A stretch of DNA of 64,000 bases from a bacterium M00.F.Ca.ET.205.01.1.1 (GTDB taxonomy: Bacteria; Pseudomonadota; Alphaproteobacteria; Rhizobiales; Rhizobiaceae), in the NCBI GenBank assembly GCA_004791255.1, contig SRUQ01000005.1:382710-446709 (forward strand), in the 5' to 3' direction. This document shows positions 1-64,000 of this stretch, one piece after another. The notes under the pieces were generated by a model that was not told where the DNA came from, searched no databases, and saw nothing but the letters and a program-made list of their open reading frames with translations. Each line of letters opens with the position of its first letter. The first letter of the stretch is position 1. Made by a program: the position numbers and the translations under genes.

Positions 1-2194
1 TGGAGGTGACCACGCCGATCTGGGCGCGACCGACATGCACGCAGTCGCCATGGCCGACCGCGACATTGCTCTCGATGTCGAGCCCGACCAGTTTCGCCTG
101 CGGATGCTCCTTGCGCCGGATCAGCGCCTCGCGGCCGATGAAATCGTCGGTCTTGGTCTTCAGCGGCACGGTGAAGCCGATGCCTGCCTCGAACGGATCG
201 GTCTGGTCGGAGAACTCGTAACCGGCGAAGATCAGTCCGGCCTCGATGCGCACCATGTCGAGCGCCTGCAGCCCCATCGGCTTCAGCCCGTGCGGCTGCC
301 CGGCCTCCCAGATCGCGTCGAACACCTTTTCGGCATCGCGCGGATGGCACCAGATCTCGTAGCCGAGCTCGCCTGTATAGCCGGTGCGCGACACGACGAC
401 CGGAATGCCGTTGCCGCCCCCGATGCGGGCGACCGCGAAGCGGAACCATTCGAGTTCCTCGATGGATGGCTGCAGCGGCGAGGTCCAGATGACCTCTTTC
501 AAGATGTCGCGGCTTTTCGGCCCTTGCACGGCGACATTGTGCATCTGGTCGGTGGAGGAACGCACCAGCACGTTGAGGCCGAGCTTTTTCGCCGTCTCGC
601 GCAGCCACTCGCCGGAAAGGTCGTCACCGCCGACCCAGCGGAAATTGTCCTTGCCGAGCCTCAGCAGCGTGCCGTCGTCGATCATGCCGCCATGCTCGTA
701 GCACATGGCCGAGTAGACGACCTGGCCGATGCCGAGCTTCTTGACGTCGCGGGTCAGCGTGTATTGCAGCAGCGCTTCCGAATCCGGGCCGGTGACCTCG
801 AACTTGCGCAGCGGCGACAGGTCCATGATCACGGCGTCCTGCCGGCAGGCCCAGTACTCGTCGATAGGGCTTTCCTTGGCGAAGGAATTGGCTAGCCAAT
901 AGCCCTTGTACTCGACGAAGTTGCGGGTGTGCTTGGCAAAGCTCGAATGAAAAGCTGTCTCGCGGGTCATTTTCGGTTCCGAATCGGGCGTCATGCGTCT
1001 GGCGATCGCTCGCGAGAATTTGTGCTGGCCGGAATAGGTCCGCACGTGGATGTCGGTGAGGTCCCAGCCATTGGCCGGCGTCGTGTCATCGGGGCAGGCG
1101 GAGGAAACGCAGACGATGTCGGTCAGCGCGCGCAGCAGCACATAATCGCCGGCGCGGGACCATGGCTCGTCCGACACCATGACGCCATGTGCGTCGATCG
1201 CCGTGTTGAAGAAGAAGTTGATCGCCATCCAGCCCGCGCGGGGCGTGACGACCTTGTCTGAAAGCGCGCCGTTGAAATTTTCCGAGCAGTTGGTGTGGCC
1301 GGGATAGCCGATGTCGTCGTAATATTTCGCCGCGCAGGCGAGTGCGAAGGCGTCGTGCCGGCCGCATGTGTCCTGGATAACCTCGACCAGCGGTTCCATG
1401 TCCTGATCGTAATATTTCGAATGCAGGCCGGGCATCGGGTAGCTCGAGCCCATCAGCGTGCGTGTCGTCGTCACGTCGAGCGGGTGGTCGAGGCCCTTGT
1501 CGAGCTTGCGCGCCGAAAAACACTGGAAGTCGGTGCACTGGCGCCCGTCGACGTCGATGATCTGCAGAAAGTCGCCCGCCTTGACGAAATAGGATTGCGC
1601 CGTCGCCGAATGGACGCGCAGGTCGAGCACCGGATCGGCAAGCGGGTCGGCTAGCTGCCCTCGTGTCTTCAGCCGGATCTTGGCGCGGCGCACCAGCACG
1701 GTCAGCGGCGTCGCCGTGTCGTGGCCATCGACCAGCATCGGTCCGCCGGGGGCGGCGATGACGATCGCGCCATCACGTGCGATGGAGAAAGCCTGTTCGG
1801 TGCCGGCAGGCGTCGCTCCGCCGAACACGCGCACCGCCTTCGCCTGATCGAGCTGCACCTGCCGGCGCTCAAGCCCGCGCCGCAGCGATGCCAGGCTGTC
1901 ATCCCCCTCGATGAGCAGCGCCTTGATGCCGGCGGCATTGCTGTTTGATGTCTCGCCGAAGATGCCGGCGTCGGTGGCGCCTGATTTGTCCCAGGCCAGC
2001 AATTCGCAAGCCTGGCCACCCTCGACATTGCGCACCGTGATCGTATCGCCGGCCTCGACCTCGATCAGCACCGCGCCGTTGCCCTGGATCGTATAGCGTT
2101 CCATGCCCGGCGGCAGCGCGATCTGTCCGGGCCTCAGGATGAGGCTCGGCCTTGGTGGTCCGGCGGCGACAGCGGGGTAGGGCGACTGGCTCAT
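1..2194 (-). CDS. tdm: Trimethylamine-N-oxide demethylase (Tdm), 3' end beyond window
   Basis: Tdm converts trimethylamine N-oxide to dimethylamine plus formaldehyde in the cytoplasm. The reading frame opens at ATG 2194 and runs through 731 codons to the window edge without a stop. Residues about 30-400 are a DUF1989 (urea carboxylase-associated) domain with cysteines at 287, 303 and 367 as candidate zinc ligands. Residues about 410-731 are a GcvT folate-binding domain, with SRTGYTGELGYEIW near 602-615. A DUF1989-GcvT fusion is the published architecture of Tdm in Methylocella and roseobacters. The neighbours (tmm, dmm, gmaS, mgs, mgd) fit this pathway. The gene starts 264 bp downstream of mgdD on the same strand, has its own candidate operator at 2232-2247 and follows a fold-back repeat. 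Alternative: another DUF1989-aminomethyltransferase fusion of unknown substrate. The missing C-terminus is only window truncation. Confidence 0.85.
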   Translation of the reverse strand, partial: MSQSPYPAVAAGPPRPSLILRPGQIALPPGMERYTIQGNGAVLIEVEAGDTITVRNVEGGQACELLAWDKSGATDAGIFGETSNSNAAGIKALLIEGDDSLASLRRGLERRQVQLDQAKAVRVFGGATPAGTEQAFSIARDGAIVIAAPGGPMLVDGHDTATPLTVLVRRAKIRLKTRGQLADPLADPVLDLRVHSATAQSYFVKAGDFLQIIDVDGRQCTDFQCFSARKLDKGLDHPLDVTTTRTLMGSSYPMPGLHSKYYDQDMEPLVEVIQDTCGRHDAFALACAAKYYDDIGYPGHTNCSENFNGALSDKVVTPRAGWMAINFFFNTAIDAHGVMVSDEPWSRAGDYVLLRALTDIVCVSSACPDDTTPANGWDLTDIHVRTYSGQHKFSRAIARRMTPDSEPKMTRETAFHSSFAKHTRNFVEYKGYWLANSFAKESPIDEYWACRQDAVIMDLSPLRKFEVTGPDSEALLQYTLTRDVKKLGIGQVVYSAMCYEHGGMIDDGTLLRLGKDNFRWVGGDDLSGEWLRETAKKLGLNVLVRSSTDQMHNVAVQGPKSRDILKEVIWTSPLQPSIEELEWFRFAVARIGGGNGIPVVVSRTGYTGELGYEIWCHPRDAEKVFDAIWEAGQPHGLKPMGLQALDMVRIEAGLIFAGYEFSDQTDPFEAGIGFTVPLKTKTDDFIGREALIRRKEHPQAKLVGLDIESNVAVGHGDCVHVGRAQIGVVTS

Positions 2195-2231
2195 CTCAGC
2201 CTTGCGGTTCGAGAAACTAGTTTGCCTGTGT

Positions 2232-2247
2232 GTGAAATTATTTTCGC
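2232..2247. promoter_or_regulatory. Candidate operator upstream of tdm
   Basis: GTGAAATTATTTTCGC is an imperfect inverted repeat (GTGAAA/TTTCGC with a 4 bp spacer), 38 bp upstream of the tdm start. It differs from the site in front of tmm (20566-20581) at only two positions. The link to a regulator is inferred. Confidence 0.55.
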
Positions 2248-2299
2248 TGAGAGAATAGCAGGGCGATGGCGTTTGGCAAGGCGGGCGGTGGCGGTTTCC

Positions 2300-2443
2300 C
2301 CTTCTCCCCTTGTGGGAGAAGGTGTCGCCGAAGGCGACGGATGAGGGGTGTTCCAGGGAACGCCAACGTGTCACTTCGCTGGAACACCCCTCAACCGTCT
2401 CGGCGCTACGCGCCGATCCACCTTCTCCCACAAGGGGAGAAGG
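2300..2443. repeat. Fold-back intergenic repeat, copy 1
   Basis: A 144 bp palindromic element. The outer 23 bp arms (2300-2322 and 2421-2443) are perfect reverse complements and each arm is itself a hairpin. An inner 15 bp pair (TGAGGGGTGTTCCAG and its complement) is also perfect. A close copy lies at 55516-55660 and a related element at 19439-19606. It resembles the non-coding palindromic repeats scattered through rhizobial genomes. It sits between mgdD and tdm. Confidence 0.85.
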
Positions 2444-2458
2444 CAAGACGCGTCGGCG

Positions 2459-3097
2459 CTACGTCAACTCCCCGGAATGGCCGATCGTGACGCCATACTC
2501 CGCTGCCGAATCCAGCATCGTATGCCACAGGCTCTCGGCAAAAGTCGCGAACACCAGCAGATTGAACACCGCCTGTTCGCCGCGATCCCCACCACGCCAT
2601 AGCGTCACGCTCGTATGGTCCATCGACGTGGCCGCCGCCGCGCCCACCCCCAACACGGCGGGATGCAGATCGATCGACGACAGCTTGGCAAGCATGGTCC
2701 GCGCCTTGGCGCCGGAGATGCTGATCAGCACCCGCGCGTGCGACTGGTCCGAGAGCGATGCGCAGGATGCAAAGGCCTGACCAAGCGCCACCATCGTGTG
2801 CTTGCCGCCTTTCGACAGGACAAAAAACTGATCCGGTCCCGACCAGATAAGGGTGGCGTCGGCGGTTGGGGCTGTCTGCGGTGTCACCGGTGCGGTAACG
2901 CCGAAGCGCGCCTTGGCGACTTTCGCCATCTCGCTTGTCTTGCCGCGCCGCGCCATCACCTGGACGAGGTCGAAATTGCGGATCTCGGTCAGCGACACGC
3001 CGGCGTCGCCGTGCGCGCCATGGCGACCGGCGACCAGTGCGCGATCGAGCGGGCTGCGGACCTCCCAGGAAAACTCAGCCACGCTGACGCCCTCCAT
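2459..3097 (-). CDS. mgdD: N-methylglutamate dehydrogenase subunit D (SoxG-like gamma subunit)
   Basis: Smallest folate-side subunit of the heterotetrameric flavoenzyme, homologous to sarcosine oxidase gamma (SoxG). The 212-residue product contains the SoxG-type ETRN-like segment EIRNFDLVQVMARRG and the C-terminal motif region DHTSVTLWRGGD. I chose ATG 3097 (MEGVSVAEFSWEV), which overlaps the end of mgdC by 23 bp; a GTG at 3082 is possible. A longer frame to 3205 lies wholly inside mgdC and is rejected. It is the last gene of the mgs-gmaS-mgd run. By homology alone it would be called sarcosine oxidase; the adjacent gmaS and mgsABC favour N-methylglutamate dehydrogenase. Confidence 0.8.
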   Translation of the reverse strand: MEGVSVAEFSWEVRSPLDRALVAGRHGAHGDAGVSLTEIRNFDLVQVMARRGKTSEMAKVAKARFGVTAPVTPQTAPTADATLIWSGPDQFFVLSKGGKHTMVALGQAFASCASLSDQSHARVLISISGAKARTMLAKLSSIDLHPAVLGVGAAAATSMDHTSVTLWRGGDRGEQAVFNLLVFATFAESLWHTMLDSAAEYGVTIGHSGELT

Positions 3098-6059
3098 CCG
3101 GATCGTAGAAGACGGGATTGCAGAGTTCGACATCGTAATCCTCGCCGCGCAGGGGATCGTGCGCGTGGACGATTTCGCCGATGCGCTCGCGGCCGCGCTC
3201 GACAAGCGCCAGCCCGATCCACTGGTCCAGGGTCGGGGAGAAGCAGACCGAGGTGATGTAGCCCTGGTCGTTATCAGGACCGGGTGTCAGCCCCTTCGGG
3301 ATGATATGCGCGCCGGAACGCAGGCGCCGCGCTCTGTCGGTTGGCTTGATGCCCACCACAACCTGCCGGTTCGCCGCCACCAGCGCCTCGCGGCCGGCCA
3401 TGACGCGGCCAATGAAATCCTTCTTGGTCGACATCATCTTGCCGAGGCCGAGATCGGCCGCGGTGGTCGTGCCGCTGAGTTCCGGTCCTGCGACGTGGCC
3501 CTTTTCGATGCGCATGACACCCAGCGTTTCGGTGCCGTAAGGTGTCACGCCGAACGGTGCGCCGGCGATCATCAGATTGCGCACCAGCGCCTCGCCATGG
3601 CGGGCTGGGACCGAGATCTCGAACGCCATCTCGCCGGAGAAGGAGATGCGGAACAGCCGCGCCTTGATGCCGCCGCGCAAGCTCACTTCGCGCACGCCCA
3701 TGAAGGGGAAGCCTTCATTGGACAGATCCTCGGCCGGGTCGACGATCTCCTTGAGCAGGTCGCGGGTCTTCGGCCCGGCGATGGAAAATTGCGCCCACTG
3801 GTCGGAGACCGAGGTCAGTTGTACGTCGAGTTCCGGGAACAGCACCTGGCGGCAGAATTCGAGGTGCTGCATCACCAGGCCGGCCTTGGCGGTGGTGGTG
3901 GTGAGGAAATAGTGGTCCTCGGCCAGCCGTGAGGTCGTGCCGTCGTCATAGACGAAGCCGTCCTCGCGCAGCATCAGCCCGTAGCGGGCTTTGCCGACGG
4001 CAAGGTTGGAGAAGGTGTTGATGTAGACGCGATCGAGGAAGGCGCCGGCATCGGGGCCGTGCACGTCGATCTTGCCGAGCGTCGACACGTCGCAGAAGCC
4101 GACGCCTGAGCGCACCGCCTTGACCTCGCGGGTCACCGATTCCAGCCAGTCCTTCTCGCCGGCACGCGGATACCATTGCGCGCGCTTCCATAGCCCGGTG
4201 TCGACGAAGATCGCACCCTGTTCGGCGGCCCAGTGGTGCGACGGCGTCAGCCGCGTCGCATGGAAGTTTTCGTCGCGGTGATGGCCGGCGAAGGCGCCGA
4301 TGGCGACAGGCACATAGGGCGGGCGGTAGATCGTCGTACCGGTCTCGGGGATCGAGCGGCCGGCGACCGCCGCCATGATGGCGAGGCCGGCGACATTCGA
4401 GGTCTTGCCCTGGTCGGTCGCCATGCCGAGCGTGGTGTAGCGCTTGAGATGTTCGACCGATTCAAACCCTTCGCGCTGCGCCAGTTCGATGTCGGACGCG
4501 GTGACGTCGTGTTGCTGATCGACGAAGGCCTTGCCCTTGCCGGCGACATGCCAGAGCGGCGTCAGCGAATAGGCCTCGTCGTCGGCGACCGGCATCGAGC
4601 CGGCACTGCCGCTTCGCCCGGCGTCGCGCGCGGCAGCAGCCCCGGCTTCGAACCCTTCGCGCAGGCAGGCGCCGAGGCCGAAGGCGCCGTTGGCTGCGCC
4701 CGCGGCAACCATGCCGGGCGGTGCGCCATCCGGCACAAAGGCGGCGATGTCGTCACGCCATTTCGGCCGACCGCGATGGTAGGAGGTGAGACCCACGGTC
4801 GGGTTCCAGCCCCCGGACACGGCAAGCCCGTCGGCCTCGACTTCGGCGCGCGACCCGCCGGTCAGCGAAACGGAGAGCGTGCGCACGCCGGCCTTGCCGC
4901 CGTCAACGCTGCTGACGGAGCCGTGCAGCACCGGGAAGCCGCTCTTGCTGGCGAGCGAGCGATGCGCCGGCGAAATCTCCGCCCGCGCGTCGATCACGGC
5001 CGCCACCTGCAATCCGGCGCCCAGCGCGGTTTCGACCGTGCGCCAGCCATCCTCATTGTTGGTGAACAGCGCGATGCGCTTCGCTGGCGTTGCCGCGTAG
5101 CGGCCGATGTAGCTGCGCATTGCCGAGGCCATCATCACGCCGGGCGTGTCGTTGCCGGCAAAGACGATCGGCCGTTCCAGTGCGCCGGCGGCGACCACGC
5201 AGCGCTTCGCCACGATTCGCCACAGCCGCTGCCGAACCTCGTGTTCGGGTGGCGAGGGCAGGTGGTCGTTGACGCGCTCGATGGCGCCGTACGTGCCGCC
5301 ATCATAGACACCGAACAGTGTCGTGCGTGTCATGATGCGCACGTCGGGCAGCGAGGCGAGTTCGGCCAGCGTGCGCGCCAGCCACTCGGCGGCGGGGAGT
5401 CCGTCGATCGTGCCGCCATCGGCGAGCAGGCGACCGCCGGGCACAAAATCCTCTTCGCACAGGATGACGCGCGCGCCGCTGCGGCCGGCGGCAAGGGCCG
5501 CCGCTAGGCCGGCGGGGCCGGAACCGGCGATCACCACGTCGCAATGCGCCCAGGCCTTGTCGTAAAGGTCGGGGTCGGAAGCCACCGCGGCGCGGCCGAG
5601 GCCGGCGGCACGGCGGATTGCCGGCTCGTAGATCGCTTCCCAGAACTTCGCCGGCCACATGAAGGTCTTGTAGTAGAAGCCGGCAACAAAGATCGGCGCG
5701 AACAGCTGGTTGACCGACATGACGTCGAAATTGAGCGACGGCCAGCGGTTCTGGCTGGCGGCTTCGAGGCCTTCATAGAGCTCGGCCGTCGTCGCCTTGG
5801 TGTTCGGCTCGCGCCGCGCGCCGCTGCGCAGTTCGACCAGCGCGTTCGGCTCTTCCGAGCCTGCGGTCAGGATGCCGCGCGGGCGGTGGTATTTGAACGA
5901 GCGGCCGACCAGCTTGACGCCGTTGGCGACCAGTGCGGAGGCGAGCGTGTCGCCCTTGAACCCGGAAAAGGTCTGGCCGTCGAAGCGGAAGCTGAGCGGC
6001 GCGGAGCGGTCGACAAGGCCGCCGGACGTGAGACGATGTGTCTGGGCGGCGGCCATCAT
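3075..6059 (-). CDS. mgdC: N-methylglutamate dehydrogenase subunit C (SoxA-like alpha subunit)
   Basis: Large 994-residue subunit of the enzyme that oxidises N-methylglutamate to glutamate and passes the one-carbon unit to tetrahydrofolate. Residues about 20-80 form the small ferredoxin-like N-terminal domain of SoxA proteins. Residues about 173-300 are a dinucleotide-binding domain (GSGPAGLAAA at 179-188). Roughly the last 390 residues are a GcvT folate-binding domain. Start ATG 6059 overlaps the mgdB stop (ATGA). The open frame extends upstream to 6599, but that stretch is inside mgdB and mgdA and is not coding in this frame. Annotators normally label this gene sarcosine oxidase alpha; context argues for MgdC. 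Confidence 0.85.
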   Translation of the reverse strand: MMAAAQTHRLTSGGLVDRSAPLSFRFDGQTFSGFKGDTLASALVANGVKLVGRSFKYHRPRGILTAGSEEPNALVELRSGARREPNTKATTAELYEGLEAASQNRWPSLNFDVMSVNQLFAPIFVAGFYYKTFMWPAKFWEAIYEPAIRRAAGLGRAAVASDPDLYDKAWAHCDVVIAGSGPAGLAAALAAGRSGARVILCEEDFVPGGRLLADGGTIDGLPAAEWLARTLAELASLPDVRIMTRTTLFGVYDGGTYGAIERVNDHLPSPPEHEVRQRLWRIVAKRCVVAAGALERPIVFAGNDTPGVMMASAMRSYIGRYAATPAKRIALFTNNEDGWRTVETALGAGLQVAAVIDARAEISPAHRSLASKSGFPVLHGSVSSVDGGKAGVRTLSVSLTGGSRAEVEADGLAVSGGWNPTVGLTSYHRGRPKWRDDIAAFVPDGAPPGMVAAGAANGAFGLGACLREGFEAGAAAARDAGRSGSAGSMPVADDEAYSLTPLWHVAGKGKAFVDQQHDVTASDIELAQREGFESVEHLKRYTTLGMATDQGKTSNVAGLAIMAAVAGRSIPETGTTIYRPPYVPVAIGAFAGHHRDENFHATRLTPSHHWAAEQGAIFVDTGLWKRAQWYPRAGEKDWLESVTREVKAVRSGVGFCDVSTLGKIDVHGPDAGAFLDRVYINTFSNLAVGKARYGLMLREDGFVYDDGTTSRLAEDHYFLTTTTAKAGLVMQHLEFCRQVLFPELDVQLTSVSDQWAQFSIAGPKTRDLLKEIVDPAEDLSNEGFPFMGVREVSLRGGIKARLFRISFSGEMAFEISVPARHGEALVRNLMIAGAPFGVTPYGTETLGVMRIEKGHVAGPELSGTTTAADLGLGKMMSTKKDFIGRVMAGREALVAANRQVVVGIKPTDRARRLRSGAHIIPKGLTPGPDNDQGYITSVCFSPTLDQWIGLALVERGRERIGEIVHAHDPLRGEDYDVELCNPVFYDPDGGRQRG

Positions 6060-6331
6060 GCACCAACCTTGGCGGCGCCGGCGCCCGCCGCCGGCTCGAC
6101 GGCCGAGATCTCGTGCGTCAGCGTGTTGCGAGTGACCTTCAGCCAGGCCCGGCAGCCGCCGCCATGGTACCAGTTCTCGCTCATCACGCCGGCGATGTTG
6201 TCGCGCAGATAGACATAGTCGTAGACGGCATCCTCGCCGGCATCGGCCGCCGGCCGCACCGGCTTGGCGTCGCCGAGATAGGTGAACTCGCCGAGTTCGC
6301 GTTCGCCGCAGAAGGGACAGGTAATACGCAT
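6056..6331 (-). CDS. mgdB: N-methylglutamate dehydrogenase subunit B (SoxD-like delta subunit)
   Basis: A 91-residue zinc-binding subunit of the SoxD family. The N-terminal CPFC (residues 5-8) and the later HGGGC supply the expected three cysteines and one histidine for one zinc ion. NWYHGGGCRAWLKVTRNT is the family signature. It overlaps mgdC by 4 bp and starts 15 bp after mgdA, consistent with translational coupling in an mgdABCD operon. Length is normal for SoxD. It probably has a structural role at the subunit interface. Confidence 0.85.
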   Translation of the reverse strand: MRITCPFCGERELGEFTYLGDAKPVRPAADAGEDAVYDYVYLRDNIAGVMSENWYHGGGCRAWLKVTRNTLTHEISAVEPAAGAGAAKVGA

Positions 6332-6346
6332 TGGCTGTGCCCGTCC

Positions 6347-7600
6347 TCAGTGCAGGTTCGGTTGGGCGCCCTGGCCCTTTTCGTCGATCACCGCACCGGT
6401 TCGGAACCGGTCGAGGCGGAAGCGGGCGGCCTCCTTGTGCGTCTCGTCGCGGGCGATCAGGTGGGCAAAGACCAGGCCTGAGCCCGGCGTCGCCTTGAAC
6501 CCGCCATAGCACCAGCCGGCGTTGAGGTAGAGCCCGTCCACCGGGCTCTTGTCGATGATCGGCGTGCCGTCCATCGACATGTCCATGATGCCGCCCCACT
6601 GGCGCAGAAGCCGCACGCGGCCGATCATCGGGATGATCGCCATGCCGCCCTCGCAGACATCTTCCATGACAGGCAGATTGCCGCGCTGGGCGTAGGAATT
6701 GTAGCCGTCGATATCGCCGCCGAAGACGAGACCGCCCTTGTCCGACTGGCTGACATAGAAATGCCCGGCGCCGAAGGTCATCACGCCGGGAATGAGCGGC
6801 TTGATCGCTTCGGAGACGAAGGCCTGCAGCACATGGCTTTCGATCGGCAGGCGCAGGCCGGCCATCGCCGCGACGCGCGAGGAAGAGCCGGCAACCGCCA
6901 TGCCGACCTTGCCGGCGCCGATCTTGCCGCGCGAGGTTTCGACGCCAGTCACCTTGCCATTAGCGTCGCGCGTAAAGCCCGTCACTTCGCAATTCTGGAT
7001 GATGTCGACGCCGAGTTCGCTCGCCGCATGGGCATAGCCCCAGACCACGGCGTCATGCCGCGCCGTGCCGCCGCGCCGCTGCAAGAGACCGCCTTGCACG
7101 GGGAAGCGCGCATGGTCGAAATTCAGGAACGGCAGCATCTTCTTCAGCGCCGCCTGGTCGAGCAGTTCGGCGTCGATGCCGTTGATGCGCATGGTGTTGC
7201 CGCGCCGCGCATAGGCGTCACGCTGTGCGTCGGAATGGTAGAGATTGAGTACGCCGCGCTGGCTGACCATGGCGTTGTAATTGAGGTCCTGCTCCATCCG
7301 CTCCCACAGCTTCATCGACAATTCGTAGAAGCCGGTATTGCCGGGCAAGCCGTAATTGGAGCGGATGATGGTTGTGTTGCGGCCGGCATTGCCGGAGCCG
7401 ATCCAGCCTTTCTCCAGCACGGCGACATTCTTGATGCCGTACTCGCTGGCGAGGAACCAGGCGGTGGCCAGCCCATGGCCGCCGCCGCCGATGATCACCA
7501 CGTCGTAGCGGTCTTTCGGGCTGGCATCGCGCCAGGTGCGCTGCCAGGTCTTGTGGCCGGAAAGGGCGGCACGGGCGAGCGAGAAGATCGAGTATTTCAT
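6347..7600 (-). CDS. mgdA: N-methylglutamate dehydrogenase subunit A (SoxB-like beta subunit)
   Basis: A 417-residue DAO-family flavoprotein and the likely oxidation site. The FAD-binding motif VVIIGGGGHGLATAW lies near residues 34-48. His182 in GGTARHDAV aligns with the histidine that covalently holds FMN in SoxB. The C-terminal GWCYGGFKATPGSG is typical of the family. It begins 36 bp after gmaS on the same strand and leads mgdABCD. Sarcosine oxidase beta is the sequence-only alternative. Linkage to gmaS and mgsABC supports the N-methylglutamate branch of methylamine oxidation. Confidence 0.85.
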   Translation of the reverse strand: MKYSIFSLARAALSGHKTWQRTWRDASPKDRYDVVIIGGGGHGLATAWFLASEYGIKNVAVLEKGWIGSGNAGRNTTIIRSNYGLPGNTGFYELSMKLWERMEQDLNYNAMVSQRGVLNLYHSDAQRDAYARRGNTMRINGIDAELLDQAALKKMLPFLNFDHARFPVQGGLLQRRGGTARHDAVVWGYAHAASELGVDIIQNCEVTGFTRDANGKVTGVETSRGKIGAGKVGMAVAGSSSRVAAMAGLRLPIESHVLQAFVSEAIKPLIPGVMTFGAGHFYVSQSDKGGLVFGGDIDGYNSYAQRGNLPVMEDVCEGGMAIIPMIGRVRLLRQWGGIMDMSMDGTPIIDKSPVDGLYLNAGWCYGGFKATPGSGLVFAHLIARDETHKEAARFRLDRFRTGAVIDEKGQGAQPNLH

Positions 7601-7636
7601 CAGTTCATTCCGAGGTCGCTCGCCTCACACCGGACA

Positions 7637-8944
7637 TCAGATATCCAGCGTGTGGTCGCGCTCCCATTGCGTGAAGTGCGAAGCATAGGAATTCCATTCC
7701 TGGTGCTTCAGCTTTAGGTAAGCCGACGAGAATTCCTCACCCAGCGCCGCCTTGAGCGATTTGTCCTTGTCGAACTCGCGCAGCGCATCGAGCAGGTTGA
7801 GCGGCAGCTTCGGCGCGCCCTTCACCGTATGGCCGTTCTGGTACATGTCGATGTCGTAGCGCTTGCCCGGATCGGCCTGCGAGCGGATACCGTCAAGACC
7901 GGCGGCGATGATCACCGCCTGCAGCAAATAAGGATTGACCGCGCCATCGGGCAGACGCAGCTCGAAGCGGCCGGGGCCGGGCACGCGCACCATGTGGGTT
8001 CGGTTGTTGCCGGTCCAGGTCACCGTGTTCGGCGCCCAGGTCGCGCCCGAAATTGTGCGCGGCGCGTTGATGCGCTTGTAGGAATTAACCGTCGGGTTGG
8101 TGATCGCGGCAAGAGCAGAGGCATGTTTCATGATGCCGCCAAGGAAGTTCTTGCCCTTGGCCGACAGGCCAAGCTCCATCGATTTGTCGGCGAAGACATT
8201 GGTCTTGCCTGCTTTGTCCCACACCGAGATATGGGCGTGGCAGCCATTGCCGGTCAGGCCCTGGAAGGGTTTCGGCATGAAGGTGGCGCGCAGGCCGTGC
8301 TTCTCCGCGACCGACTTAACCATGAACTTGAAGAAGGAATGCTTGTCGGCGGTCGCCAGCGCGTGGTCGAAGTTCCAGTTCATCTCGAACTGGCCGTTGG
8401 CATCCTCATGGTCGTTCTGATACGGGCCCCAGCCCAGCGCCAGCATGTGGTCGCAGATCTCGGCGATGACATCGTAGCGGCGCATCACCGCCTGCTGGTC
8501 GTAGCAGGGTTTTGACGCCGTATCGTACTCGTCGGAGATCGCCTTGCCGTCGGGCGAGATCAGGAAGAATTCGGCCTCGACGCCGGTCTTGACGTGCATG
8601 CCCTCGCTGGCGGCTTCGGCGATCAACCGGTTCAGCGTGTTGCGGGGCGCCTGCTCAACATCCTTGTCGTCCATGATGCAGTTGGCGGCGACCCACGCGA
8701 CCTCGGGCTTCCATGGCAGCTGAATGACCGAATCCGGATCCGGAACCGCCAGCATGTCCGGATGCGCCGGCGTCAGATCGAGCCAGGTGGCGAAGCCGGC
8801 AAAGCCGGCGCCGTCCTTCTGCATGTCTGATATCGCCTGCGCCGGAACCAGCTTGGCGCGCTGGCCACCGAACAGATCGGTGTAGGAAATCATGAAATAC
8901 TTTACGCCGTTCGTCTTGGCGAAAGCGGCGAGATCGTTCCCCAT
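7637..8944 (-). CDS. gmaS: Gamma-glutamylmethylamide synthetase (GlnT-type glutamine synthetase)
   Basis: ATP-dependent ligation of methylamine to glutamate, giving gamma-glutamylmethylamide; a cytoplasmic glutamine-synthetase-fold enzyme. The 435-residue product has the metal and glutamate motifs VEAEFFL, NDHEDANGQFEMNW, GNGCHAHIS and NPTVNSYKR, and the phosphate-binding region VPGPGRFELRLPDGAVNPYL. Start ATG 8944 is preceded by GAGG about 8 bp upstream; the open frame running to 9103 overlaps mgsC and is rejected. It lies between mgsC and mgdA, the order expected for the N-methylglutamate pathway. The GlnT family also includes true type III glutamine synthetases in rhizobia, so the substrate call rests on context. 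Confidence 0.85.
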   Translation of the reverse strand: MGNDLAAFAKTNGVKYFMISYTDLFGGQRAKLVPAQAISDMQKDGAGFAGFATWLDLTPAHPDMLAVPDPDSVIQLPWKPEVAWVAANCIMDDKDVEQAPRNTLNRLIAEAASEGMHVKTGVEAEFFLISPDGKAISDEYDTASKPCYDQQAVMRRYDVIAEICDHMLALGWGPYQNDHEDANGQFEMNWNFDHALATADKHSFFKFMVKSVAEKHGLRATFMPKPFQGLTGNGCHAHISVWDKAGKTNVFADKSMELGLSAKGKNFLGGIMKHASALAAITNPTVNSYKRINAPRTISGATWAPNTVTWTGNNRTHMVRVPGPGRFELRLPDGAVNPYLLQAVIIAAGLDGIRSQADPGKRYDIDMYQNGHTVKGAPKLPLNLLDALREFDKDKSLKAALGEEFSSAYLKLKHQEWNSYASHFTQWERDHTLDI

Positions 8945-8976
8945 TATAGTTCCTCGCTTATTGGTATGCTGAAGGC

Positions 8977-10305
8977 TTAGAAGCTGTTTTTCCCCGGTAT
9001 CCAGTTGGTGCCGGCCAGCGGGACGCCGGCCATGGCTGCTGCCTCGATCGTGAGCGCGACGAGGTCTTCGGGTTCGAGATTGTGCAGGCTGTTCTTGCCG
9101 CACGCGCGGGCAATGGTTTGAGCTTCGAGCGTCATCACCTTGAGGTAATTCGCCAGGCGCCGTCCGGCCGCGATCGGGTCGACCCGCTTCATCAGCTCGG
9201 GGTCCTGCGTGGTGATGCCGGCGGGGTCGCGGCCTTCGTGCCAGTCGTCATAGGCGCCTGACGTGGTGCCGAGCTCGTTGTACTCCGCCTCCCAGCGGGG
9301 ATCGTTGTCGCCGAGCGCCACCAGCGCTGCCGTGCCGATCGATACGGCGTCGACGCCAAGGGCCATCGCCTTGGCGACATCGGCGCCGTTGCGGATGCCG
9401 CCGGAGACGATCAGCTGCACCTTGCGGTGCATGCCGAGGTCCTGCAGTGCCTGCACCGCCGGCCGGATACAGGCAAGCGTCGGCTGGCCGACATTCTCGA
9501 TGAACACTTCCTGCGTCGCCGCCGTGCCGCCTTGCATGCCGTCGACGACGACGACGTCGGCGCCGGCCTTCACCGCGAGCGCGGTGTCGTAATAGGGGCG
9601 GGCGCCGCCGACCTTGACGTAGATCGGCTTTTCCCAGTCGGTGATTTCGCGCAGCTCGAGAATCTTGATCTCGAGATCGTCGGGCCCGGTCCAATCTGGG
9701 TGACGCGAGGCCGAGCGCTGGTCGATGCCTTTGGGCAGCGTGCGCATCTCGGCGACGCGGTCGGAGATCTTCTGGCCGAGCAGCATGCCGCCGCCGCCTG
9801 GTTTGGCGCCCTGGCCGACGACCACCTCGATGGCGTCGGCGCGGCGCAGGTCGCGCGGGTTCATGCCGTAGCGCGAGGGCAGATATTGATAGACCAACTG
9901 CTTGGAATGACCGCGCTCTTCCTCGGTCATGCCGCCGTCGCCAGTGGTGGTCGAGGTGCCGGACAGCGTCGCACCGCGTCCGAGCGCTTCCTTGGCCGGG
10001 CCGGAAAGCGAGCCGAAGCTCATGCCGGCGATGGTGATCGGGATCTTCAGCTCGATCGGCTTCTTGGCATGACGCGAACCCAGCACCACCGAAGTGTCGC
10101 AGCGCTCGCGATAGCCTTCCAGCGGGTAGCGCGAGATCGAGGCGCCGAGGAACAGAAGGTCGTCGAAATGCGGCAGCTTGCGCTTGGCGCCGGCGCCCCG
10201 GATATCATAGATGCCGGTCGCCGCGGCGCGGCGGATTTCGGAAAGCGTGTAGTCGTCGAAGGTCGCGGATTTGCGCGGTGTCGTCGGCGGGTTGCGGTAC
10301 GTCAT
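8977..10305 (-). CDS. mgsC: N-methylglutamate synthase subunit C (FMN-binding GltB-like domain)
   Basis: FMN-binding synthase subunit, 442 residues, homologous to the central domain of glutamate synthase and to rhizobial GlxD. In the MgsABC complex it would build N-methylglutamate. Visible motifs are the FMN-barrel segments IYVKVGGARPYYDTALAVKAG, VVDGMQGGTAATQEVF and LIVSGGIRNGADVAKAMALG. The segment that in GltB carries the cysteines of the 3Fe-4S cluster reads DDWHEGRDPAGITTQDP here, with no cysteine. It starts 6 bp after mgsB, so it is coupled, and is followed 32 bp later by gmaS. Alternative label: FMN-binding glutamate synthase family protein of unknown role. Confidence 0.85.
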   Translation of the reverse strand: MTYRNPPTTPRKSATFDDYTLSEIRRAAATGIYDIRGAGAKRKLPHFDDLLFLGASISRYPLEGYRERCDTSVVLGSRHAKKPIELKIPITIAGMSFGSLSGPAKEALGRGATLSGTSTTTGDGGMTEEERGHSKQLVYQYLPSRYGMNPRDLRRADAIEVVVGQGAKPGGGGMLLGQKISDRVAEMRTLPKGIDQRSASRHPDWTGPDDLEIKILELREITDWEKPIYVKVGGARPYYDTALAVKAGADVVVVDGMQGGTAATQEVFIENVGQPTLACIRPAVQALQDLGMHRKVQLIVSGGIRNGADVAKAMALGVDAVSIGTAALVALGDNDPRWEAEYNELGTTSGAYDDWHEGRDPAGITTQDPELMKRVDPIAAGRRLANYLKVMTLEAQTIARACGKNSLHNLEPEDLVALTIEAAAMAGVPLAGTNWIPGKNSF

Positions 10306-10311
10306 CTTGCC

Positions 10312-11046
10312 TCAATACGCGTCGGCGTTGTCGATATTGAAATTGTAGAGCGTGCGCGCCGAACCGTAGCGCTTGAACTCCGACGGCTTGACGCCGGTGA
10401 CACCGGCGCGGTCGAGCAGGCCTTGCAGCAAGTCGATGTGCTCAGGCCGCATCTCCTTGGCGATACAGTCGGCGCCCAGGCTGTCGACTTTGCCGCGCAC
10501 GAACAGCCGCGCCTCGTAGATGGAATCGCCGAGCGCATCGCCGGCATCGCCCAGCACCACCAGATTGCCGGACTGCGCCATGAAGGCCGACATGTGGCCG
10601 ATATTGCCATGTACGACGATGTCGATGCCTTTCATCGAGATGCCGCAACGCGACGACGCATTGCCCTCGATGACCAGCAGGCCACCCTTGCCGGTGGCGC
10701 CGGCATACTGGCTGGCGTCGCCTTTGACCGTGATCGAGCCCGCCATCATGTTCTCACCGACGCCAGGGCCGGCCGAGCCATGCACGGTGATGGCACTGCC
10801 CGAATTCATGCCGCCGCAATAATAGCCGACACTGCCGCGGACATCGATGCTGACGGGCTGGTCGACACCGACGGCGACCGAATGATTGCCCTTCGGGTTG
10901 AGCACTTCCCACGCCGTCTCGTTCGAGCCGGCGGTCAGTTTGTGCAGCGCCTGGTTGAGTTCGCGCAACGACTGGACGTCGAGGTCGAAGACACGCGATG
11001 CCTGACTGGGGCTCTGGTCGTGCGTTGCCTTGAAGGTTGCCGGCAT
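10312..11046 (-). CDS. mgsB: N-methylglutamate synthase subunit B (GXGXG / GltB3 domain)
   Basis: A 244-residue right-handed beta-helix protein of the glutamate-synthase C-terminal (GXGXG) type, like GlxC. Repeating glycine turns appear in GSVGYYCGGMNSG, GNASSRCGISMKG, GNIGHMSAFMAQSG and GDAGDALGDS. The domain normally plays a structural role, linking the amidotransferase and FMN domains. Start ATG 11046 is 4 bp after the mgsA stop; the longer frame to 11157 lies within mgsA and is rejected. Genes on both sides supply the other two glutamate-synthase-like parts, so the three split domains probably assemble as MgsABC. Confidence 0.85.
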   Translation of the reverse strand: MPATFKATHDQSPSQASRVFDLDVQSLRELNQALHKLTAGSNETAWEVLNPKGNHSVAVGVDQPVSIDVRGSVGYYCGGMNSGSAITVHGSAGPGVGENMMAGSITVKGDASQYAGATGKGGLLVIEGNASSRCGISMKGIDIVVHGNIGHMSAFMAQSGNLVVLGDAGDALGDSIYEARLFVRGKVDSLGADCIAKEMRPEHIDLLQGLLDRAGVTGVKPSEFKRYGSARTLYNFNIDNADAY

Positions 11047-11050
11047 GAAC

Positions 11051-11947
11051 TCAATGCTCCCAGAAATACACGGTTGCGGGCTCCGGCTCCCAGACCCGCG
11101 CATTGTCGATGCCGGGCAGCTTGGTGAGCGCGCGATATTCGGAGCCGAAAGCGACATACTGGTCGGTCTCGGCCATCACGGCGGGCTTGCAGGCGATCGG
11201 GTCGCGTACGACGCCGAAGCCATTCTTGGTGCCGACGACGAAGGTGAAGAAGCCGTCGAGGTCGGAGAGCGTGCCTTCCAGCGCCTCACCGAGATTCTTT
11301 CCGTGCGCCATCTGCGAGGAGAGATAGGCGGCAGCCACCTCGGTGTCGTTCTCGGTTTCGAATGTCATGCCCTCGCGGACCAGCTCGCGCCGCACATTGT
11401 TGTGGTTGGAGAGCGAACCATTGTGCACCAGGCACTGGTCGGCGCCCGTCGAGAAGGGATGCGCGCCCATCGTCGTCACCGCCGATTCCGTAGCCATGCG
11501 GGTGTGGCCGATGCCATGCGTGCCGGTCATCTTGCGCACGTCGAAGCGATCGACGACGGCTTCCGGCAGGCCGACTTCCTTGTAGATTTCCACTGCCTCG
11601 CCGGCGCCCATGACGCGCACGTCGGGACGAAGCGATTGAAGCGCCGCACGCGCCGCGTCGACCTTGTCGGGCGTCGTCCTGATAACCGCATGCGTCGATT
11701 TCGCCGCGATGCTGACAGGTGCGCCGATGGCTTTTGCGAGTTCGGCGTCCAGTCCGCGGAAATCGCGTTCCGGCTTCGGCGACTGGATGGTGATCTTGGC
11801 TTCGTTGCCGGACGGGGCGCCATAGATGGCGATGCCGGCACTGTCCGGACCACGGTCGGTCAGACAGATCAGCATCTCCGACAGCATCGCGCCGAGCTTC
11901 GGCTCGAGCGCCTTGTCCTTCAGGAACAATCCAACGATTCCGCACAT
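11051..11947 (-). CDS. mgsA: N-methylglutamate synthase subunit A (class II amidotransferase)
   Basis: A 298-residue Ntn-type glutamine amidotransferase-like protein, related to GlxB and the first domain of GltB. The frame from ATG 11947 begins MCGIVGLF, placing Cys2 as the N-terminal nucleophile. GHTRMATESAV and LVHNGSLSNHNNVRREL are class II substrate-binding motifs. A strong ribosome site, GGGAGG, lies about 6 bp upstream. It is the first gene of the mgsABC-gmaS-mgdABCD run. The candidate operator at 12012-12027 is 65 bp upstream. In the pathway it would release methylamine from gamma-glutamylmethylamide for transfer. Confidence 0.87.
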   Translation of the reverse strand: MCGIVGLFLKDKALEPKLGAMLSEMLICLTDRGPDSAGIAIYGAPSGNEAKITIQSPKPERDFRGLDAELAKAIGAPVSIAAKSTHAVIRTTPDKVDAARAALQSLRPDVRVMGAGEAVEIYKEVGLPEAVVDRFDVRKMTGTHGIGHTRMATESAVTTMGAHPFSTGADQCLVHNGSLSNHNNVRRELVREGMTFETENDTEVAAAYLSSQMAHGKNLGEALEGTLSDLDGFFTFVVGTKNGFGVVRDPIACKPAVMAETDQYVAFGSEYRALTKLPGIDNARVWEPEPATVYFWEH

Positions 11948-12011
11948 GTCAGCCTCCCGACGTTTGTGACTAAGAGATGATGTACCGAATGAGTCCCTTG
12001 AATTCAATGGT

Positions 12012-12027
12012 ATGAAAAAATTTTTCC
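12012..12027. promoter_or_regulatory. Candidate operator upstream of mgsA
   Basis: ATGAAAAAATTTTTCC, in the 85 bp between the permease operon end and mgsA. It has the same ATGAAA/GTGAAA-N4-TTTC layout as sites at 2232, 15428 and 20566, with a degenerate right arm. It sits 65 bp from the mgsA start codon. Confidence 0.4.
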
Positions 12028-12032
12028 TCTGG

Positions 12033-12362
12033 TTACGTATGCGGCTCAATGCCGCTCTGCGCGATCTCGCTGTCGCGCCGGGTAGTGTGAAGCCATTTGG
12101 CGGTGCGGATACGAGCGATCTTGTAGGCGTCGAGGATCGACAGCGCATAGATCAGGAAGCCACCGGCGTGGCGGCCGACGAAGCTGGCATCCGGCGGCGC
12201 GATCTTGGCTGTCACCCATGCCAGAATGACGATGAAGAAAAGGAATTGCAGGCCGCGCACCGGTACGCCGAGCACGACATGGCCGCTGCCTGGCAGCACG
12301 GTCGCCGCGCCCAGGACAAGGTAGGGGCTTGTCGGCGCTGACGCGGTGGTCGGACTGGTCAT
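12033..12362 (-). CDS. Small membrane protein of unknown function
   Basis: A 109-residue product that I do not recognise. Residues about 15-50 and 65-80 are hydrophobic (GAATVLPGSGHVVLGVPV, LQFLFFIVILAWVTAKI, HAGGFLIYALSILDAY), suggesting two or three membrane passes followed by a charged cytoplasmic tail with several arginines. Its start overlaps the stop of the upstream 229-residue gene (ATGA), so the two are coupled. It is the last gene of the six-gene block 12033-15364 and lies immediately upstream of the mgsA promoter region. A link to methylated-amine transport is inferred only from position. Confidence 0.75.
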   Translation of the reverse strand: MTSPTTASAPTSPYLVLGAATVLPGSGHVVLGVPVRGLQFLFFIVILAWVTAKIAPPDASFVGRHAGGFLIYALSILDAYKIARIRTAKWLHTTRRDSEIAQSGIEPHT

Positions 12363-13048
12363 GCGGCCTGCTGTTCGTTCTTGTTGCTGGCATCGCGAAG
12401 GTTGGACAGGGATGTGAGCAGCCGCTCGATCAGCGCCGGATCGATGGCACCGCCGCCGAACGCCGCCTGCCGGAACACGCCATAGCGTGCCCGCTCGGCC
12501 TCGGCCAGCAGCCAGACGACGCGCACGCCGTTGGGTGTGATCAGCAATTCCTTGGCGCGGCCTTCGCTGAACAGTTCGAGATGAGTGGAGATGATGCCTT
12601 GCGGAAAGCGCGTGCCCCTGCGGTCGGTCCGCAGCACCGCCTCGGCTGGAAAGCCCGGAGCCTTCGGCAGCGTATGGTCGAGATGGTCGAAATTGGAGAA
12701 TGTCGTCGGCGAGCCCGGCCGCATCATCATGTCGAAGACAGCCGGCACGGCGACCTTTTCGGTGATCGAGACAGACAGCCAGCGCGTCGGCAGTTTTCGC
12801 GTCGCCAGCGTATCAACGATGGTGCGCACCTGCACGCGCCGGCCGTTCCAGGATCCCTCCCAGGTGATGACGCCGGCGGTGCCGTCCGAGACGTTGGCCG
12901 CGTCGGCGATGACGATGCGAATGGCGGCCTGGTCGGCGGCGAGCGAGGCTGCCTTCCTGTCGCGGCTGCGGCGCGCCAGCCACGCGAGGTGAAGGATGAG
13001 CGCCAGGGCGATCGTCCCGGCAAGCAATGCTGATGTCACCTCGGACAT
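12359..13048 (-). CDS. Membrane-anchored protein of unknown function
   Basis: 229 residues. An N-terminal hydrophobic helix (about residues 5-27, LLAGTIALALILHLAWLA) is followed by a basic stretch and a soluble domain of about 190 residues that I cannot place in a family. The layout suggests a membrane anchor with a cytoplasmic domain. It follows the APC permease after 45 bp and overlaps the next gene by 4 bp. A shadow frame exists on the plus strand, but codon bias and the coupled spacing favour this one. Confidence 0.75.
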   Translation of the reverse strand: MSEVTSALLAGTIALALILHLAWLARRSRDRKAASLAADQAAIRIVIADAANVSDGTAGVITWEGSWNGRRVQVRTIVDTLATRKLPTRWLSVSITEKVAVPAVFDMMMRPGSPTTFSNFDHLDHTLPKAPGFPAEAVLRTDRRGTRFPQGIISTHLELFSEGRAKELLITPNGVRVVWLLAEAERARYGVFRQAAFGGGAIDPALIERLLTSLSNLRDASNKNEQQAA

Positions 13049-13093
13049 TTTGTCAGTCCCGGCCCACCCCCGATCGGGGTGAGCCTTCTCCCA

Positions 13094-14500
13094 TCAATAT
13101 CCCTGCGGCTTCGGCCACGGCATGGTGAACTGGTCGCCGCGACGTACGAATCTGTAGCGGTAGAAGTGGAACCACAGCGAGATCAGGAAGTAGAAGGCGA
13201 CCATGGCGATCAGCTGCGAGCCGAAGCCGAGGAAGATGGCGAAGAAGGTCACCACGCACAGGCAGAACAGCACGATTGCCGGCAGCGGATGGAAGGGGTG
13301 GGTGTAGCCGCGGCGGATCGACCCCAGCGGCCACTTCTTCCTGAACATCATGATGTTGATGCTCATGAAGGTGTATTGCAGCACGCCCGACAGGATCGAG
13401 AAGGTAATCGCCTGGTTGAGGTCGGCGATGAAGGCGAAGGCGAGCGCGATCGGCAGCAGGAACAGGATCGAGCGGTAGGGCGTGCGATAACGCGGATGCA
13501 CCGCCGAAAACCAGCTCGGCAGATAACGGTCGCGGCCGAGCGAGAACCAGGCGCGTGCCGCGTCGTTGATGCAGCCATTGGCCGAGGCAAGTGCCGCCAG
13601 CAGCGTGGCGATGAACAGCAGGTTCTCGAGTAGCGGGCTGCCGGTCAGCTTGCCCGCGTCCCACAGCGGATAGTAAGTAATGCCGAGATATTCCCAGGGC
13701 ATCAGCGAGGCGCAGACATACCAGGTCATTGCGGCAGCGATCAGAAGCGTGATCATGCCGGCCATCGTGCCGTAGGGAAGCGAGCGCGCCGGCGAACGCA
13801 CTTCCTCGGCCGCCTGCGTCGTGCCTTCGATGCCGAGATAATACCAGATGCCGAACTGGAAGGCGGCGATGACGCCGATCCAGCCATAGGGCAGCGCATT
13901 GCCCGGGGTGACCAGTTCGTTGAGCTTCAGCACCGCACCTTGCGTCCACGGGCTGACCGAGAAGAACAAGACGACGATCGAGACATAGGCGATTGCCGTG
14001 ATGACGAAGTTGACGTTGAGCGTCATCAGCACGCCGCGATAGTTGAGCCACGCCAGCACCACGATGGTGGCGGCGATGAAGGAATTGTGCGTGAGCCCCT
14101 CGACACCGGCCTTGGCGACGATGGTGTCGCCGAGCAGGATGGCATCGGACACTTCGAGCATGGTGTAGGCGAACACCAGGAACAGCGCCACGTTGAAGGC
14201 CATCAGCGGCCCGACGATATGCTTGGCTTGCGCATACTGGCCGCCGGCGGCGGCGACGGTCGACGTCACCTCCGAATCGATCATGGCGACCGATGTGTAG
14301 AGCAGGCCGACGATCCAGCAGACGATCAGTGCGGCCAGCGCGCCGCCCTTGTCGGCCGCGAAATTCCAGCCGGTGAATTCGCCGACCAGAACGATGCCGA
14401 CGCCGAGCGCCCAGACATGCGCCGGCCCCAGTACCCTGAGCAGCGAAACCCTGTCGCCGTGGATTGTCGTCGTTTGTGCCGTTTCAACCGCAGCCGTCAT
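13094..14500 (-). CDS. APC-superfamily permease (ethanolamine/amino-acid type)
   Basis: A 468-residue integral membrane transporter with about 12 hydrophobic segments. GPAHVWALGVGIVLVGEFTG is the first-helix glycine motif typical of APC amine and amino-acid permeases of the ethanolamine permease group. FGIWYYLGIEGTTQAAEEVR is the conserved helix 6 region. Flanking genes are short membrane proteins on the same strand; there are no ethanolamine-utilisation genes nearby. Its position between mgsABC and dmmDABC makes uptake of methylamine, dimethylamine or another small amine plausible (inference). It starts 11 bp after the 53-residue membrane protein. Confidence 0.85.
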   Translation of the reverse strand: MTAAVETAQTTTIHGDRVSLLRVLGPAHVWALGVGIVLVGEFTGWNFAADKGGALAALIVCWIVGLLYTSVAMIDSEVTSTVAAAGGQYAQAKHIVGPLMAFNVALFLVFAYTMLEVSDAILLGDTIVAKAGVEGLTHNSFIAATIVVLAWLNYRGVLMTLNVNFVITAIAYVSIVVLFFSVSPWTQGAVLKLNELVTPGNALPYGWIGVIAAFQFGIWYYLGIEGTTQAAEEVRSPARSLPYGTMAGMITLLIAAAMTWYVCASLMPWEYLGITYYPLWDAGKLTGSPLLENLLFIATLLAALASANGCINDAARAWFSLGRDRYLPSWFSAVHPRYRTPYRSILFLLPIALAFAFIADLNQAITFSILSGVLQYTFMSINIMMFRKKWPLGSIRRGYTHPFHPLPAIVLFCLCVVTFFAIFLGFGSQLIAMVAFYFLISLWFHFYRYRFVRRGDQFTMPWPKPQGY

Positions 14501-14511
14501 GTCAGCCCCAC

Positions 14512-14673
14512 TCAGATCCGGTGTTTTTCAGAAACGGCTTCAAGTTCACCTTCACGCGACGACGTGAGCATGTCCTCGCTGTAGGTCGTATCGACCTTGA
14601 ACCAGTCGTAAAGCATCCAGAGCGCAAGAACGATCGAGATGCCCCAGCATGCATAGGAAAGTGCCATCCACAT
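14512..14673 (-). CDS. 53-residue single-pass membrane protein
   Basis: A short frame from ATG 14673 to TGA 14512: MWMALSYACWGISIVLALWM at the N-terminus is one hydrophobic helix, followed by a polar acidic tail. GGGGA lies about 5 bp before the start. It fills the gap between the 125-residue protein (15 bp) and the permease (11 bp), as expected for a coupled operon gene. Small single-pass proteins often act as accessory subunits of transporters; that role here is inference. A competing frame at 14502-14759 gives a serine/arginine-rich sequence and looks like a shadow. Confidence 0.7.
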   Translation of the reverse strand: MWMALSYACWGISIVLALWMLYDWFKVDTTYSEDMLTSSREGELEAVSEKHRI

Positions 14674-14688
14674 GATCGTGTCCCCGGA

Positions 14689-15066
14689 TTATTTGTCGTC
14701 GAACTTTTCGTTGATGACGTCGCGATATTCGCGGTCGGATGCGCGGAACAGGAAGACAAAATAACCGATCAGCACGATCGCCATGATGATCAGCGTCGGC
14801 CAGTCGATAATGTAGTGAAAGCGGTTCTGGATGATGTCATGGGCGGTTTCCGGCGTGTAGCCGAGCTTCTCCCAGATCGAGGCCATGGTCGGGTTCTGGC
14901 CGAGCGCTTCCCAGGTCTTGGCGTCGAGTGCGTCAATGGATTTCGCAGCGCCGGCAAGGCCAAGCTTCAGCGGCAGCCACAGCGCCACGAAAATGGCGAC
15001 CACGACCACGGCGATGTCGAAGACCTGCCCGGCTTTGCTCTGCTCCGGAGGCTTGTAACGGGACAT
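14689..15066 (-). CDS. Two-pass membrane protein of unknown function
   Basis: 125 residues with two predicted membrane segments (about 16-40, VFDIAVVVVAIFVALWLPLK, and 89-106, WPTLIIMAIVLIGYFVFL) and an external or internal loop of about 45 residues between them. The tail is charged (REYRDVINEKFDD). I do not recognise the family. It starts 10 bp after the 95-residue gene and precedes the 53-residue gene by 15 bp. It looks like part of a membrane complex with its neighbours and the APC permease. Confidence 0.8.
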   Translation of the reverse strand: MSRYKPPEQSKAGQVFDIAVVVVAIFVALWLPLKLGLAGAAKSIDALDAKTWEALGQNPTMASIWEKLGYTPETAHDIIQNRFHYIIDWPTLIIMAIVLIGYFVFLFRASDREYRDVINEKFDDK

Positions 15067-15076
15067 GCTTTTACCC

Positions 15077-15364
15077 TCAGGATTTGCTGTTGCGGAACGC
15101 GTCGGCGTTCTTGATGTCGAGCCCGTAGATGAACTCCTTGTCTTCCTTGTAGTGCTTGACCATCGCCAGGATGGCCGCGGTGTTGAAGATCAGCACCGCG
15201 GCGGCGGCAATCGCGACGACTGCCTTGATGCCGCTGTGCGGAATGTAGGGCCATGTCATGAGGAGGACGAAGAGGATCGTCGCCCACAGGCAGATGATCA
15301 GGAGCGCGGATCCGCGCAAGTCGGAGCGATACAGCGCCTCGATGCGCTGCTGCAGGTCTGACAT
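15077..15364 (-). CDS. Two-pass membrane protein of unknown function, first gene of permease operon
   Basis: 95 residues from ATG 15364 (MSDLQQRIEAL), preceded by AAGAAGGGG at a good ribosome-site distance; an in-frame start at 15403 lacks such support. Hydrophobic segments at about 20-40 (SALLIICLWATILFVLLMTW) and 47-67 (VVAIAAAAVLIFNTAAILAM) suggest two passes, with a charged C-terminus (HYKEDKEFIYGLD). No family recognised. It opens the minus-strand block that includes the APC permease and has a candidate operator 64 bp upstream at 15428-15443. Confidence 0.8.
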   Translation of the reverse strand: MSDLQQRIEALYRSDLRGSALLIICLWATILFVLLMTWPYIPHSGIKAVVAIAAAAVLIFNTAAILAMVKHYKEDKEFIYGLDIKNADAFRNSKS

Positions 15365-15427
15365 CGGTTTTCCCCTTCTTGCCGCGTCCGGTTCCGAATC
15401 CACCGTCCGCGGCTCTCTTTCAAGAGA

Positions 15428-15443
15428 GTGAAATTTTTTTCAT
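15428..15443. promoter_or_regulatory. Candidate operator in divergent permease-operon/dmmD region
   Basis: GTGAAATTTTTTTCAT, an inverted repeat with arms GTGAAA and TTTCAT and a 4 bp spacer. It lies 64 bp upstream of the minus-strand operon start and 207 bp upstream of dmmD. A weaker look-alike (ATGAAATTATTTGCTT) is at 15527-15542, nearer dmmD. One protein could control both divergent units; that is inference. Confidence 0.5.
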
Positions 15444-15649
15444 AAATTCAGACCGAATTCCGCAATTGTCAAGACGAATTTACGTCGGGTTAACCGTTGG
15501 GCTCCAGTGAACAATTTTGCCTGACAATGAAATTATTTGCTTCAAGGGGATTGCAGGCCTGCCGCGTTTGCGGTCAATATTCCAACCAAAGCTCCGGCCT
15601 TGGGCAAAGGAGCAGGGAACAGTTTGATTTTCGAACGGAGGACGAGCGG

Positions 15650-16783
15650 ATGACGGCATCCTGGAGATTTTCGACCCTGGCGGACCGCCATCGCGCGCTG
15701 GGTTCGAAGCTCGAAGACTGGAGCGGCATGGGCACCGCCTGGACCTATGACAAGGATGCCGACGAGGAATATGTCGCCATCCGCACCAAGGCCGGGCTGA
15801 TGGATGTCTCCGGCCTGAAGAAAGTCCACATTACTGGCCCGCACGCCTCGCATCTCATCGACCTCGCCACCACGCGCGACGTCGAAAAGATCTATCCCGG
15901 CAAGTCGGCCTATGCCTGCATGCTGAACGAAGCAGGAAAATTCACCGACGACTGCATTCTCTACCGCACCGGGCCGAACGCCTGGATGGTGGTGCATGGC
16001 TCGGGCAGCGGCCACGAGGAGTTGCAGCGCGCTTCGGTCGGGCGTGACGTGTCGCTGCGCTTTGACGACAATCTGCACGATCTGTCGCTGCAGGGGCCGA
16101 CCGCTGTTGACTATTTGGCCAAGCACGTGCCCGGCATTCGCGACCTCAACTATTTCCATCACATGCAGACGCAGCTCTTCGGCTTCCCGGTGATGATCTC
16201 GCGCACCGGCTACACCGGCGAGCGCGGCTACGAGATTTTCTGCCGCGGCCAGGATGCCGGCACGATCTGGGACAGAATCCTCGACGAGGGCAAGAGCGCC
16301 GGCATCATTCCCTGCCGCTTCACCACGCTCGATATGCTGCGGGTCGAGAGCTACCTGCTGTTTTACCCCTATGACAATTCGCAGAAATACCCGTTCGAGA
16401 ACGAAGGCCCTGGCGACACGCTGTGGGAACTCGGCCTCGACTTCACCGTCAGCCCAGGCAAGACCGGGTTCCGTGGCGCCGAGGAACACTACCGGCTCAA
16501 GGGCAAGGAGCGGTTCAAGATCTATGGCGTTCTGCTCGAGGGCAAGGAGCCGGCCGATGAGGGGGCGCCGGTCTATCGCGACGGCAAAAAGGTCGGCGTG
16601 GTTACCTGCGCCATGTATTCGCCGCTGGTCGAGAAATCGATGGGCATCGCCCGGCTCGACGTCGACTGCGCGATCAAGGACACCACGCTCGAGATCCGCA
16701 ACCGGAGCGGCGCGATCAAGGCGACGGCGCAGCCCTTACCCTTCGACGATCCCAAGAAGACCAAGCGCACCGCCAAGGGTTGA
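15650..16783 (+). CDS. dmmD: Dimethylamine monooxygenase-associated GcvT-like protein (DmmD)
   Basis: 377-residue aminomethyltransferase-fold protein, probably binding tetrahydrofolate and capturing the one-carbon unit released during dimethylamine demethylation. GcvT features seen are VSGLKKVHITGP near the N-terminus and SRTGYTGERGYEIF in the middle. I chose ATG 15650, preceded by GGAGGA; an open frame from 15497 has no ribosome site. It is first in the order D-A-B-C described for dmmDABC and lies 42 bp before dmmA. A generic aminomethyltransferase or dimethylsulfoniopropionate-demethylase-like annotation is the sequence-only alternative. Confidence 0.8.
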   Translation: MTASWRFSTLADRHRALGSKLEDWSGMGTAWTYDKDADEEYVAIRTKAGLMDVSGLKKVHITGPHASHLIDLATTRDVEKIYPGKSAYACMLNEAGKFTDDCILYRTGPNAWMVVHGSGSGHEELQRASVGRDVSLRFDDNLHDLSLQGPTAVDYLAKHVPGIRDLNYFHHMQTQLFGFPVMISRTGYTGERGYEIFCRGQDAGTIWDRILDEGKSAGIIPCRFTTLDMLRVESYLLFYPYDNSQKYPFENEGPGDTLWELGLDFTVSPGKTGFRGAEEHYRLKGKERFKIYGVLLEGKEPADEGAPVYRDGKKVGVVTCAMYSPLVEKSMGIARLDVDCAIKDTTLEIRNRSGAIKATAQPLPFDDPKKTKRTAKG

Positions 16784-16825
16784 GCTACCATCGACAGCGA
16801 GGGTTTTTAAGGCACGAAGTAGAGA

Positions 16826-17422
16826 ATGGCAGCCAAGACCATCATCAGCCGGCCCGTTTACGGAACTCTCTCGCCGCAGCCCGGCAAGCATCATCTGTTT
16901 ATCGCCGACGCCGAAGGCGCGCTGGCGATTACCGACATGGCCCGAACTGCACCGTCCGGATTTTTCGACGGGGCTGAGATCGTCTTCATCCCCGGGCCCG
17001 ACGGCAAGCACGCCGGGGCGCTTGAAGCGCTGAAGCCGACCCAGTTTCACCTCGCGCCGTCCTTCGCCAGCCTGCTGCCGAGGCTGAAGCAGACGCTGAC
17101 CAACGCTCATATGGGGCTGCGCCTCTATCTCGCCGGCACCGAAGGGTTGATCGGCCAGGCCATGCAGGTGGCGCTCGAAGCCGGCATCGACCACACCTCC
17201 ATGCAGACCGAGCACCGCGGCTCGCTGGCGCGGCGCATGCAATGCGTGCACTGCAAGGGCATTACCGAGAACGTGACCACCCAGCCCGCGACCTGTTCGC
17301 ATTGCGGCCTGCTGCTTCTGGTGCGCGACCACTATTCGCGGCGGCTCGCCGCCTTCCAGGGCGTCTGCATCAACGCCGAGGACCGCTCCGAGATTCCTCC
17401 GATCGAGGAGGCCTTCCCATGA
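16826..17422 (+). CDS. dmmA: Dimethylamine monooxygenase small subunit, DmmA-like
   Basis: 198 residues. The C-terminal part holds a zinc-ribbon-like pair of CxxC motifs (CVHCKG and CSHCG) about 15 residues apart and ends in an acidic tail. The N-terminal two thirds has no motif I can name. It overlaps dmmB by 4 bp (ATGA) and follows dmmD by 42 bp. Presence between a GcvT protein, a Fe-S flavin reductase and a DUF3445 heme protein matches the dmmDABC / heme-dependent oxidative N-demethylase operon. Subunit lettering follows the operon order and could differ between publications. Confidence 0.75.
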   Translation: MAAKTIISRPVYGTLSPQPGKHHLFIADAEGALAITDMARTAPSGFFDGAEIVFIPGPDGKHAGALEALKPTQFHLAPSFASLLPRLKQTLTNAHMGLRLYLAGTEGLIGQAMQVALEAGIDHTSMQTEHRGSLARRMQCVHCKGITENVTTQPATCSHCGLLLLVRDHYSRRLAAFQGVCINAEDRSEIPPIEEAFP

Positions 17423-18384
17423 GCACCGGCACCACCAAGCTCGATGTCGTCGTCAGCGATGTCGTTCCGGTCAACGAACTGGTTACCCGCTTCCATTTCC
17501 GCCGCCGCGACGGCGAGCTTCTGCCGACCTTTTCAGGGGGCGCCCATGTCGTGGTCGAGATGCGCGATGGCGAGCGCACCAGGCTCAATCCCTATTCGCT
17601 GATGGGCTCGCCGCTCGACACGCGCGAGTATACGATTTCGGTGCGCCGCGACGATGTCGGCCGCGGCGGTTCGCTGTTCATGCACAGGGCGGTCAAACCC
17701 GGCCTGGAGATGGTGATCAGCTATCCCGTCAACCTGTTTTCGCTCGACCTCAGGGCCAGGAAGCATCTGATGCTGGCGGGCGGCATCGGCATCACCCCGT
17801 TCATGGCACAGACCGCGCAACTGGCGGGAGCCGGCGGCAATTTCGAACTGCACTACACCTGCCGCACCGCTTCGCTCGGCACCTATGCCGACGTCCTTCA
17901 GCAACGCTATGGGGGCAGGATCAGACTCTATCACGACGACCGCGAGGAGCGCATCGAACTCGACCGGCTTCTGTCCTCGCAGCCGCTTGGCACGCATCTC
18001 TATGTCTGCGGCCCGGCCGGCATGATCAACTGGGTGCGTGATCGCGCCTCAGCGCTCGGCTGGCCGCCGGAGACCGTGCATTTCGAGCATTTCGCCGCGC
18101 CCCAGCCCGGCGCGCCGTTCGATGTAACGCTGGCCGTCAGCGGCAAGACGATCCGCGTCGGCTCGCAGCAGAGCCTGCTGGAGGCGATCGAGGCGGCCGG
18201 CGTCGATCCGCCCTATCTCTGCCGCGGCGGCGTTTGCGGCCAGTGCGAGACCAACGTCATTTCCCACGACGGCAAGTTCATCCACAACGATCACTGGCTG
18301 AGCGAGGAAGACCACCGTTCCGGCTGCAAGATCATGCCCTGCGTGTCGCGCTTCGAGGGCAAATCGCTGGTCTTGGAAAGATAG
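17419..18384 (+). CDS. dmmB: Dimethylamine monooxygenase reductase (PDR/VanB-type), DmmB-like
   Basis: 321-residue electron-transfer reductase that would deliver NAD(P)H electrons to the heme subunit. The N-terminal flavin domain contains LNPYSLMGSP. The nucleotide-binding region has AGGIGITPFMAQ and YVCGPAGMI. The C-terminal plant-type [2Fe-2S] ferredoxin domain has CRGGVCGQC followed by a downstream cysteine (KIMPC). Start ATG 17419 overlaps the dmmA stop; a longer frame from 17242 lies in dmmA. The family includes phthalate dioxygenase reductase and VanB; the DUF3445 neighbour makes N-demethylase the likely partner. Confidence 0.85.
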   Translation: MSTGTTKLDVVVSDVVPVNELVTRFHFRRRDGELLPTFSGGAHVVVEMRDGERTRLNPYSLMGSPLDTREYTISVRRDDVGRGGSLFMHRAVKPGLEMVISYPVNLFSLDLRARKHLMLAGGIGITPFMAQTAQLAGAGGNFELHYTCRTASLGTYADVLQQRYGGRIRLYHDDREERIELDRLLSSQPLGTHLYVCGPAGMINWVRDRASALGWPPETVHFEHFAAPQPGAPFDVTLAVSGKTIRVGSQQSLLEAIEAAGVDPPYLCRGGVCGQCETNVISHDGKFIHNDHWLSEEDHRSGCKIMPCVSRFEGKSLVLER

Positions 18385-18393
18385 GAGGCGAGC

Positions 18394-19434
18394 TTGGGCA
18401 TCACCTTTCGCAAGGAAACGTTTCGCGACGATTTCACGTTCAAGAACAGTCCTGAGCACATCAGGCGGTTTCCGTTCCCATTCCACGAAGACAGCTACAT
18501 GTACGCGGTCAATATCGAGCCGCATGTCGTCGGCCCGAAGGGCTCGGTGCTGGAAAACCTGATCGACGTCGACGAGCACTATGTCGCCGAGATGCAGGAC
18601 CGCGCTCTGGTGCTGGCCGAGGATCCGCTGCGCTGCCAATCGCTGCCGCACATGACCCTGGCCGGCTGGGATCTGCTCGAGCTTTTGATGGAGCAGCAGG
18701 CGCTGGGCTATCCCGAGCATTTCACGCTGACCCGCGACGGCGACCGCTGGCGCTGGATCAACCGGCCGCTCGGCATCGACGACACCTTCACCTTCGGCGA
18801 CACCTCGACGCTGCCCTATGGCCCGATGGAGTACATCACCCGCCAGAGCCAGGGCGATTTCTGCATCCTTGACCAGCGCGACGGCAATCTGTGGATGGAT
18901 GCCGGCATGGTCACCACCCAGGCCGACTGGTCGCTCGATTTCGACATCGGCATGAACTTCTTCGAGTGGCACGCGCCGGTGCCGCTGGCGCATGAGAAGG
19001 GGATTTTCGTCAGGGCGCTGAAGTTCCTCACCAACATCCAGCAGGGCAAGCCGGCACGGCGCCTGAACTGGACCATGACCATCAATCCGCGCCTCGACAC
19101 CAGCCCGGAAAATTATCACAAATGGGGTCCGGACCGGGGCACGGTGACGCCGGAAAATGTCGGCGACAAGGTGCATCTGCGCGTCGAACTGCAGAGCTTC
19201 TGGCGGCTGCCGCGCTCCAACGGCATCGTCTTCCCGATCCGCTGCTACCTGATCAAGATGGACGAACTGGTGACGCAGCCGAAATGGGCGCGGCGCCTGC
19301 ACCGCGTCATCCGCGACCTGCCCGAGGAACTCGCCACCTACAAGGGTTTGACGCGTTATCGGCCGACGCTGGTCGAGTGGCTGTCCAAGCTGGATGACGG
19401 GAGTGCGACCAGCCCGGGATTTGGGCCGGACTGA
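18394..19434 (+). CDS. dmmC: Heme-dependent oxidative N-demethylase alpha subunit (DUF3445), DmmC-like
   Basis: 346-residue catalytic subunit of the DUF3445 family. In Pseudomonas mendocina this family is a PAS-fold heme protein that oxidatively demethylates dimethylamine to methylamine and formaldehyde. The translation starts at TTG 18394 with AGGAGG just upstream and has no better ATG near it. Recognisable family stretches are FPFPFHEDSYMYAVNIEPHV, RCQSLPHMTLAGWDLLELLM and VELQSFWRLPRSNGIVFPIR. It ends the dmmDABC operon, 9 bp after dmmB, and is followed by a fold-back repeat at 19439. Confidence 0.85.
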   Translation: MGITFRKETFRDDFTFKNSPEHIRRFPFPFHEDSYMYAVNIEPHVVGPKGSVLENLIDVDEHYVAEMQDRALVLAEDPLRCQSLPHMTLAGWDLLELLMEQQALGYPEHFTLTRDGDRWRWINRPLGIDDTFTFGDTSTLPYGPMEYITRQSQGDFCILDQRDGNLWMDAGMVTTQADWSLDFDIGMNFFEWHAPVPLAHEKGIFVRALKFLTNIQQGKPARRLNWTMTINPRLDTSPENYHKWGPDRGTVTPENVGDKVHLRVELQSFWRLPRSNGIVFPIRCYLIKMDELVTQPKWARRLHRVIRDLPEELATYKGLTRYRPTLVEWLSKLDDGSATSPGFGPD

Positions 19435-19438
19435 AAGG

Positions 19439-19606
19439 CCCCTCATCCGGCCCTTCGGGTCACCTTCTCCCCGAGGGGAGAAGAGATCTCTCCCCGAGGG
19501 GAGAAGAGATCGCCAACGCCGGCGCCAAGCTCCTCTCCCCTCGGGGAGAGGTCGGATTGCCCCGAATTGCCCTTCGCAATTCGGTCTTGGCAGTCCGGAT
19601 GAGGGG
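19439..19606. repeat. Fold-back intergenic repeat, divergent copy with internal tandem duplication
   Basis: 168 bp bounded by perfect 12 bp inverted arms (CCCCTCATCCGG at 19439-19450 and its complement at 19595-19606). Inside, a 23 bp unit beginning CTCCCCGAGGGGAGAAGAG is repeated in tandem at 19467-19489 and 19490-19512, and its inverted partner follows near 19530. It lies between the convergent dmmC and XRE genes and may also act as a transcription stop. It is related to the copies at 2300 and 55516 by the GGATGAGGGG and CTTCTCCCC words. Confidence 0.8.
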
Positions 19607-19624
19607 ACTGCTGCGGCGGTCCGA

Positions 19625-20350
19625 CTACCCCGCGCTGCTCTGCGGATAGCAGATGATCGACAGATACCGCATCGGCAGTTTCGTCAGCTGCTCCGGCCCA
19701 TGTGGGGCGTCCGCGTCGAAGAACAGGCTATCGCCCGGCTTCATCGGATAGAGGTTGCTGCCGTGCCGGTATACCACCTCGCCCTCCAGCATATAGAGGA
19801 ACTCCATGCCCTCGTGCTGGAAGGTCGGGAACACATCGGAATCTTCGGTCAGGGTGATGAGGTAGGGTTCGACGACGACGCCGCTGGTGTTGGAGCCGAT
19901 ATGGCCAAGCAGATTGTATTGATGGCCGGCGCGCGTGCCGCGGCGCTCGACATCGAGGCCCTGGCCGGCCTTGACGAAGACGGCGCTGCGCTCTTCCTCG
20001 AAGCGGCGGAAGAAGGCGGTCACGGGAACGCCGAGCGCCCGCGACAATGCCTGCAGCGTGGTCAGCGACGGCGATGTAATGCCGTTCTCGATCTTCGACA
20101 GCATGCCCAGCGAAATGTCGGTGGCGACGGCGAGATCGGCGACGGTGATGCCGAGCTTCTTGCGGAAAGCCCGCACCTCGCGGCCGATCGCCACCTCCAG
20201 AACCTTCTCGCGGGTGTCGCGAATGGCATGCGGGTTCTGCGTCAGCGGCGCCCGGATGGTCTTTCCGTCCGCCGACACCTTCGGCAACGGCTTTGCCTTT
20301 GCGCCAGCGGAGCCGGGACCGGCCTTGGGATCGGAAATTTTCTTCGCCAT
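19625..20350 (-). CDS. XRE-family regulator with C-terminal cupin
   Basis: 241 residues. A disordered, lysine/proline-rich N-terminal 45 residues is followed by a helix-turn-helix (about 57-110, LGITVADLAVATDISLGMLS with SPSLTTLQALSRALGV) and a cupin sensor domain (about 165-235, EGMEFLYMLEGEVVYRHG and PGDSLFFDADAPHGPEQL). Such proteins sense small ligands through the cupin. It sits between dmmC and tmm, divergent from tmm, and an inverted repeat lies 15 bp upstream of its own start. It is the best candidate for the regulator of the methylated-amine genes; that assignment is inferred. Confidence 0.88.
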   Translation of the reverse strand: MAKKISDPKAGPGSAGAKAKPLPKVSADGKTIRAPLTQNPHAIRDTREKVLEVAIGREVRAFRKKLGITVADLAVATDISLGMLSKIENGITSPSLTTLQALSRALGVPVTAFFRRFEEERSAVFVKAGQGLDVERRGTRAGHQYNLLGHIGSNTSGVVVEPYLITLTEDSDVFPTFQHEGMEFLYMLEGEVVYRHGSNLYPMKPGDSLFFDADAPHGPEQLTKLPMRYLSIICYPQSSAG

Positions 20351-20364
20351 CTCGCCCCCGAACC

Positions 20365-20391
20365 GTGAAGATTTATTTCACCCAAGGTGAA
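20365..20391. promoter_or_regulatory. Compound operator upstream of the XRE gene
   Basis: Two overlapping inverted repeats: GTGAAGATTTATTTCAC (20365-20381, arms GTGAA/TTCAC) and TTCACCCAAGGTGAA (20377-20391, perfect 6 bp arms with a 3 bp spacer). They end 15 bp before the regulator's start codon, a position suited to autoregulation. Confidence 0.55.
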
Positions 20392-20565
20392 CATGTCAGG
20401 TGGCGATACAGGAGCGCAACCGTGACGGCAAGCCATCTTATGTCGCACGAGTCGGCCCGGCCGTTGCAACCCCTCCAAGTTTTTCGCCAGGAATCCGTTG
20501 TGCGCAAACGCGGTTCCCGCAGATGTCGGTTGACAGCACCGAAGCGCCAATTAATGTCACTGTCA

Positions 20566-20581
20566 GTGAAATTTGTTTCGC
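20566..20581. promoter_or_regulatory. Candidate operator upstream of tmm
   Basis: GTGAAATTTGTTTCGC, 31 bp before the tmm start codon. It matches the tdm site at 2232-2247 at 14 of 16 positions. A perfect short palindrome, TCACTGTCAGTGA, lies directly upstream at 20557-20569 and shares its last bases. Confidence 0.55.
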
Positions 20582-20612
20582 TGGGGAAATCAAAAAAAGT
20601 GGAGGCCCGGAA

Positions 20613-21971
20613 ATGAAAACTCGCGTTGCCGTCATCGGAGCCGGACCGTCCGGTCTGGCACAGCTCAGGGCCTTCAAGTCGGCCGCTGACAAGGGCGCCG
20701 AGATTCCCGAAATCGTCTGCTTCGAGAAGCAGTCCGATTGGGGCGGCCTGTGGAACTACACCTGGCGCACCGGCCTCGACGAGCATGGCGACCCCGTGCA
20801 CGGCTCGATGTACCGCTACCTCTGGTCGAACGGACCCAAGGAATGCCTGGAATTTGCCGACTACACGTTCGAGGAGCATTTCGGCCGGCCGATCGGCTCC
20901 TATCCGCCGCGCGCCGTGTTGTGGGACTACATCAAGGGCCGCGTCGAAAAATCAGGCCTGCGCAAGTGGGTGCGCTTCAACAGCCCGGTGCGCATGGTCA
21001 CTTTCTCCGACGAGACCAGGAAATTCACCGTTACCGCGCATGACCGCACCAACGACGTGACCTATTCCGAGGAATTCGACAACGTCGTCGTTGCGTCGGG
21101 TCATTTCTCGGTGCCCAACGTCCCCTATTTCGAAGGTTTTTCCACCTTCAATGGCCGCATCCTGCACAGCCACGATTTCCGTGACGCGATGGAGTTCAAG
21201 GGCAAGGATATCCTGATCATCGGCCGTTCCTATTCGGCCGAGGACATCGGCTCGCAATGCTACAAATACGGCGCCAAGTCGATCACCTCCAGCTATCGCT
21301 CCAAGCCGATGGGCTTCAAGTGGCCGGAGAACTGGAAAGAAGTGCCGCTGCTGCAGAAGGTCGTCGGCAAGACTGCGCACTTCAAGGACGGCACCACAAA
21401 GGATGTCGACGCTATCATCCTGTGCACCGGCTATCTCCATTCCTTCCCGTTCCTGACCGACGATCTCAAACTCAAGACCGCCAACCGCATGTGGCCGCTG
21501 GACCTCTACGAAGGCGTCGTCTGGGAGAAGAATCCAAAACTGTCCTACATTGGCATGCAGGACCAGTTCTACACCTTCAACATGTTCGACGCGCAGGCCT
21601 GGTTTGCCCGCGACGTCATCATGGGCCGCATCAAATTGCCGTCCGCCCAGGCCATGGCCGAGCACGGCGCCAAATGGCGCGCGCGTGAGGAGACGTTGGA
21701 AGACGCCGAGCAGATGATCTGGTTCCAGGGCGACTACACCAAGGAACTCATGGACCAGACCGACTATCCCGGCTTTGACGTCGAGGCGGTAAACCAGACC
21801 TTCATGGAATGGGAGCACCACAAGGGCGAAGACATTATGAGCTTCCGCGACCATTCCTACCGCTCGCTGATGACCGGCACCATGGCGCCGCTGCATCACA
21901 CGCCATGGCTGCAGGCGCTGGACGATTCCATGGAGAGCTATCTCGAAGTCAAGGGCGTAGCGGCGGAATAG
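20613..21971 (+). CDS. tmm: Trimethylamine monooxygenase (flavin-containing monooxygenase)
   Basis: Oxidises trimethylamine to trimethylamine N-oxide with NADPH and O2; it can also act on other small amines and dimethyl sulfide. The 452-residue product has the FAD motif GAGPSG (residues 9-14), the FMO signature [11 protein letters not shown] (179-189) and the NADPH-site segment [10 protein letters not shown] (202-211). Tyr207 in that segment matches the mobile tyrosine described for roseobacter Tmm. Start ATG 20613 has GGAGG 9 bp upstream; the longer frame from 20400 is unsupported. It is divergent from the XRE regulator and convergent with tmoW, 5 bp apart. The surrounding tdm, dmm and gmaS genes support the substrate call. 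Confidence 0.9.
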
Positions 21972-21976
21972 CCGCG

Positions 21977-23956
21977 CTACCCCAGCCTTGCCCTGGCCTT
22001 GGCAGTCCAGGCGCTGAACAGCCGGTCGGCAACGATGCCGATGAAGGCGATGGCCAGTCCGGCTACGATGCCGCGGCCGGAATCGGCCTTGGACAGTGCG
22101 ATGAACACTTCCTGGCCGAGATCGCGCGTGCCGACCATGGCGCAGATGATGATCATGGCCAGCGCCATCAGGATGGTCTGGTTGACGCCGAGCATGATTT
22201 CGGGAAGCGCCAGCGGCAATTGCACACGGAAAAAAGTCTGGCGCGGCGTGCAGCCCGAGACCTTGGCCGCCTCGATCAGCGCTGGCGGCACCTGCCTTAT
22301 GCCATGGTTGGTGTAGCGGATCGCCGGCACCACGGCGAAGGCGACGGTGGCGATCATGGCGGTGACATCGCCGACCCGAAACAGCATCACCACCGGGATG
22401 ATGAAGCAGAAGGACGGCAGCACCTGCAGCGTGTCGATGACGGGCGTGATCACCTTCTCGAAGCGGTCGCTGCGCGCCGCCATCAGTCCCATCGGGATGC
22501 CGATCAGGCAGGCGATGAAGGCCGAGATGCCGCAGAGATAGACGGTCGCCATGGTTTTTTCCCAGAGGCCTGTGATGGCGCAGAAGGCGGTGAGGGCCGC
22601 CACCATAGCCGCCAGCCGCAGACCTGAGAGCTGATAGCCGGCAAGGCCGAGCAGGAACACTGCGCCCAGCCACGGAAAGCCCTCGCAAAAGGCGCGCAGC
22701 GGATTGAGTACATTGAGGATCAGCGCGACGCGGAACGCCTCGATAGTGTCGAAGAAGTTTATCGTCACCCAGTTCACCGCCGCCTTCCACAGCGGCGCGG
22801 TGGTGAAGGTGATCGCCTTCGGCACCGCCGCGAAGGCCGGCACGAACAGGCCGAGCAGCGTGGTGACGGCAAGGATGGCAATCGCCAGCGTCAGATTGGG
22901 GTAGCGCCGCCACAAGCCTGGGCTCGCCTGCTGATGGACATGGCCCTTGGCCTGCTTGTGCGCGAGGGCCTGGCTCAGCCGGTCGAGCGCGATGGCCAGC
23001 GCCACGATCGCGAGACCGGCTTCCATGGCTTCGCCGACCTTGAGCGCGCGCAGCGCCAGCAGCACGTCGTAGCCGAGGCCGCCGGCGCCGATCATCGAGG
23101 CGATGATCACCATGTTGAGCGCCAGCATGATCACCTGGTTGACGCCGACCATGAGTGTCGGCCGCGCCGAGGGCAGCAACACTCGCCACAGTTTCTGCCT
23201 GGCGGTGCAGCCGGCCATGTCGCTGAATTCGCCGATCTCCAGCGGCACGCGATTGAGGCCGAGCATCGTTGCCCGCACCATCGGCGGCGTCGCAAAAATG
23301 GCGGTGGCGATCATCGCCGAGACCGGGCTGTTGCCGAACAGGAGCAGCATCGGGATGAGGTAGGCGAAGGTCGGGATCGTCTGCATCAGGTCGAGGGCAG
23401 GGGAGACGACAAGCCTTTCGGCCCACGGCTTGCGCCATGCCCAGATGCCGACGAACAGCCCGGTGAGGATGCAGAACGGCACCGCGATCGAAATCAACGC
23501 CAGGGTCAGCATGGCGCTGGTCCATTGGCCGAACAGCGCGATGTAGAGGAAACAGCCGCCGACCAGCAGGCTGAGCTTCCTGCCGCCTGCCGCATGTCCG
23601 GCGAGGAAGGCGACAGTGCAAACGCCGACCCAGGACAAGCGCGGCAGCGTGAAGGCATCGGCGCCGTGGCCGATCTTGAAATTCTTGGCCAACAGATTGA
23701 GCGCGAAGTCGAGCGGGACGCCGAGCACCGCGGTGATCGAGCGCGTCAGCCAGGACAGGTTCGACTTGATCCAGCCCATCAGCGCGCTGATCCAGTCGGA
23801 AACCGGTACGACCGCGCCGGCCGGATAGTTCACTGCCCAGGGGATGCTGTCTTGCAGCAGGAACAGCACAAGCACGGCGGCGAGTGCCGCCGCCCAGATC
23901 ACGAGCCATCGCTGAAGCGGAGGCTTTGCTTGGCTCGCGCTGGCCGTCACTGTCAT
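21977..23956 (-). CDS. tmoW: ABC transporter permease with two fused ProW-type domains (TmoW-like)
   Basis: 659-residue inner-membrane permease made of two tandem BPD_transp_1 domains (about 145-330 and 470-650). Each carries a ProW-type coupling loop: EFSDMAGCTARQKLWRVLLP in the first half and EAAKVSGCTPRQTFFRVQLP in the second. A fused permease occurs in trimethylamine-N-oxide (TmoXWV) and related quaternary-amine importers. It overlaps tmoV by 4 bp. Substrate could also be glycine betaine, choline or carnitine; the location beside tmm favours TMAO. Confidence 0.8.
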   Translation of the reverse strand: MTVTASASQAKPPLQRWLVIWAAALAAVLVLFLLQDSIPWAVNYPAGAVVPVSDWISALMGWIKSNLSWLTRSITAVLGVPLDFALNLLAKNFKIGHGADAFTLPRLSWVGVCTVAFLAGHAAGGRKLSLLVGGCFLYIALFGQWTSAMLTLALISIAVPFCILTGLFVGIWAWRKPWAERLVVSPALDLMQTIPTFAYLIPMLLLFGNSPVSAMIATAIFATPPMVRATMLGLNRVPLEIGEFSDMAGCTARQKLWRVLLPSARPTLMVGVNQVIMLALNMVIIASMIGAGGLGYDVLLALRALKVGEAMEAGLAIVALAIALDRLSQALAHKQAKGHVHQQASPGLWRRYPNLTLAIAILAVTTLLGLFVPAFAAVPKAITFTTAPLWKAAVNWVTINFFDTIEAFRVALILNVLNPLRAFCEGFPWLGAVFLLGLAGYQLSGLRLAAMVAALTAFCAITGLWEKTMATVYLCGISAFIACLIGIPMGLMAARSDRFEKVITPVIDTLQVLPSFCFIIPVVMLFRVGDVTAMIATVAFAVVPAIRYTNHGIRQVPPALIEAAKVSGCTPRQTFFRVQLPLALPEIMLGVNQTILMALAMIIICAMVGTRDLGQEVFIALSKADSGRGIVAGLAIAFIGIVADRLFSAWTAKARARLG

Positions 23957-25032
23957 GCGCCGGCCCTCAGCCGCTCGATGCCGGCCAGCAGGTCGATCAC
24001 CGCTTGTGGCGTCACCTCGCCGATCGGCTTGCCGCTGCCGTTGATCACCGCGAACGGCTTGCCGGCGGTGACGATGTCAGCTGAAAAGCTGGCGATCTTG
24101 GCCTCGGGCGCCACTGTGCCGCCATGCTCGGCGTCGCCACAGGCGCGCATCAGGCTGCGGGCCGAAATCACCTTGGCGCGGTCGACGTCGCGGGTGAATT
24201 CGGCGACATAGTCGGTCGCCGGATTGACCACCAGCTCCTCCGGCGTGCCGATCTGGATGACCTCGCCATCCTTCATGATGGCGATGCGGTCGGCGAGCCT
24301 GATCGCCTCGTCGAAATCATGGGTGATGAAGACGATGGTCTTGTGCAGCATGGTCTGCAGCCGCATCAGCTCGTCCTGCATCTCGCGGCGGATCAGCGGA
24401 TCGAGCGCCGAGAACGGTTCGTCGAGGAACCAGATTTCCGGTTTGGTCGCCAGGCTGCGGGCGATGCCGACGCGCTGCTGCTGGCCGCCGGACAATTCGC
24501 GCGGGTAGAAGTGTTCGCGGCCGCGCAGGCCGACCAGTTCGATGACCTCGCGGGCGCGCGCCTCGCGGGTCGTTCGATCCTGCCCCTGGATGCTCAAGGG
24601 GAAGGCGATGTTGTCGAGCACGTTGAGATGCGGCAGCAGCGCGAAATTCTGGAACACCATGCCCATGCGATGGCGCCTGAGCTCGATCAGCGCCGCGTCG
24701 GAAATTTTGAGCAGGTCCTTGCCTTCGAACTCGACCTTGCCATGGCTCGGTTCGACCAGCCTCGACATGCAGCGCACCAGCGTCGACTTGCCGGAGCCGG
24801 ACAGGCCCATGATGATGAAGATCTCGCCCTGGCGGATTTCGAGATCGACGGCGCGCACAGCGCCGACCAGCCCGGCCGCGGCGATATCGCCCGTGCTGGC
24901 CTTGCCGTCGCGCTCGCGGATGAAATTGACCGCGTTCGCTCCGAACAGCTTCCACACATTGCGGCAGGCAAGTTTCACCGGCCCCTTTTGCGTGTTGGCC
25001 GCGTTTGACCCAGGTTCAGTCCTGTCTGCCAT
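23953..25032 (-). CDS. tmoV: Quaternary-amine/TMAO ABC transporter ATPase (TmoV/ProV-like)
   Basis: 359-residue ATPase of the ProV (OpuA) family, with Walker A GLSGSGKST (about 95-103), the signature LSGGQQQRVGIARSLA, Walker B IWFLDEPFSALDP and the switch His in FITHDFDEA. The C-terminal ~70 residues form a short CBS-like tail. Residues 27-70 contain the ProV-type extension (VWKLFGANAVNFIRERDGKA). It is the middle gene of tmoXVW, 77 bp after tmoX with a hairpin in that gap, and overlaps tmoW by 4 bp. Confidence 0.83.
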   Translation of the reverse strand: MADRTEPGSNAANTQKGPVKLACRNVWKLFGANAVNFIRERDGKASTGDIAAAGLVGAVRAVDLEIRQGEIFIIMGLSGSGKSTLVRCMSRLVEPSHGKVEFEGKDLLKISDAALIELRRHRMGMVFQNFALLPHLNVLDNIAFPLSIQGQDRTTREARAREVIELVGLRGREHFYPRELSGGQQQRVGIARSLATKPEIWFLDEPFSALDPLIRREMQDELMRLQTMLHKTIVFITHDFDEAIRLADRIAIMKDGEVIQIGTPEELVVNPATDYVAEFTRDVDRAKVISARSLMRACGDAEHGGTVAPEAKIASFSADIVTAGKPFAVINGSGKPIGEVTPQAVIDLLAGIERLRAGA

Positions 25033-25065
25033 TCAAGCATCCTTCTGGGACATCAGGAATCGAGA

Positions 25066-25086
25066 CCCGGCCGATCGACGGCCGGG
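25066..25086 (-). other. Intercistronic hairpin after tmoX
   Basis: CCCGGCCG and CGGCCGGG form a perfect 8 bp stem with a 5 nt loop, between the tmoX stop and tmoV start. No T-tract follows, so it more likely protects the 3' end of the binding-protein mRNA or attenuates downstream expression than terminates fully. Confidence 0.6.
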
Positions 25087-25109
25087 CCTCCCTTTTCCAG
25101 TCGGAACGA

Positions 25110-26084
25110 TCACTGCGCCCAGGCTTTCCAGTCAGCCTCGTGTGCGGCGATCCAGGCGGCGGCGACATCCTCCGGCGTCTTGCCGTTGAGGTCGATCTCG
25201 CCGCTCATCTTGTTGAGTTCGTCAGTGTCGATCGTGAAGGCTTTCGCCACCTTGTAGGCGACCGGCCATTTGTCCTTCATGCCGTTCCAGGCATATTTCC
25301 AGATCTCGCCATGCGGCTTGCCGCAGTCATATTTGGCATCGGGGTTGGTGCCCCATTTCGGATCGGTATAGCACTCCGGCGTATATTCGGGGAATTGCAC
25401 CCATTCGCCCTTGTACTTGGCCGGTGCCCAATGCGGTGAATAGATCCACAGCATAATCGGCGCCTTGCGCTGATAGGCCGAATCCAGTTCGGCGAACATC
25501 GCCGCATCGGTGCCGGCATGGATGACGGTGAAGGGCAGCTTCAGCGCCTCGACACGCTCGTCGTCAAAGCCTTCCCAGGTTACCGGGCCGCCGAGATAGC
25601 GGCCCTTCGGCGCGGTCTCCGCCGTCGAGAATGACGCGGCGCAGGTGGCGTCGAGCAGCGCATGCCAGTCTGGCAAGGTTGGGCATTTCTCCTTCATGTA
25701 CTCGGGAAACCACCACTCTTCCTTGGCCTTGGGGCCGAGCTTGCCCAGCCGCTCTGTCTGGCCGGTCGCGTCGGAGGCTTTCATCGCCTCGCCGGCAGTC
25801 GTGTCCCAGAATTCCAGGCCGACATCGAGGTCGCCATTGGTGAGGCCGGTGGTCAGGCTGGAGAGGTAGTCGGCGGTCGGGTATTCGACGGTGTAGCCGA
25901 GCTTTTCCAGAATGCCGCCGAGGATCTTGGCGTTGAGGTTGACGCTGGTCCAGTCGAACAGCGCGATCTTGATCGGGTCGTTGGATTCGGGTGCCGCGGC
26001 CTGGGCCGCCGGGTTAATGGCGCTTGCCGCTGCAAGGGCCAGAGCTCCCATTGAGAATTTCGAAATCACACTGCGAAGTGGCAT
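25110..26084 (-). CDS. tmoX: Quaternary-amine/TMAO periplasmic binding protein (TmoX-like)
   Basis: 324 residues with a signal peptide (about 1-29, cleavage after AAQA) and a ProX/OpuAC-type ligand-binding fold. Aromatic residues that could form a cation-pi box appear in LFDWTSVN, LEFWDTTAGEA, PVTWEGFDD and LWIYSPHWAP. Start ATG 26084 follows AAGGAGA at good distance. It is the first gene of the tmoXVW operon, with a long upstream region. TMAO is the suggested ligand from context; the family also binds glycine betaine and choline. Confidence 0.82.
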   Translation of the reverse strand: MPLRSVISKFSMGALALAAASAINPAAQAAAPESNDPIKIALFDWTSVNLNAKILGGILEKLGYTVEYPTADYLSSLTTGLTNGDLDVGLEFWDTTAGEAMKASDATGQTERLGKLGPKAKEEWWFPEYMKEKCPTLPDWHALLDATCAASFSTAETAPKGRYLGGPVTWEGFDDERVEALKLPFTVIHAGTDAAMFAELDSAYQRKAPIMLWIYSPHWAPAKYKGEWVQFPEYTPECYTDPKWGTNPDAKYDCGKPHGEIWKYAWNGMKDKWPVAYKVAKAFTIDTDELNKMSGEIDLNGKTPEDVAAAWIAAHEADWKAWAQ

Positions 26085-26537
26085 GCTTGTTCTCCTTCAA
26101 GCTGTGACGGTTATTGGTCGTTCCCTTCTTGCGTCTTTTCTTGATTGTGTTGGAAAGGCTGGTCGTTGCGCAAGGCCGTTTCCGCCACGGCGCGGCCAAG
26201 GGCTGCGCAGGCGCGACGGTTCTCGATTTCGGTGATGACAGATGTTGCCGAGGCGGCCAGTCTCATGGCCGATGGATCGCTGCGATAGCGATCATCCGCG
26301 GATCAATTGCCAGTCTTGCGGCGCCCTGCAAGGTGCGAGCCATCAAGGTTCCATGATCGCGAGCATTTCCGGCGGAATTGCTCTTAGCATAGGCTTGGCG
26401 AGCCCCGTCTCGCCAATGCCGTTTCATAGGATGAAATTATATATACCAACGTTAATGCCGCGCAACGACTAACGTCGAGCCTGCGGCGAATTTCAGACTG
26501 CAGCCGAAGTGATGCAGCAGTCGCCCCGATGTGCCGC
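26085..26537. other. Gene-free 453 bp region upstream of tmoX
   Basis: No frame here has convincing coding character. The stretch is AT-richer than its surroundings around 26425-26460. It holds an inverted repeat TTTCATAGGATGAAA (26422-26436, 6 bp arms with a 3 bp spacer) whose half-sites resemble those of the other methylated-amine operators but with reversed arm order. It probably contains the tmoX promoter and leader, and lies downstream of the SDR gene stop. Confidence 0.5.
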
Positions 26538-27302
26538 CTACCAGCAGACGTAGCCGCCGTCGACGATCAGGTCGAGACCGGTGACGAAGCTCGAGGCGCG
26601 GCTGGCCAGGAACACGGTCGGTCCGACCATTTCTTCCGGTGCCGCCATGCGCCCCAATGGTGTGTCGCGTTTGAAGATCTTCACCTCTTCGGCGACTTCA
26701 GGCCGCTTGTTCATCGGCGTCAGCGTGTAGCCGGGGCTGACGACGTTGACGCGCAACCCGCGGCCGGCCCACTCCATGGCCAGGCTCTTCGACATGTGAA
26801 TGACGGCGGCCTTCGATGAATTATAGTGCGCCTGCGTCAAGCCCCGGTTGACGATGGTCCCCGACATCGAGGCGATGTTGATGATCGAACCCTTGCCGCG
26901 CGCCAGCATTTTGCGGGCCTCGGCCTGGCAGGACAGGAACACGCCGGCGACATTGACCTCGTGCACCCTCTGCCAGGTCTGCAGCGACAGCGTTTCGGCC
27001 GGTTCCGAGCCGGCAATACCGGCATTGTTGACGGCGACGGTCAGGGCGCCGAGCTCTGCTTCGACACGATCGATCGCGGTTGCCAGATCGTGCTCTGACG
27101 TCACGGTGCCGGTCAGCACCAGCGCCTTGCGGCCGAGGGCGGTGATCCGGTGCGCGGTTTCGTCGAGCCCACCCTTCGATGTATGGCCGAAACAGGCGAC
27201 ATCGGCGCCTGCCTCGGCCAGTCCGATTGCGATTGCCTGGCCGATGCCGCTGCCGGCGCCGGTGACCAGCGCGACATCGCCGTTGAGTTTGAAAAGATCC
27301 AT
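26538..27302 (-). CDS. SDR-family NAD(P)-dependent oxidoreductase
   Basis: 254-residue classical short-chain dehydrogenase. It has the cofactor motif TGAGSGIG (about 15-22), NNAG (about 92-95), the catalytic Ser in NIASMSG and the YxxxK pair in HYNSSKAAV. The C-terminal VTGLDLIVDGGYVCW is typical of sugar-alcohol and gluconate-type SDRs. The substrate is not evident. It stands alone between tmoX and an unrelated small gene and is on the same strand as both. Codon use matches its neighbours. Confidence 0.85.
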   Translation of the reverse strand: MDLFKLNGDVALVTGAGSGIGQAIAIGLAEAGADVACFGHTSKGGLDETAHRITALGRKALVLTGTVTSEHDLATAIDRVEAELGALTVAVNNAGIAGSEPAETLSLQTWQRVHEVNVAGVFLSCQAEARKMLARGKGSIINIASMSGTIVNRGLTQAHYNSSKAAVIHMSKSLAMEWAGRGLRVNVVSPGYTLTPMNKRPEVAEEVKIFKRDTPLGRMAAPEEMVGPTVFLASRASSFVTGLDLIVDGGYVCW

Positions 27303-27359
27303 TGTTAGCCCTCCCTATGCAGTGAGGGTATTCGCTAAGTCGTCTCTCGATCAACCTCT

Positions 27360-27941
27360 TCAGAAATCGCAGGCTTTCGGGCGCATTTCAGAGGACCAGT
27401 CCTTCAGCGGCACTGGCTTGAACTTGCCCTCGACGGGTTTGCCCGGCTCCAAATCCTTGGAGACGGTACCCTTGCCGGTTAGATAGTTGATGTCGCAATC
27501 GCCAAGCGTCGTCTCGACGCCGCTCGATTTCTGCTGGTTCCAGTCCCAGCTGCGGCTATAGCCGCCGACCAGGAACTTGCCTTGGCGATCCACGATCGTC
27601 AGCGTCTCTTCCGTCGATTTGCTGGCGCCGCAGCCGAAGCAGGACCTGACCAACAACGAACCCTTGCCCTTGCTTTCGAGATCGATGACCCGGTCCTCGG
27701 TCAGCCCCTTCTTCACAAAATCCGGCAGGCGTGAAGGATCGGACCTTTCCTCGTCCAGATAGATGTAGAGATCGGCGGGGCCGCCGGCCTCCTGCAGGAC
27801 GAGCGCCCGGTCGGCCTTGCCGTCCTGGTCGATGTCGAGCTTCAGCTCGAAGGCGGGAGCATTTTTGGCAATCACCGGCATTGGCGTCGCCGCCAGGGCG
27901 ACAAGCCAGGGCCAAATCGCATGATGGAATGCTTTCCTCAT
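27360..27941 (-). CDS. Exported protein of unknown function
   Basis: 193 residues from ATG 27941, starting with a basic segment and a hydrophobic core (about 8-24, WPWLVALAATPMPVIA), consistent with a signal peptide. An in-frame start at 28007 would bury this signal. The mature part begins with an EF-hand/FG-GAP-like loop (LDIDQDGKADRALV) and contains a CFGCG cysteine pair, suggesting a periplasmic, possibly calcium-binding protein. I do not recognise the family. It lies 57 bp upstream of the SDR start on the same strand, without clear functional link. Confidence 0.7.
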   Translation of the reverse strand: MRKAFHHAIWPWLVALAATPMPVIAKNAPAFELKLDIDQDGKADRALVLQEAGGPADLYIYLDEERSDPSRLPDFVKKGLTEDRVIDLESKGKGSLLVRSCFGCGASKSTEETLTIVDRQGKFLVGGYSRSWDWNQQKSSGVETTLGDCDINYLTGKGTVSKDLEPGKPVEGKFKPVPLKDWSSEMRPKACDF

Positions 27942-28043
27942 AAGCAGGTGTCCGCCGCGCGGCACAAAAATAGCACCGCCGTGGACGGACGCAAATGCGA
28001 AACTCAAGGCTGAACCATGTCCTGACCAGTCGAGCGTGAAAGC

Positions 28044-28250
28044 TCAGAAATACCCGTCCGACGCCGCGGTCGCTTCCTTCGGGATCTCGACGCCGTCGAC
28101 CAGGATCTTGTCGGCCAGCTCGTGGTGGAAGCACACCAGCCCTTTGATGCGCTCCGCCTCATGCACCGGTCGGGATAGTACCGGCGGCCGGTAGTTCCTG
28201 CCGCATGCCTCTTCGATCACCCGCACCTGGGAACAATCGAGGTAGGACAT
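28044..28250 (-). CDS. Small hypothetical protein
   Basis: 68 residues, two cysteines (C6, C16) near the N-terminus and a third at C40, no membrane segment. The codon pattern is GC3-rich and like neighbouring genes, which is the main support. The ribosome site is weak. No family recognised and no obvious operon partner. It could be a false frame. Confidence 0.45.
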   Translation of the reverse strand: MSYLDCSQVRVIEEACGRNYRPPVLSRPVHEAERIKGLVCFHHELADKILVDGVEIPKEATAASDGYF

Positions 28251-28337
28251 CGCCGGTCGATCACGGCTTTTCGGAAGGGGATCGTTCCCTCAGGATGGAC
28301 GGCCGTATGTGACCGGCATCCCGAGAGGCAATCTAAT

Positions 28338-30380
28338 TCAGGCCAGTTCGGTCACGGCGGCTTTCTGCAGCTGCGCCAACTCCGAATAGGGGATGTGGCA
28401 GCGGATCGAATGACCCGGCTGCGCCTCGGCGAGCGGTGGCTCCTGCTGTTCGCAGATCGGGCCGATCTTGCGCGGGCAGCGCGTCTGGAACACGCACCCC
28501 GGCGGCGGGTTGGTGGCGCTGGGGATTTCGCCGTCGAGCCGGATGCGTGCCGTCTCGGTTTGGTCGAGCTTGGGCACCGCCGACAACAGCGCTTCGGTGT
28601 AGGGATGGTGCGGGCCGGAGAACACCTCCTCGGAGGGGCCAAGCTCCATGATGCGGCCGAGATAGAGCACGGCGATATTGTCGGAGAGATAACGCACCAC
28701 GCCAAGGTCGTGCGAGATGAAGATGTAGCTGACGTCTTGCTTGGCCTGCAGGTCGGCCAGCAGGTTGAGGATGGCGGCCTGCACCGAAACGTCGAGCGCC
28801 GAGGTCGGCTCGTCGCACACCACGATGCGGGGGTCGCCGGCGAAGGCCCGCGCAATGGCGACGCGCTGTTTCAGTCCGCCGGATAGCTGGCGCGGCTTGA
28901 CCGCGAGATGCCGGTCGGTGAGCCGCACCGAGCGGATGAGGTCTTCGAGGCGCGCTTCCTGCGCCTTGCCGGAGAGGCCGGCCAACCGCTTCAGGGCGCG
29001 GCCGAGGATGTGGCGGATCGAGTGCGAGCGGTTGAGCGCGGAGTCCGGGTTCTGGAAGACGATCTGCATCGCCTTGACCTGGTCGTCGCCACGGTTCGCC
29101 AGCTTCGGCGCCAGCGCCTTGCCCTCGAGTTCGATGGTTCCGCCGTCATCGGGCGGCACCAGCCCGAGCAGCAGCCTGGCGAAAGTCGTCTTGCCGCTGC
29201 CGGATTCGCCGACCAGGCCCAGAGTCTCGCCGGGCCTGAGATCGAGCGACACGTCCTTCACGGCGCGCAGCGCATGGCCGTGGCTGGCATAGGTCTTGTT
29301 CAGCCCGGCGACACGCAGCACCGGTGCGGTTGCCGGCTTGGGCGCGGACGCGCCATCGCTAGGTGTCGTGCGCGGCAGGGCCTGCGCCTTGTCGTGATAG
29401 TGGCAGCGCGACTGGCGCGTCCCTCGCTGGTCGCTCAGATCATAGAGCGGCGGCAGTTCGGTGCGGCAGCGCTCGTCGGCCAGCGCGCAGCGGTCGGCGA
29501 AGGCGCAGCCCTTGATGGCGGCGCCGATGCCCGGCAGAAAACCCGGAATGGTGTCGAGCCGGCCCTGGTCCTTGCGCTGGCCGCCACGCGGCAGGCAGCG
29601 CAGCAGCGCCACGGTGTAGGGATGGCGCGGATCGTTGAAGACGACGTCCGTCGGCCCTTCTTCCACCAGCATGCCGGCATAGAGCACGCCGACCCGGTCG
29701 CACATGTTGGAGACGACGGCGAGGTTGTGGCTGATGAACAGGATCGAGGCCGACAGTTCCCGCCTGAGCTGCGCGATGAGGTCGAGCACCTCCGCCTCGA
29801 CGGTCGCATCGAGCCCGGTCGTCGGTTCGTCGAGGATCAGCATCGAGGGGTCGTTGGCCAGCGCCATGGCGATCGCCACGCGCTGCTGCATGCCGCCCGA
29901 AAGCTGGTGCGGATAGCGCTGCATGACCCCGGCCGGGTCGGAGATCCGCACCCGGTTCAGCATCGCGATGGCGCGGTCCTCCGCACCTTTGCCGGAAATG
30001 CCGGCAAGTTCGAAGATCTCGGTCAACTGCCGGCCGATGCGGATAGAGGGGTTCAGCGCCTTGCCCGGGTCCTGATAGACCATCGACACGCTTTCGGCGC
30101 GGGCGCGTCTCAGCGCCTCGCCGTCGAGTTTCATGACGTCCTGGCCGTCGAGCGAGATCGCGCCGCCGGTAATCGAGCCATTTCTTGGCAAATAGCGCAC
30201 CACGGTAAGCGCCACGGTGGACTTGCCGCAGCCGGATTCGCCGACCAGCCCATAGGCCTCGCCCTGGCCGATGGTGAGGCTGAGGTTGCGCAGCACCGCA
30301 CGGTTGCGGCCGTTGACCCGGTAGGCGACCGACAGGTCGTCGAGCTCTAATGCGTTCTTTGCCTTGGCGGGTTCAGTCAT
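28338..30380 (-). CDS. Peptide/opine-type ABC transporter, fused dual ATPase (DppD-DppF-like)
   Basis: 680 residues carrying two complete ABC ATPase domains. The first has Walker A GESGCGKST and LSGGMQQRVAIAMALA. The second has GESGSGKTT and LSGGLKQRVAIARAFA. Each is followed by the oligopeptide-transporter C-terminal segment with a CxF/CxxHD-type cysteine region. ATG 30380 has GGAG 9 bp upstream and overlaps the permease stop by 8 bp; an ATG at 30392 is possible. It is the last gene of an operon with two permeases and a binding protein. The substrate is probably the one used by the two enolase-superfamily enzymes upstream. Confidence 0.85.
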   Translation of the reverse strand: MTEPAKAKNALELDDLSVAYRVNGRNRAVLRNLSLTIGQGEAYGLVGESGCGKSTVALTVVRYLPRNGSITGGAISLDGQDVMKLDGEALRRARAESVSMVYQDPGKALNPSIRIGRQLTEIFELAGISGKGAEDRAIAMLNRVRISDPAGVMQRYPHQLSGGMQQRVAIAMALANDPSMLILDEPTTGLDATVEAEVLDLIAQLRRELSASILFISHNLAVVSNMCDRVGVLYAGMLVEEGPTDVVFNDPRHPYTVALLRCLPRGGQRKDQGRLDTIPGFLPGIGAAIKGCAFADRCALADERCRTELPPLYDLSDQRGTRQSRCHYHDKAQALPRTTPSDGASAPKPATAPVLRVAGLNKTYASHGHALRAVKDVSLDLRPGETLGLVGESGSGKTTFARLLLGLVPPDDGGTIELEGKALAPKLANRGDDQVKAMQIVFQNPDSALNRSHSIRHILGRALKRLAGLSGKAQEARLEDLIRSVRLTDRHLAVKPRQLSGGLKQRVAIARAFAGDPRIVVCDEPTSALDVSVQAAILNLLADLQAKQDVSYIFISHDLGVVRYLSDNIAVLYLGRIMELGPSEEVFSGPHHPYTEALLSAVPKLDQTETARIRLDGEIPSATNPPPGCVFQTRCPRKIGPICEQQEPPLAEAQPGHSIRCHIPYSELAQLQKAAVTELA

Positions 30381-31251
30381 TGAACGCTCCATGGACGCCG
30401 TCGGCGGCCAGGTTGACGCCGATCACCAGCGAGGCGATTGCGAGTGCGTCGAACAGCACCGTCCACCAGAAGCCGCCGCCGATCATGCCGTAATTGCTGG
30501 AGATTGAGAGGCCCCAGTCGGGCGAGGGTGGCTGGATGCCGAAGCCCATGAAGGAGAGCGTCGCCACGGCGAAGATGGCGTAGCCGAGGCGTACCGTCGT
30601 CTCGACCAGGATCGGCGGAATGACGTTGGGCAGGATCTCGACGAACATCGTGTGGAACGCGCTTTCGTGCCTGAGCTGGGCGGCGGCGACATAGTCGAGT
30701 TCACGTTCGGCCATCACGGCCGAGCGCACCGTGCGCGCGATGATCGGTGCGAAGCTCAAGCCGATGACGACGATGACCGTCGTCTTGGAGGTGCCGAGCG
30801 CGACGATGGCGAGCAGGGCCACGATCACCACGGGGATGGCCATGAAGGCCTCCAGGATGCGGCTGACGACGTCGTCGACGAGCCCGCGAAAATAGCCGGT
30901 GAGCAGGCCGAGCGCCGTGCCGGCTATTGTCGCCAGCACAGTTGCCAGCGGAGCGACCGTCAGGATGTCGCGCGAGCCGACGATGACGCGCGAGAACACA
31001 TCGCGGCCGATCTGGTCGGTGCCGAACCAGTGTTCGGACGAAGGCGGCGCCAGCGCGTTGATGATGTCGTCGGCAAGCGGATCGTAGGGTGCGAAATGCT
31101 CGCCGAACAACGCGCAGGCAACCCAGAACAGCACGATGGCGAAGCCGACAAGGAAGGTGCGGGAGCGCATGAGCGAAAACAGCGTTTCCGCCAGCGGGCC
31201 GCGCCGGCGCGTATCGTCCTGCGCAGGGGAGGTGGTCTCCAAGGCGCTCAT
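30373..31251 (-). CDS. Peptide/opine-type ABC permease (DppC-like)
   Basis: 292-residue inner-membrane permease with an N-terminal extension, about six membrane helices and the EAA-like coupling region AAQLRHESAFHTMFVEILPN. The N-terminal half has the family segment HWFGTDQIGRDVFSRVIVGS (DppC/OppC signature). Start ATG 31251 overlaps the stop of the DppB-like gene (ATGA); the longer frame to 31731 is inside that gene. It overlaps the ATPase gene by 8 bp. Confidence 0.87.
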   Translation of the reverse strand: MSALETTSPAQDDTRRRGPLAETLFSLMRSRTFLVGFAIVLFWVACALFGEHFAPYDPLADDIINALAPPSSEHWFGTDQIGRDVFSRVIVGSRDILTVAPLATVLATIAGTALGLLTGYFRGLVDDVVSRILEAFMAIPVVIVALLAIVALGTSKTTVIVVIGLSFAPIIARTVRSAVMAERELDYVAAAQLRHESAFHTMFVEILPNVIPPILVETTVRLGYAIFAVATLSFMGFGIQPPSPDWGLSISSNYGMIGGGFWWTVLFDALAIASLVIGVNLAADGVHGAFND

Positions 31252-32201
31252 TGTTCTGACCCCAGCCGGATGCGCGGATTGAGCACGGAATAGAGGAAGT
31301 CGGCGATCAAGGTCGCCACCGCATAGACGATGCCGATGGTGAGGATGCCTGATTCCAGCATTGGAAAATCCTTGCCGCGCGCGGCGGTGAAGATTAGCGA
31401 GCCGATGCCCTGGTAGCGGAACAGCGTCTCGATCACCACGAGACCGCCGATGAGGTAACCGGTTTGCGTGGCGATGACCGTGATGGTCGGCATCAGCGCA
31501 TTGCGCAGCACGTGGCGCCATATCACCGTACGCCAGGGCAGGCCCTTGAGCACGGCGGTGCGCGTATAGTCGGAATCGAGCGCCTCGATCATGCCGGAGC
31601 GCGCCATGCGCGCGATATAGCCGAACAGCACCAGAAACAGCGGCAGCGACGGCAGGATCAGGTAATAGAGCTGGGTGAAGAAGCCGGCATCCTTCGGCCA
31701 TGCCGCCGAGATCGGCAGCCAGCGCAGCCATACCCCGAAGATCAGGATCAGGATGATGCCGGTCACGAATTCCGGAAGCACCGTCACCGACAGGCCGCCA
31801 AGGCTGATGATGCGGTCAAGCGGGCGGTTGAGGTTGAGCGCGGCAATCACGCCGCCGAGAATGCCGATCGGCACCACCAGCACGAAAGCCACCGCCGCCA
31901 GCTTCATCGAATTGCCGAGCGCGTCGATGACGAACGGTGCCACCGGCGAGCGGAAGATATAGGACGTGCCCATATCGCCCTGAACGAAGTTCGAGATCCA
32001 GGTCCAGTACTGCGTGAGCAACGGGCGGTCGACGCCGAGCGAATGATTGAGCGCGTCGACGGCGCGCTGGTCGGCGAACGGGCCAAGGATCGCGCGCCCG
32101 ACATTGCCGGGCAGTACCTGGCCGCCCAGAAACACCATTGTGCTGAGCAGGAACAGCGTGACGAGCGACAGCGACACACGCCGGACGAGGAAGGAGAGAA
32201 T
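31248..32201 (-). CDS. Peptide/opine-type ABC permease (DppB-like), possible ATT start
   Basis: DppB-type permease with the family region ALDSDYTRTAVLKGLPWRTV. The first conventional start is GTG 32177 (309 residues), but this lacks the usual N-terminal residues. In-frame codons just upstream encode ILSFLVRRVS, which matches how DppB proteins begin. An ATT at 32201 lies 8 nt after AAGGAG. I therefore place the start at 32201 (317 residues) with moderate confidence. The gene follows the binding-protein gene, with a hairpin at 32220-32246 in between, and overlaps the DppC-like gene by 4 bp. Confidence 0.75.
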   Translation of the reverse strand: MLSFLVRRVSLSLVTLFLLSTMVFLGGQVLPGNVGRAILGPFADQRAVDALNHSLGVDRPLLTQYWTWISNFVQGDMGTSYIFRSPVAPFVIDALGNSMKLAAVAFVLVVPIGILGGVIAALNLNRPLDRIISLGGLSVTVLPEFVTGIILILIFGVWLRWLPISAAWPKDAGFFTQLYYLILPSLPLFLVLFGYIARMARSGMIEALDSDYTRTAVLKGLPWRTVIWRHVLRNALMPTITVIATQTGYLIGGLVVIETLFRYQGIGSLIFTAARGKDFPMLESGILTIGIVYAVATLIADFLYSVLNPRIRLGSEQ

Positions 32202-32219
32202 GGCTAGGACTCCTTGTGG

Positions 32220-32246
32220 AGCCAGCCCCCCATGTGGGAGCTGGCT
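32220..32246 (-). other. Intercistronic hairpin after the peptide-type binding-protein gene
   Basis: AGCCAGC and GCTGGCT form a 7 bp perfect stem, with a partly self-pairing C-rich/G-rich loop, between the binding-protein stop (32274) and the permease start. No T-tract. Its likely role is in uneven expression of the operon. Confidence 0.55.
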
Positions 32247-32273
32247 GTTGGAGGATTGGCTTTCCCTTTCCGC

Positions 32274-33935
32274 TCAGGCCTTCGCCGCCTTTTCGAGGAA
32301 CAGCTGCGACATGGCGGTCGGCTGCACGCCGGTCACGCCTTTGGCAGTTGCCGTCAGGTAGTCGTAGAAGTAGCCGAAGATGACAGGCGTTTCCTCGAGC
32401 AGCAGGTTCTGGATCTTGCCTGCCGTCGCCTTCTGCGCTTCCAGGTCAAGGGCGGCGATATAGCTGGTGGCCAGCGCATCGTAGTCCTTGTTCTTGAAAT
32501 GCGCCGCGTTCCAGGTGCCATCGCTCTTCAGCGGCGCGGCAAGGTAGACGTTCGGCACGCCGCGGTGCCCGTAATCGGTGATGCCCATCACCGAATCCAG
32601 CCAGTTGGATTTGCCGAACACCGCATCGCCGTAATAGGCGCCCTGGTCGAGGATGTTGAGCTCCAGTTCGACGCCGATCTCCTTGACCCAGTTCTGGATG
32701 AGCTGGGCGTATTCGGGGATTTCGAGGTAGCGTTCGGTGGTCAGCGTCACCTTGAAGCCCTGGCCGACGCCGGCTGCTTCCATGAGCTGCTTGGCCTGCG
32801 CGATATCCTGCTTGCGCTGCGGTACGCTGGTATCCGTCGACGGGTAGACCGAGGCGAACGGGCTGTCATTGCCCAGCGACGAGCGTCCCTTCATCAGGCC
32901 GGCGGCCAGCTTGTCGCGATCGAGGCAGAGCGCAATGGCGCGGCGCACGCGCGCATCCTTCAACGGGCCGTCGTCGCAGCGCATATGCAATTGCTGGTGG
33001 GCCGACGATTTCAGGCTGATGATGTCGACGTTGGGATCGTTGAGCAGCGCCACACCCGCCAGCACCGGCATCTGGTTGATGATGTCGATCTGTCCGCCCT
33101 GCAGCGCCAGGATCTGCGGCTGCATGTCGGCAAAGAAGGTGAATTCGGTACGCTCCGGCAGCGCCTTTTCGCCCCAATAATCCTCGTTGCGGACGAAGGA
33201 CGCGCCGACCTTGGCCGTGTATTTCTCGATCTTGAACGGCCCGGTGCCGTCGAAGCTCTTCTCGTAGTCGCCCTTGTAGGTCGCCGGGATGATGACGGCG
33301 TTGTAGTTGTCGGACGACAGCATGTAGGGGAAGTTGCCGTTCGGCGCATCGAGGTGGAACTCTACCGTATAGTCGTCGACTTTCTTCGAGGCGCCCTTCT
33401 GCAGGATGCCGTTGAAGACCGAGAGCGCGTTCGACGAATTCGCCGGGTCGGCGAGCCGGTCGATGCTGGCCACGACGTCGTCGGCCTTCATTTCGCCGCC
33501 CGAGTGGAACTTGACGCCCTTGCGCAGCTTGAAGGTCCACACCGTGCCGGTGTCGTTCGGCTTCCAGCTTTCGGCCAGCGCCGGCTTCAGCACGAGGTCG
33601 GGACCGTCGACGCAGAGGAACTCGGCAACCTGCTGCATCACCAGCAGGCCGCCGGCATCCGCGATGGTGACAGGATCGATCGTCGCGGCGGGCACGCTGC
33701 TGCCGACACGAATGGTGGCGCCGGGCGCGCCCGCACGGGCCAGCGAGGGCATGCCGCCAAGGCCGGCGGCCATGCCGATGCGGCCGAGCAGCGGCAGCGA
33801 CAGACCGAGCAGGCTGCCGTGGCGGACGAAGTCGCGGCGGCTGACGCGACCGTCGACAAGGCCGTCGATCAGGTGATTTTCGAGCGGCGAGCGATTGCGC
33901 CGGAGAAGGTCGAGAATGCGGTAGTTCTTGCTCAT
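32274..33935 (-). CDS. ABC transporter substrate-binding protein, family 5, Tat-type signal
   Basis: 553-residue periplasmic binding protein of the peptide/nickel/opine type (SBP_bac_5). The N-terminal region has a twin-arginine motif, SRRDFVRHG (about residues 32-40), followed by a hydrophobic stretch, so export is probably folded via Tat. Family stretches include TVWTFKLRKGVKFHSGGEM and ADDVVASIDRL. It is first of the transporter genes in the operon. The ligand is unknown, but two enolase-type enzymes upstream suggest a hydroxyproline-like betaine or an acid sugar (inference). Confidence 0.87.
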   Translation of the reverse strand: MSKNYRILDLLRRNRSPLENHLIDGLVDGRVSRRDFVRHGSLLGLSLPLLGRIGMAAGLGGMPSLARAGAPGATIRVGSSVPAATIDPVTIADAGGLLVMQQVAEFLCVDGPDLVLKPALAESWKPNDTGTVWTFKLRKGVKFHSGGEMKADDVVASIDRLADPANSSNALSVFNGILQKGASKKVDDYTVEFHLDAPNGNFPYMLSSDNYNAVIIPATYKGDYEKSFDGTGPFKIEKYTAKVGASFVRNEDYWGEKALPERTEFTFFADMQPQILALQGGQIDIINQMPVLAGVALLNDPNVDIISLKSSAHQQLHMRCDDGPLKDARVRRAIALCLDRDKLAAGLMKGRSSLGNDSPFASVYPSTDTSVPQRKQDIAQAKQLMEAAGVGQGFKVTLTTERYLEIPEYAQLIQNWVKEIGVELELNILDQGAYYGDAVFGKSNWLDSVMGITDYGHRGVPNVYLAAPLKSDGTWNAAHFKNKDYDALATSYIAALDLEAQKATAGKIQNLLLEETPVIFGYFYDYLTATAKGVTGVQPTAMSQLFLEKAAKA

Positions 33936-34102
33936 GGGTTTAACCCTTTCCCCTGTGTTTTATGGCTGACGAACTTTGGTCGATCGTTCCTTTTCCGGCA
34001 GCGGGAGAGGCCCTTTGGCCGGAATTCTAGCATGCGGCTTTACCCGTTCCATCAGTCCTTGGACCGGATGTGTCGGATTCCTGGCACGTCACTTCTCGTC
34101 TT

Positions 34103-34147
34103 TTGGCCGTTCTCCTGGCCGTCTTCTTGGTCGTTCTCTGGCCGTCA
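34103..34147. repeat. Short tandem repeat, about 12 bp period
   Basis: Four imperfect copies of a TGGCCGTTCTC-like unit in the 220 bp between the binding-protein gene and the enolase-family gene. On the coding (minus) strand it is purine-rich. No gene is seen in the gap; apart from the repeat I see nothing clear in it. Confidence 0.5.
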
Positions 34148-34155
34148 GGCGCTGC

Positions 34156-35340
34156 CTAGTTCAGCGGCAAACGGCGATAGGTTCCGGGCTGTGCCGGGTC
34201 ATGATACTTGTTGCAGGGTCCTTCCTCGATAAAGTCTCTGTGACACCGGGCGAGGTTTTTCCGCGACAGGGAGACGCCGAGGCCGGGCCCTTCCGGCACG
34301 CGCACGGTGTTGTTTCTGGGCGAGAATGGCCCTTCCTCGATGATGTCCATGGGCTGCATGCGAAACAGCGACTGGTTCGGCTCACGGATCCAGCCGAGCG
34401 CGGCGCACAGATGCAGATAGGCGGCGCTGCCGATGCCGGTGTCGCCGCTGTAGCACCAGAAATCGATACCGGCGTGTTCGCAGGCGCCGACGAAGCGCAG
34501 CATGCGTCCGATGCCGCCATGCGCCGTCGGGTTGCCGACGATGGCATCCGGCACCTTGAGATCCATGGCACGCGCAATGTCGATGTTGTGGGTCGAGAAC
34601 GGGATCGAGCAATGGCGACGCAACTCGCGCATTTCCTCGATCGTCGCCACCGGATCCTCCCAGTTGCGCACACCGAGATCCTCCAGCGGCCGCACAAGCC
34701 GCCGGGCCGTGGCCAGCGAATAGGCCTGGTTGGAATCGATGCGGATCATCACGTCGTCGCCGAGTTTTTGGCGGATCAGCTCGACCATCCTGAGCGAGAC
34801 TTTCGGGTCTTGCGTCGAAAACTTGCCTTCGAAGAAGGTCGTACCGTGGGTCTCATGCAGTGCGACGCAATAATCGGCGACTTGCTCCGGCGTCGTCTCG
34901 CCCTTTACGTTAGGTCCGTCGCCGCGCAGCGAGAAATAGTCGGTGAACGGAATGTCCTTGCGCACCGCGCCGCCGAGCAACTGGTAGAGCGGCTGGTTCC
35001 ACGCCTTGCCGCGAAGGTCCCACAATGCCATCTCGATGGCGCCGAAAGCCATGATGCGGGCACGGTCGTTGGTCGATTGCACGCCGGTCCAGTAGGGCAG
35101 GCAGACATGCTCCGCCCCGGCAATGTCGAAGGCATCCCGGCCGATCAACCGTGGCGCCAGAACATCGTTTATGATCGCAGCGGCCGCCGGTGTCGGCGCC
35201 TCGCCGAGGCCGACCATCCCATCCTCCGTTTCGACTTCGACGATCGTAGGCGAGAACCCGTCCAACTCGCCGAACACCCAGGCGTACGGCGCTTCGAGCC
35301 TGAAGTTGATCGGCGTCGCCTTGATGCCGCGGATTTTCAC
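34156..35340 (-). CDS. Enolase-superfamily dehydratase, glucarate-dehydratase-like
   Basis: 394 residues from GTG 35340, overlapping the upstream enolase gene by 4 bp (GTGA). The barrel shows the metal-ligand strands RIDSNQAYS (Asp) and NWEDPVAT (Glu), then STHNIDIA with Asn where many members have Asp, as in glucarate/mandelate-type enzymes. EGKFS supplies a candidate catalytic lysine, and NPTAHGG and YSGDTGIG are active-site loops. The reaction is probably dehydration of an acid sugar or related hydroxy-acid; the substrate cannot be read from sequence. Longer upstream frames are shadows. Confidence 0.8.
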   Translation of the reverse strand: MKIRGIKATPINFRLEAPYAWVFGELDGFSPTIVEVETEDGMVGLGEAPTPAAAAIINDVLAPRLIGRDAFDIAGAEHVCLPYWTGVQSTNDRARIMAFGAIEMALWDLRGKAWNQPLYQLLGGAVRKDIPFTDYFSLRGDGPNVKGETTPEQVADYCVALHETHGTTFFEGKFSTQDPKVSLRMVELIRQKLGDDVMIRIDSNQAYSLATARRLVRPLEDLGVRNWEDPVATIEEMRELRRHCSIPFSTHNIDIARAMDLKVPDAIVGNPTAHGGIGRMLRFVGACEHAGIDFWCYSGDTGIGSAAYLHLCAALGWIREPNQSLFRMQPMDIIEEGPFSPRNNTVRVPEGPGLGVSLSRKNLARCHRDFIEEGPCNKYHDPAQPGTYRRLPLN

Positions 35341-36443
35341 CTGCCGACCTCGAAGAATGGTGCGCCGAGCAGGTCGGGGACGACGTCGATGCCGAGGCCC
35401 GGCCCATCGGGCACGCCCATGCGGCTGCCGATGACCGGTGGCGTGTTGGAAGCCGTGCGCACCGTCACCCATTCGTGGAAGGCAATGGCGTGCAGGCGGC
35501 GCTCTTCCGGCGTCGACAGCGACAGATGCGCCATGGCCGCAGTGTCGATCTCGGCGCCGCCGGTGTCCTCCACCGTGATCATGAAGCCGAGGTCGACGGC
35601 AACGTCGCGGATCAGCCGGGTTCTGGTGACGCCGCCGAGGCGCGAGATTTTCAGCGTCAGCCCGTCGGCCGCGCCCCTGCGGTGGATTTCCAGCATCTCC
35701 TCAAGCGAGGTGACGGATTCGTCGAGCACCATCGGCTTGTCGAGCATGCGGCGCACCGACATATTCTCGTCGATCGTCGTGCAGGGCTGCTCGAACGTGT
35801 AGTCAATGGATCGCGTCGCATCGGCGAACTGGCGCGCCTGGTAGGGCGTCCAGCCGGCATTGGCGTCGCAGAAAATGACGGTGCCTTTCGGCACCGATGC
35901 CGCGACCGCGCTCACCCGTTCGATGTCGTCGGCGACATTGCCGCCGACCTTGACCTGAAGCCGGTGGAAGCCGTCCTTGACGATGCGCTTGGCAAGTGCG
36001 GCCATCTGATCGAGCGTGCCGTGGGTGACGACCTTGTAGAGTTCTGCCGTATCGCTTTCCTTGCCGCCGAGCATCGTCACCAGCGGCACGCCGGCAGCGC
36101 GCGCCGCAAGGTCCCAGCAGGCCATGTCGAACGCGGACTTGATGTAGGGATGGCCCTTGAAAGCGGTGTCCATCAGCCGGCCGATGCCGGCAAGGCCTCG
36201 CGGGTCCTGACCGATAAGATGCGGCGCGATTTCCGGCACGCCCGCGCGGGTTCCCGCTGGAAACGCTGCGGAATAGAAATTGCCGAGCGGCGCCATCTCG
36301 CCCCAGCCAGTCACGCCGCTGTCCGAGGTTATCGCGACGATCACCGCATCGAAGGCATCGGCAACACGGCCCTTGGACATCCGGTAGGGACCGTCCACGA
36401 AAGGCTGCACGACATGGTAGGCTTTTATGGTTGCGATCTTCAC
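35337..36443 (-). CDS. Enolase-superfamily racemase/dehydratase, MLE subgroup (hydroxyproline-type)
   Basis: 368 residues from GTG 36443. It has lysines on both barrel sides (LQVKVGG and LTLKISRLGG) and metal ligands in FCDANAGW, FEQPC and VLDES, the muconate-lactonizing/epimerase pattern. The N-terminal half (VDGPYRMSKGRV, GWGEMAPLG) resembles 4-hydroxyproline betaine 2-epimerase and cis-3-hydroxyproline dehydratase. So a proline-derived substrate is plausible but unproven. It starts 28 bp after the GntR gene stop and overlaps the next enolase gene by 4 bp. The first in-frame residues upstream (to 36602) belong to the GntR region. Confidence 0.8.
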   Translation of the reverse strand: MKIATIKAYHVVQPFVDGPYRMSKGRVADAFDAVIVAITSDSGVTGWGEMAPLGNFYSAAFPAGTRAGVPEIAPHLIGQDPRGLAGIGRLMDTAFKGHPYIKSAFDMACWDLAARAAGVPLVTMLGGKESDTAELYKVVTHGTLDQMAALAKRIVKDGFHRLQVKVGGNVADDIERVSAVAASVPKGTVIFCDANAGWTPYQARQFADATRSIDYTFEQPCTTIDENMSVRRMLDKPMVLDESVTSLEEMLEIHRRGAADGLTLKISRLGGVTRTRLIRDVAVDLGFMITVEDTGGAEIDTAAMAHLSLSTPEERRLHAIAFHEWVTVRTASNTPPVIGSRMGVPDGPGLGIDVVPDLLGAPFFEVGR

Positions 36444-36471
36444 GTTGCTGTCCGTTGCGGTGTCAGAATGA

Positions 36472-37164
36472 TCAGCCGCCCTTCGACGGGCGCTTTTCGA
36501 GGTCGCGGGCGTAGGAAAGAAGCTCTTCGAAATCGAGGTCGATATGCTCGCGGGCATGGCGCTGGGCGGCACGCATGTCGTTGCCCTTGAGCAGCGCGAC
36601 ATAGGTCTCGTGGACGTCTTCGGCCGGCACCGCTTCCTTGCGCGCCTGCTGGTGCAAGGCGAAGTACATCTGCAGGCGGCTGGTCAGCCGCTGCCAGGTT
36701 TCCAGAAGCACCGAGTTGTCGGCCCATTCATGGATCAGCCCGTGTAGTTGCAGGGCGGTTTCGATCTGGCGCGTCGTGTCGCGGTCGCGGGTCGCCTGCT
36801 TGACCGCTTCATGGCGCCGGTCGAGCTCGTCGAAGAAACGCTGGTCGCGCAGCTTCCAGGTGCGCTCGATGGCGAATTCGTCCAGCACCTTGTTCAGCGA
36901 ATAGGCGTCGTCAATGTCCTTGGCGGTGACATTGATGACGAAGGTGCCGGCATAGGGAATGCTGGTCAGGATGCCTTCCTGCACCAATTCGCGCATCGCC
37001 TCGCGCAAGGGCGCGCGGCTGACCCGCATCTGTTCGGAAATCCTGAGTTCGTTGAGCTTTTGTCCAGGCTCCAATTGTCCGGTCAGGATCGCCCGCCGCA
37101 ACAGGGCGACAATCTCGGCGCGGCGCGTCGTGTCCGCTATCGGGCTGAAATCCAGCTTTGCCAT
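36472..37164 (-). CDS. GntR-family regulator (FadR/FCD subfamily)
   Basis: 230 residues. A winged-helix N-terminus (about 15-75: RRAILTGQLEPGQKLNELRI and VSRAPLREAMRELVQEGIL) is followed by an all-helical FCD ligand domain (about 85-215), which usually carries histidine/aspartate metal ligands (LHGLIHEW, HAREHIDLDFE). It heads a minus-strand operon with two enolase-type enzymes and an ABC transporter and probably senses a pathway acid. An 18 bp palindrome 34 bp upstream (37198-37215) is the likely operator. Confidence 0.88.
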   Translation of the reverse strand: MAKLDFSPIADTTRRAEIVALLRRAILTGQLEPGQKLNELRISEQMRVSRAPLREAMRELVQEGILTSIPYAGTFVINVTAKDIDDAYSLNKVLDEFAIERTWKLRDQRFFDELDRRHEAVKQATRDRDTTRQIETALQLHGLIHEWADNSVLLETWQRLTSRLQMYFALHQQARKEAVPAEDVHETYVALLKGNDMRAAQRHAREHIDLDFEELLSYARDLEKRPSKGG

Positions 37165-37197
37165 TCGGCCACTCCAGAGAAACCGGGAGCAAAGAAG

Positions 37198-37215
37198 CAG
37201 ATTGTCGACAATCTG
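37198..37215. promoter_or_regulatory. 18 bp perfect palindrome upstream of GntR regulator
   Basis: CAGATTGTCGACAATCTG reads identically on both strands. The core TTGTCGACAA is like operators bound by FCD-type GntR proteins. It lies 34 bp upstream of the regulator start, consistent with autoregulation of the operon. Confidence 0.7.
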
Positions 37216-37354
37216 ACAAGATACAATTTCGAACGACTCGTGGTCGTCCCGCGCGTTGCCGATGTGGCCGCCCTTGTCGATCCTCTCACGAAAGCGGCGC
37301 CCGCGACCTGTGGGAAGGTCGGGGCGCCGCGCTGAAACCGGGCCTGCGGGGGTG

Positions 37355-38509
37355 TCAGGTAGCCGGTTTCTGTGGGAGTGGGGAGATCGGCATTCCGGGT
37401 CCGATCTTTTGCAGATTGCCGGTGATCACCTGGTCGCCTTCCGAGACGCCGCTGAGGATAGCCACCAGGTCGCCGCTGGTCGGGCCAAGCGAAACCAGCC
37501 GCTGGTCGACTGTGTTGCCCTTGCCGACGACGTAGACATATTTGCCGAGCTGGCTCGATCCGAGTGCCGTCTGCGGCACCATCAACGCGTCGGGCTGCTG
37601 CCTGATATGCAGCCGCACCCGCACATATTGGCCGGGAAGCAGCGAGAACTTGGCGTTGCCGATCGTGGCGCGGGCGGTGATGGTGCCAGTCGAGTGGTCG
37701 ACCGTATTGTCGATGAAGGTGAGCTCACCCTTCTGGCTGGTCTCGGTCTGGCCCGGCAGCAGGACCTCGACCTCGATCGGGCCGGCTGTCCGGGCCTGCT
37801 CGATCTCGGCCAGATCCGTCTCGCTCGGGTTGAACGTCACGTAGATCGGGTCGAGTTGCACCAGCGTGTTGAGCACCGTGCCGGCGACGCTGACCAGCGT
37901 TCCGACCGAGGCTTGGTTGCGGCCCAGCCGCCCGGTGAAGGGGGCACGGATCTGCGAGTAGCCCAGATTGAGTTCGGCCGTGCGCACCGCTGCCTGGTTG
38001 AGCGCTAGCGACGCCTGTGCCTCGCGCAAGGTGCTGGTGCGCTGGTCGAACCCGTCCTTGGCCAGGTAGCCGCTCTTGGCGAGTTCGGTGCCGCGGCCGA
38101 GATTGGAACGCGCATAGTCGAGCGTCGCAGTGTCGCGCTGGACCTGGGCTTTCGCTTGGTCGAGAGCGGCCTGGAAGTCGTCGGGCGAGACCTTGTAGAG
38201 AAGGTCGCCCTGGCGCACGTCGGCGCCATCCTGCGCCGTCTGTTCCTGCAGATAACCCGGCACCCTGGCCTGCAGCGTAACGCTGCGGATCGGTTCGATC
38301 CGGGCGGCATAGTCCAGATAGATCGGGATCGTCTTCTTCACCACGCTCGCCACCGGCACCGGCATGACGAATGCCGCCGGGGCAGGCGTCGCCGCACCGG
38401 CCGTGCCGGCGGTGAGGCTAAGGCTGCCCATATCGAGCAGGTGGACGCTGGCCACCGAGATCGCACCCAGCGCGACAGCCGTACCCAACGCGATTTTCCA
38501 TCTACGCAT
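37355..38509 (-). CDS. RND efflux periplasmic adaptor (MFP)
   Basis: 384 residues with an N-terminal membrane anchor/signal (about 8-24), the adaptor motif VTLQARVPGYL, a coiled-coil hairpin (about 105-185, rich in Gln/Ala/Leu) and the C-terminal barrel segments VRLHIRQQPDALMVPQTALG and GVSEGDQVITGNLQKIGPG. It couples the inner-membrane pump to an outer-membrane channel; no channel gene is nearby. It is 15 bp after the RND pump gene, whose expression it shares. Confidence 0.88.
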   Translation of the reverse strand: MRRWKIALGTAVALGAISVASVHLLDMGSLSLTAGTAGAATPAPAAFVMPVPVASVVKKTIPIYLDYAARIEPIRSVTLQARVPGYLQEQTAQDGADVRQGDLLYKVSPDDFQAALDQAKAQVQRDTATLDYARSNLGRGTELAKSGYLAKDGFDQRTSTLREAQASLALNQAAVRTAELNLGYSQIRAPFTGRLGRNQASVGTLVSVAGTVLNTLVQLDPIYVTFNPSETDLAEIEQARTAGPIEVEVLLPGQTETSQKGELTFIDNTVDHSTGTITARATIGNAKFSLLPGQYVRVRLHIRQQPDALMVPQTALGSSQLGKYVYVVGKGNTVDQRLVSLGPTSGDLVAILSGVSEGDQVITGNLQKIGPGMPISPLPQKPAT

Positions 38510-38524
38510 GATCGTTCTCCAATC

Positions 38525-41500
38525 TTATTCAGCTGCTTCCGCCAGGGGAGGGAGGGCGGGCTCGGCAGTTGGTTCAGTGTGTTGAGAGGCAGGCTCGCCG
38601 CCGCTGCGGCGTTCGCGCAGCTGTTCGATGACGGCGTAGAACACCGGCACGAAGACCAGCGACAGGATGGTTGCCGCCACCATGCCGCCGAAGACGGTGG
38701 TGCCGATCGACTGCCGGCTGGCGGCACCCGCGCCCGTGGCGATCATCAGCGGCACCACGCCGAGGATGAAGGCGAAGGCCGTCATCAAGATCGGCCGCAG
38801 CCTGAGCCGCGCGGCTTCCATCGCCGCCTCGACGATGCTTAGGCCTTCCTCGCGCCGCCGCCTTGCGAACTCGACGATCAGGATCGCGTTCTTGGCTGCC
38901 AGGCCGATCAGCATGACGAAGCCGATCTGCGAATAGACGTCGATCTGCATGCCGCGCAGCAGGAGTGCGGCGAATGCACCGAACAGCGCCAGCGGCACCG
39001 CCAGGAGCACCATGAACGGCATCGCCCAGCTTTCGTACTGCGCCGCCAGGATCAGGAAGACGAAGACGATGGCGAGGCCGAAGACGACCGACGCGATCGA
39101 TCCTGCTTTCAGTTCCTGGAAGGTGATGCCGGTCCATTCGAAGCCGAAATCCCTGGGCAGCGCCGTGGCAGCGGCCCGTTCCATTGCGGCAACAGCCTGG
39201 CCTGAGGAATAGCCGGGTGCTGCGCCGCCATTGATCGTTGCCGAGGCGTTGTTGTTGTAGTGCGGCACGGTTTCCGGGCCGACGAACGGCACCAGCTTGC
39301 CCAGCGTGCTGAGCGGCACCATGCCGCCCGAGGCATTGCGCACATAGAGCCGCGAAATGTCGGCGGCACCGGCACGCGCGTCCTTGTCGGCCTGGATCGT
39401 CACCCGAAAGGTGCGGCCGAACAGGTTGAAGTCGTTCACATAGAGCGAGCCGAGATAGATCTGCAGCGTGTTGAAGACGTCGGGCAGGTTGAGGCCGAGC
39501 AGCTTTGCCTTGGCCCGATCGAGGTCGTAGTTGAACTGCGGCGTCGAGGTCGAGAACGGCGAGAACAGCTGCTGCGGATTGATCTCGGGCTGCTTGCGCG
39601 CCTCGGCGATCACCGCTTGCGTGGCGTCGTTGAGCGCAGTGCTGCCGCGGCCGGTGAGGTCCTCGACGACGAATTCGAAGCCGCCTGTCGTGCCGATGCC
39701 GGGGATGGAGGGCGGATCGAAGGAGAGCGCGAAGGCTTCCGGGATCTGCATCAGCTTGCCGCGCACGTCGGCGACCAGCTTCGAGGCGCTCTGGTCGGGG
39801 CCGCGCTCCTCCCAGGGCTTCAGGATGGCGAATTCCACCGCCGAATTCGACTGCGCCGCGCTGGTCAGGAAGTTCAGGCCGCTGATCGAACCGACGATGT
39901 CGACGCCGGGCGTCGCCTGCAATATGTCGCGCGCCTTCTGCGCCACGGCATCCGTGCGCTCCAGCGAAGCGCCGTCGGGCAACTGAATGACGACGAAGAA
40001 ATAGCCCTGATCCTCGACCGGAAGGAAGGTCGAAGGCAGTTTCTGCCAGACGAAGTAGGTGGCGACCAGTCCGGCCGCGAACAGGCCAAGCATGATCCAG
40101 CGCAGCCGGATGAGGATGCGCACGCCATGGGCATAGGCATGCGACAGTCTGTCGAAGCCCGTATTGAACCAGCGGAACAAGAAGAACTGCGTCTCGCCGC
40201 GATGGCGCAGGAAGGCGGCGCTGAGCGCGGGACTGAGCGTCAGCGAGTTGAAGGCCGAGATGCCGACCGAAATCGCCACCGTCAGCGCGAACTGATTGTA
40301 GAGTTTGCCCGAAACGCCGGGAATGAAGGCGACCGGCACGAACACCGCCATCAGCACGGCTGTCGTGGCGATGATCGGGCCGGTGACTTCCGCCATCGCG
40401 GCCTTGGTCGCCGCCAGTGGCTTCAGACCGGCTTCCAGCTGTCGTTCGACATTTTCCACCACCACGATCGCGTCGTCGACGACGAGGCCGATCGCCAGCA
40501 CCATGCCGAGCAAGGAGAGCATGTTGAGCGAGAAGCCGAGCATCTCCATGACGACCAGCGTCGCCACCAGCGACACCGGAATGGCGATGGTCGGGATGAT
40601 GGTCGTGCGCCAGCTCTGCAGGAAGATGAACACAACCGCGACGACCAGCACCAAAGCCTCGCCGAGCGTGATCAGCACGTCATGCATGGAGGCCGACACG
40701 AAGCGCGTCGTGTCGTAGTGCATCGCATAGTCGACCCCCTTCGGGAACCGCTTCGACAGTTCCTGCATCTTGTCCTTGACGCGCTGCTGAAGGTCGAGGG
40801 CGTTGGAGCCGGGCATCTGATAGACGGCGAGCACCACGGTCGGGTCCTTGCCGAAGAAGGCCGACGACGAATATTGCAGCGCGCCCAGTTCGATGCGGGC
40901 GACGTCGCGCAGCTTGACCAGCGAACCGGTGGCGGTGTTGGCGCGCACGACGATGTCGCCGAATTCCTTCGGATCGCTCAACCGGCCGACGGCATTGACC
41001 TGCATCTCGAAGGCAGTGCCGGCAGGCGCCGGCGATTGGCCGATCTTGCCGGCCGCCACCTGGACGTTCTGTTCGGCGATGGCGTTCTGCACATCGACGG
41101 CGGTGATGCCGAGATTGGCGAGCTTGTCCGGATCGAGCCAGACGCGCATCGAATAGCGCCGTTCGCCGAAGATCTGCACATCGCCGACGCCGGGCAGTCG
41201 CTTCAGCGGATCGACGACCTGGAGATAAGCAAGGTTGGAGAGCGCCACGGGGTCGACCGAACTGTCGGGCGAGGTCAGGTTGACGATCAGCACGAAGTTC
41301 GGGTTCTGCTTCTTGATCGTCACGCCGCCCTGGTTGACGATCGCGGGCAGGGAGGATGCCGCTTGGCTGACGCGGTTCTGCACGTCGACGGCGGCGGTGC
41401 TCAGGGAATAGCCGACATCGAAGGTGATGGTGATGGTCGAGGAGCCGTCATTGGAGCTCGTCGACGACATGTAGGTCATGCCTTGCACGCCGTTGATCTG

Positions 41501-41710
41501 CTGTTCCAGCGGCGTCGTCACCGTGTCGGCCACGACTTGGGCGCTGGCGCCCGGATAGTGGGCGCTGACCACGACCTGCGGCGGCGTGATGTCGGGGAAC
41601 TGCGAGACGGGCAGCAGGAAGTAACAAATCGTGCCGGCAAGCACCATGATGATGGCGATCGCCGAGGCGAAGATCGGACGGTGGATGAAGAAGTTTACCA
41701 CGACACGCAC
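38525..41710 (-). CDS. RND multidrug efflux pump (AcrB/MexF-type, HAE1 family)
   Basis: 1061 residues. It starts (GTG 41710 or a nearby GTG at 41701) with VVVNFFIHRPIFASAIAIIM, the standard RND N-terminus, and includes two large periplasmic domains and about 12 membrane helices. The proton-relay region LAIGLVVDDAIVVVENVER (two aspartates) and the later GLAAKNAILIVEFARRRREE are intact. It exports hydrophobic drugs by proton antiport. It overlaps the 84-residue gene by 16 bp and is probably repressed by the divergent TetR gene. Confidence 0.9.
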   Translation of the reverse strand: MRVVVNFFIHRPIFASAIAIIMVLAGTICYFLLPVSQFPDITPPQVVVSAHYPGASAQVVADTVTTPLEQQINGVQGMTYMSSTSSNDGSSTITITFDVGYSLSTAAVDVQNRVSQAASSLPAIVNQGGVTIKKQNPNFVLIVNLTSPDSSVDPVALSNLAYLQVVDPLKRLPGVGDVQIFGERRYSMRVWLDPDKLANLGITAVDVQNAIAEQNVQVAAGKIGQSPAPAGTAFEMQVNAVGRLSDPKEFGDIVVRANTATGSLVKLRDVARIELGALQYSSSAFFGKDPTVVLAVYQMPGSNALDLQQRVKDKMQELSKRFPKGVDYAMHYDTTRFVSASMHDVLITLGEALVLVVAVVFIFLQSWRTTIIPTIAIPVSLVATLVVMEMLGFSLNMLSLLGMVLAIGLVVDDAIVVVENVERQLEAGLKPLAATKAAMAEVTGPIIATTAVLMAVFVPVAFIPGVSGKLYNQFALTVAISVGISAFNSLTLSPALSAAFLRHRGETQFFLFRWFNTGFDRLSHAYAHGVRILIRLRWIMLGLFAAGLVATYFVWQKLPSTFLPVEDQGYFFVVIQLPDGASLERTDAVAQKARDILQATPGVDIVGSISGLNFLTSAAQSNSAVEFAILKPWEERGPDQSASKLVADVRGKLMQIPEAFALSFDPPSIPGIGTTGGFEFVVEDLTGRGSTALNDATQAVIAEARKQPEINPQQLFSPFSTSTPQFNYDLDRAKAKLLGLNLPDVFNTLQIYLGSLYVNDFNLFGRTFRVTIQADKDARAGAADISRLYVRNASGGMVPLSTLGKLVPFVGPETVPHYNNNASATINGGAAPGYSSGQAVAAMERAAATALPRDFGFEWTGITFQELKAGSIASVVFGLAIVFVFLILAAQYESWAMPFMVLLAVPLALFGAFAALLLRGMQIDVYSQIGFVMLIGLAAKNAILIVEFARRRREEGLSIVEAAMEAARLRLRPILMTAFAFILGVVPLMIATGAGAASRQSIGTTVFGGMVAATILSLVFVPVFYAVIEQLRERRSGGEPASQHTEPTAEPALPPLAEAAE

Positions 41711-41949
41711 GCCTCTCCGGCTGCTCTTGCCCTGCCGAAGGCACTGGCAACCCTGGACAGCCGCTGCTCGCGCCCGGATTCTTCCAGCGAACGGAACAGC
41801 GGCACCTCGCGGCGCGCGCCTTGCTTGTCGGCGAGCGAGCGCAGCATCGTCTCGAGGGCGCCAGGATCGACGCCATCGGCTTTCATGACCAGCCGGATCA
41901 TCGGATCCCGGACGGCTTCATCTATGGTAAGATCGCGGCGCTGTGGCAT
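41695..41949 (-). CDS. Small protein of unknown function beside RND pump
   Basis: 84 residues, charged, no signal or membrane segment. The first 40 residues (TIDEAVRDPMIRLVMKADGV) look like a conserved family seen as hypothetical proteins in rhizobia; I cannot name a function. It overlaps the RND pump gene by 16 bp and lies first in the minus-strand unit after the TetR-side promoter region, so it is likely co-transcribed. Confidence 0.65.
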   Translation of the reverse strand: MPQRRDLTIDEAVRDPMIRLVMKADGVDPGALETMLRSLADKQGARREVPLFRSLEESGREQRLSRVASAFGRARAAGEACVSW

Positions 41950-42101
41950 TGGCCGGCTCCTTGTCTGTCGATTCGCAGCGCATGCTCGCGAACCGTTTTT
42001 GTCTCTTCACCGGCCGAGGCCGCATGATGTGCAATTTTTCGCCCGTCTCGCTCTGGCAGGACCAGTTCACGGCCTTGTGATTGACGACGGGCGACATAGG
42101 T

Positions 42102-42142
42102 GTTACCAGTAAGTAACATTCTGGAAGTTACAGACCGGTAAC
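42102..42142. promoter_or_regulatory. Two tandem TetR-type operators
   Basis: GTTACCAGTAAGTAAC (42102-42117) and GTTACAGACCGGTAAC (42127-42142) share the form GTTAC-N6-GTAAC and are 25 bp apart. They sit in the divergent region between the small-protein/RND unit and the TetR gene. The outer bases also form GGTGTTACC/GGTAACACC. The TetR protein probably binds here and represses both directions. Confidence 0.75.
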
Positions 42143-42193
42143 ACCCTAGTCAAGAGGTGGCCGAGGGTTTTTTGGAAACGAAAGGAGATCATG

Positions 42194-42784
42194 ATGACAG
42201 AAGGCGTCGTGGAGCGCTCTCGTCCCCGGGATCGGATCCTGGAGACGGCACGCGACATGTTCCACAAGCACGGCATCAAGGGCGTCGGCGTCGACGCCAT
42301 CACCGAAGCTGCCGGCACGAACAAGATGACGCTCTATCGTCACTTCGAATCCAAGGACGAGCTGATCGTCGAGTGCCTGCGCGCCAATGCGCTCAAGGCC
42401 GGCGCCATGTGGGACGCATTCGAGGCAGAGTTTCCTGGTGACAAGCTCGCCCAACTGCATGCCTGGATTCGCAAGGCGGCTGCCATGCTCAATGCTGATG
42501 GCCGCGGCTGCGATATGGCCAATGCCGCCGCCGAGCTGACCGAGCCGGACCATCCGGCCAGGCTGGTAATCAAGGAGCTCAAGGAAGCCCAACGCGGCCG
42601 CCTTGTAACGCTATGCCGGGATGCCGGCATCGGTCAGGCCGAACTGCTCGCCGATACGCTGTCGTTGCTGTTCGAGGGCGCGCGCGTCAGCGTCCAGACC
42701 ATGGGCACCGAAGGCCCCAGCGCGCAGTTCGTGCGCATGGCGGAAGGGTTGATCGCTTCCTTCCGAGGTACTTCGGCCGGCTGA
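42194..42784 (+). CDS. TetR-family transcriptional regulator
   Basis: 196 residues. An N-terminal helix-turn-helix (about 14-58, DRILETARDMFHKHGIKGVG and TNKMTLYRHFESKDELIVEC) is followed by a variable ligand-binding domain. ATG 42194 has GGAG 6 bp upstream; ATG 42191 is also in frame but too close. It is divergent from the RND pump with two operator copies between, the standard arrangement of a local repressor of drug efflux. Confidence 0.88.
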   Translation: MTEGVVERSRPRDRILETARDMFHKHGIKGVGVDAITEAAGTNKMTLYRHFESKDELIVECLRANALKAGAMWDAFEAEFPGDKLAQLHAWIRKAAAMLNADGRGCDMANAAAELTEPDHPARLVIKELKEAQRGRLVTLCRDAGIGQAELLADTLSLLFEGARVSVQTMGTEGPSAQFVRMAEGLIASFRGTSAG

Positions 42785-42863
42785 GTTGTCTGCGGCCGTT
42801 GCAGCCATCCGAACGATGGAATGCCCTTTGGGTTGCGCCGCACCGAAATTTCCGCTGGGTGAG

Positions 42864-42985
42864 TGAAAAAAGCCCGCTGCCGGGAGGAGGTGGCAGCGGG
42901 CTCGATTTCGAATGTGGCGCGGGAGGAGGTGCACCCCATTCAGGGCCGGCATCGCATCTGGGAGGAGTAGATGGCCGACAACCAA
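42864..42985 (-). ncRNA. Candidate alpha-r14 ('cuckoo') small RNA
   Basis: On the minus strand three stem-loops follow one another, each presenting the anti-Shine-Dalgarno word CUCCUCCC in its loop. Loop 1 is at 42955-42973 (stem CAUCU/AGAUG). Loop 2 is at 42916-42935 (stem GGUGC/GCGCC). Loop 3 is at 42871-42902 (11 bp perfect GC-rich stem) followed by a U run, a rho-independent terminator. This architecture, and a length of about 120 nt, matches the alpha-r14 family of Rhizobiales. The 5' end is estimated; TTGCCG and TAGTTT spaced 17 bp upstream are a weak possible promoter. It lies between tetR (plus) and the LacI gene (minus). Confidence 0.85.
42865..42902 (-). terminator. Rho-independent terminator of the small RNA
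   Basis: AGCCCGCTGCC and GGCAGCGGGCT form an 11 bp stem with a 10 nt loop, followed on the minus strand by TTTTTTC. It ends the small RNA and could also stop read-through from the LacI gene. Confidence 0.85.
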
Positions 42986-43102
42986 AAACTACGATTTGCC
43001 CAATGATTCGGCAACAATGGATTGTGCATAGCAGCTGTGCAGATTTGCCGTATCAATTATCATACAAATCCGGAAAGCCGGCTTTGCCGAGGCGGTCCCG
43101 CC

Positions 43103-44125
43103 TCACTGCACCGGCACGTTTTCCCTGAAGATCAACCGTGGTTCGATGAACTTGCGCGTCAGGTAGGGTGCCGATGACGCGATCGAGCCGAGCAGGCGAA
43201 TGACCGATTGTTCGGCGATCAGCCTGGCATTCTGATCGATGACGACATCGACGAGGTCGTCGACGAGATAGCCGCGCGTTTCCCTGGTCAGGTCGTGGCA
43301 GATGAAGACCGGCTTCCGGTTGGGCCTGGCTTCGCGGATGGCTTTCGCGACGCCCGAGCGTCCGGCCCCGACGCAGTAGATGCCGAGCAGTTCCGGCTCG
43401 TTGTGCAGCGCCTTCATGGTCTCGGCATAGCTGGCATCCGGCTCGTCGTTGATCTCGACAGCACTGCTCACGGTGAGGTTGGGGAACTCCTCGCCGAGCA
43501 CCGAGCGGAAACCCATTTCGCGCTCCTCATGGCCGCGATAGGAGCGCGAGCCGACGACCATCGCCAGATGGCCTTCGCGGCCGCCGAGGAAGCGTCCCAT
43601 CAAGAGTGCCGCCGTCCGCCCCGCCCCCCGGTTGTCGATGCCGACATAGGCCGAGCGCGGTGCCGCCGGAATGTCCGATACCAGCGTCACCAGGCGAATG
43701 CCGGCGTCGACGATGTCGCGCAGCACGTTGCGTGTCCTGGGGTGGTCGACGGCGATCACGCCGACGCCGTTGGCCTTGAGCGACAGGTTCTCGACGGCTG
43801 TCTGCAGCGCGCTGGGCGAGATGCCGGCGAGATTGTGGATCCGGCAGGAAGCGACCAGCGGCAGGCGCGAGGCGTAGTCCTCGATGTGCCTTGCCAGGTC
43901 CTGCATGAAGGCATTGGAGCCGATCGGCAGGAAGAATTCGAGGTTTGCCGGCTTCGAGGGCAGCGTCACCTGGTCGGCGACCGGCAGATAGCCGACCTGC
44001 TTGGCGGCCTCCATGACGCGTTGCCGGTTGGCCGCGCTGACGCCCGGCCGGTTGTTCAGCGCCCTGTCGACCGTTGCGGTCGACAACCCGCACCCCCTGG
44101 CGATGTCAGAAACGGTGGCTTTCAT
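43103..44125 (-). CDS. LacI-family transcriptional regulator
   Basis: 340 residues. The N-terminal helix-turn-helix (about 4-50) contains VSDIARGCGLSTATVDRALN and RVMEAAKQVGYLP. The remainder is a periplasmic-binding-protein-like effector domain (GVIAVDHPRTRNVL, DNRGAGRTAALLMGRFLG, YCVGAGRSGVAKAI). It stands at the end of the minus-strand sugar transporter operon, 95 bp after the ATPase gene, so it is likely the local repressor. The sugar effector is unknown. Confidence 0.87.
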   Translation of the reverse strand: MKATVSDIARGCGLSTATVDRALNNRPGVSAANRQRVMEAAKQVGYLPVADQVTLPSKPANLEFFLPIGSNAFMQDLARHIEDYASRLPLVASCRIHNLAGISPSALQTAVENLSLKANGVGVIAVDHPRTRNVLRDIVDAGIRLVTLVSDIPAAPRSAYVGIDNRGAGRTAALLMGRFLGGREGHLAMVVGSRSYRGHEEREMGFRSVLGEEFPNLTVSSAVEINDEPDASYAETMKALHNEPELLGIYCVGAGRSGVAKAIREARPNRKPVFICHDLTRETRGYLVDDLVDVVIDQNARLIAEQSVIRLLGSIASSAPYLTRKFIEPRLIFRENVPVQ

Positions 44126-44220
44126 GTCGCCATCCTATGCACCGTCCCGATAGCGCGCCAGACAGACGATGCGATCTGACGAGACGGATGATTGCATTCC
44201 ATCAGCCGGTTGTATCACCC

Positions 44221-45012
44221 TCAATGCGGCGGTTTGCCGTCGGCGACGGCGTCGCGGATCTCCTTGTCCGACATGCCGGTGATGATCCGTTCGACCTCCG
44301 CGACGCTGGTCGTCTTCGGATCGATGTCGCCGGCCACGACCTTGCCGCGCCGCATGACGACGATGCGGTCGACCACCTGGAAGACATGGTGGATGTTGTG
44401 GGCGATGAAGATGCAGGAGTGGCCGGAATCACGGGCGCTGCGCACGAAGCTCAGCACGCCCTGCGTTTCGGCGACGCCAAGGTTGTTGGTAGGCTCGTCG
44501 AGAATGATCAGGTCGCTGTCGAAATGCATGGCACGCGCGATCGCCACCGCCTGGCGTTCGCCACCCGACAGCGAACCGATCGGCGTCGTCGGCGGGATGT
44601 TCTTGGAGATGCCGACCTGTTTGAGCAGGCCGCGCGCCACCTCGTTCATGGCGTCCTGGTCCATGCGGTTCAGAAAGCGCGGCGGTTTGATCGGCTCGCG
44701 CCCAAGGAACAGGTTGCGGGCGATCGACAGCTGGGTGACCAGCGCCGAGTCCTGGTAGATGGTCTCGATGCCCTGCGCGATGGCGTCGCTGGTGCTGCGC
44801 AAGGTGACCTTCTTGCCGCGGATGAAGATGTCGCCGCTGGTCAATGGCACCGCGCCCGACAGCACCTTGATCAGCGTCGACTTACCGGCGCCATTGTCGC
44901 CGAGCAGGCCGACGATCTCGCGTTCGTTGACATGGAAGTTGGCATCCTCCAGCGCCTGCACACGCCCGTAGGATTTGCGGATGTTTTGCATGCGGATGAG
45001 CGGTTCAGTCAT
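44221..45012 (-). CDS. Sugar ABC transporter ATPase, single domain (CUT2)
   Basis: 263 residues with one ABC domain: Walker A GDNGAGKST, signature LSGGERQAVAIARA, Walker B LIILDEPTNNLGV and switch FIAHNIHHV. Single-domain ATPases of this type (FrcA-like) work as homodimers with RbsC-type permeases. It begins 3 bp after the adjacent permease gene, so the two are coupled. The same operon holds a second, two-domain ATPase (48351-49889), an unusual duplication. Confidence 0.87.
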   Translation of the reverse strand: MTEPLIRMQNIRKSYGRVQALEDANFHVNEREIVGLLGDNGAGKSTLIKVLSGAVPLTSGDIFIRGKKVTLRSTSDAIAQGIETIYQDSALVTQLSIARNLFLGREPIKPPRFLNRMDQDAMNEVARGLLKQVGISKNIPPTTPIGSLSGGERQAVAIARAMHFDSDLIILDEPTNNLGVAETQGVLSFVRSARDSGHSCIFIAHNIHHVFQVVDRIVVMRRGKVVAGDIDPKTTSVAEVERIITGMSDKEIRDAVADGKPPH

Positions 45013-45015
45013 GGT

Positions 45016-46002
45016 TCAAGTCCCTGCCTGATGCCGGCGTTCCAGCCATGAATGGAGTGCCATCATGCCGAGGATAATGGCGCCGATGAAGATGTTGTAG
45101 GCGAGGCCGGGCACGCCGATCAGCACGATGCCGTTGCGCATGACGCGCAGGATCAGGATGCCGAGCACGGTGCCGATGATGGTGCCTCGGCCGCCGGTCA
45201 GCGCCGTGCCGCCGATCACCACCATGGCGATCACTTCGAGCTCGTAGCCAGTGCCGCTGTTGGGGTTGGCGGCGGACGTGCGCAGCGAGGAGATGACGCC
45301 GGCAAGCGAGGCCATGACCGACGACAGGATGAACAGGCCGATCTTGACGCGGCTGACATTGACGCCGCGTGCGCGCGCCGCATTGGGATTGCCGCCGGCC
45401 GCCTGGATCCAGTTGCCGGTGCGGCTCTGCGTCAGCACATAGCCGAGCGCTATTGCCGCGGCGATGAACCAGAACAGCGACATGTAGATGCGGAACGGGC
45501 CGATGAAGAAGTCGCCGACCAGCGCTTCGGCCAGCCAGCTGCCTTCAGCGCTCCAGGTGCGCTGCGGAAAGCCGTCGGTGACGAACAGCGCGGTGCCGCG
45601 CACCACCAAGAGCATGCCGAGCGTCACCAGGAAAGACGGGATCTTGAGCTGCGTCACGAACCAGCCATTGACCAGGCCGATCAGGGCAGCGACCAGCAGC
45701 GCGGCAAAAAAGCCGACCTCCAGCGAGGTGAGCCCGCTGTTGAACAGCGTCCACATCAGCACCGGCGAGAAGCCGAACAGCGAACCGACGGAAAGGTCGA
45801 ATTCGCCTGACGTCATCAGCAGCGTCATCGCCAGCGCGATGAGGCCGAGCTCGACGGTGAAAGCCAGCGTGTTGGAGATGTTCTGCGGCGACAGGAAGTC
45901 GGGGTTGATGCTCCAGAAAACCGCGATTTCGACGACGAGCAGCACGAAGGGGCCGAATTCCGGCCTCGCGATCAGGCGTTGGATGAGCGAATGATTTTCC
46001 AC
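45016..46002 (-). CDS. Sugar ABC transporter permease (RbsC/FrcC-type)
   Basis: 328 residues from GTG 46002, with about 8-10 hydrophobic helices. The segments GEFDLSVGSLFGFSPVLMW and AAGGNPNAARARGVNVSRVK, and later GGTALTGGRGTIIGTVLGIL, are characteristic of the BPD_transp_2 (CUT2) family. The longer open frame to 46095 has no ribosome site. It lies between the binding-protein gene (with a hairpin in the gap) and the single-domain ATPase. Confidence 0.85.
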   Translation of the reverse strand: MENHSLIQRLIARPEFGPFVLLVVEIAVFWSINPDFLSPQNISNTLAFTVELGLIALAMTLLMTSGEFDLSVGSLFGFSPVLMWTLFNSGLTSLEVGFFAALLVAALIGLVNGWFVTQLKIPSFLVTLGMLLVVRGTALFVTDGFPQRTWSAEGSWLAEALVGDFFIGPFRIYMSLFWFIAAAIALGYVLTQSRTGNWIQAAGGNPNAARARGVNVSRVKIGLFILSSVMASLAGVISSLRTSAANPNSGTGYELEVIAMVVIGGTALTGGRGTIIGTVLGILILRVMRNGIVLIGVPGLAYNIFIGAIILGMMALHSWLERRHQAGT

Positions 46003-46099
46003 TGGCGATCCGCGACATGGTTTGAACTGGCCGGAACGTCGCGCCGCCCGGGGGCGGTTCGAAGCTTGGCGAAGGGACAGGTTGGTGAACAACAAATGC

Positions 46100-46125
46100 G
46101 CCGCGCGTCCGGAGGGGCGCGCGGC
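46100..46125 (-). other. Intercistronic hairpin after sugar-binding-protein gene
   Basis: GCCGCGCG and CGCGCGGC form a perfect 8 bp stem with a 10 nt loop, 15 bp after the binding-protein stop codon at 46141. No T-tract follows. Confidence 0.6.
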
Positions 46126-46140
46126 GACTGAGGTCAGGGA

Positions 46141-47076
46141 TTACTTGCCGGACAGGATCTTGTCGTAAACGCCGGCGGTGTCCTTCTCATAAAGAGCGCC
46201 GGTGATGACGTTGAAGCCTGGAGGAATGCCGCCGGCAGCCATGTTGGCGAGCGACAAAGCGACGTAACTGGTCGCCTGCGGGTCTTGCCACTGGCCGGCA
46301 TTGACATAGCCGTTCAGCACTTCCTGGGTGGTGTCGAGCGAGTTGCCCCAGCCGACGACAGGAATTTCGCCCGGCTTGACACCGACCTGGTCGAACACCC
46401 GCTTGATCGAGCCGGTGACCAGGTCGCCGAGGCCGATGATCGCCTTGACCTTGGCCTTGTTGGCGGTGAGGTAGTCGACCATGCGGTTGATCACCTCGGC
46501 CTGGTCGAGCGTCGCTTCGGTCACCTCATAGGTGATGCCGAGCGGCCCGAACACGCTCTTGATGCCTTCCTCTTCCTGCACGCCGTAGGTCGCGCCGGGG
46601 ACTTCGACCGGCATCCAGACGAAATCGCCCTTCTTCACCAGGCCCTTGTCGACCAGATACTGTGCCCAGTGCTTGCCGAAGGTGGTGTTGTCGCCGCCGA
46701 CATAGGCGTTGAAGTTCGCCTTGGGATCGGGCGTGTTGAAGTTGATGATCGGGATGTTGGCGGTGCGGGCTTCCTTGACGATCTCGACCAGGCTGCCCGG
46801 ATCGGGGCTGGTGGTGACGATGCCGTCGGCCTTGGCCGAGAGGGCGGCGCGCACCGCCTCCTGCTGCGAGGCAACGTCGCCATTGTGGAACGAGGTGTTG
46901 ACGGTGTTGCCGGTGTCCTTGGCCCATTGCTTGGCGCCGGCCAGGAAGTACGTCCAGACCGGGTCGGCCGGACCGCCATGCGAAATCCAGTAGAACGTCT
47001 TGGCCTGCGCCGCCGCCGGAATGACCGTCAGCGCTATCAACAGGCCGTATAGTACGAGCCTCAGCCGTGTCAGCAT
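46141..47076 (-). CDS. Sugar-type periplasmic binding protein (Peripla_BP_4)
   Basis: 311 residues from ATG 47076, preceded by GGGAGGAAAT. The signal peptide spans about 1-25 (cleavage near AAAQA). The mature protein shows ribose-binding-like strands: FYWISHGGPADPVWTYFLAG, GIVTTSPDPGSLVEI, YVGGDNTTFGKHWAQYLV, AIIGLGDLVTGS and VVGWGNSLDTTQEVLNG. The ligand is unknown. It is the only binding protein in an operon with two permeases and two ATPases, so it probably serves a mixed transporter. Confidence 0.87.
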   Translation of the reverse strand: MLTRLRLVLYGLLIALTVIPAAAQAKTFYWISHGGPADPVWTYFLAGAKQWAKDTGNTVNTSFHNGDVASQQEAVRAALSAKADGIVTTSPDPGSLVEIVKEARTANIPIINFNTPDPKANFNAYVGGDNTTFGKHWAQYLVDKGLVKKGDFVWMPVEVPGATYGVQEEEGIKSVFGPLGITYEVTEATLDQAEVINRMVDYLTANKAKVKAIIGLGDLVTGSIKRVFDQVGVKPGEIPVVGWGNSLDTTQEVLNGYVNAGQWQDPQATSYVALSLANMAAGGIPPGFNVITGALYEKDTAGVYDKILSGK

Positions 47077-47228
47077 TTGATTTCCTCCCGTTTGAAGATG
47101 ATCGGTTCGGACCCGCCTCTTGGCATCAGCCAAGAACCGGACCCGCGTCTTTTCGCCAGCGCCTTGGTTGGAAGCTCCAGAGCATTCCCTTTTTCGACTG
47201 TTGGCAAGCCTCCCCCTGCTAGTGGTAA

Positions 47229-47250
47229 ATGGCGCCTGATGAGGCGCCAT
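47229..47250. repeat. Perfect inverted repeat between permease and binding-protein genes
   Basis: ATGGCGCC and GGCGCCAT surround a 6 nt spacer. It lies in the 243 bp gap (47077-47319) upstream of the binding-protein gene. It could be an mRNA hairpin or an operator. The gap also holds a nearly repeated 14-16 bp word (CGGACCCGCNTCTT) at about 47106 and 47137, and no gene. Confidence 0.5.
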
Positions 47251-47319
47251 CAGCAGTCCCATCAGATTGCATCAGTTTGGATGGTTTTTCCGGGGCGGCC
47301 GAACGACCGCAGCCGAGGC

Positions 47320-48354
47320 TCAGCCGAAAAGGCCGTCCTGGCCATGTCCGCTGCGACGCTTCCGCAACAGCATAAGCAACCGGTCGGCTGCCAGCGCCAG
47401 CACGACAAGGGCACCGGTCGCGAAGGTGCGCCATGCGGCATCCACGCCGAGCAAGGCGATTGCGCTCAGGATTGCCTGGGCGACCAGCATGCCGATCACG
47501 GCGCCGACGATGCTGCCGTGGCCGCCCTTGAGCGAAGTGCCGCCCAGAAGCGCTGCCGCAATCGCCAGCAAGCCGAACTCACTGCCGTCGCCAGGGGCGA
47601 TCGAGCCGCCGGCGCCGACATGGATGACCCCGGCAAGCCCCGCCATCGCACCCATCAGCCCCAGCGCCAGCAGCCGCACCTGGGCCGTCGGGATGCCGGC
47701 ATAGGCGGCAGCCTGGGGATTGCTGCCGATGGCCTGGACCCGGTAGCCGAAGCGGGTGCGATGAAGCACGATGTGCAGGATCACCGCCAGCACGACGAGA
47801 ACGATGACGGCCATCGGCACCATTGCGAAGGCCTTGGCGCTCAGCATGGCGAAGAAGCCGCCGCCTGCGGTGGGGGAGGCAATTGTCAGCGCCTTGTCGG
47901 CGACCTGCGACAGGCCCTGGATCATCCACCATGTGCCGAGCGTCACCACCAGGACCGGCAGGCGCAGCGTGATCGCCAGCAGGCCATTGAGGAGACCGAG
48001 CACGACGCCAAGCAGAACCCCGCCTAGGGCGGCAGGCCACGGATCGATACCGGCGGCCATCAGCATGGCCGTGAAGACAGCACAGAGATGGAAGACGGCA
48101 CCCGCCGAAAGGTCGATCTCGCGCATGGCGAGCACGAACACCATGCCGATCGCCAGCAGGCCCGGAACAGCGGCTTGCCCCAGCAGCGGCCACAGATTAC
48201 CGGGATCGAGGAAGGCCGGCCTCAGCCCGCCGAGCAGCCCCAGGAGGACGGCGAGCATGACGATTGCACCGGTCTCGGCCGGCAGTCGAAGAGCGCGTCT
48301 TGGCCTGGGGTTGGCCGATCCGGCAAGCTGCGGTGCGGTCTCCGTTTTGGTCAT
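47320..48354 (-). CDS. Second sugar ABC transporter permease (RbsC-type)
   Basis: 344 residues with about ten hydrophobic helices and the CUT2 family segments REIDLSAGAVFHLCAVFTAM, AIGSNPQAAAYAGIPTAQVR and GGTSLKGGHGSIVGAVIGML. The N-terminal 25 residues are polar, basic and cytoplasmic. It overlaps the two-domain ATPase by 4 bp (ATGA), so these two form one coupled pair. The other permease (45016-46002) is coupled to the single-domain ATPase. Confidence 0.86.
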   Translation of the reverse strand: MTKTETAPQLAGSANPRPRRALRLPAETGAIVMLAVLLGLLGGLRPAFLDPGNLWPLLGQAAVPGLLAIGMVFVLAMREIDLSAGAVFHLCAVFTAMLMAAGIDPWPAALGGVLLGVVLGLLNGLLAITLRLPVLVVTLGTWWMIQGLSQVADKALTIASPTAGGGFFAMLSAKAFAMVPMAVIVLVVLAVILHIVLHRTRFGYRVQAIGSNPQAAAYAGIPTAQVRLLALGLMGAMAGLAGVIHVGAGGSIAPGDGSEFGLLAIAAALLGGTSLKGGHGSIVGAVIGMLVAQAILSAIALLGVDAAWRTFATGALVVLALAADRLLMLLRKRRSGHGQDGLFG

Positions 48355-49889
48355 GCAACGCCCTCTTGCTTGGTCTGTCGGTTTTCGGCTGCGGGCGCGC
48401 CGGCGGCCACCAGTTTCTGGAGCGCTGCCGCATCCGCGTCGGCGCCTGCAACCTCGCCGGCGATCCGCCCGCGGTGGAAGACCAGGATGCGATCGGAGAG
48501 CCCGGTCAACTCGGACAATTCCCGGGAATGCAGGAGCACGATGCAGCCGCTCGCCGCCATCTGCCGGATCAGGGCGTAGATTTCCTGCTTGCTGCCGATG
48601 TCGATGCCTCGGGCCGGCTCATCGAGCAGCACCACTTGCGGGCCGATTTCCAGCCATTTGGCGATGACCACCTTCTGCTGGCCGCCGGCCGAGAGCGAGG
48701 CCGCAGGCGTCTCCGGCGCGGACCGGATGCGCAACGCCTCGATCTGCCGCGCGGCGCGGTCGAGGGCCACCTTGGGCGAATACCAGCGCGTGCCCCAGTC
48801 GCGTGCGCCGGCGACGACAACAGACAGGTTGAAGGCGATGGACTTGTCGGGCATCAGCCCGTTGCCGCGTTCGCCCGAGATCATGCAGATATTGCGCCGC
48901 GCCGCCTCCGTGCGGGTTCGCGGCAGCCCGTCTCCATCGGGGAAGCGCGCCTTGCCGGTTCGCGCCGTCCGCTGCCCGAACAGCATGGCGAGCAATTCCT
49001 GCGCCCCGGAGCCGGCCAGCCCGGCAAGTCCGACGATCTCGCCGGCGCGGGCCATGAAGCTGATCCCGTTCAGGGTGCCGCCGCCAAGCTTGGCAATTGT
49101 AAGCTGCGGCCGCAGCGTGGCGGCAAGCGTGGGCAAAGCCCGGAGCGGCAGCGGGAACAGCGACTGGCGCAACTGGCCGATCATCGCTTCCTCCGACACG
49201 GTCAGGTCCTGCCGTGCCTTGGACAGCACGTCGCGGCCGTTGCGTACGACCGTCATCTGGTCGGCGATCGCAAGCGTGTCTTCCAAACGGTTCGAGGCAT
49301 AGAGCATGCTCATGCCCCTGGCTTTCAGCCCCCGCAGCGCCGCGAACAGCCGTTCGCTCTGGCGCTGGTCGAGCGCCGAGTTCGGTTCGTCGAGAATGAG
49401 CAGTCTCGGGTTTTCCAGGAGTGCGCGGGCGAGTGCGATGAACTGCCGCTCGGCAGGGTCGAGATCGCCAAGCGGGGCGTGCACATTGATGGCCAGGCCA
49501 AGCTGGCGAAGCAAGGCCCGGCTGCGAGCCTCCATTTCGCGCCGCGAGACCAGTCCGTTGTGGAGCGGTTCGCGGTTTACGAACAGATTGGCGAGCACCG
49601 GACGCTCGGGAAACAGTCCGGGCTGCTGCAGGACCACGCCAATGCCCAGCTTGCGCGCCGCATTGGGACTGTCGATCTTCGCCGGCTTGCCGTCGAACTC
49701 GATCGCGCCGCCGGTCGGAGCCACGATGCCCGCGAGCATCTTGATCAGCGTTGATTTGCCGGCGCCGCTTTCGCCGACAAGGGCGTGGATCGAGCCGCGC
49801 TCGATCACGAGATTCATGTCTTCGAGCACGACCGTGCCGCCAAAGCGCCTGGCGGCATTGCGCACAAGAAGGATCGGCGAATCGGCCAT
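48351..49889 (-). CDS. Sugar ABC transporter ATPase, two domains (RbsA/MglA-type)
   Basis: 512 residues. The N-terminal domain has Walker A GESGAGKST, a family signature at LDPAERQFIALARALL and Walker B LLILDEPNSALD. The second domain has the degenerate first motif GLAGSGAQELLAML usual for RbsA proteins and an LSAGGQQKVVIAKWL signature. This type powers CUT2 sugar importers. It lies 104 bp after the FAH-family gene and overlaps the permease stop by 4 bp. Confidence 0.87.
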   Translation of the reverse strand: MADSPILLVRNAARRFGGTVVLEDMNLVIERGSIHALVGESGAGKSTLIKMLAGIVAPTGGAIEFDGKPAKIDSPNAARKLGIGVVLQQPGLFPERPVLANLFVNREPLHNGLVSRREMEARSRALLRQLGLAINVHAPLGDLDPAERQFIALARALLENPRLLILDEPNSALDQRQSERLFAALRGLKARGMSMLYASNRLEDTLAIADQMTVVRNGRDVLSKARQDLTVSEEAMIGQLRQSLFPLPLRALPTLAATLRPQLTIAKLGGGTLNGISFMARAGEIVGLAGLAGSGAQELLAMLFGQRTARTGKARFPDGDGLPRTRTEAARRNICMISGERGNGLMPDKSIAFNLSVVVAGARDWGTRWYSPKVALDRAARQIEALRIRSAPETPAASLSAGGQQKVVIAKWLEIGPQVVLLDEPARGIDIGSKQEIYALIRQMAASGCIVLLHSRELSELTGLSDRILVFHRGRIAGEVAGADADAAALQKLVAAGAPAAENRQTKQEGVA

Positions 49890-49993
49890 CGGAACGGCCC
49901 CCCGACCGCGCCGCGATCTTGGAGCGTATTGCGTCCGCAGTCACCGGCATTTTTGTAAAATTGTGTTGATGGCGGCCGGTTCCGGCAGCACTT

Positions 49994-51151
49994 TCAGATC
50001 AAATCGGCCTTGGCGAGATCGCGCATCAGATGGCTGGCGCCGTAGGTCCAGTGCGGGCAGTCGGGCGACAGTCGCACCCGGTTGACCAGCGCGCCGAACT
50101 TTTCCGACGAGATGGTGACGATGTCGCCGACTTTGTGGGTGAAGCCCTTGCCCTTCTCGCCACGGTCCTTGGACGGTACGAACATGGTGCCGAGATAGAG
50201 CGCCAGCCCGTCGGGGTACTGATGGTGCGGACCCATGGCGGCGGCGACCAGTTCTTCCGGCGAGCGGCTGATCTCGGCCATCGAGCTGGCGCCTTCGAGC
50301 GAGAACCCGTCCTCGCCCTCGACCTTGAGGCGCACGATGGCCTGCTTCACGTCGTTGATGGAGAAGCCTTCGTCGAACAGGCGGATGAAGGGGCCAAGCG
50401 AGGCCGAGGCGTTGTTGTCCTTGGCCTTGCCCAAGAGGAGCGCCGAGCGCCCTTCGACGTCGCGCAGATTGACGTCGTTGCCGATGGTGGCGCCGACGAT
50501 CCTGCCGCTGCTGGCGGCGATCATGGCGATCTCCGGCTCCGGATTGTTCCAGGTCGAGACCGGATGCAGGCCGACATCGGCGCCGAACCCGACCGAGGCC
50601 ATCGGCTGGCATTTGGTGAAGATCTCGGCATCGGGGCCGATTCCCACTTCCAGATATTGCGACCAGGCGCCGCGCGCGATCAGCTTGGCCTTGATCTCCA
50701 TCGCCTCGGGCGAGCCGGGCTTCAGCTTCGACAGATCATGGCCGATCAGCCCGGCAATGTCGGCGCGGATGGCATCGGCCTTCTCGGCTGAGCCGCGCGC
50801 CTGCTCCTCGATCACGCGTTCGAGCAGGCTGACCACGAAGGTGACGCCCGAGGCCTTCACCGCCTGCAGGTCGACCGGGGAAAGGAGATAGGGCTTCTTC
50901 GCATCCCGCTTGCTCGCAAAGCTGTTGGCTGCGATGGCGTCCAATGCGCCGATTGCCTTGCCCTTTGCCGAGCGCACATAGCCGGCCGGGTCCGGCAATT
51001 CGCAGAGATCGCGCACCGTTGGCGCCGTGCTCGAGGTGATGTCGATGACCTCGCCGACCCGCACCGTGACCACCAGCGGATGCTGCTTGTCGCTGCTCCT
51101 GGCACGACCGACGAAAAGGCCGTCGGCAGGCAGGCGGGTCGGGTCGGTCAT
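49994..51151 (-). CDS. Fumarylacetoacetate hydrolase (FAH)-family enzyme
   Basis: 385 residues from ATG 51151, preceded by GAGG; ATG 51181 is less likely. The C-terminal domain has the FAH-fold metal-site pattern: EVGIGPDAEIFTKCQP, then NNPEPEIAMIAASSGRIVGA and NDVNLRDVEG. Related proteins hydrolyse or dehydrate acyl-pyruvates and 2-keto-3-deoxy sugar acids. As the first gene of a sugar ABC operon it is plausibly a sugar-acid catabolic step (inference). It is divergent from the polyamine-type cluster. Confidence 0.83.
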   Translation of the reverse strand: MTDPTRLPADGLFVGRARSSDKQHPLVVTVRVGEVIDITSSTAPTVRDLCELPDPAGYVRSAKGKAIGALDAIAANSFASKRDAKKPYLLSPVDLQAVKASGVTFVVSLLERVIEEQARGSAEKADAIRADIAGLIGHDLSKLKPGSPEAMEIKAKLIARGAWSQYLEVGIGPDAEIFTKCQPMASVGFGADVGLHPVSTWNNPEPEIAMIAASSGRIVGATIGNDVNLRDVEGRSALLLGKAKDNNASASLGPFIRLFDEGFSINDVKQAIVRLKVEGEDGFSLEGASSMAEISRSPEELVAAAMGPHHQYPDGLALYLGTMFVPSKDRGEKGKGFTHKVGDIVTISSEKFGALVNRVRLSPDCPHWTYGASHLMRDLAKADLI

Positions 51152-51284
51152 GACTTCGGTCCTCTCGTTGGCGCGCGGCACTTTCCCCGGATTTGCCGCG
51201 GACGTCTATCCCGTTGATGGCATCGTCGTGGGTTAGTCGCGTGCTGTCTCACAGCCAGGGGGAAACTGGCCTAGTGAAACGCTC

Positions 51285-51323
51285 TTTCAAATTTGTGAAA
51301 TCATCAATACGATTTTCATAATC
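51285..51323. promoter_or_regulatory. Operator element upstream of FAD oxidase gene
   Basis: TTTCAAATTTGTGAAA (51285-51300), then TCATnAATACGATTTTCATA-like bases. Its 16 bp core is a 15/16 match to the reverse complement of 52650-52665, and the following bases match in the same order. A further GTGAAACGCTCTTTCA lies directly upstream (51274-51289). It ends 22 bp before the TTG start at 51346. Confidence 0.6.
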
Positions 51324-51345
51324 CTTAGCCGCCGAAGGTGATCCT

Positions 51346-52629
51346 TTGCCCGCAGCCTTTTCCGATCCCGTATGGTGCAAGCCCCAAACGGTGGCTTCGT
51401 ATCGGTCCGAACTGTCGGGCGGCGGTACGGTCGATGCGGTTGTCGTCGGCGGTGGCATCATGGGGCTGTCGACCGCCCTGCACGCGGCCCGCGCCGGCCT
51501 TTCCGTCCAGGTGCTGGAGGCGGGTGCGCTCGGGCAGGGCGCCTCCGGCCTCAATGGTGGCCAGGTCATTCCCGGCCTCAAATACGATCCGGAATGGCTG
51601 ATCGAGCATTTCGGCAGGGAGCGCGGTGAGGCGCTGATCGCCTTCGCCGCCTCGACCGCCGATGCCGTGTTCGACCTGATCCGCGACGAGAAACTCGCGG
51701 TGCCGTTCACGCGCAACGGCTGGATCCAGGCCGCCCACACCGAGACCGCCTTGAAGGCGGCGGCCAATCGCGACCGTCAGTGGCGGGCGCGGGGCGCCGA
51801 CGTCAGGCTGCTCGACGGGGCCGAGATCGCGGCGATGACCGGCGCCAAAAACTATCACGGCGGCTGGCTCGATCGCCGCGCCGGCATTATCGATCCGCTC
51901 GCATATACGCTGGAACTGGCTCGCGCCGCCGCTTCCGCCGGCGCCAGGATCGCCGAGCAGCAGAAGGTGGTGAAACTCGACAAAGAAGGCGCTCTTTGGC
52001 GTGTTTCAACGCAAAGCGGAGCCGAACTGCGCGCCAAGTCGGTCGTGCTGGCCACAAATGCCTATACGGACGGTTTGCTGCCCGGACTTGCCCGCACCAT
52101 CGTGCCGCTGCACTCCTTCCAGATCGCCACCGCGCCACTGCCGGCCGGGCTTGCTTCGGCGATCCTGCCGGGCGGACAAGCCGTCTCGGACTCGCGGCGC
52201 ATCCTCGTTTATTACCGCAAGAGCGGCGATGGGCGGCTGGTGCTTGGCGGGCGCGGGCGCATGGCGCTGCCCTCAAGCGCTGCCGACTGGGCGCATCTCG
52301 AGCGCGCGCTTGTGCGCCTCTATCCGGCACTGGCCGATGTCGCGATCGAAAAGCGCTGGTTCGGCCGCGTGGCGATGACGCCTGACCATCTTCCGCATCT
52401 GCACGAACCGGAAAAAGGATTGCTCGCCGTGGTCGGCTGCCAGGGCAGGGGCGTCGGGCTGATGAGCGCGCTGGGCAGGCGCATGGCTGACTATCTGGCG
52501 GGTGGCGATCCCGGGCAATTGCCGTTCCCGCTCTCGCCGATCCGGCCGATCCCGTTCCACGCCTTCCGCCAGATCGGCGTTGCAGCAACGATTGCCTGGT
52601 ACCGGGCGCTCGACGCGTTCGAGCGCTGA
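51346..52629 (+). CDS. FAD-dependent amine oxidase (gamma-glutamylputrescine oxidase/DAO-type)
   Basis: 427 residues starting at TTG 51346, with AAGGTGAT upstream. The DAO-family N-terminus has VVVGGGIMGLSTALHAARAG (about 32-51), followed by GQGASGLNGGQVIPG and a C-terminal nucleotide region VVGCQGRGVGLMSALGRRMA. Close relatives (PuuB, YgaF-like) oxidise gamma-glutamyl-putrescine or N-methyl-type amines. The downstream Pot-type transporter suggests a polyamine or related amine substrate; choosing among these is inference. It is 75 bp upstream of the permease gene and shares an operator sequence with it. Confidence 0.82.
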   Translation: MPAAFSDPVWCKPQTVASYRSELSGGGTVDAVVVGGGIMGLSTALHAARAGLSVQVLEAGALGQGASGLNGGQVIPGLKYDPEWLIEHFGRERGEALIAFAASTADAVFDLIRDEKLAVPFTRNGWIQAAHTETALKAAANRDRQWRARGADVRLLDGAEIAAMTGAKNYHGGWLDRRAGIIDPLAYTLELARAAASAGARIAEQQKVVKLDKEGALWRVSTQSGAELRAKSVVLATNAYTDGLLPGLARTIVPLHSFQIATAPLPAGLASAILPGGQAVSDSRRILVYYRKSGDGRLVLGGRGRMALPSSAADWAHLERALVRLYPALADVAIEKRWFGRVAMTPDHLPHLHEPEKGLLAVVGCQGRGVGLMSALGRRMADYLAGGDPGQLPFPLSPIRPIPFHAFRQIGVAATIAWYRALDAFER

Positions 52630-52649
52630 AGTTGGATTCAGCTTGACAG

Positions 52650-52690
52650 TTTCACAAATATGAAAAATCATTAGTCGATTTCAGAAAATC
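52650..52690. promoter_or_regulatory. Operator element upstream of PotB-like gene
   Basis: TTTCACAAATATGAAA (52650-52665) is an inverted repeat (TTTCA/TGAAA), followed by a segment that repeats the TCATnAnTnCGATTT... bases of the element at 51285-51323. It ends 14 bp before the ATG at 52705. A shared operator for the two transcription starts is likely. Confidence 0.6.
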
Positions 52691-52704
52691 TGGTGAGTAG
52701 GTCG

Positions 52705-53589
52705 ATGTCGACCCTAGTTGCATCACAAGCGCCAGAGACCCGGTCTGCATCGGGGTTCCGGTTCGCCATGCTGCTGCCGGGCGCGCTGGTCACCTTCCTG
52801 CTCATCCTATTCGCCCTTGGCCTGGTGCTTTTCCTCGCCTTCCGCGGCAATGACGGCTCGCTGCTCGGCACCGGCTTCAACCTGGCGAACTTCATCAGCG
52901 TCGTTTCCGATCCGCTCTACGGGACGGTGACGCTGCGCTCGCTCGTCATCGCCGGTCTGGTGACGCTGGCCACGGTCGTCACCGCTTACCCCGTCGCCTA
53001 TTACCTCGCCTTCCACGCAGGCCGCCGTCGCGGCCTGCTGCTGTTCCTGGTGACGCTGCCGTTCTGGACCAGCTATCTCCTGCGCGTATTCGCCTGGAAG
53101 ATCGTGCTTGCCTATAATGGCGTGCTGAATTCAGCTTTGATCGAAAGCGGCATCTGGTCCGAGCCGACGCTGGCCTTCCTCAACACGCCTGCCGCGGTGG
53201 TCGTCACGCTCGCCCATGCCTACGCGCCCTTTGCCATCCTGCCGATCTATGTGGCGCTGGACACGATCCCGAAATCGCTGCTCGAGGCAGCCTCCGATCT
53301 CGGCGCGCGCCCGTTCACCGCGTTCCGCCGCGTCGTGCTGCCCAATTCGATGCCGGGCGTGCTCGCCGCCGCCCTCGTCGTCTTCGTGCCGACCGTCGGC
53401 GACTACGTCACGCCGGCCATGGTCGGCGGCCCGTCAAGCACCATGATCGGCTCGCTGATCCAGTCGCAGTTCGGCAAGGCCAATGACTGGCCGTTCGGCG
53501 CCGCATTGTCGGTCTGCGTCATGCTGGTAATTCTTCTCGTGGTGCTGGTCGCGCGCGGCGCCGACCGCAGGTTTGGCAGCCGCACATGA
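52705..53589 (+). CDS. Polyamine-type ABC permease (PotB-like)
   Basis: 294 residues from ATG 52705; an in-frame GTG at 52693 also exists. About six membrane helices, the first at about 19-45. The cytoplasmic coupling motif is LEAASDLGARPFTAFRRVVLP, the EAA-type loop of spermidine/putrescine permeases. It overlaps the PotC-like gene by 4 bp. Neighbours are an FAD oxidase upstream and a PotD-like binding protein downstream. Confidence 0.85.
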   Translation: MSTLVASQAPETRSASGFRFAMLLPGALVTFLLILFALGLVLFLAFRGNDGSLLGTGFNLANFISVVSDPLYGTVTLRSLVIAGLVTLATVVTAYPVAYYLAFHAGRRRGLLLFLVTLPFWTSYLLRVFAWKIVLAYNGVLNSALIESGIWSEPTLAFLNTPAAVVVTLAHAYAPFAILPIYVALDTIPKSLLEAASDLGARPFTAFRRVVLPNSMPGVLAAALVVFVPTVGDYVTPAMVGGPSSTMIGSLIQSQFGKANDWPFGAALSVCVMLVILLVVLVARGADRRFGSRT

Positions 53590-54407
53590 AAACCCAAGGC
53601 GCCACCACGAAACGGGATGGCCGCTGGCTCGGTCTCTATGTGCTTGCCTATCTCGTCTTCCTCTATCTGCCGGTCCTGCTGATCCCGCTGTTTTCTTTCA
53701 ACGATTCGATCCAGGCGGCGTTTCCGCTGCAGGGCTTCACGCTGCAATGGTATGCGACACTCTATGGCAATCCGGCGCTGTCCGGCGCGCTCGCCAACAG
53801 TCTCGTCATCGGCGTCATCGCGGCCTCCGGTGCCACGCTCTGCGGCATCACCGTGTCCTATATGGATCTCTACGGCCGCTCGCCGCTCGCCGCCACCATC
53901 AGCACCATAGCCCGGCTGCCGATCCTCATTCCCGGCGTCATCGTCGGCATTTCCCTGCTCATCCTTGTCAACCTCATTGGCCTCGGGCCATCGCGCGTCG
54001 CCATCGTGCTCGGTCACATACTGGTGGCGCTGCCGACGACGGTGGTGATCATGCGCAGCCGCTTCGCCGCCATCCCCAAGACCATTCGGGAGGCGGCACT
54101 CGACCTCGGCGCCTCGGACTGGACGACCTTCCGGCGCGTCATGCTGCCGCTCAGCCTGCCGGCGGTGCTGTCGGCCTTCATGCTCGCCTTCCTGATCTCC
54201 TTCGACGAGTTCGTCGTCGTCTTCTTCCTCGCCGGCACCGAGCCGACGCTGCCGCTCTATATCTGGAGCCAGTTGCGCTTTCCCCGCTCGCTGCCGACCG
54301 TCATGGCGCTCGGAACAGTGATCCTGGCCGCGTCCTTCATCATCGCCGGCACCGCCGAAATCCTGCGCCATCGCGGCCTCGGCGGCGCGCGCCGCAATCC
54401 AGCCTGA
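53586..54407 (+). CDS. Polyamine-type ABC permease (PotC-like)
   Basis: 273 residues with about six membrane helices (first at about 17-40) and the EAA loop REAALDLGASDWTTFRRVML. The gene overlaps the PotB-like stop (ATGA) and is followed 27 bp later by the PotD-like gene. The ending SFIIAGTAEILRHRG matches PotC proteins. Together with PotB-like it forms the channel of an importer of the spermidine/putrescine type. Confidence 0.86.
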   Translation: MKTQGATTKRDGRWLGLYVLAYLVFLYLPVLLIPLFSFNDSIQAAFPLQGFTLQWYATLYGNPALSGALANSLVIGVIAASGATLCGITVSYMDLYGRSPLAATISTIARLPILIPGVIVGISLLILVNLIGLGPSRVAIVLGHILVALPTTVVIMRSRFAAIPKTIREAALDLGASDWTTFRRVMLPLSLPAVLSAFMLAFLISFDEFVVVFFLAGTEPTLPLYIWSQLRFPRSLPTVMALGTVILAASFIIAGTAEILRHRGLGGARRNPA

Positions 54408-54434
54408 ACCATAACAAAGAAGAGGAGAACGAAA

Positions 54435-55505
54435 ATGGCATTCCACCTGAAATCGCTCACCGGACACAAAGCCCGGGCCGGCCTCGCCGCGCTGGCGCTC
54501 GCACTGTCGTCGACCGTGGCGCTGGCCGCCGAAAAGCTGCAATACTTCACCTGGTCGGGCTACGAGTTGCCCGATTTCAACAAGAGCTTCCTCACCGCGC
54601 ATCCCGATGGTGTCGAGGCTTCCATCTTCGGTGACGACGATGACGCCTTCACCAAGGTCAAGGCAGGTTTCCGTCCTGATCTCGCGCATCCCTGCTACGA
54701 CAAGGTGGCGCGCTGGAACAAGGAAGGCCTGCTGCAGCCGATCGACACCAAGCGCATCAAGAACTGGGATTCGATCTTCCCTGTGTTCAAGAACCTGCCC
54801 GATCTGCAGGCCGGCGACGGCAAGGTCTGGATGGTGCCGTGGGATTGGGGCAACACCTCGATCCTCTACCGCACCGACCTGGTCAAGAACCCCGAAGCGA
54901 GCTGGAATCTCTTGTGGGACAAGCAATATGCCGGCCGCATGGCAACCATCGACGCCGTCCATGACACGCCGATCGTCGCCGCACTGCTGGCAGGCGTAAA
55001 CCCCTTCGACATGACGGCCGAGCAGATGGATAAGGTGGCGGAAAAACTGCGCGAGCAGCGGCCGCTGCTGTCGAGCTACACCACCGACATGACCTCGGTC
55101 GAGCAGGCGCTGGCCAGCGGCCAGCTCGTCGCCGCCATGACCTGGAATGCCTCGGCCACTTCGCTCAAGAAACAGGGCGTGCCGGTCGAATTCATGAAGC
55201 CGAAGGAAGGCATGCTGACCTGGGCCTGCGGTTTCGTCATGCTGAAGGACGCCAAGAATGTCGATCTCGCTTACGACTTCATCAACAGCCGGCTCGACGC
55301 CGATTCCGGCAAATACCTGATCCAGTCCTACGGCTACGGCAGCTCGCTCGCGACCGCCTTCGCCGGCGTGTCGAAGGATGAGTTGGAGAAGCTGCAACTG
55401 CCGTCCGACCCCGAGGTGATGCTGAAGTCGACCATCTTCACCGGGCCGATGAAGCAGAACGACGATGTCGCCAAGATGTTCGAGAAGGTGAAGGCGGGGG
55501 GCTGA
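54435..55505 (+). CDS. Polyamine-type periplasmic binding protein (PotD-like)
   Basis: 356 residues with a signal peptide (about 1-32, cleavage after VALA). The ligand-binding region begins EKLQYFTWSGYELPDFNKSF. Family-typical segments include VPWDWGNTSILYRTDLV and TYSTDM-like TTDMTSVEQALASGQ. The strong ribosome site GAGGAGAA precedes ATG 54435. The fold-back repeat at 55516 begins 11 bp after its stop, as seen with hairpins after other binding-protein genes here. Confidence 0.86.
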   Translation: MAFHLKSLTGHKARAGLAALALALSSTVALAAEKLQYFTWSGYELPDFNKSFLTAHPDGVEASIFGDDDDAFTKVKAGFRPDLAHPCYDKVARWNKEGLLQPIDTKRIKNWDSIFPVFKNLPDLQAGDGKVWMVPWDWGNTSILYRTDLVKNPEASWNLLWDKQYAGRMATIDAVHDTPIVAALLAGVNPFDMTAEQMDKVAEKLREQRPLLSSYTTDMTSVEQALASGQLVAAMTWNASATSLKKQGVPVEFMKPKEGMLTWACGFVMLKDAKNVDLAYDFINSRLDADSGKYLIQSYGYGSSLATAFAGVSKDELEKLQLPSDPEVMLKSTIFTGPMKQNDDVAKMFEKVKAGG

Positions 55506-55515
55506 GGCGCCCTTA

Positions 55516-55660
55516 CCTTCTCCCCTTGTGGGAGAAGGTGGCCGCGAAGCGGCCGGATGAGGGGTGTTCCAGGGAAAGCCAGCGTCTCACTCCGCTGGAA
55601 CACCCCTCATCCGTCTCGTCGCTATCGCGCCGATCCACCTTCTCCCACAAGGGGAGAAGG
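55516..55660. repeat. Fold-back intergenic repeat, copy 2
   Basis: 145 bp, very similar to copy 1 (2300-2443): the same 23 bp outer hairpin arms at 55516-55538 and 55638-55660 and the same inner GAGGGGTGTTCCAG inverted pair. It lies between the PotD-like gene and the XRE regulator. Its folded RNA may separate expression of the two. Confidence 0.85.
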
Positions 55661-55710
55661 GGAAACCTGGCGGCGCTGCGCAGATATGAGGATGCAACGA
55701 GGACTATTTG

Positions 55711-56319
55711 ATGGACATAGCGAACGAAGCCGCCGAGAAGCCGAAGGACGATGCCGACATTCGCGTCGGCCGGCGCGTGCGGGCGTTGCGGCTCGAGCGC
55801 AGGCTGTCGCTGGCCGATCTCGCGGCGAAGGCCGGCATATCGATCGGTGCACTGAGCCAGATCGAGCGCGGCATGTCCTCGCTGCGGGTCAAGGTGATCT
55901 GGCCGCTTGCCGCTGCGCTTGACATCGAACCCTCGGCGCTGATCGCCGATGGCGACGATGCCGTCAGCGATCTCTACTGTGTGCGCAGCAACAATCGGCG
56001 CTCGATCCCGGTCAAGTCTGAAGGCATTGCCAAAGCGTTGCTGTCTCCGCCCGGCGCCACGCTGACCGGCATGCTGGTGACGGTGGAGGCCGACGGCGGC
56101 ACGGCGGAAGCCTATGCGCACGCCGGCCACGAGTTCGGTTTCGTGCTTTCGGGCGAGGTCGAACTGGTGGTCGATTCGACAAAATACGGGCTGAAGAGCG
56201 GCGACAGCTTCGCCTTCAAGAGCACGCTCCTGCATGCCTTCCACAATCGCGGCGCCGAACGCTGCCAGATCCTGTGGGTCAACACCACGAAGCCCTCCGA
56301 GGTCCGCGATGGCGCCTAA
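55711..56319 (+). CDS. XRE-family regulator with C-terminal cupin
   Basis: 202 residues from ATG 55711 (TTG 55708 in frame). The helix-turn-helix (about 19-75, ALRLERRLSLADLAAKAGIS and GALSQIERGMSSLRVKVIW) is followed by a cupin (about 125-195, HAGHEFGFVLSGEVELVVDS and HAFHNRGAERCQILWVNTT). This is the PuuR-like type that controls amine catabolism. It overlaps the PotA-like gene by 11 bp and is the likely owner of the repeated operators at 51285 and 52650. It is a distant paralogue of the regulator at 19625-20350. Confidence 0.86.
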   Translation: MDIANEAAEKPKDDADIRVGRRVRALRLERRLSLADLAAKAGISIGALSQIERGMSSLRVKVIWPLAAALDIEPSALIADGDDAVSDLYCVRSNNRRSIPVKSEGIAKALLSPPGATLTGMLVTVEADGGTAEAYAHAGHEFGFVLSGEVELVVDSTKYGLKSGDSFAFKSTLLHAFHNRGAERCQILWVNTTKPSEVRDGA

Positions 56320-57394
56320 TCCGCTCGTCCGTCTGCAGGGGATATCGAAGGTGTTTCCCGGCGGCATTGTCGGGCTCGACGCCGTCGATCTCGACATCGC
56401 CAGCGGTGAATTCCTGACCTTGCTTGGGCCCTCCGGCTGCGGCAAGACCACCAGCCTGCGCGTCATCGCCGGCTTTGAAAGCCCGTCGAGCGGTACGGTG
56501 TTGCTCGATGGCCGCGATATCACCGCACTTTGGCCCTTCGACCGGCCGGTCAACACCGTGTTCCAGGACTACGCGCTGTTTCCGCATATGAACGTTGCCG
56601 AAAATGTCGGCTTCGGCCTGTCGTTGCGCAAACTCGCCGGCGCCGAACAGACCAAGCGCGTGCGTGCCGCCCTCGACATGGTCGGTCTCGCCGACAAGCT
56701 TGGCGCGCGTGTCTCCGAACTGTCGGGCGGCCAGCGCCAGCGCGTCGCGCTCGCCCGAGCCATCGTCTGTGAGCCGCGCGTGCTTCTGCTCGACGAGCCG
56801 CTTTCGGCGCTCGACGCGCATCTGCGCGAACAGATGCAGGTCGAACTGAAGCGGCTGCAGGCGCGGCTTGGCACCACGTTCGTCATGGTCACCCACGACC
56901 AGACCGAAGCGCTGTCGATCTCCGACCGCATCGTCGTCATGAACAAGGGCCGCATCGAGCAGATCGCACCGCCGGCAACGCTCTATGACAGGCCCGCGAC
57001 GCGGTTCGTCGCCTCCTTCATCGGCACGATGAATCTTCTGCAGTCGCGCTTTGTCGGTCGCGACGGCGAGCGGCTGCGTTTTGCCGCCGGCGAACTGCCT
57101 CTGGAGGCCTCCTCCGACAGCGGCGAGACGCCGACCGCAGGCGACACGCGCACGATCGGCGTTCGCCCGGAGGATTTTCTGGCTGCGAACGAAGCCGCGG
57201 AAGGAACCGCGCCGGCGCGGGTGAGCGGCGTCGTCTTCCACGGCCGCACGCTGCGCCTTCATGCCGAGCTCGGGCAGGGCACGCCTATCGTCATCGACGC
57301 CCCGCGTCAGGCCGAGGGTTTTCAATTCAGCGTCGGCGACGTGGCGCATATCAGTCTGCGGCGGGGTGCCAACTGCCCGATGCTGCCTGGCTAA
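56309..57394 (+). CDS. Polyamine-type ABC transporter ATPase (PotA-like)
   Basis: 361 residues. Walker A GPSGCGKTTSL (about 40-50), signature LSGGQRQRVALARAI, Walker B LLLDEPLSALD and switch MVTHDQTEAL. The C-terminal third is the regulatory TOBE domain (TIGVRPEDFLA). ATG 56309 has GAGG upstream and overlaps the XRE gene end by 11 bp; the longer frame from 56234 is in the regulator. It completes the transporter whose membrane and binding subunits lie before the XRE gene. Confidence 0.88.
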   Translation: MAPNPLVRLQGISKVFPGGIVGLDAVDLDIASGEFLTLLGPSGCGKTTSLRVIAGFESPSSGTVLLDGRDITALWPFDRPVNTVFQDYALFPHMNVAENVGFGLSLRKLAGAEQTKRVRAALDMVGLADKLGARVSELSGGQRQRVALARAIVCEPRVLLLDEPLSALDAHLREQMQVELKRLQARLGTTFVMVTHDQTEALSISDRIVVMNKGRIEQIAPPATLYDRPATRFVASFIGTMNLLQSRFVGRDGERLRFAAGELPLEASSDSGETPTAGDTRTIGVRPEDFLAANEAAEGTAPARVSGVVFHGRTLRLHAELGQGTPIVIDAPRQAEGFQFSVGDVAHISLRRGANCPMLPG

Positions 57395-57527
57395 TTGCTT
57401 CGGGCGCACCAGCGAAGCCAGCGTAATGTCCATCCTGACAGGGTTATGTCAGCTGTCGACCGGTGTGACGATGGCAGGTCAGCCAGCTATTCCCTATCTG
57501 CGATGCGTCTGAACAGGAGGAACACAA

Positions 57528-57881
57528 ATGACCATCGCGGAAATTGCCAAGGATTTCACCGAACTGCCTAAGCAGGGAGACCACAACGGTGCCGCCGAAA
57601 AGTACAATGCCGATGACATCGCCAGTTACGAGGCCATGGAAGGGCCGATGGCTGTCAGCCATGGTAAGGAGGCCCTCAGGGAGAAGAGCCAATGGTGGCA
57701 GGAGAACAACGAAGTCCATGGCGGCGCGGTCGAGGGGCCCTATGTCAACGGCGACCAGTTCGCGGTGCGCTTCAAGTTTGACATAACGCCCAAGGCTACC
57801 GGCGAGCGTGTCACCATGGATGAGGTTGGCCTTTACACGGTCAAGAACGGCAAGATCGCCGAAGAGCGCTTCTATTATTAA
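57528..57881 (+). CDS. SnoaL-like (NTF2-fold) protein
   Basis: 117 residues with a small alpha/beta fold. Residues AAEKYNADDIASYEAMEG near the N-terminus and VGLYTVKNGKIAEERFYY at the end are typical of SnoaL-like proteins, whose functions vary widely. A strong ribosome site, AGGAGGA, lies about 6 bp before ATG 57528. It is a single gene, ended by a hairpin at 57893. The function cannot be inferred. Confidence 0.8.
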   Translation: MTIAEIAKDFTELPKQGDHNGAAEKYNADDIASYEAMEGPMAVSHGKEALREKSQWWQENNEVHGGAVEGPYVNGDQFAVRFKFDITPKATGERVTMDEVGLYTVKNGKIAEERFYY

Positions 57882-57892
57882 GGCCGGAGAGT

Positions 57893-57920
57893 AACCGGCT
57901 TCCAGGAGCCGGTTCTTGCT
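57893..57920 (+). terminator. Candidate terminator after the SnoaL-like gene
   Basis: AACCGGCT and AGCCGGTT form an 8 bp stem with a 6 nt loop, followed by CTTGCTT. It starts 11 bp after the stop codon. The U run is poor. Confidence 0.5.
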
Positions 57921-58073
57921 TGCAGGCTTGAGAAATGAACATCGCGGCTAGGACGACACCCTGGCCGCGATGTGAAAGCTCACATCGTCTTCACGCAGGC
58001 GGCTGGCAAAGCGGGAAGGGCGGTTCTAGGGTGCGGCCGGATTCGACGACCAATCAGCCAGGAAATCAAAATC

Positions 58074-58427
58074 GTGACGATCACCATGTACGGCATCACC
58101 AACTGCGACACGATCAAGAAGGCCCGCGTCTGGCTGGAAAGCCATGACGTGCCCTATCGTTTCCACGATTATCGGGCCGAAGGGATCGAGACGGGCAGGC
58201 TGAACGGCTGGGTCGGCAAGGTCGGCTGGGAAAAGCTCCTCAACAAAGGCAGCACCACCTTCCGCGAACTGCCCGATGCGGAAAAACAATCGCTGGACGA
58301 GAAAAAGGCCAAGGCGCTGATGCTGGCCAAACCGACGATGATCAAGCGGCCCGTGCTTGAGATCGGCGACACGATTCTCGTCGGCTTCAAGTCGGATGTC
58401 TATGAGGGGGCGGTTGGCGGGAAGTAG
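58074..58427 (+). CDS. ArsC/Spx-family (arsenate-reductase-like) protein
   Basis: 117 residues with thioredoxin-fold ArsC-family features: MYGITNCDTIKKARVWL at the N-terminus holds a single Cys (no CxxC), and PTMIKRPVLEIGDTILVGFK is the family C-terminal signature. I chose GTG 58074, which gives the usual VTITMYGI start; ATG 58086 is the alternative. The reductase activity of such single-cysteine relatives is uncertain. It is not in an arsenic operon. Confidence 0.83.
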   Translation: MTITMYGITNCDTIKKARVWLESHDVPYRFHDYRAEGIETGRLNGWVGKVGWEKLLNKGSTTFRELPDAEKQSLDEKKAKALMLAKPTMIKRPVLEIGDTILVGFKSDVYEGAVGGK

Positions 58428-58470
58428 GATCGATTTCTTAACCCGCGTTCCTTCGCCGTCGTCTCAAAGT

Positions 58471-58827
58471 TCAGGCACGGGCTCGCAAATACTCCGCCAG
58501 CGCCACGGCGTTGTTGTGCGCCTCGTCATGAGCGCCGTAGAGCAGCGTCACCTTGCCCTGACCAAGCCGCTCGCGCAGTTTCGCCACGGTCTCTTCATTG
58601 GCCTCTAGCTCGGCCCGATACCGCTTCTGAAATTCCGGCCAACGCTCCGGCTCATGCCCGAACCATTCGCGCAATTCGTCAGTCGGCGCGATCTCCTTCA
58701 GCCAGAGCGCCAGCGCGGCGCTCACCTTGCTGACGCCGCGCGGCCAGATGCGATCGACCAGCACCCGTTGGCCATCAGCCTTGTCGGGTGCTTCGTAGAT
58801 ACGCTTGACCGCGATGTCGAAGGCCAT
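58471..58827 (-). CDS. DUF488-family protein
   Basis: 118 residues from ATG 58827. DUF488 motifs are VKRIYEAPDKADGQRVLVDR, IWPRGVSK and TLLYGAHDEAHNNAVALAEYL. The function is unknown; the family often accompanies stress or redox genes. It lies 23 bp after the aminopeptidase gene on the same strand, so may be co-transcribed. An upstream in-frame extension to 59031 is inside the aminopeptidase gene. Confidence 0.82.
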   Translation of the reverse strand: MAFDIAVKRIYEAPDKADGQRVLVDRIWPRGVSKVSAALALWLKEIAPTDELREWFGHEPERWPEFQKRYRAELEANEETVAKLRERLGQGKVTLLYGAHDEAHNNAVALAEYLRARA

Positions 58828-58850
58828 CACACCATCCGCCGGATGGACCC

Positions 58851-60107
58851 TCAGGCCCACTCGCCCTTGCGCATCACCGGCACCCGGCTGCCGTCCTTGT
58901 TCACGCCATCGATGTCTATTCTGTCGGAACCGATCATCCAGTCGATATGGATGAAGCTCTTGTTGCCGCCGCGCTTGGCAATTTCGTCCTGGCTGAGCGA
59001 GGCGCCGTCGACGAAGCATTTGGAATAGCACTGGCCGAGCGCGATGTGGCAGGCGGCGTTTTCGTCGAACAGCGTGTTGAAGAATAGCAGGCCGCTGGCC
59101 GAGATCGGCGAGGAATGCGGCACCAGCGCCACTTCGCCGAGACGGCGCGAGCCCTCGTCGGTGTCGAGCACTTTCTTCAGCACGTCCTCGCCCTTCGAGG
59201 CTTTGGCCTCGACGATCCTGCCTTCCTCGAAGCGTACCGAAATCTCGTCGATCAGCGTGCCCTGGTAGGACAGCGGCTTGGTCGAGGAGACATGGCCCTC
59301 AACCCGCCTGGCGTGCGGCGTGGTGAAGACTTCCTCGGTCGGGATGTTGGGATTGCAGGTGATGCCGTTCTTGGCGGTCGAGGCGCCGCCCATCCATTCG
59401 TGGCCGTCCGCCAGCCCGACCGTCAGGTCGGTGCCCGGTCCGGTGAAATGCAGCGCATGGAAATTGTGTCCGTTGAGCCATTCGGTGCGGCTGCGCAGCA
59501 CTGCATTGTGCGCCGTCCAGTTGCCGATCGGGTCCTCCACATCCACCCGCGACGCGGCGAAGATGGCGTCGGCGAGCTTCACCACCGCCACATCGTCCGC
59601 GTCGTCGGGGAAGACCTGCTTGGCCCAGGCCAGGTCCGGATAGGCGACGATGTTCCAGTTGATGTCGAAGCCGGTGATCTTTTCCAGCGCCGGCTGGTAG
59701 GCCATCGAATTGGCCTTGTTGGCGCGCGCCACTTTCGCCGGGTCCTGCGCCGACAACAGCGACGGATCCTCGCCGCGCACGGCCAGCCGCGCCGCATTGT
59801 TGGAAAACGCCTTCGCCATGCCTTCATAGAGCCAGCCGGCGGCGCGGTCGAAACCAGCGTCGGCGCCATAGCGGAAACGCGCCAGCGTGATCTCGTCATC
59901 GTTGAAGATCGGCGTCACCAGCCCGGCGCCGGCCTTGTAGGCATGTTCGACGATGCGCCTGGTCAGCGGCAGTGCCGCGATCGACGAGGTCAGCACCAGA
60001 TCCTGTCCCGGCTGCAACTGCAGCCCGACCTTGATGGCGACCTCCGCCAGCCTGTCGAGCTTCACCGGGTCGATCGTTGCGGAAACGCCGCGCGAATGTG
60101 TGGTCAT
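58851..60107 (-). CDS. M29-family metallo-aminopeptidase
   Basis: 418 residues resembling leucyl/thermophilic aminopeptidases (AmpS). Candidate metal ligands are visible in the second half: NIPTEEVFTTPH, LIDEISVRFEEG, VALVPHSSPIS, ACHIALGQCY and FIHIDWMIGSDRIDID. It starts at ATG 60107 and is the upstream partner of the DUF488 gene. It is likely cytosolic and removes N-terminal residues from peptides. Confidence 0.86.
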   Translation of the reverse strand: MTTHSRGVSATIDPVKLDRLAEVAIKVGLQLQPGQDLVLTSSIAALPLTRRIVEHAYKAGAGLVTPIFNDDEITLARFRYGADAGFDRAAGWLYEGMAKAFSNNAARLAVRGEDPSLLSAQDPAKVARANKANSMAYQPALEKITGFDINWNIVAYPDLAWAKQVFPDDADDVAVVKLADAIFAASRVDVEDPIGNWTAHNAVLRSRTEWLNGHNFHALHFTGPGTDLTVGLADGHEWMGGASTAKNGITCNPNIPTEEVFTTPHARRVEGHVSSTKPLSYQGTLIDEISVRFEEGRIVEAKASKGEDVLKKVLDTDEGSRRLGEVALVPHSSPISASGLLFFNTLFDENAACHIALGQCYSKCFVDGASLSQDEIAKRGGNKSFIHIDWMIGSDRIDIDGVNKDGSRVPVMRKGEWA

Positions 60108-60190
60108 GGTCCTGCCTGCCGTGATGTTTGCACTGGTCCTACATAGACCGCGGCCGGCATCCTTTCCACAGACATTGCGCTGGGCCAGGC

Positions 60191-61105
60191 TCAGGCAACG
60201 CGTTCGATCGACTTGAACTGGACCATTGTCGCCGCGATCTCTTCGCGAATCCAGATCTTGAAATCGCGCACCTTGCGGCTTTCAGCCTTGCTGGTCGAGG
60301 TCACCATCCAGTAGCCGAGCCCGCTGGCCGCGCGCACGCCGAAAGGCGCAACCAGCCTTCCGTCAGCCAACGCGTCGGTGGTCAGCAACTGCCACGCAAG
60401 CATCACGCCATGGCCGGCGATGGCCGATTCCAGGCACAGCATCGGGTCGGTGAAGCGCGCGCCCTTGCGAAAGGTCACGGGCTTCACACCAGCCGCCTCG
60501 AACCAGCTGTTCCAGCTGATCATCGACCGTTCGTCGGTGATGGCGCAGGTCTGCGCGAGGTCACTGACCGACTTGAGCTTTTTGGCGATTGCCGGCGCGC
60601 AAACCGGAAAGACTTCCTGAGCCAGCAGAAGTTCCGCCCGCCCTGCCGGCCAGGCGCCGTCGCCCATCCGGATGGCGATGTCGACGTCGGAATGGTCGAG
60701 ATCGGTGAGCCGGGCCGAGGCGTCGATGCGCAAAAGCACGTTGGGATGCCGATCAAAATGCCGAGACAGCCTCGGCAGCAGCCATTTCGAGGCGAACGCC
60801 GGCGCCACCGAAACCACCAGCGTGCATTGGTTTGCCTCGTCGGCAAGCGCCACCGCCTGCGCCAGTTCGCGAAAACCAGCACCCAGCCGGGTGGAGAAAA
60901 CCGCGCCGAATTCGGTCGGCACGAGGCCGCTCGCCGTGCGCTCGAACAGCGCCTGGCCAAGCTGTTTCTCGGTGCGGCTTATCTGCTGGCTGACGGCGCT
61001 GGCGGAAACACCGAGCTCGCCGGCGGCCGCCGCGAGAGAGCCGAGACGGGCAACGGTTTCGACGGCCCGAAGGCCGTTGAGATGGACACGGTTGAGCATT
61101 GCCAT
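60191..61105 (-). CDS. LysR-family regulator
   Basis: 304 residues. The N-terminal winged helix (about 8-66, NGLRAVETVARLGSLAAAAG and VSASAVSQQISRTEKQLGQA) is followed by a LysR substrate-binding domain. The GcvA-like end and the lack of an adjacent target on its strand leave the target unknown. An inverted repeat overlaps its start codon (61104-61141). The divergent small gene at 61200 and the MFS gene beyond may be regulated. Confidence 0.86.
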   Translation of the reverse strand: MAMLNRVHLNGLRAVETVARLGSLAAAAGELGVSASAVSQQISRTEKQLGQALFERTASGLVPTEFGAVFSTRLGAGFRELAQAVALADEANQCTLVVSVAPAFASKWLLPRLSRHFDRHPNVLLRIDASARLTDLDHSDVDIAIRMGDGAWPAGRAELLLAQEVFPVCAPAIAKKLKSVSDLAQTCAITDERSMISWNSWFEAAGVKPVTFRKGARFTDPMLCLESAIAGHGVMLAWQLLTTDALADGRLVAPFGVRAASGLGYWMVTSTSKAESRKVRDFKIWIREEIAATMVQFKSIERVA

Positions 61106-61141
61106 TGAGATTTTCTAAACCGGTCGGGCCGAAATCTCAAT
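61104..61141. promoter_or_regulatory. Long inverted repeat at LysR start
   Basis: ATTGAGATTT (61104-61113) and its exact complement AAATCTCAAT (61132-61141), 18 bp apart, overlapping the LysR start codon. LysR proteins bind two half-sites in such divergent regions; it suggests autoregulation and control of the plus-strand gene. Confidence 0.6.
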
Positions 61142-61199
61142 TGAAAGACACATCGAAACGGCAGATTTTGTTGACGGGAGACAAAGCCCGGAGCCGGAA

Positions 61200-61418
61200 A
61201 TGCTGAGGATGTTGTCGTCACTCAAGGTCTTGTTGTCAGCGAACGCGCCACATGAGCATCGCCCTGAGACCGAGGCGCTGCGCTGGCTGACCGATCCGCT
61301 TTCGCATCCCGCGCTGAACACCATGTCGGAGCGCGAACTGGGCGACGTGCCGTTCCGGCTGACGGCCCGGCGTACCGTGCATGAGACCGCCTCTTGCGAC
61401 GCCGGCGGTCGCCGCTGA
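61200..61418 (+). CDS. Small protein of unknown function
   Basis: 72 residues, no membrane segment, with the stretch LTDPLSHPALNTMSERELGD that looks like a conserved short family in rhizobia; I cannot name it. GGAG lies upstream of ATG 61200. It is divergent from the LysR gene and 113 bp before the MFS gene. A possible LysR target. Confidence 0.6.
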   Translation: MLRMLSSLKVLLSANAPHEHRPETEALRWLTDPLSHPALNTMSERELGDVPFRLTARRTVHETASCDAGGRR

Positions 61419-61530
61419 ACCAGGCCCCACACTTCAATTCTGAAAAGTTGAGGCGGAGCGGCGCCCCGCCATCGCTGGTCCAACGGATGGTGGATTGTTT
61501 CGGCCATCCCCCCAACTATTGTGCGCTGCA

Positions 61531-62688
61531 ATGACATCAGCCTCGACAGCGCTGCGCTTCACCTTCGCCGGCATGATCGCCATGGCCGTCGCCATGGGCA
61601 TCGGCCGCTTCGTCTACACGCCGATCCTGCCCGGCATGATGGAGGAACTGCATCTGTCGCCGGCCAATGCCGGGTGGATCGCTTCCGCCAACTATCTCGG
61701 CTATCTCGTCGGTGCGTTTGCCGCGGCGGGGGGCTGGGCGCACGGGCGAGAGCGTCTGCTGATGCTGGCGGGTCTTGGCGCCAGCGCCGTGCTCGCCGCG
61801 CTGATGGGGCTGACCGACGCCATGGCCGCCTTCCTCGCCATCCGCTTTCTGGCCGGCCTGGCGAGCGCCTTCGTCATGGTGTTCATGGCCAGCATCGTGT
61901 TCAGCCACATTGCCGCCGCTGGCCGCAGCGAGTTGCAGGCTTGGCATTTTGGCGGCGTCGGCCTCGGCATAGCGATCTCAGCGGCGATGATGGCGCTTCT
62001 GGTCACCGACCATGCCGGCTGGGCGGCAGGCTGGCTGTGGTCCGGGGCAATCTCGGCTTGCGGTTTTGTGGTCGTGGCGTTGCTGGCAAATGAAGGGCCG
62101 CTCACCAACGGCCAAACCAGCCGCGAGCCGGCGCTGCCGAAAAGCTGGCCGCTGACGAAAATCATCGTCGCCTATGGCCTGTTCGGCTTCGGCTACGTGG
62201 TAACCGCGACCTTCCTCGTCGCCATCGTCCGGCAAGGCGGCGGCAGCCGCGTCTTCGAGGCGATGGTGTGGATGGTCGCCGGCCTTGCCGGCTTCCCCTC
62301 GGTCTGGCTATGGCAGAAGATCGCGACGCGGATCGGATTCTATGCCGCCTATGCGCTGGCCTGTTTCATCGAGGTGATCGGCGTTACCGCCAGTGTGGCG
62401 CTTGGCGGCTATTCCGGGCCACTGCTCGGCGGGGTGCTGCTTGGCGGCACCTTCATCGCCATCACCGCACTCGGCCTTCAGGTCGCGCGGCGACAGGCGC
62501 CGGAGGCGCCCCGGCGCATCTTCGCCCTGATGACGTCCTCCTTCGGTCTTGGCCAGATCGTCGGCCCGATCGCTGCTGGATTGCTGGCACAGGCGTCGGG
62601 CGACTTCTTCCTCGCTTCGATCGCCGCCGCGGCGGCCCTAGTCGTCTCCGGCGCGGTCATATGGTCGGCTGCTCCAAAATCACCATGA
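61531..62688 (+). CDS. MFS transporter (YbfB/YjiJ family)
   Basis: 385 residues from ATG 61531 (MTSASTALRF), with about 12 hydrophobic helices. The YbfB/YjiJ-type N-terminal segment AMGIGRFVYTPILPGMMEEL is present, as are the glycine-rich helices of the family. Upstream in-frame ATG 61495 has no ribosome site. The substrate is unknown. It is 112 bp after the small gene and may be co-regulated with it by the LysR protein. Confidence 0.85.
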   Translation: MTSASTALRFTFAGMIAMAVAMGIGRFVYTPILPGMMEELHLSPANAGWIASANYLGYLVGAFAAAGGWAHGRERLLMLAGLGASAVLAALMGLTDAMAAFLAIRFLAGLASAFVMVFMASIVFSHIAAAGRSELQAWHFGGVGLGIAISAAMMALLVTDHAGWAAGWLWSGAISACGFVVVALLANEGPLTNGQTSREPALPKSWPLTKIIVAYGLFGFGYVVTATFLVAIVRQGGGSRVFEAMVWMVAGLAGFPSVWLWQKIATRIGFYAAYALACFIEVIGVTASVALGGYSGPLLGGVLLGGTFIAITALGLQVARRQAPEAPRRIFALMTSSFGLGQIVGPIAAGLLAQASGDFFLASIAAAAALVVSGAVIWSAAPKSP

Positions 62689-62802
62689 TTTGTGGTTTTG
62701 CTCGGCGCAGGGCGTCCGGCAGGCATTTTCTTTCCCCCTAATGTGTGACCTTATGCCCGCCAAACCCACCTGATTTGCGCATAGATCGAGGAATTCGCCA
62801 CA

Positions 62803-64000
62803 GTGTTCGTATCTTTCTTCCCGCAGCCGAAGCTCTTTTTCACTTCGGCCGCCATTTGGAGCCTTGCAGCGATCCTGTTCTGGTTTTTTGGTGGCGAGCA
62901 ACTGGGCGCTATTTTAGGACTGCCGCCAGCTGCGGCCGACGCGCCACCGATTATCGGCATCGCGGTGCTGGTGTCGAAGCCGTTCCTCTGGTTCTACATG
63001 TACTTCGTGTTTTGCGTCGCCGCCTTTTATGCGTTCTGGAGCTGGTATTCGCCGCATCCGTGGCAGAACTGGTCCATCCTGATGACTGCGGTCATCCTGT
63101 TCTTCATCTATTTCAACGTGCAGGTTAGCGTCGCCGTCAACGCCTGGTACGGGCCGTTCTTCGACTATGTACAGGGGCTGATGTCGGGGACCGGCAAGTC
63201 CACCAACGGCGAGTTCTACACGGGGCTGGCTGACTTTTCATGGCTAGCGCTGGTTGGCATGAACGTGCAGGTGGTCAACGCCTTTATCGTCAGCCACTGG
63301 ATCTTCCGCTGGCGCACGGCGATGAACAATTATTTCATCGAGAACTGGGCCAGGTTGCGCCATATCGAGGGCGCCTCGCAGCGTATCCAGGAAGACACGA
63401 TGCGGTTCTCGCAGATCATGGAGGATCTCGGCTCCAGCTTCGTCCAGTCGATCATGACCCTGATCGCATTCCTGCCTGTCATGATCCAGTTGCAGGCCCA
63501 TATCAGCGAGCTGCCAATCGTCGGCGCGATCCCGCAGCCATTGGTGGTGGCGGCGCTTGCCTGGTGTCTGTTCGGCACGATTTCGGTGATGGTCGCCGGC
63601 CTCAAACTTCCGGGGCTGCAGTTCCGCAACCAGCGTGTCGAAGCCGCGTACCGCAAGGAACTGGTCTATGGCGAGGATCATGCGGAGAGGGCGCAGCCCG
63701 CCACCACGAGCGAGCTGTTCGCCAATGTCCGTCACAACTATTTCAGGCTCTATTTCCACTACATCTATTTCAACGTTGTCCGGTACACCTACCTGCAGGC
63801 CGACAACATTTTCTCGCTGCTGATCCTCGGCCCGTCGCTGGTCGCGCATAAGATAACCTTTGGCGCGCTGAACCAGATCTCGAACGCCTTCGGCAAGGTA
63901 ACCGGTTCGCTGCAGTTTCTGCTTACCTCGTGGTCGACCATCGTCGAACTGCAGTCGGTCCACAAACGCCTGCGCGCCTTCGAGGCGACGCTGCAGGGCG
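62803..64000 (+). CDS. bacA: Peptide transporter BacA/SbmA, 3' end beyond window
   Basis: 399 codons from GTG 62803 are open to the window edge; the family is about 420 residues, so only a short tail is missing. Visible SbmA/BacA features: VFVSFFPQPKLFFTSAAIWS at the N-terminus, NAWYGPFFDYVQGL, the segment HWIFRWRTAMNNYFIENW, QRIQEDTMRFSQIMEDLG and GLQFRNQRVEAAYRKELVYG. About seven membrane helices. This inner-membrane proton-driven importer of peptides supports bacteroid survival in Sinorhizobium and related bacteria and resistance to some antimicrobial peptides. It is the last gene of the window, 114 bp after the MFS gene. Confidence 0.9.
   Translation, partial: MFVSFFPQPKLFFTSAAIWSLAAILFWFFGGEQLGAILGLPPAAADAPPIIGIAVLVSKPFLWFYMYFVFCVAAFYAFWSWYSPHPWQNWSILMTAVILFFIYFNVQVSVAVNAWYGPFFDYVQGLMSGTGKSTNGEFYTGLADFSWLALVGMNVQVVNAFIVSHWIFRWRTAMNNYFIENWARLRHIEGASQRIQEDTMRFSQIMEDLGSSFVQSIMTLIAFLPVMIQLQAHISELPIVGAIPQPLVVAALAWCLFGTISVMVAGLKLPGLQFRNQRVEAAYRKELVYGEDHAERAQPATTSELFANVRHNYFRLYFHYIYFNVVRYTYLQADNIFSLLILGPSLVAHKITFGALNQISNAFGKVTGSLQFLLTSWSTIVELQSVHKRLRAFEATLQG

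Follow-up and report, generated by a model that had tools for sequence, protein, structure and literature searches.

A family of related predicted operators in the methylated-amine locus of a Mesorhizobium strain, with an XRE-cupin protein as the likely regulator

The window analysed here, a stretch of 64,000 nucleotides, comes from the 6.9-Mb genome of a soil bacterium of the rhizobium group. It contains a methylated-amine locus with the pathway genes tmm, dmm, mgs, gmaS, permease and tmo and a gene encoding an XRE-cupin protein (Table 1). The XRE protein is up to 97-98% identical to Mesorhizobium proteins, and Mesorhizobium was taken as the genus. The mgs genes form an amidotransferase/glutamate-synthase series, while gmaS encodes a type III glutamine-synthetase-like protein. 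The names tmoV, tmoW and tmoX were adopted from the original prediction for this DNA and from the gene context. A search for Rfam elements in positions 1-34000 of the window gave no matches at the gathering threshold.

Table 1 Genes and predicted operator sites of the methylated-amine locus (positions in the window; brackets give positions relative to the predicted transcription start)
Feature	Position	Strand	Description
tdm, N-terminal part	2..2194	-	731 aa, runs off the window; start codon used 2194; name from the original prediction only
Predicted operator at tdm	2221..2248	+	TTTGCCTGTGTG TGAAATTATTTTCGCT; over the predicted minus-strand tdm start (-3..+24)
gmaS	ORF from 7637		mgsABC-gmaS series
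mgsC	8977..10305		mgsABC-gmaS series
mgsB	ORF from 10312		mgsABC-gmaS series
mgsA	11051..11947	-	glutamine-amidotransferase-like subunit, heads the mgsABC-gmaS series; start codon used 11947
Operator-like element at mgsA	12001..12028	+	AATTCAATGGTA TGAAAAAATTTTTCCT; on/upstream of the predicted -35 of the minus-strand promoter (-56..-29)
Permease side	13094..15364	-	AA_permease gene 13094-14500 and 95-aa ORF 15077-15364; start codon used for the ORF 15364
Predicted operator, divergent permease-side ORF	15417..15444	+	CTTTCAAGAGAG TGAAATTTTTTTCATA; over the predicted start (-6..+21)
Predicted operator at dmmD	15516..15543	+	TTTGCCTGACAA TGAAATTATTTGCTTC; upstream of the predicted -35 (-70..-43)
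dmm operon	15650..19434	+	dmmD 15650-16783, dmmA 16826-17422 (DmmA-like subunit), reductase to 18384, HODM-like subunit 18394-19434
xre, predicted XRE-cupin regulator gene	19625..20350	-	241 aa; HTH_3 59-111, Cupin_2 168-232; start codon used 20350
Predicted operator at xre	20365..20392	-	core TTCACC-TTG-GGTGAA 20377-20391 on the predicted -10/start (-8..+19)
Predicted operator at tmm	20555..20582	+	TGTCACTGTCAG TGAAATTTGTTTCGCT; over the predicted start (-9..+18)
tmm, trimethylamine monooxygenase	20613..21971	+	Pfam FMO-like; start codon used 20613; name from the original prediction, fits the locus
tmo ABC transporter genes (OpuAC/ABC)	21977..26084	-	tmoV 21977-23956, tmoW 23953-25032, tmoX 25110-26084
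Predicted operator at tmoX	26420..26447	+	CGTTTCATAGGA TGAAATTATATATACC; includes the palindrome TTTCAT-N3-ATGAAA

The XRE protein has the domains of an XRE-cupin protein, with 58.4 bits for Pfam HTH_3 (cut-off 23) and 51.4 bits for Cupin_2 (cut-off 27.2). It scored 50.8 bits against the NCBIfam PuuR equivalog NF007408, for which the cut-off is 211. The AlphaFold model of the protein has a mean pLDDT of 48; only about residues 50-116 exceed 50, and the cupin part is poor. It had been claimed that the protein is the only regulator of the locus. No other HTH protein was detected among the amine-locus ORFs scanned with Pfam or NCBIfam, a set that covers part of the ORFs from the window start onward and does not include tdm.

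The observation of a shared operator in the amine locus was partly confirmed. Five transcription units had been proposed to carry near-palindromic copies of GTGAAA-N4-TTTC. Exact copies are located at 2232 (tdm), 15428 (permease side) and 20566 (tmm), but not at mgsA and xre. The supposed copy at 12012 upstream of mgsA, ATGAAAAAATTTTTCC, has at least three mismatches and fits only the longer 28-bp model described below. At 20365, upstream of xre, the arms are spaced differently, and the reading as GTGAA-N7-TTCAC was rejected, or at least weakened, because the right arm (CTTCAC) is mostly unconserved in the genus; the conserved element is the neighbouring palindrome TTCACC-TTG-GGTGAA. The copy at 15428, which had been assigned to the permease operon and dmmD alike, belongs by position to the permease side but lies 222 bp before dmmD, which has its own site. 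The latter site is absent from the original prediction. Several further details proved correct: the tdm and tmm copies are identical at 14 of 16 bases, the distances between sites and start codons measure 14-64 bp, and the variant upstream of tmoX is real (TTTCAT-N3-ATGAAA, 26422-26436) and located inside a conserved block. When up to one mismatch was allowed on both strands, GTGAAA-N4-TTTC gave 7 matches versus a mean of 1.6 in shuffled sequences, and none of 100 shuffles reached 7. Six of these seven matches are the near-palindromes at 2232, 15428 and 20566, each counted once per strand. Genome-wide, GTGAAANNNNTTTCRC with up to two mismatches gave 670 matches (330 + 340) versus 444 (217 + 227) for the reversed control and, thus, the motif as first proposed would not single out the locus on its own. 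Without mismatches, GTGAAANNNNTTTCRC occurs at five places in the genome, two of them in this locus.

Seven sites within 24 kb can be described by an element of 28 bp, which consists of a weak, variable left half followed by roughly RRTGAAATTWTTTT. In the alignment on TGAAA, the second base of the left half-site is T in all seven sites; three free bases follow, the next two bases are RR in five of the seven sites, and then come TGAAAT (TGAAAA at mgsA) and an A/T run. At tdm and dmmD, the left half deviates from TTYACY and reads TTGCCT. The fit of mgsA to the 28-bp model is only moderate, and its spacing differs (GAA-N7-TTC). In a leave-one-out ranking, in which six top places can be occupied by training sites, the seven sites took ranks 4, 7, 7, 7, 8, 9 and 14 among 127,946 window positions. 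The geometric mean rank was 7.5, compared with 20.3 for the best of 300 random sets of seven AT-rich TGAAA sites, which were drawn from 20 AT-rich members of 75 other TGAAA sites. Restricting the comparison to the left 12 bases gave 415 versus a control minimum of 3,805. Since the seven sites were partly picked by eye before the rank test, conservation between species and genome-wide specificity provide the more independent evidence.

The XRE gene was found in 112 of 119 genus genomes searched, the own genome included. Loci were fetched from 100 of the 111 other XRE-bearing genomes; the remaining 11 had contig ends or less similar XRE matches. Within the fetched stretch, 94 of the 100 genus loci and 29 of the 40 family loci have an mgs or gmaS gene. 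For the set of upstream regions, the protein match had to begin within the first 15 residues and alignment rows had to cover at least 60% of the anchor. Rows entered the scoring if they had 50% identity and 40% coverage or more, started within 15 residues and spanned 80% or more of the stretch. The named loci partly come from the same genomes as the genus and family loci, and the counts are therefore not independent. Over these orthologous loci the sites are conserved in the genus, but less so in the family. Six sites are conserved across up to 94 Mesorhizobium relatives and the tmoX site across 27 named loci. At tmm, the genus alignment has a nearly invariant AGTGAAATTTGTTTCG amid a variable region, and the 16-bp core is exact within 350 bp in 82 of 86 other genus loci; a score of at least 10 within 95 bp of the start was reached in only 54 of 85. 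The tdm core is nearly invariant, with 0-1 mismatch in all 11 other genus upstream regions (12 with the window), and one of four named loci scored at least 10. The permease core has 0-1 mismatch in 73 of 74 other genus loci and is exact in 68. For dmmD, the conserved site in the genus alignment is TTTGCCTGACAATGAAATTATTTGC; 88 of 89 genus loci scored at least 10 (shuffled, 34 of 445), and a stricter 24-bp pattern is exact in 53 of 89 and has 3-4 mismatches in 17. A model built without mgsA gave scores of at least 10 for mgsA in 89 of 94 genus loci (shuffled, 15 of 470). Moreover, nearly all mgsA upstream regions (93 of 94 in the genus, 27 of 29 in the family) have a GAA-N7-TTC-like element directly before the -35 TTG. 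At tmoX, the block TATATAATTTCATCCTATGAAAC hardly varies among 28 loci, the window and 27 named ones, and all 27 named loci with upstream sequence scored at least 10 (shuffled, 8 of 135).

The palindrome at the promoter of the XRE gene is conserved in the genus, where GTTCACC-N3-RGTGAAAT is the invariant part. Exact copies of TTYACY-N3-RGTRAA are present at the own promoter in 98 of 100 loci of the genus, 68 of 80 named loci and 12 of 40 loci of the family, compared with 0 of 660 shuffled sequences, as counted with a laxer choice of start and only a length of 150 required; under a stricter choice of start, the palindrome was found in 90 of 90 genus loci. The spacing TCACY-N3-RGTGA resembles that of the lambda operator, and the half-site RGTGAA resembles the half common to the other operators. 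With a model of the other six sites, however, xre scored at least 10 in only 18 of 90 genus, 18 of 62 named and 1 of 11 family loci. Hence, what the palindrome has in common with the other operators is largely the RGTGAAA half, and two proteins could be involved. Apart from the xre palindrome, the weaker conservation in family loci concerns mgsA (22 of 29), tmm (2 of 5), dmmD (4 of 6) and permease (0 of 1). For some promoters, up to 8-10% of the shuffled upstream regions scored at least 10 (for instance, 3 of 30 for dmmD in the family). A score of at least 12 was reached by 1 of 626 genus rows upstream of the control genes soxB, soxA, gmaS, mgsB, mgsC, dmmB and dmmC, and by 2 of 1,062 rows when tmoV and tmoW were included as controls (nine genes) and named and family rows were added.

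In searches of whole genomes, the simple motif was weak, but the refined motif was specific. The pattern TNNMNNNNNRTGAAATTWTNT, itself derived from the sites, has 17 matches in the genome with up to one mismatch, five of which are located in this locus; the reversed control gave 4. Among its exact matches, four of six are in this locus. In the genus, RRTGAAATTNNTTTC is present in 104 of 119 genomes, compared with 5 matches of the reversed control over all 119. Among the matches listed, which come from 66 genus genomes, 104 of 150 are no more than 10 kb from the XRE gene, against an expectation of about 0.3%, and 46 of 150 lie away from it. No RRTGAAATTNNTTTC match was found in 8 of the 112 XRE-bearing genus genomes, nor in the 7 of 119 that lack the XRE gene. 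The latter genomes also have no mgsA or tmm match at E 1e-60; the presence of the XRE gene is confounded with that of the pathway. The 6.9-Mb genome has 2 copies of TTYACY-N3-RGTRAA, one at the xre promoter and one within a peroxiredoxin-like ORF, whereas the reversed control gave 0. An exact GTGAATTATTTTTCAC in contig C110 of the own genome, which precedes two small toxin-antitoxin-like ORFs, was rejected, or at least doubted, as a regulon member.

The -35 and -10 hexamers, to which the sites were related, were chosen by eye; those of tmoX and the permease side shift by one base, and the hexamers are weak for several genes. A generic promoter scan of 15300-15700 found none. The tmoX site covers a minus-strand TATAAT -10 (26441-26436) as well as the predicted start.

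Taken together, the conservation of the sites, the genome-wide specificity of the refined motif and the conserved palindrome of the xre gene support a reading in which a single operator family serves several transcription units and the XRE-cupin protein is the likely regulator. This is also what had been proposed from the outset, although corrections were needed to the exact motif, to the list of sites and to how well two of them fit. Judged from sequence, the XRE-cupin protein is probably a local, ligand-responsive regulator of the whole methylated-amine locus that is predicted to bind at these promoters. A dimer would bind the seven sites. At tmm, tdm, the permease side, tmoX and xre, binding should cause repression because the site lies over the predicted transcription start at these five promoters. 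Release from the DNA would be expected once the cupin domain holds a pathway metabolite, be it a methylated amine, a gamma-glutamyl intermediate or an N-methylglutamate intermediate, much as putrescine releases PuuR. For dmmD and mgsA, the site is at the -35 or further upstream, and from there the bound protein could activate or merely modulate transcription. It is conceivable, albeit doubtful, that a single XRE-cupin protein works in two modes, repressing uptake, the entry of TMA/TMAO and itself while activating dmm and mgs. If so, it would have taken over roles that are split between TmaR and TmoR in the marine model.

The low score of xre with the model of the other sites could also mean that two regulators are at work. 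The XRE-cupin protein would then recognise its own TTYACY-N3-RGTRAA (perhaps at tmm, too), and a protein encoded elsewhere would act on TGAAATTWTTTTC at tdm, tmm, permease, dmmD and tmoX. This would agree with the xre promoters of relatives, which have no conserved right part ATTWTTTTC, and with the deviating left half at tdm and dmmD. However, all seven sites share the TGAAA half and a left half at equal spacing, beyond what the control sets reached, and the concentration of the refined pattern around the XRE locus would fit a local regulator. We consider a second, unlinked protein unlikely. It is also very improbable that the sites resemble each other by chance, as AT-rich, promoter-like stretches of a G+C-rich genome. 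The AT-rich TGAAA rank controls, the conservation in the genus and the specificity of the refined motif argue against this, even though the loose motif exceeds the reversed control only about 1.5-fold genome-wide. The permease site overlaps a terminator-like hairpin, which would suit such an explanation, but one hairpin arm differs in the loci L112, L122, L135 and L144, while the permease core is unchanged. The reading of the permease site as a terminator or hairpin was rejected, or at least weakened, on these grounds.

A different origin has to be considered for the mgsA element and perhaps for that of dmmD, namely an A/T-tract UP element or the site of an AraC/GlxA-type activator resembling TmaR. 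The mgsA element is A/T-rich and abuts the -35 in nearly all genus and family upstream regions. In addition, 16 of 40 family loci contain an AraC-type gene, and the gmaS-mgs promoter of R. pomeroyi is bound by TmaR (PMC13390433). We regard this as rather unlikely: the GAA...TTC ends of the element are conserved, the element also occurs where the AraC gene was not found, the window included, and the best match of the own genome to the family AraC gene is only 37% identical. A search with the AraC protein of the family locus L167 as the query, which is not TmaR itself, gave no match in the window or in the 100 genus loci, which extend only about 2 kb on one side.

For the preferred reading, regulation of the locus by the XRE-cupin protein, the closest mechanistic analogy is a repressor such as PuuR, which acts on a gamma-glutamylation pathway. 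XRE-cupin proteins known from Pseudomonas are local repressors that bind palindromes next to their own genes (PMC7901475). Like the protein described here, PuuR and PauR combine HTH_3 with a cupin domain, have palindromic sites, one of them at the own gene, and are linked to neighbouring catabolic genes; moreover, the amine pathway under their control proceeds by gamma-glutamylation (PMC7901475), and here gmaS starts such a pathway. In contrast to the seven local promoters predicted here, the regulators in the available text of that paper have one or two targets or, in the case of PauR, 12 scattered locations. Two of the sites here are in activator-like positions, unlike those of PuuR and PauR. 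The sites of XRE-cupin repressors are reported to lie at about -20 to +10 of promoters (PMC12724383). For instance, DbuR of Pseudomonas putida is an XRE-cupin repressor with a palindrome over the -10 of a neighbouring catabolic operon, but it has a single operon and a different palindrome (PMC12724383).

The tmm, tdm, dmm and gmaS-mgs genes of Ruegeria pomeroyi DSS-3 are likewise under local control, which is exerted by the AraC-type TmaR and the GntR-type TmoR (PMC13390433). TmaR, with a product of MMA as its inducer, activates tdm, dmm, gmaS-mgs and mgd; tmm is repressed by TmoR and slightly by TmaR (PMC13390433). The regulator family differs here, and neither XRE nor cupin appears in the main text of that paper. 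An XRE-family regulator has been drawn as co-occurring with TMA/DMA/MMA genes in Rhodobacteraceae clusters, for which the accessible part of the article describes no operator (PMC7574528). A search by title and the start of the abstract, with most subscription papers and bioRxiv preprints outside its scope, found no XRE-cupin regulator of this pathway. The likely regulator of this locus differs from the one known in marine bacteria. In Ruegeria, the master regulator of TMA use was described as recently as 2026 (PMC13390433). If rhizobia govern largely the same genes with a second, unrelated regulator, this would demonstrate independent assembly of the pathway's control and would offer a compact, testable regulon of seven promoters with exact operators. 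It would also yield a candidate amine-responsive repressor with potential use as a biosensor.

The residue that follows the recognition helix of the XRE protein changed from T to I (once to V) in one clade of the family, together with a change in the mgsA half-site and the loss of the xre palindrome. The case for coevolution of residue 92 with the mgsA half-site, despite striking counts, is weakened, as the change is one clade-level event with 1 independent pair on 135 distinct rows. Because of this single evolutionary event and the AraC-type gene that is often present in the loci of the clade, the link is only suggestive. In 172 overlapping rows, loop residue 92 is T with TTCAY in 150, and I or V with TTC[CT] in 17 and 1, respectively; the exceptions are four rows with T and TTC[CT], and I with TTCAY does not occur.

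The neighbourhood of the XRE-cupin regulator gene (xre) may have the monomethylamine part as its core; in five Mesorhizobium loci (L112, L122, L135, L142 and L144) XRE, mgsA and the permease genes are present and tmm and dmmD are absent from the fetched stretch. For the 229-aa ORF of the window, searches of Pfam and NCBIfam gave no match.

Of the 40 family loci, 16 (among L166-L191) contain a TmaR/GlxA-like gene of the AraC type, whose product combines a DJ-1/PfpI domain with an AraC domain; in several of them, e.g. L167 and L182, it lies immediately upstream of xre. With the L167 protein as query, it was found neither in the window nor in any of the 100 genus loci, which reach only about 2 kb on one side.

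Features in the window and in a family locus
Feature	Position	Strand	Remarks
AraC-type gene, example	L167:5461-6420		DJ-1/PfpI and AraC domains
Hairpin, 7 pairs, then T run	window 15412-15429	+	overlaps the permease operator
229-aa ORF	window 12359-13048	-	between mgsA and permease

The palindrome at the xre promoter is replaced by TTTACT-N3-GATAAA in L148, L154, L257 and L264, of which the latter two may duplicate the genomes of the former. In the window's own genome, the palindrome GTGAATTATTTTTCAC occurs exactly on contig C110 (L014:1500-2136), followed by two small ORFs that presumably resemble a toxin-antitoxin pair; together they probably form an unrelated, self-controlled module. Four relatives carry changes in one arm of the permease-operator hairpin.
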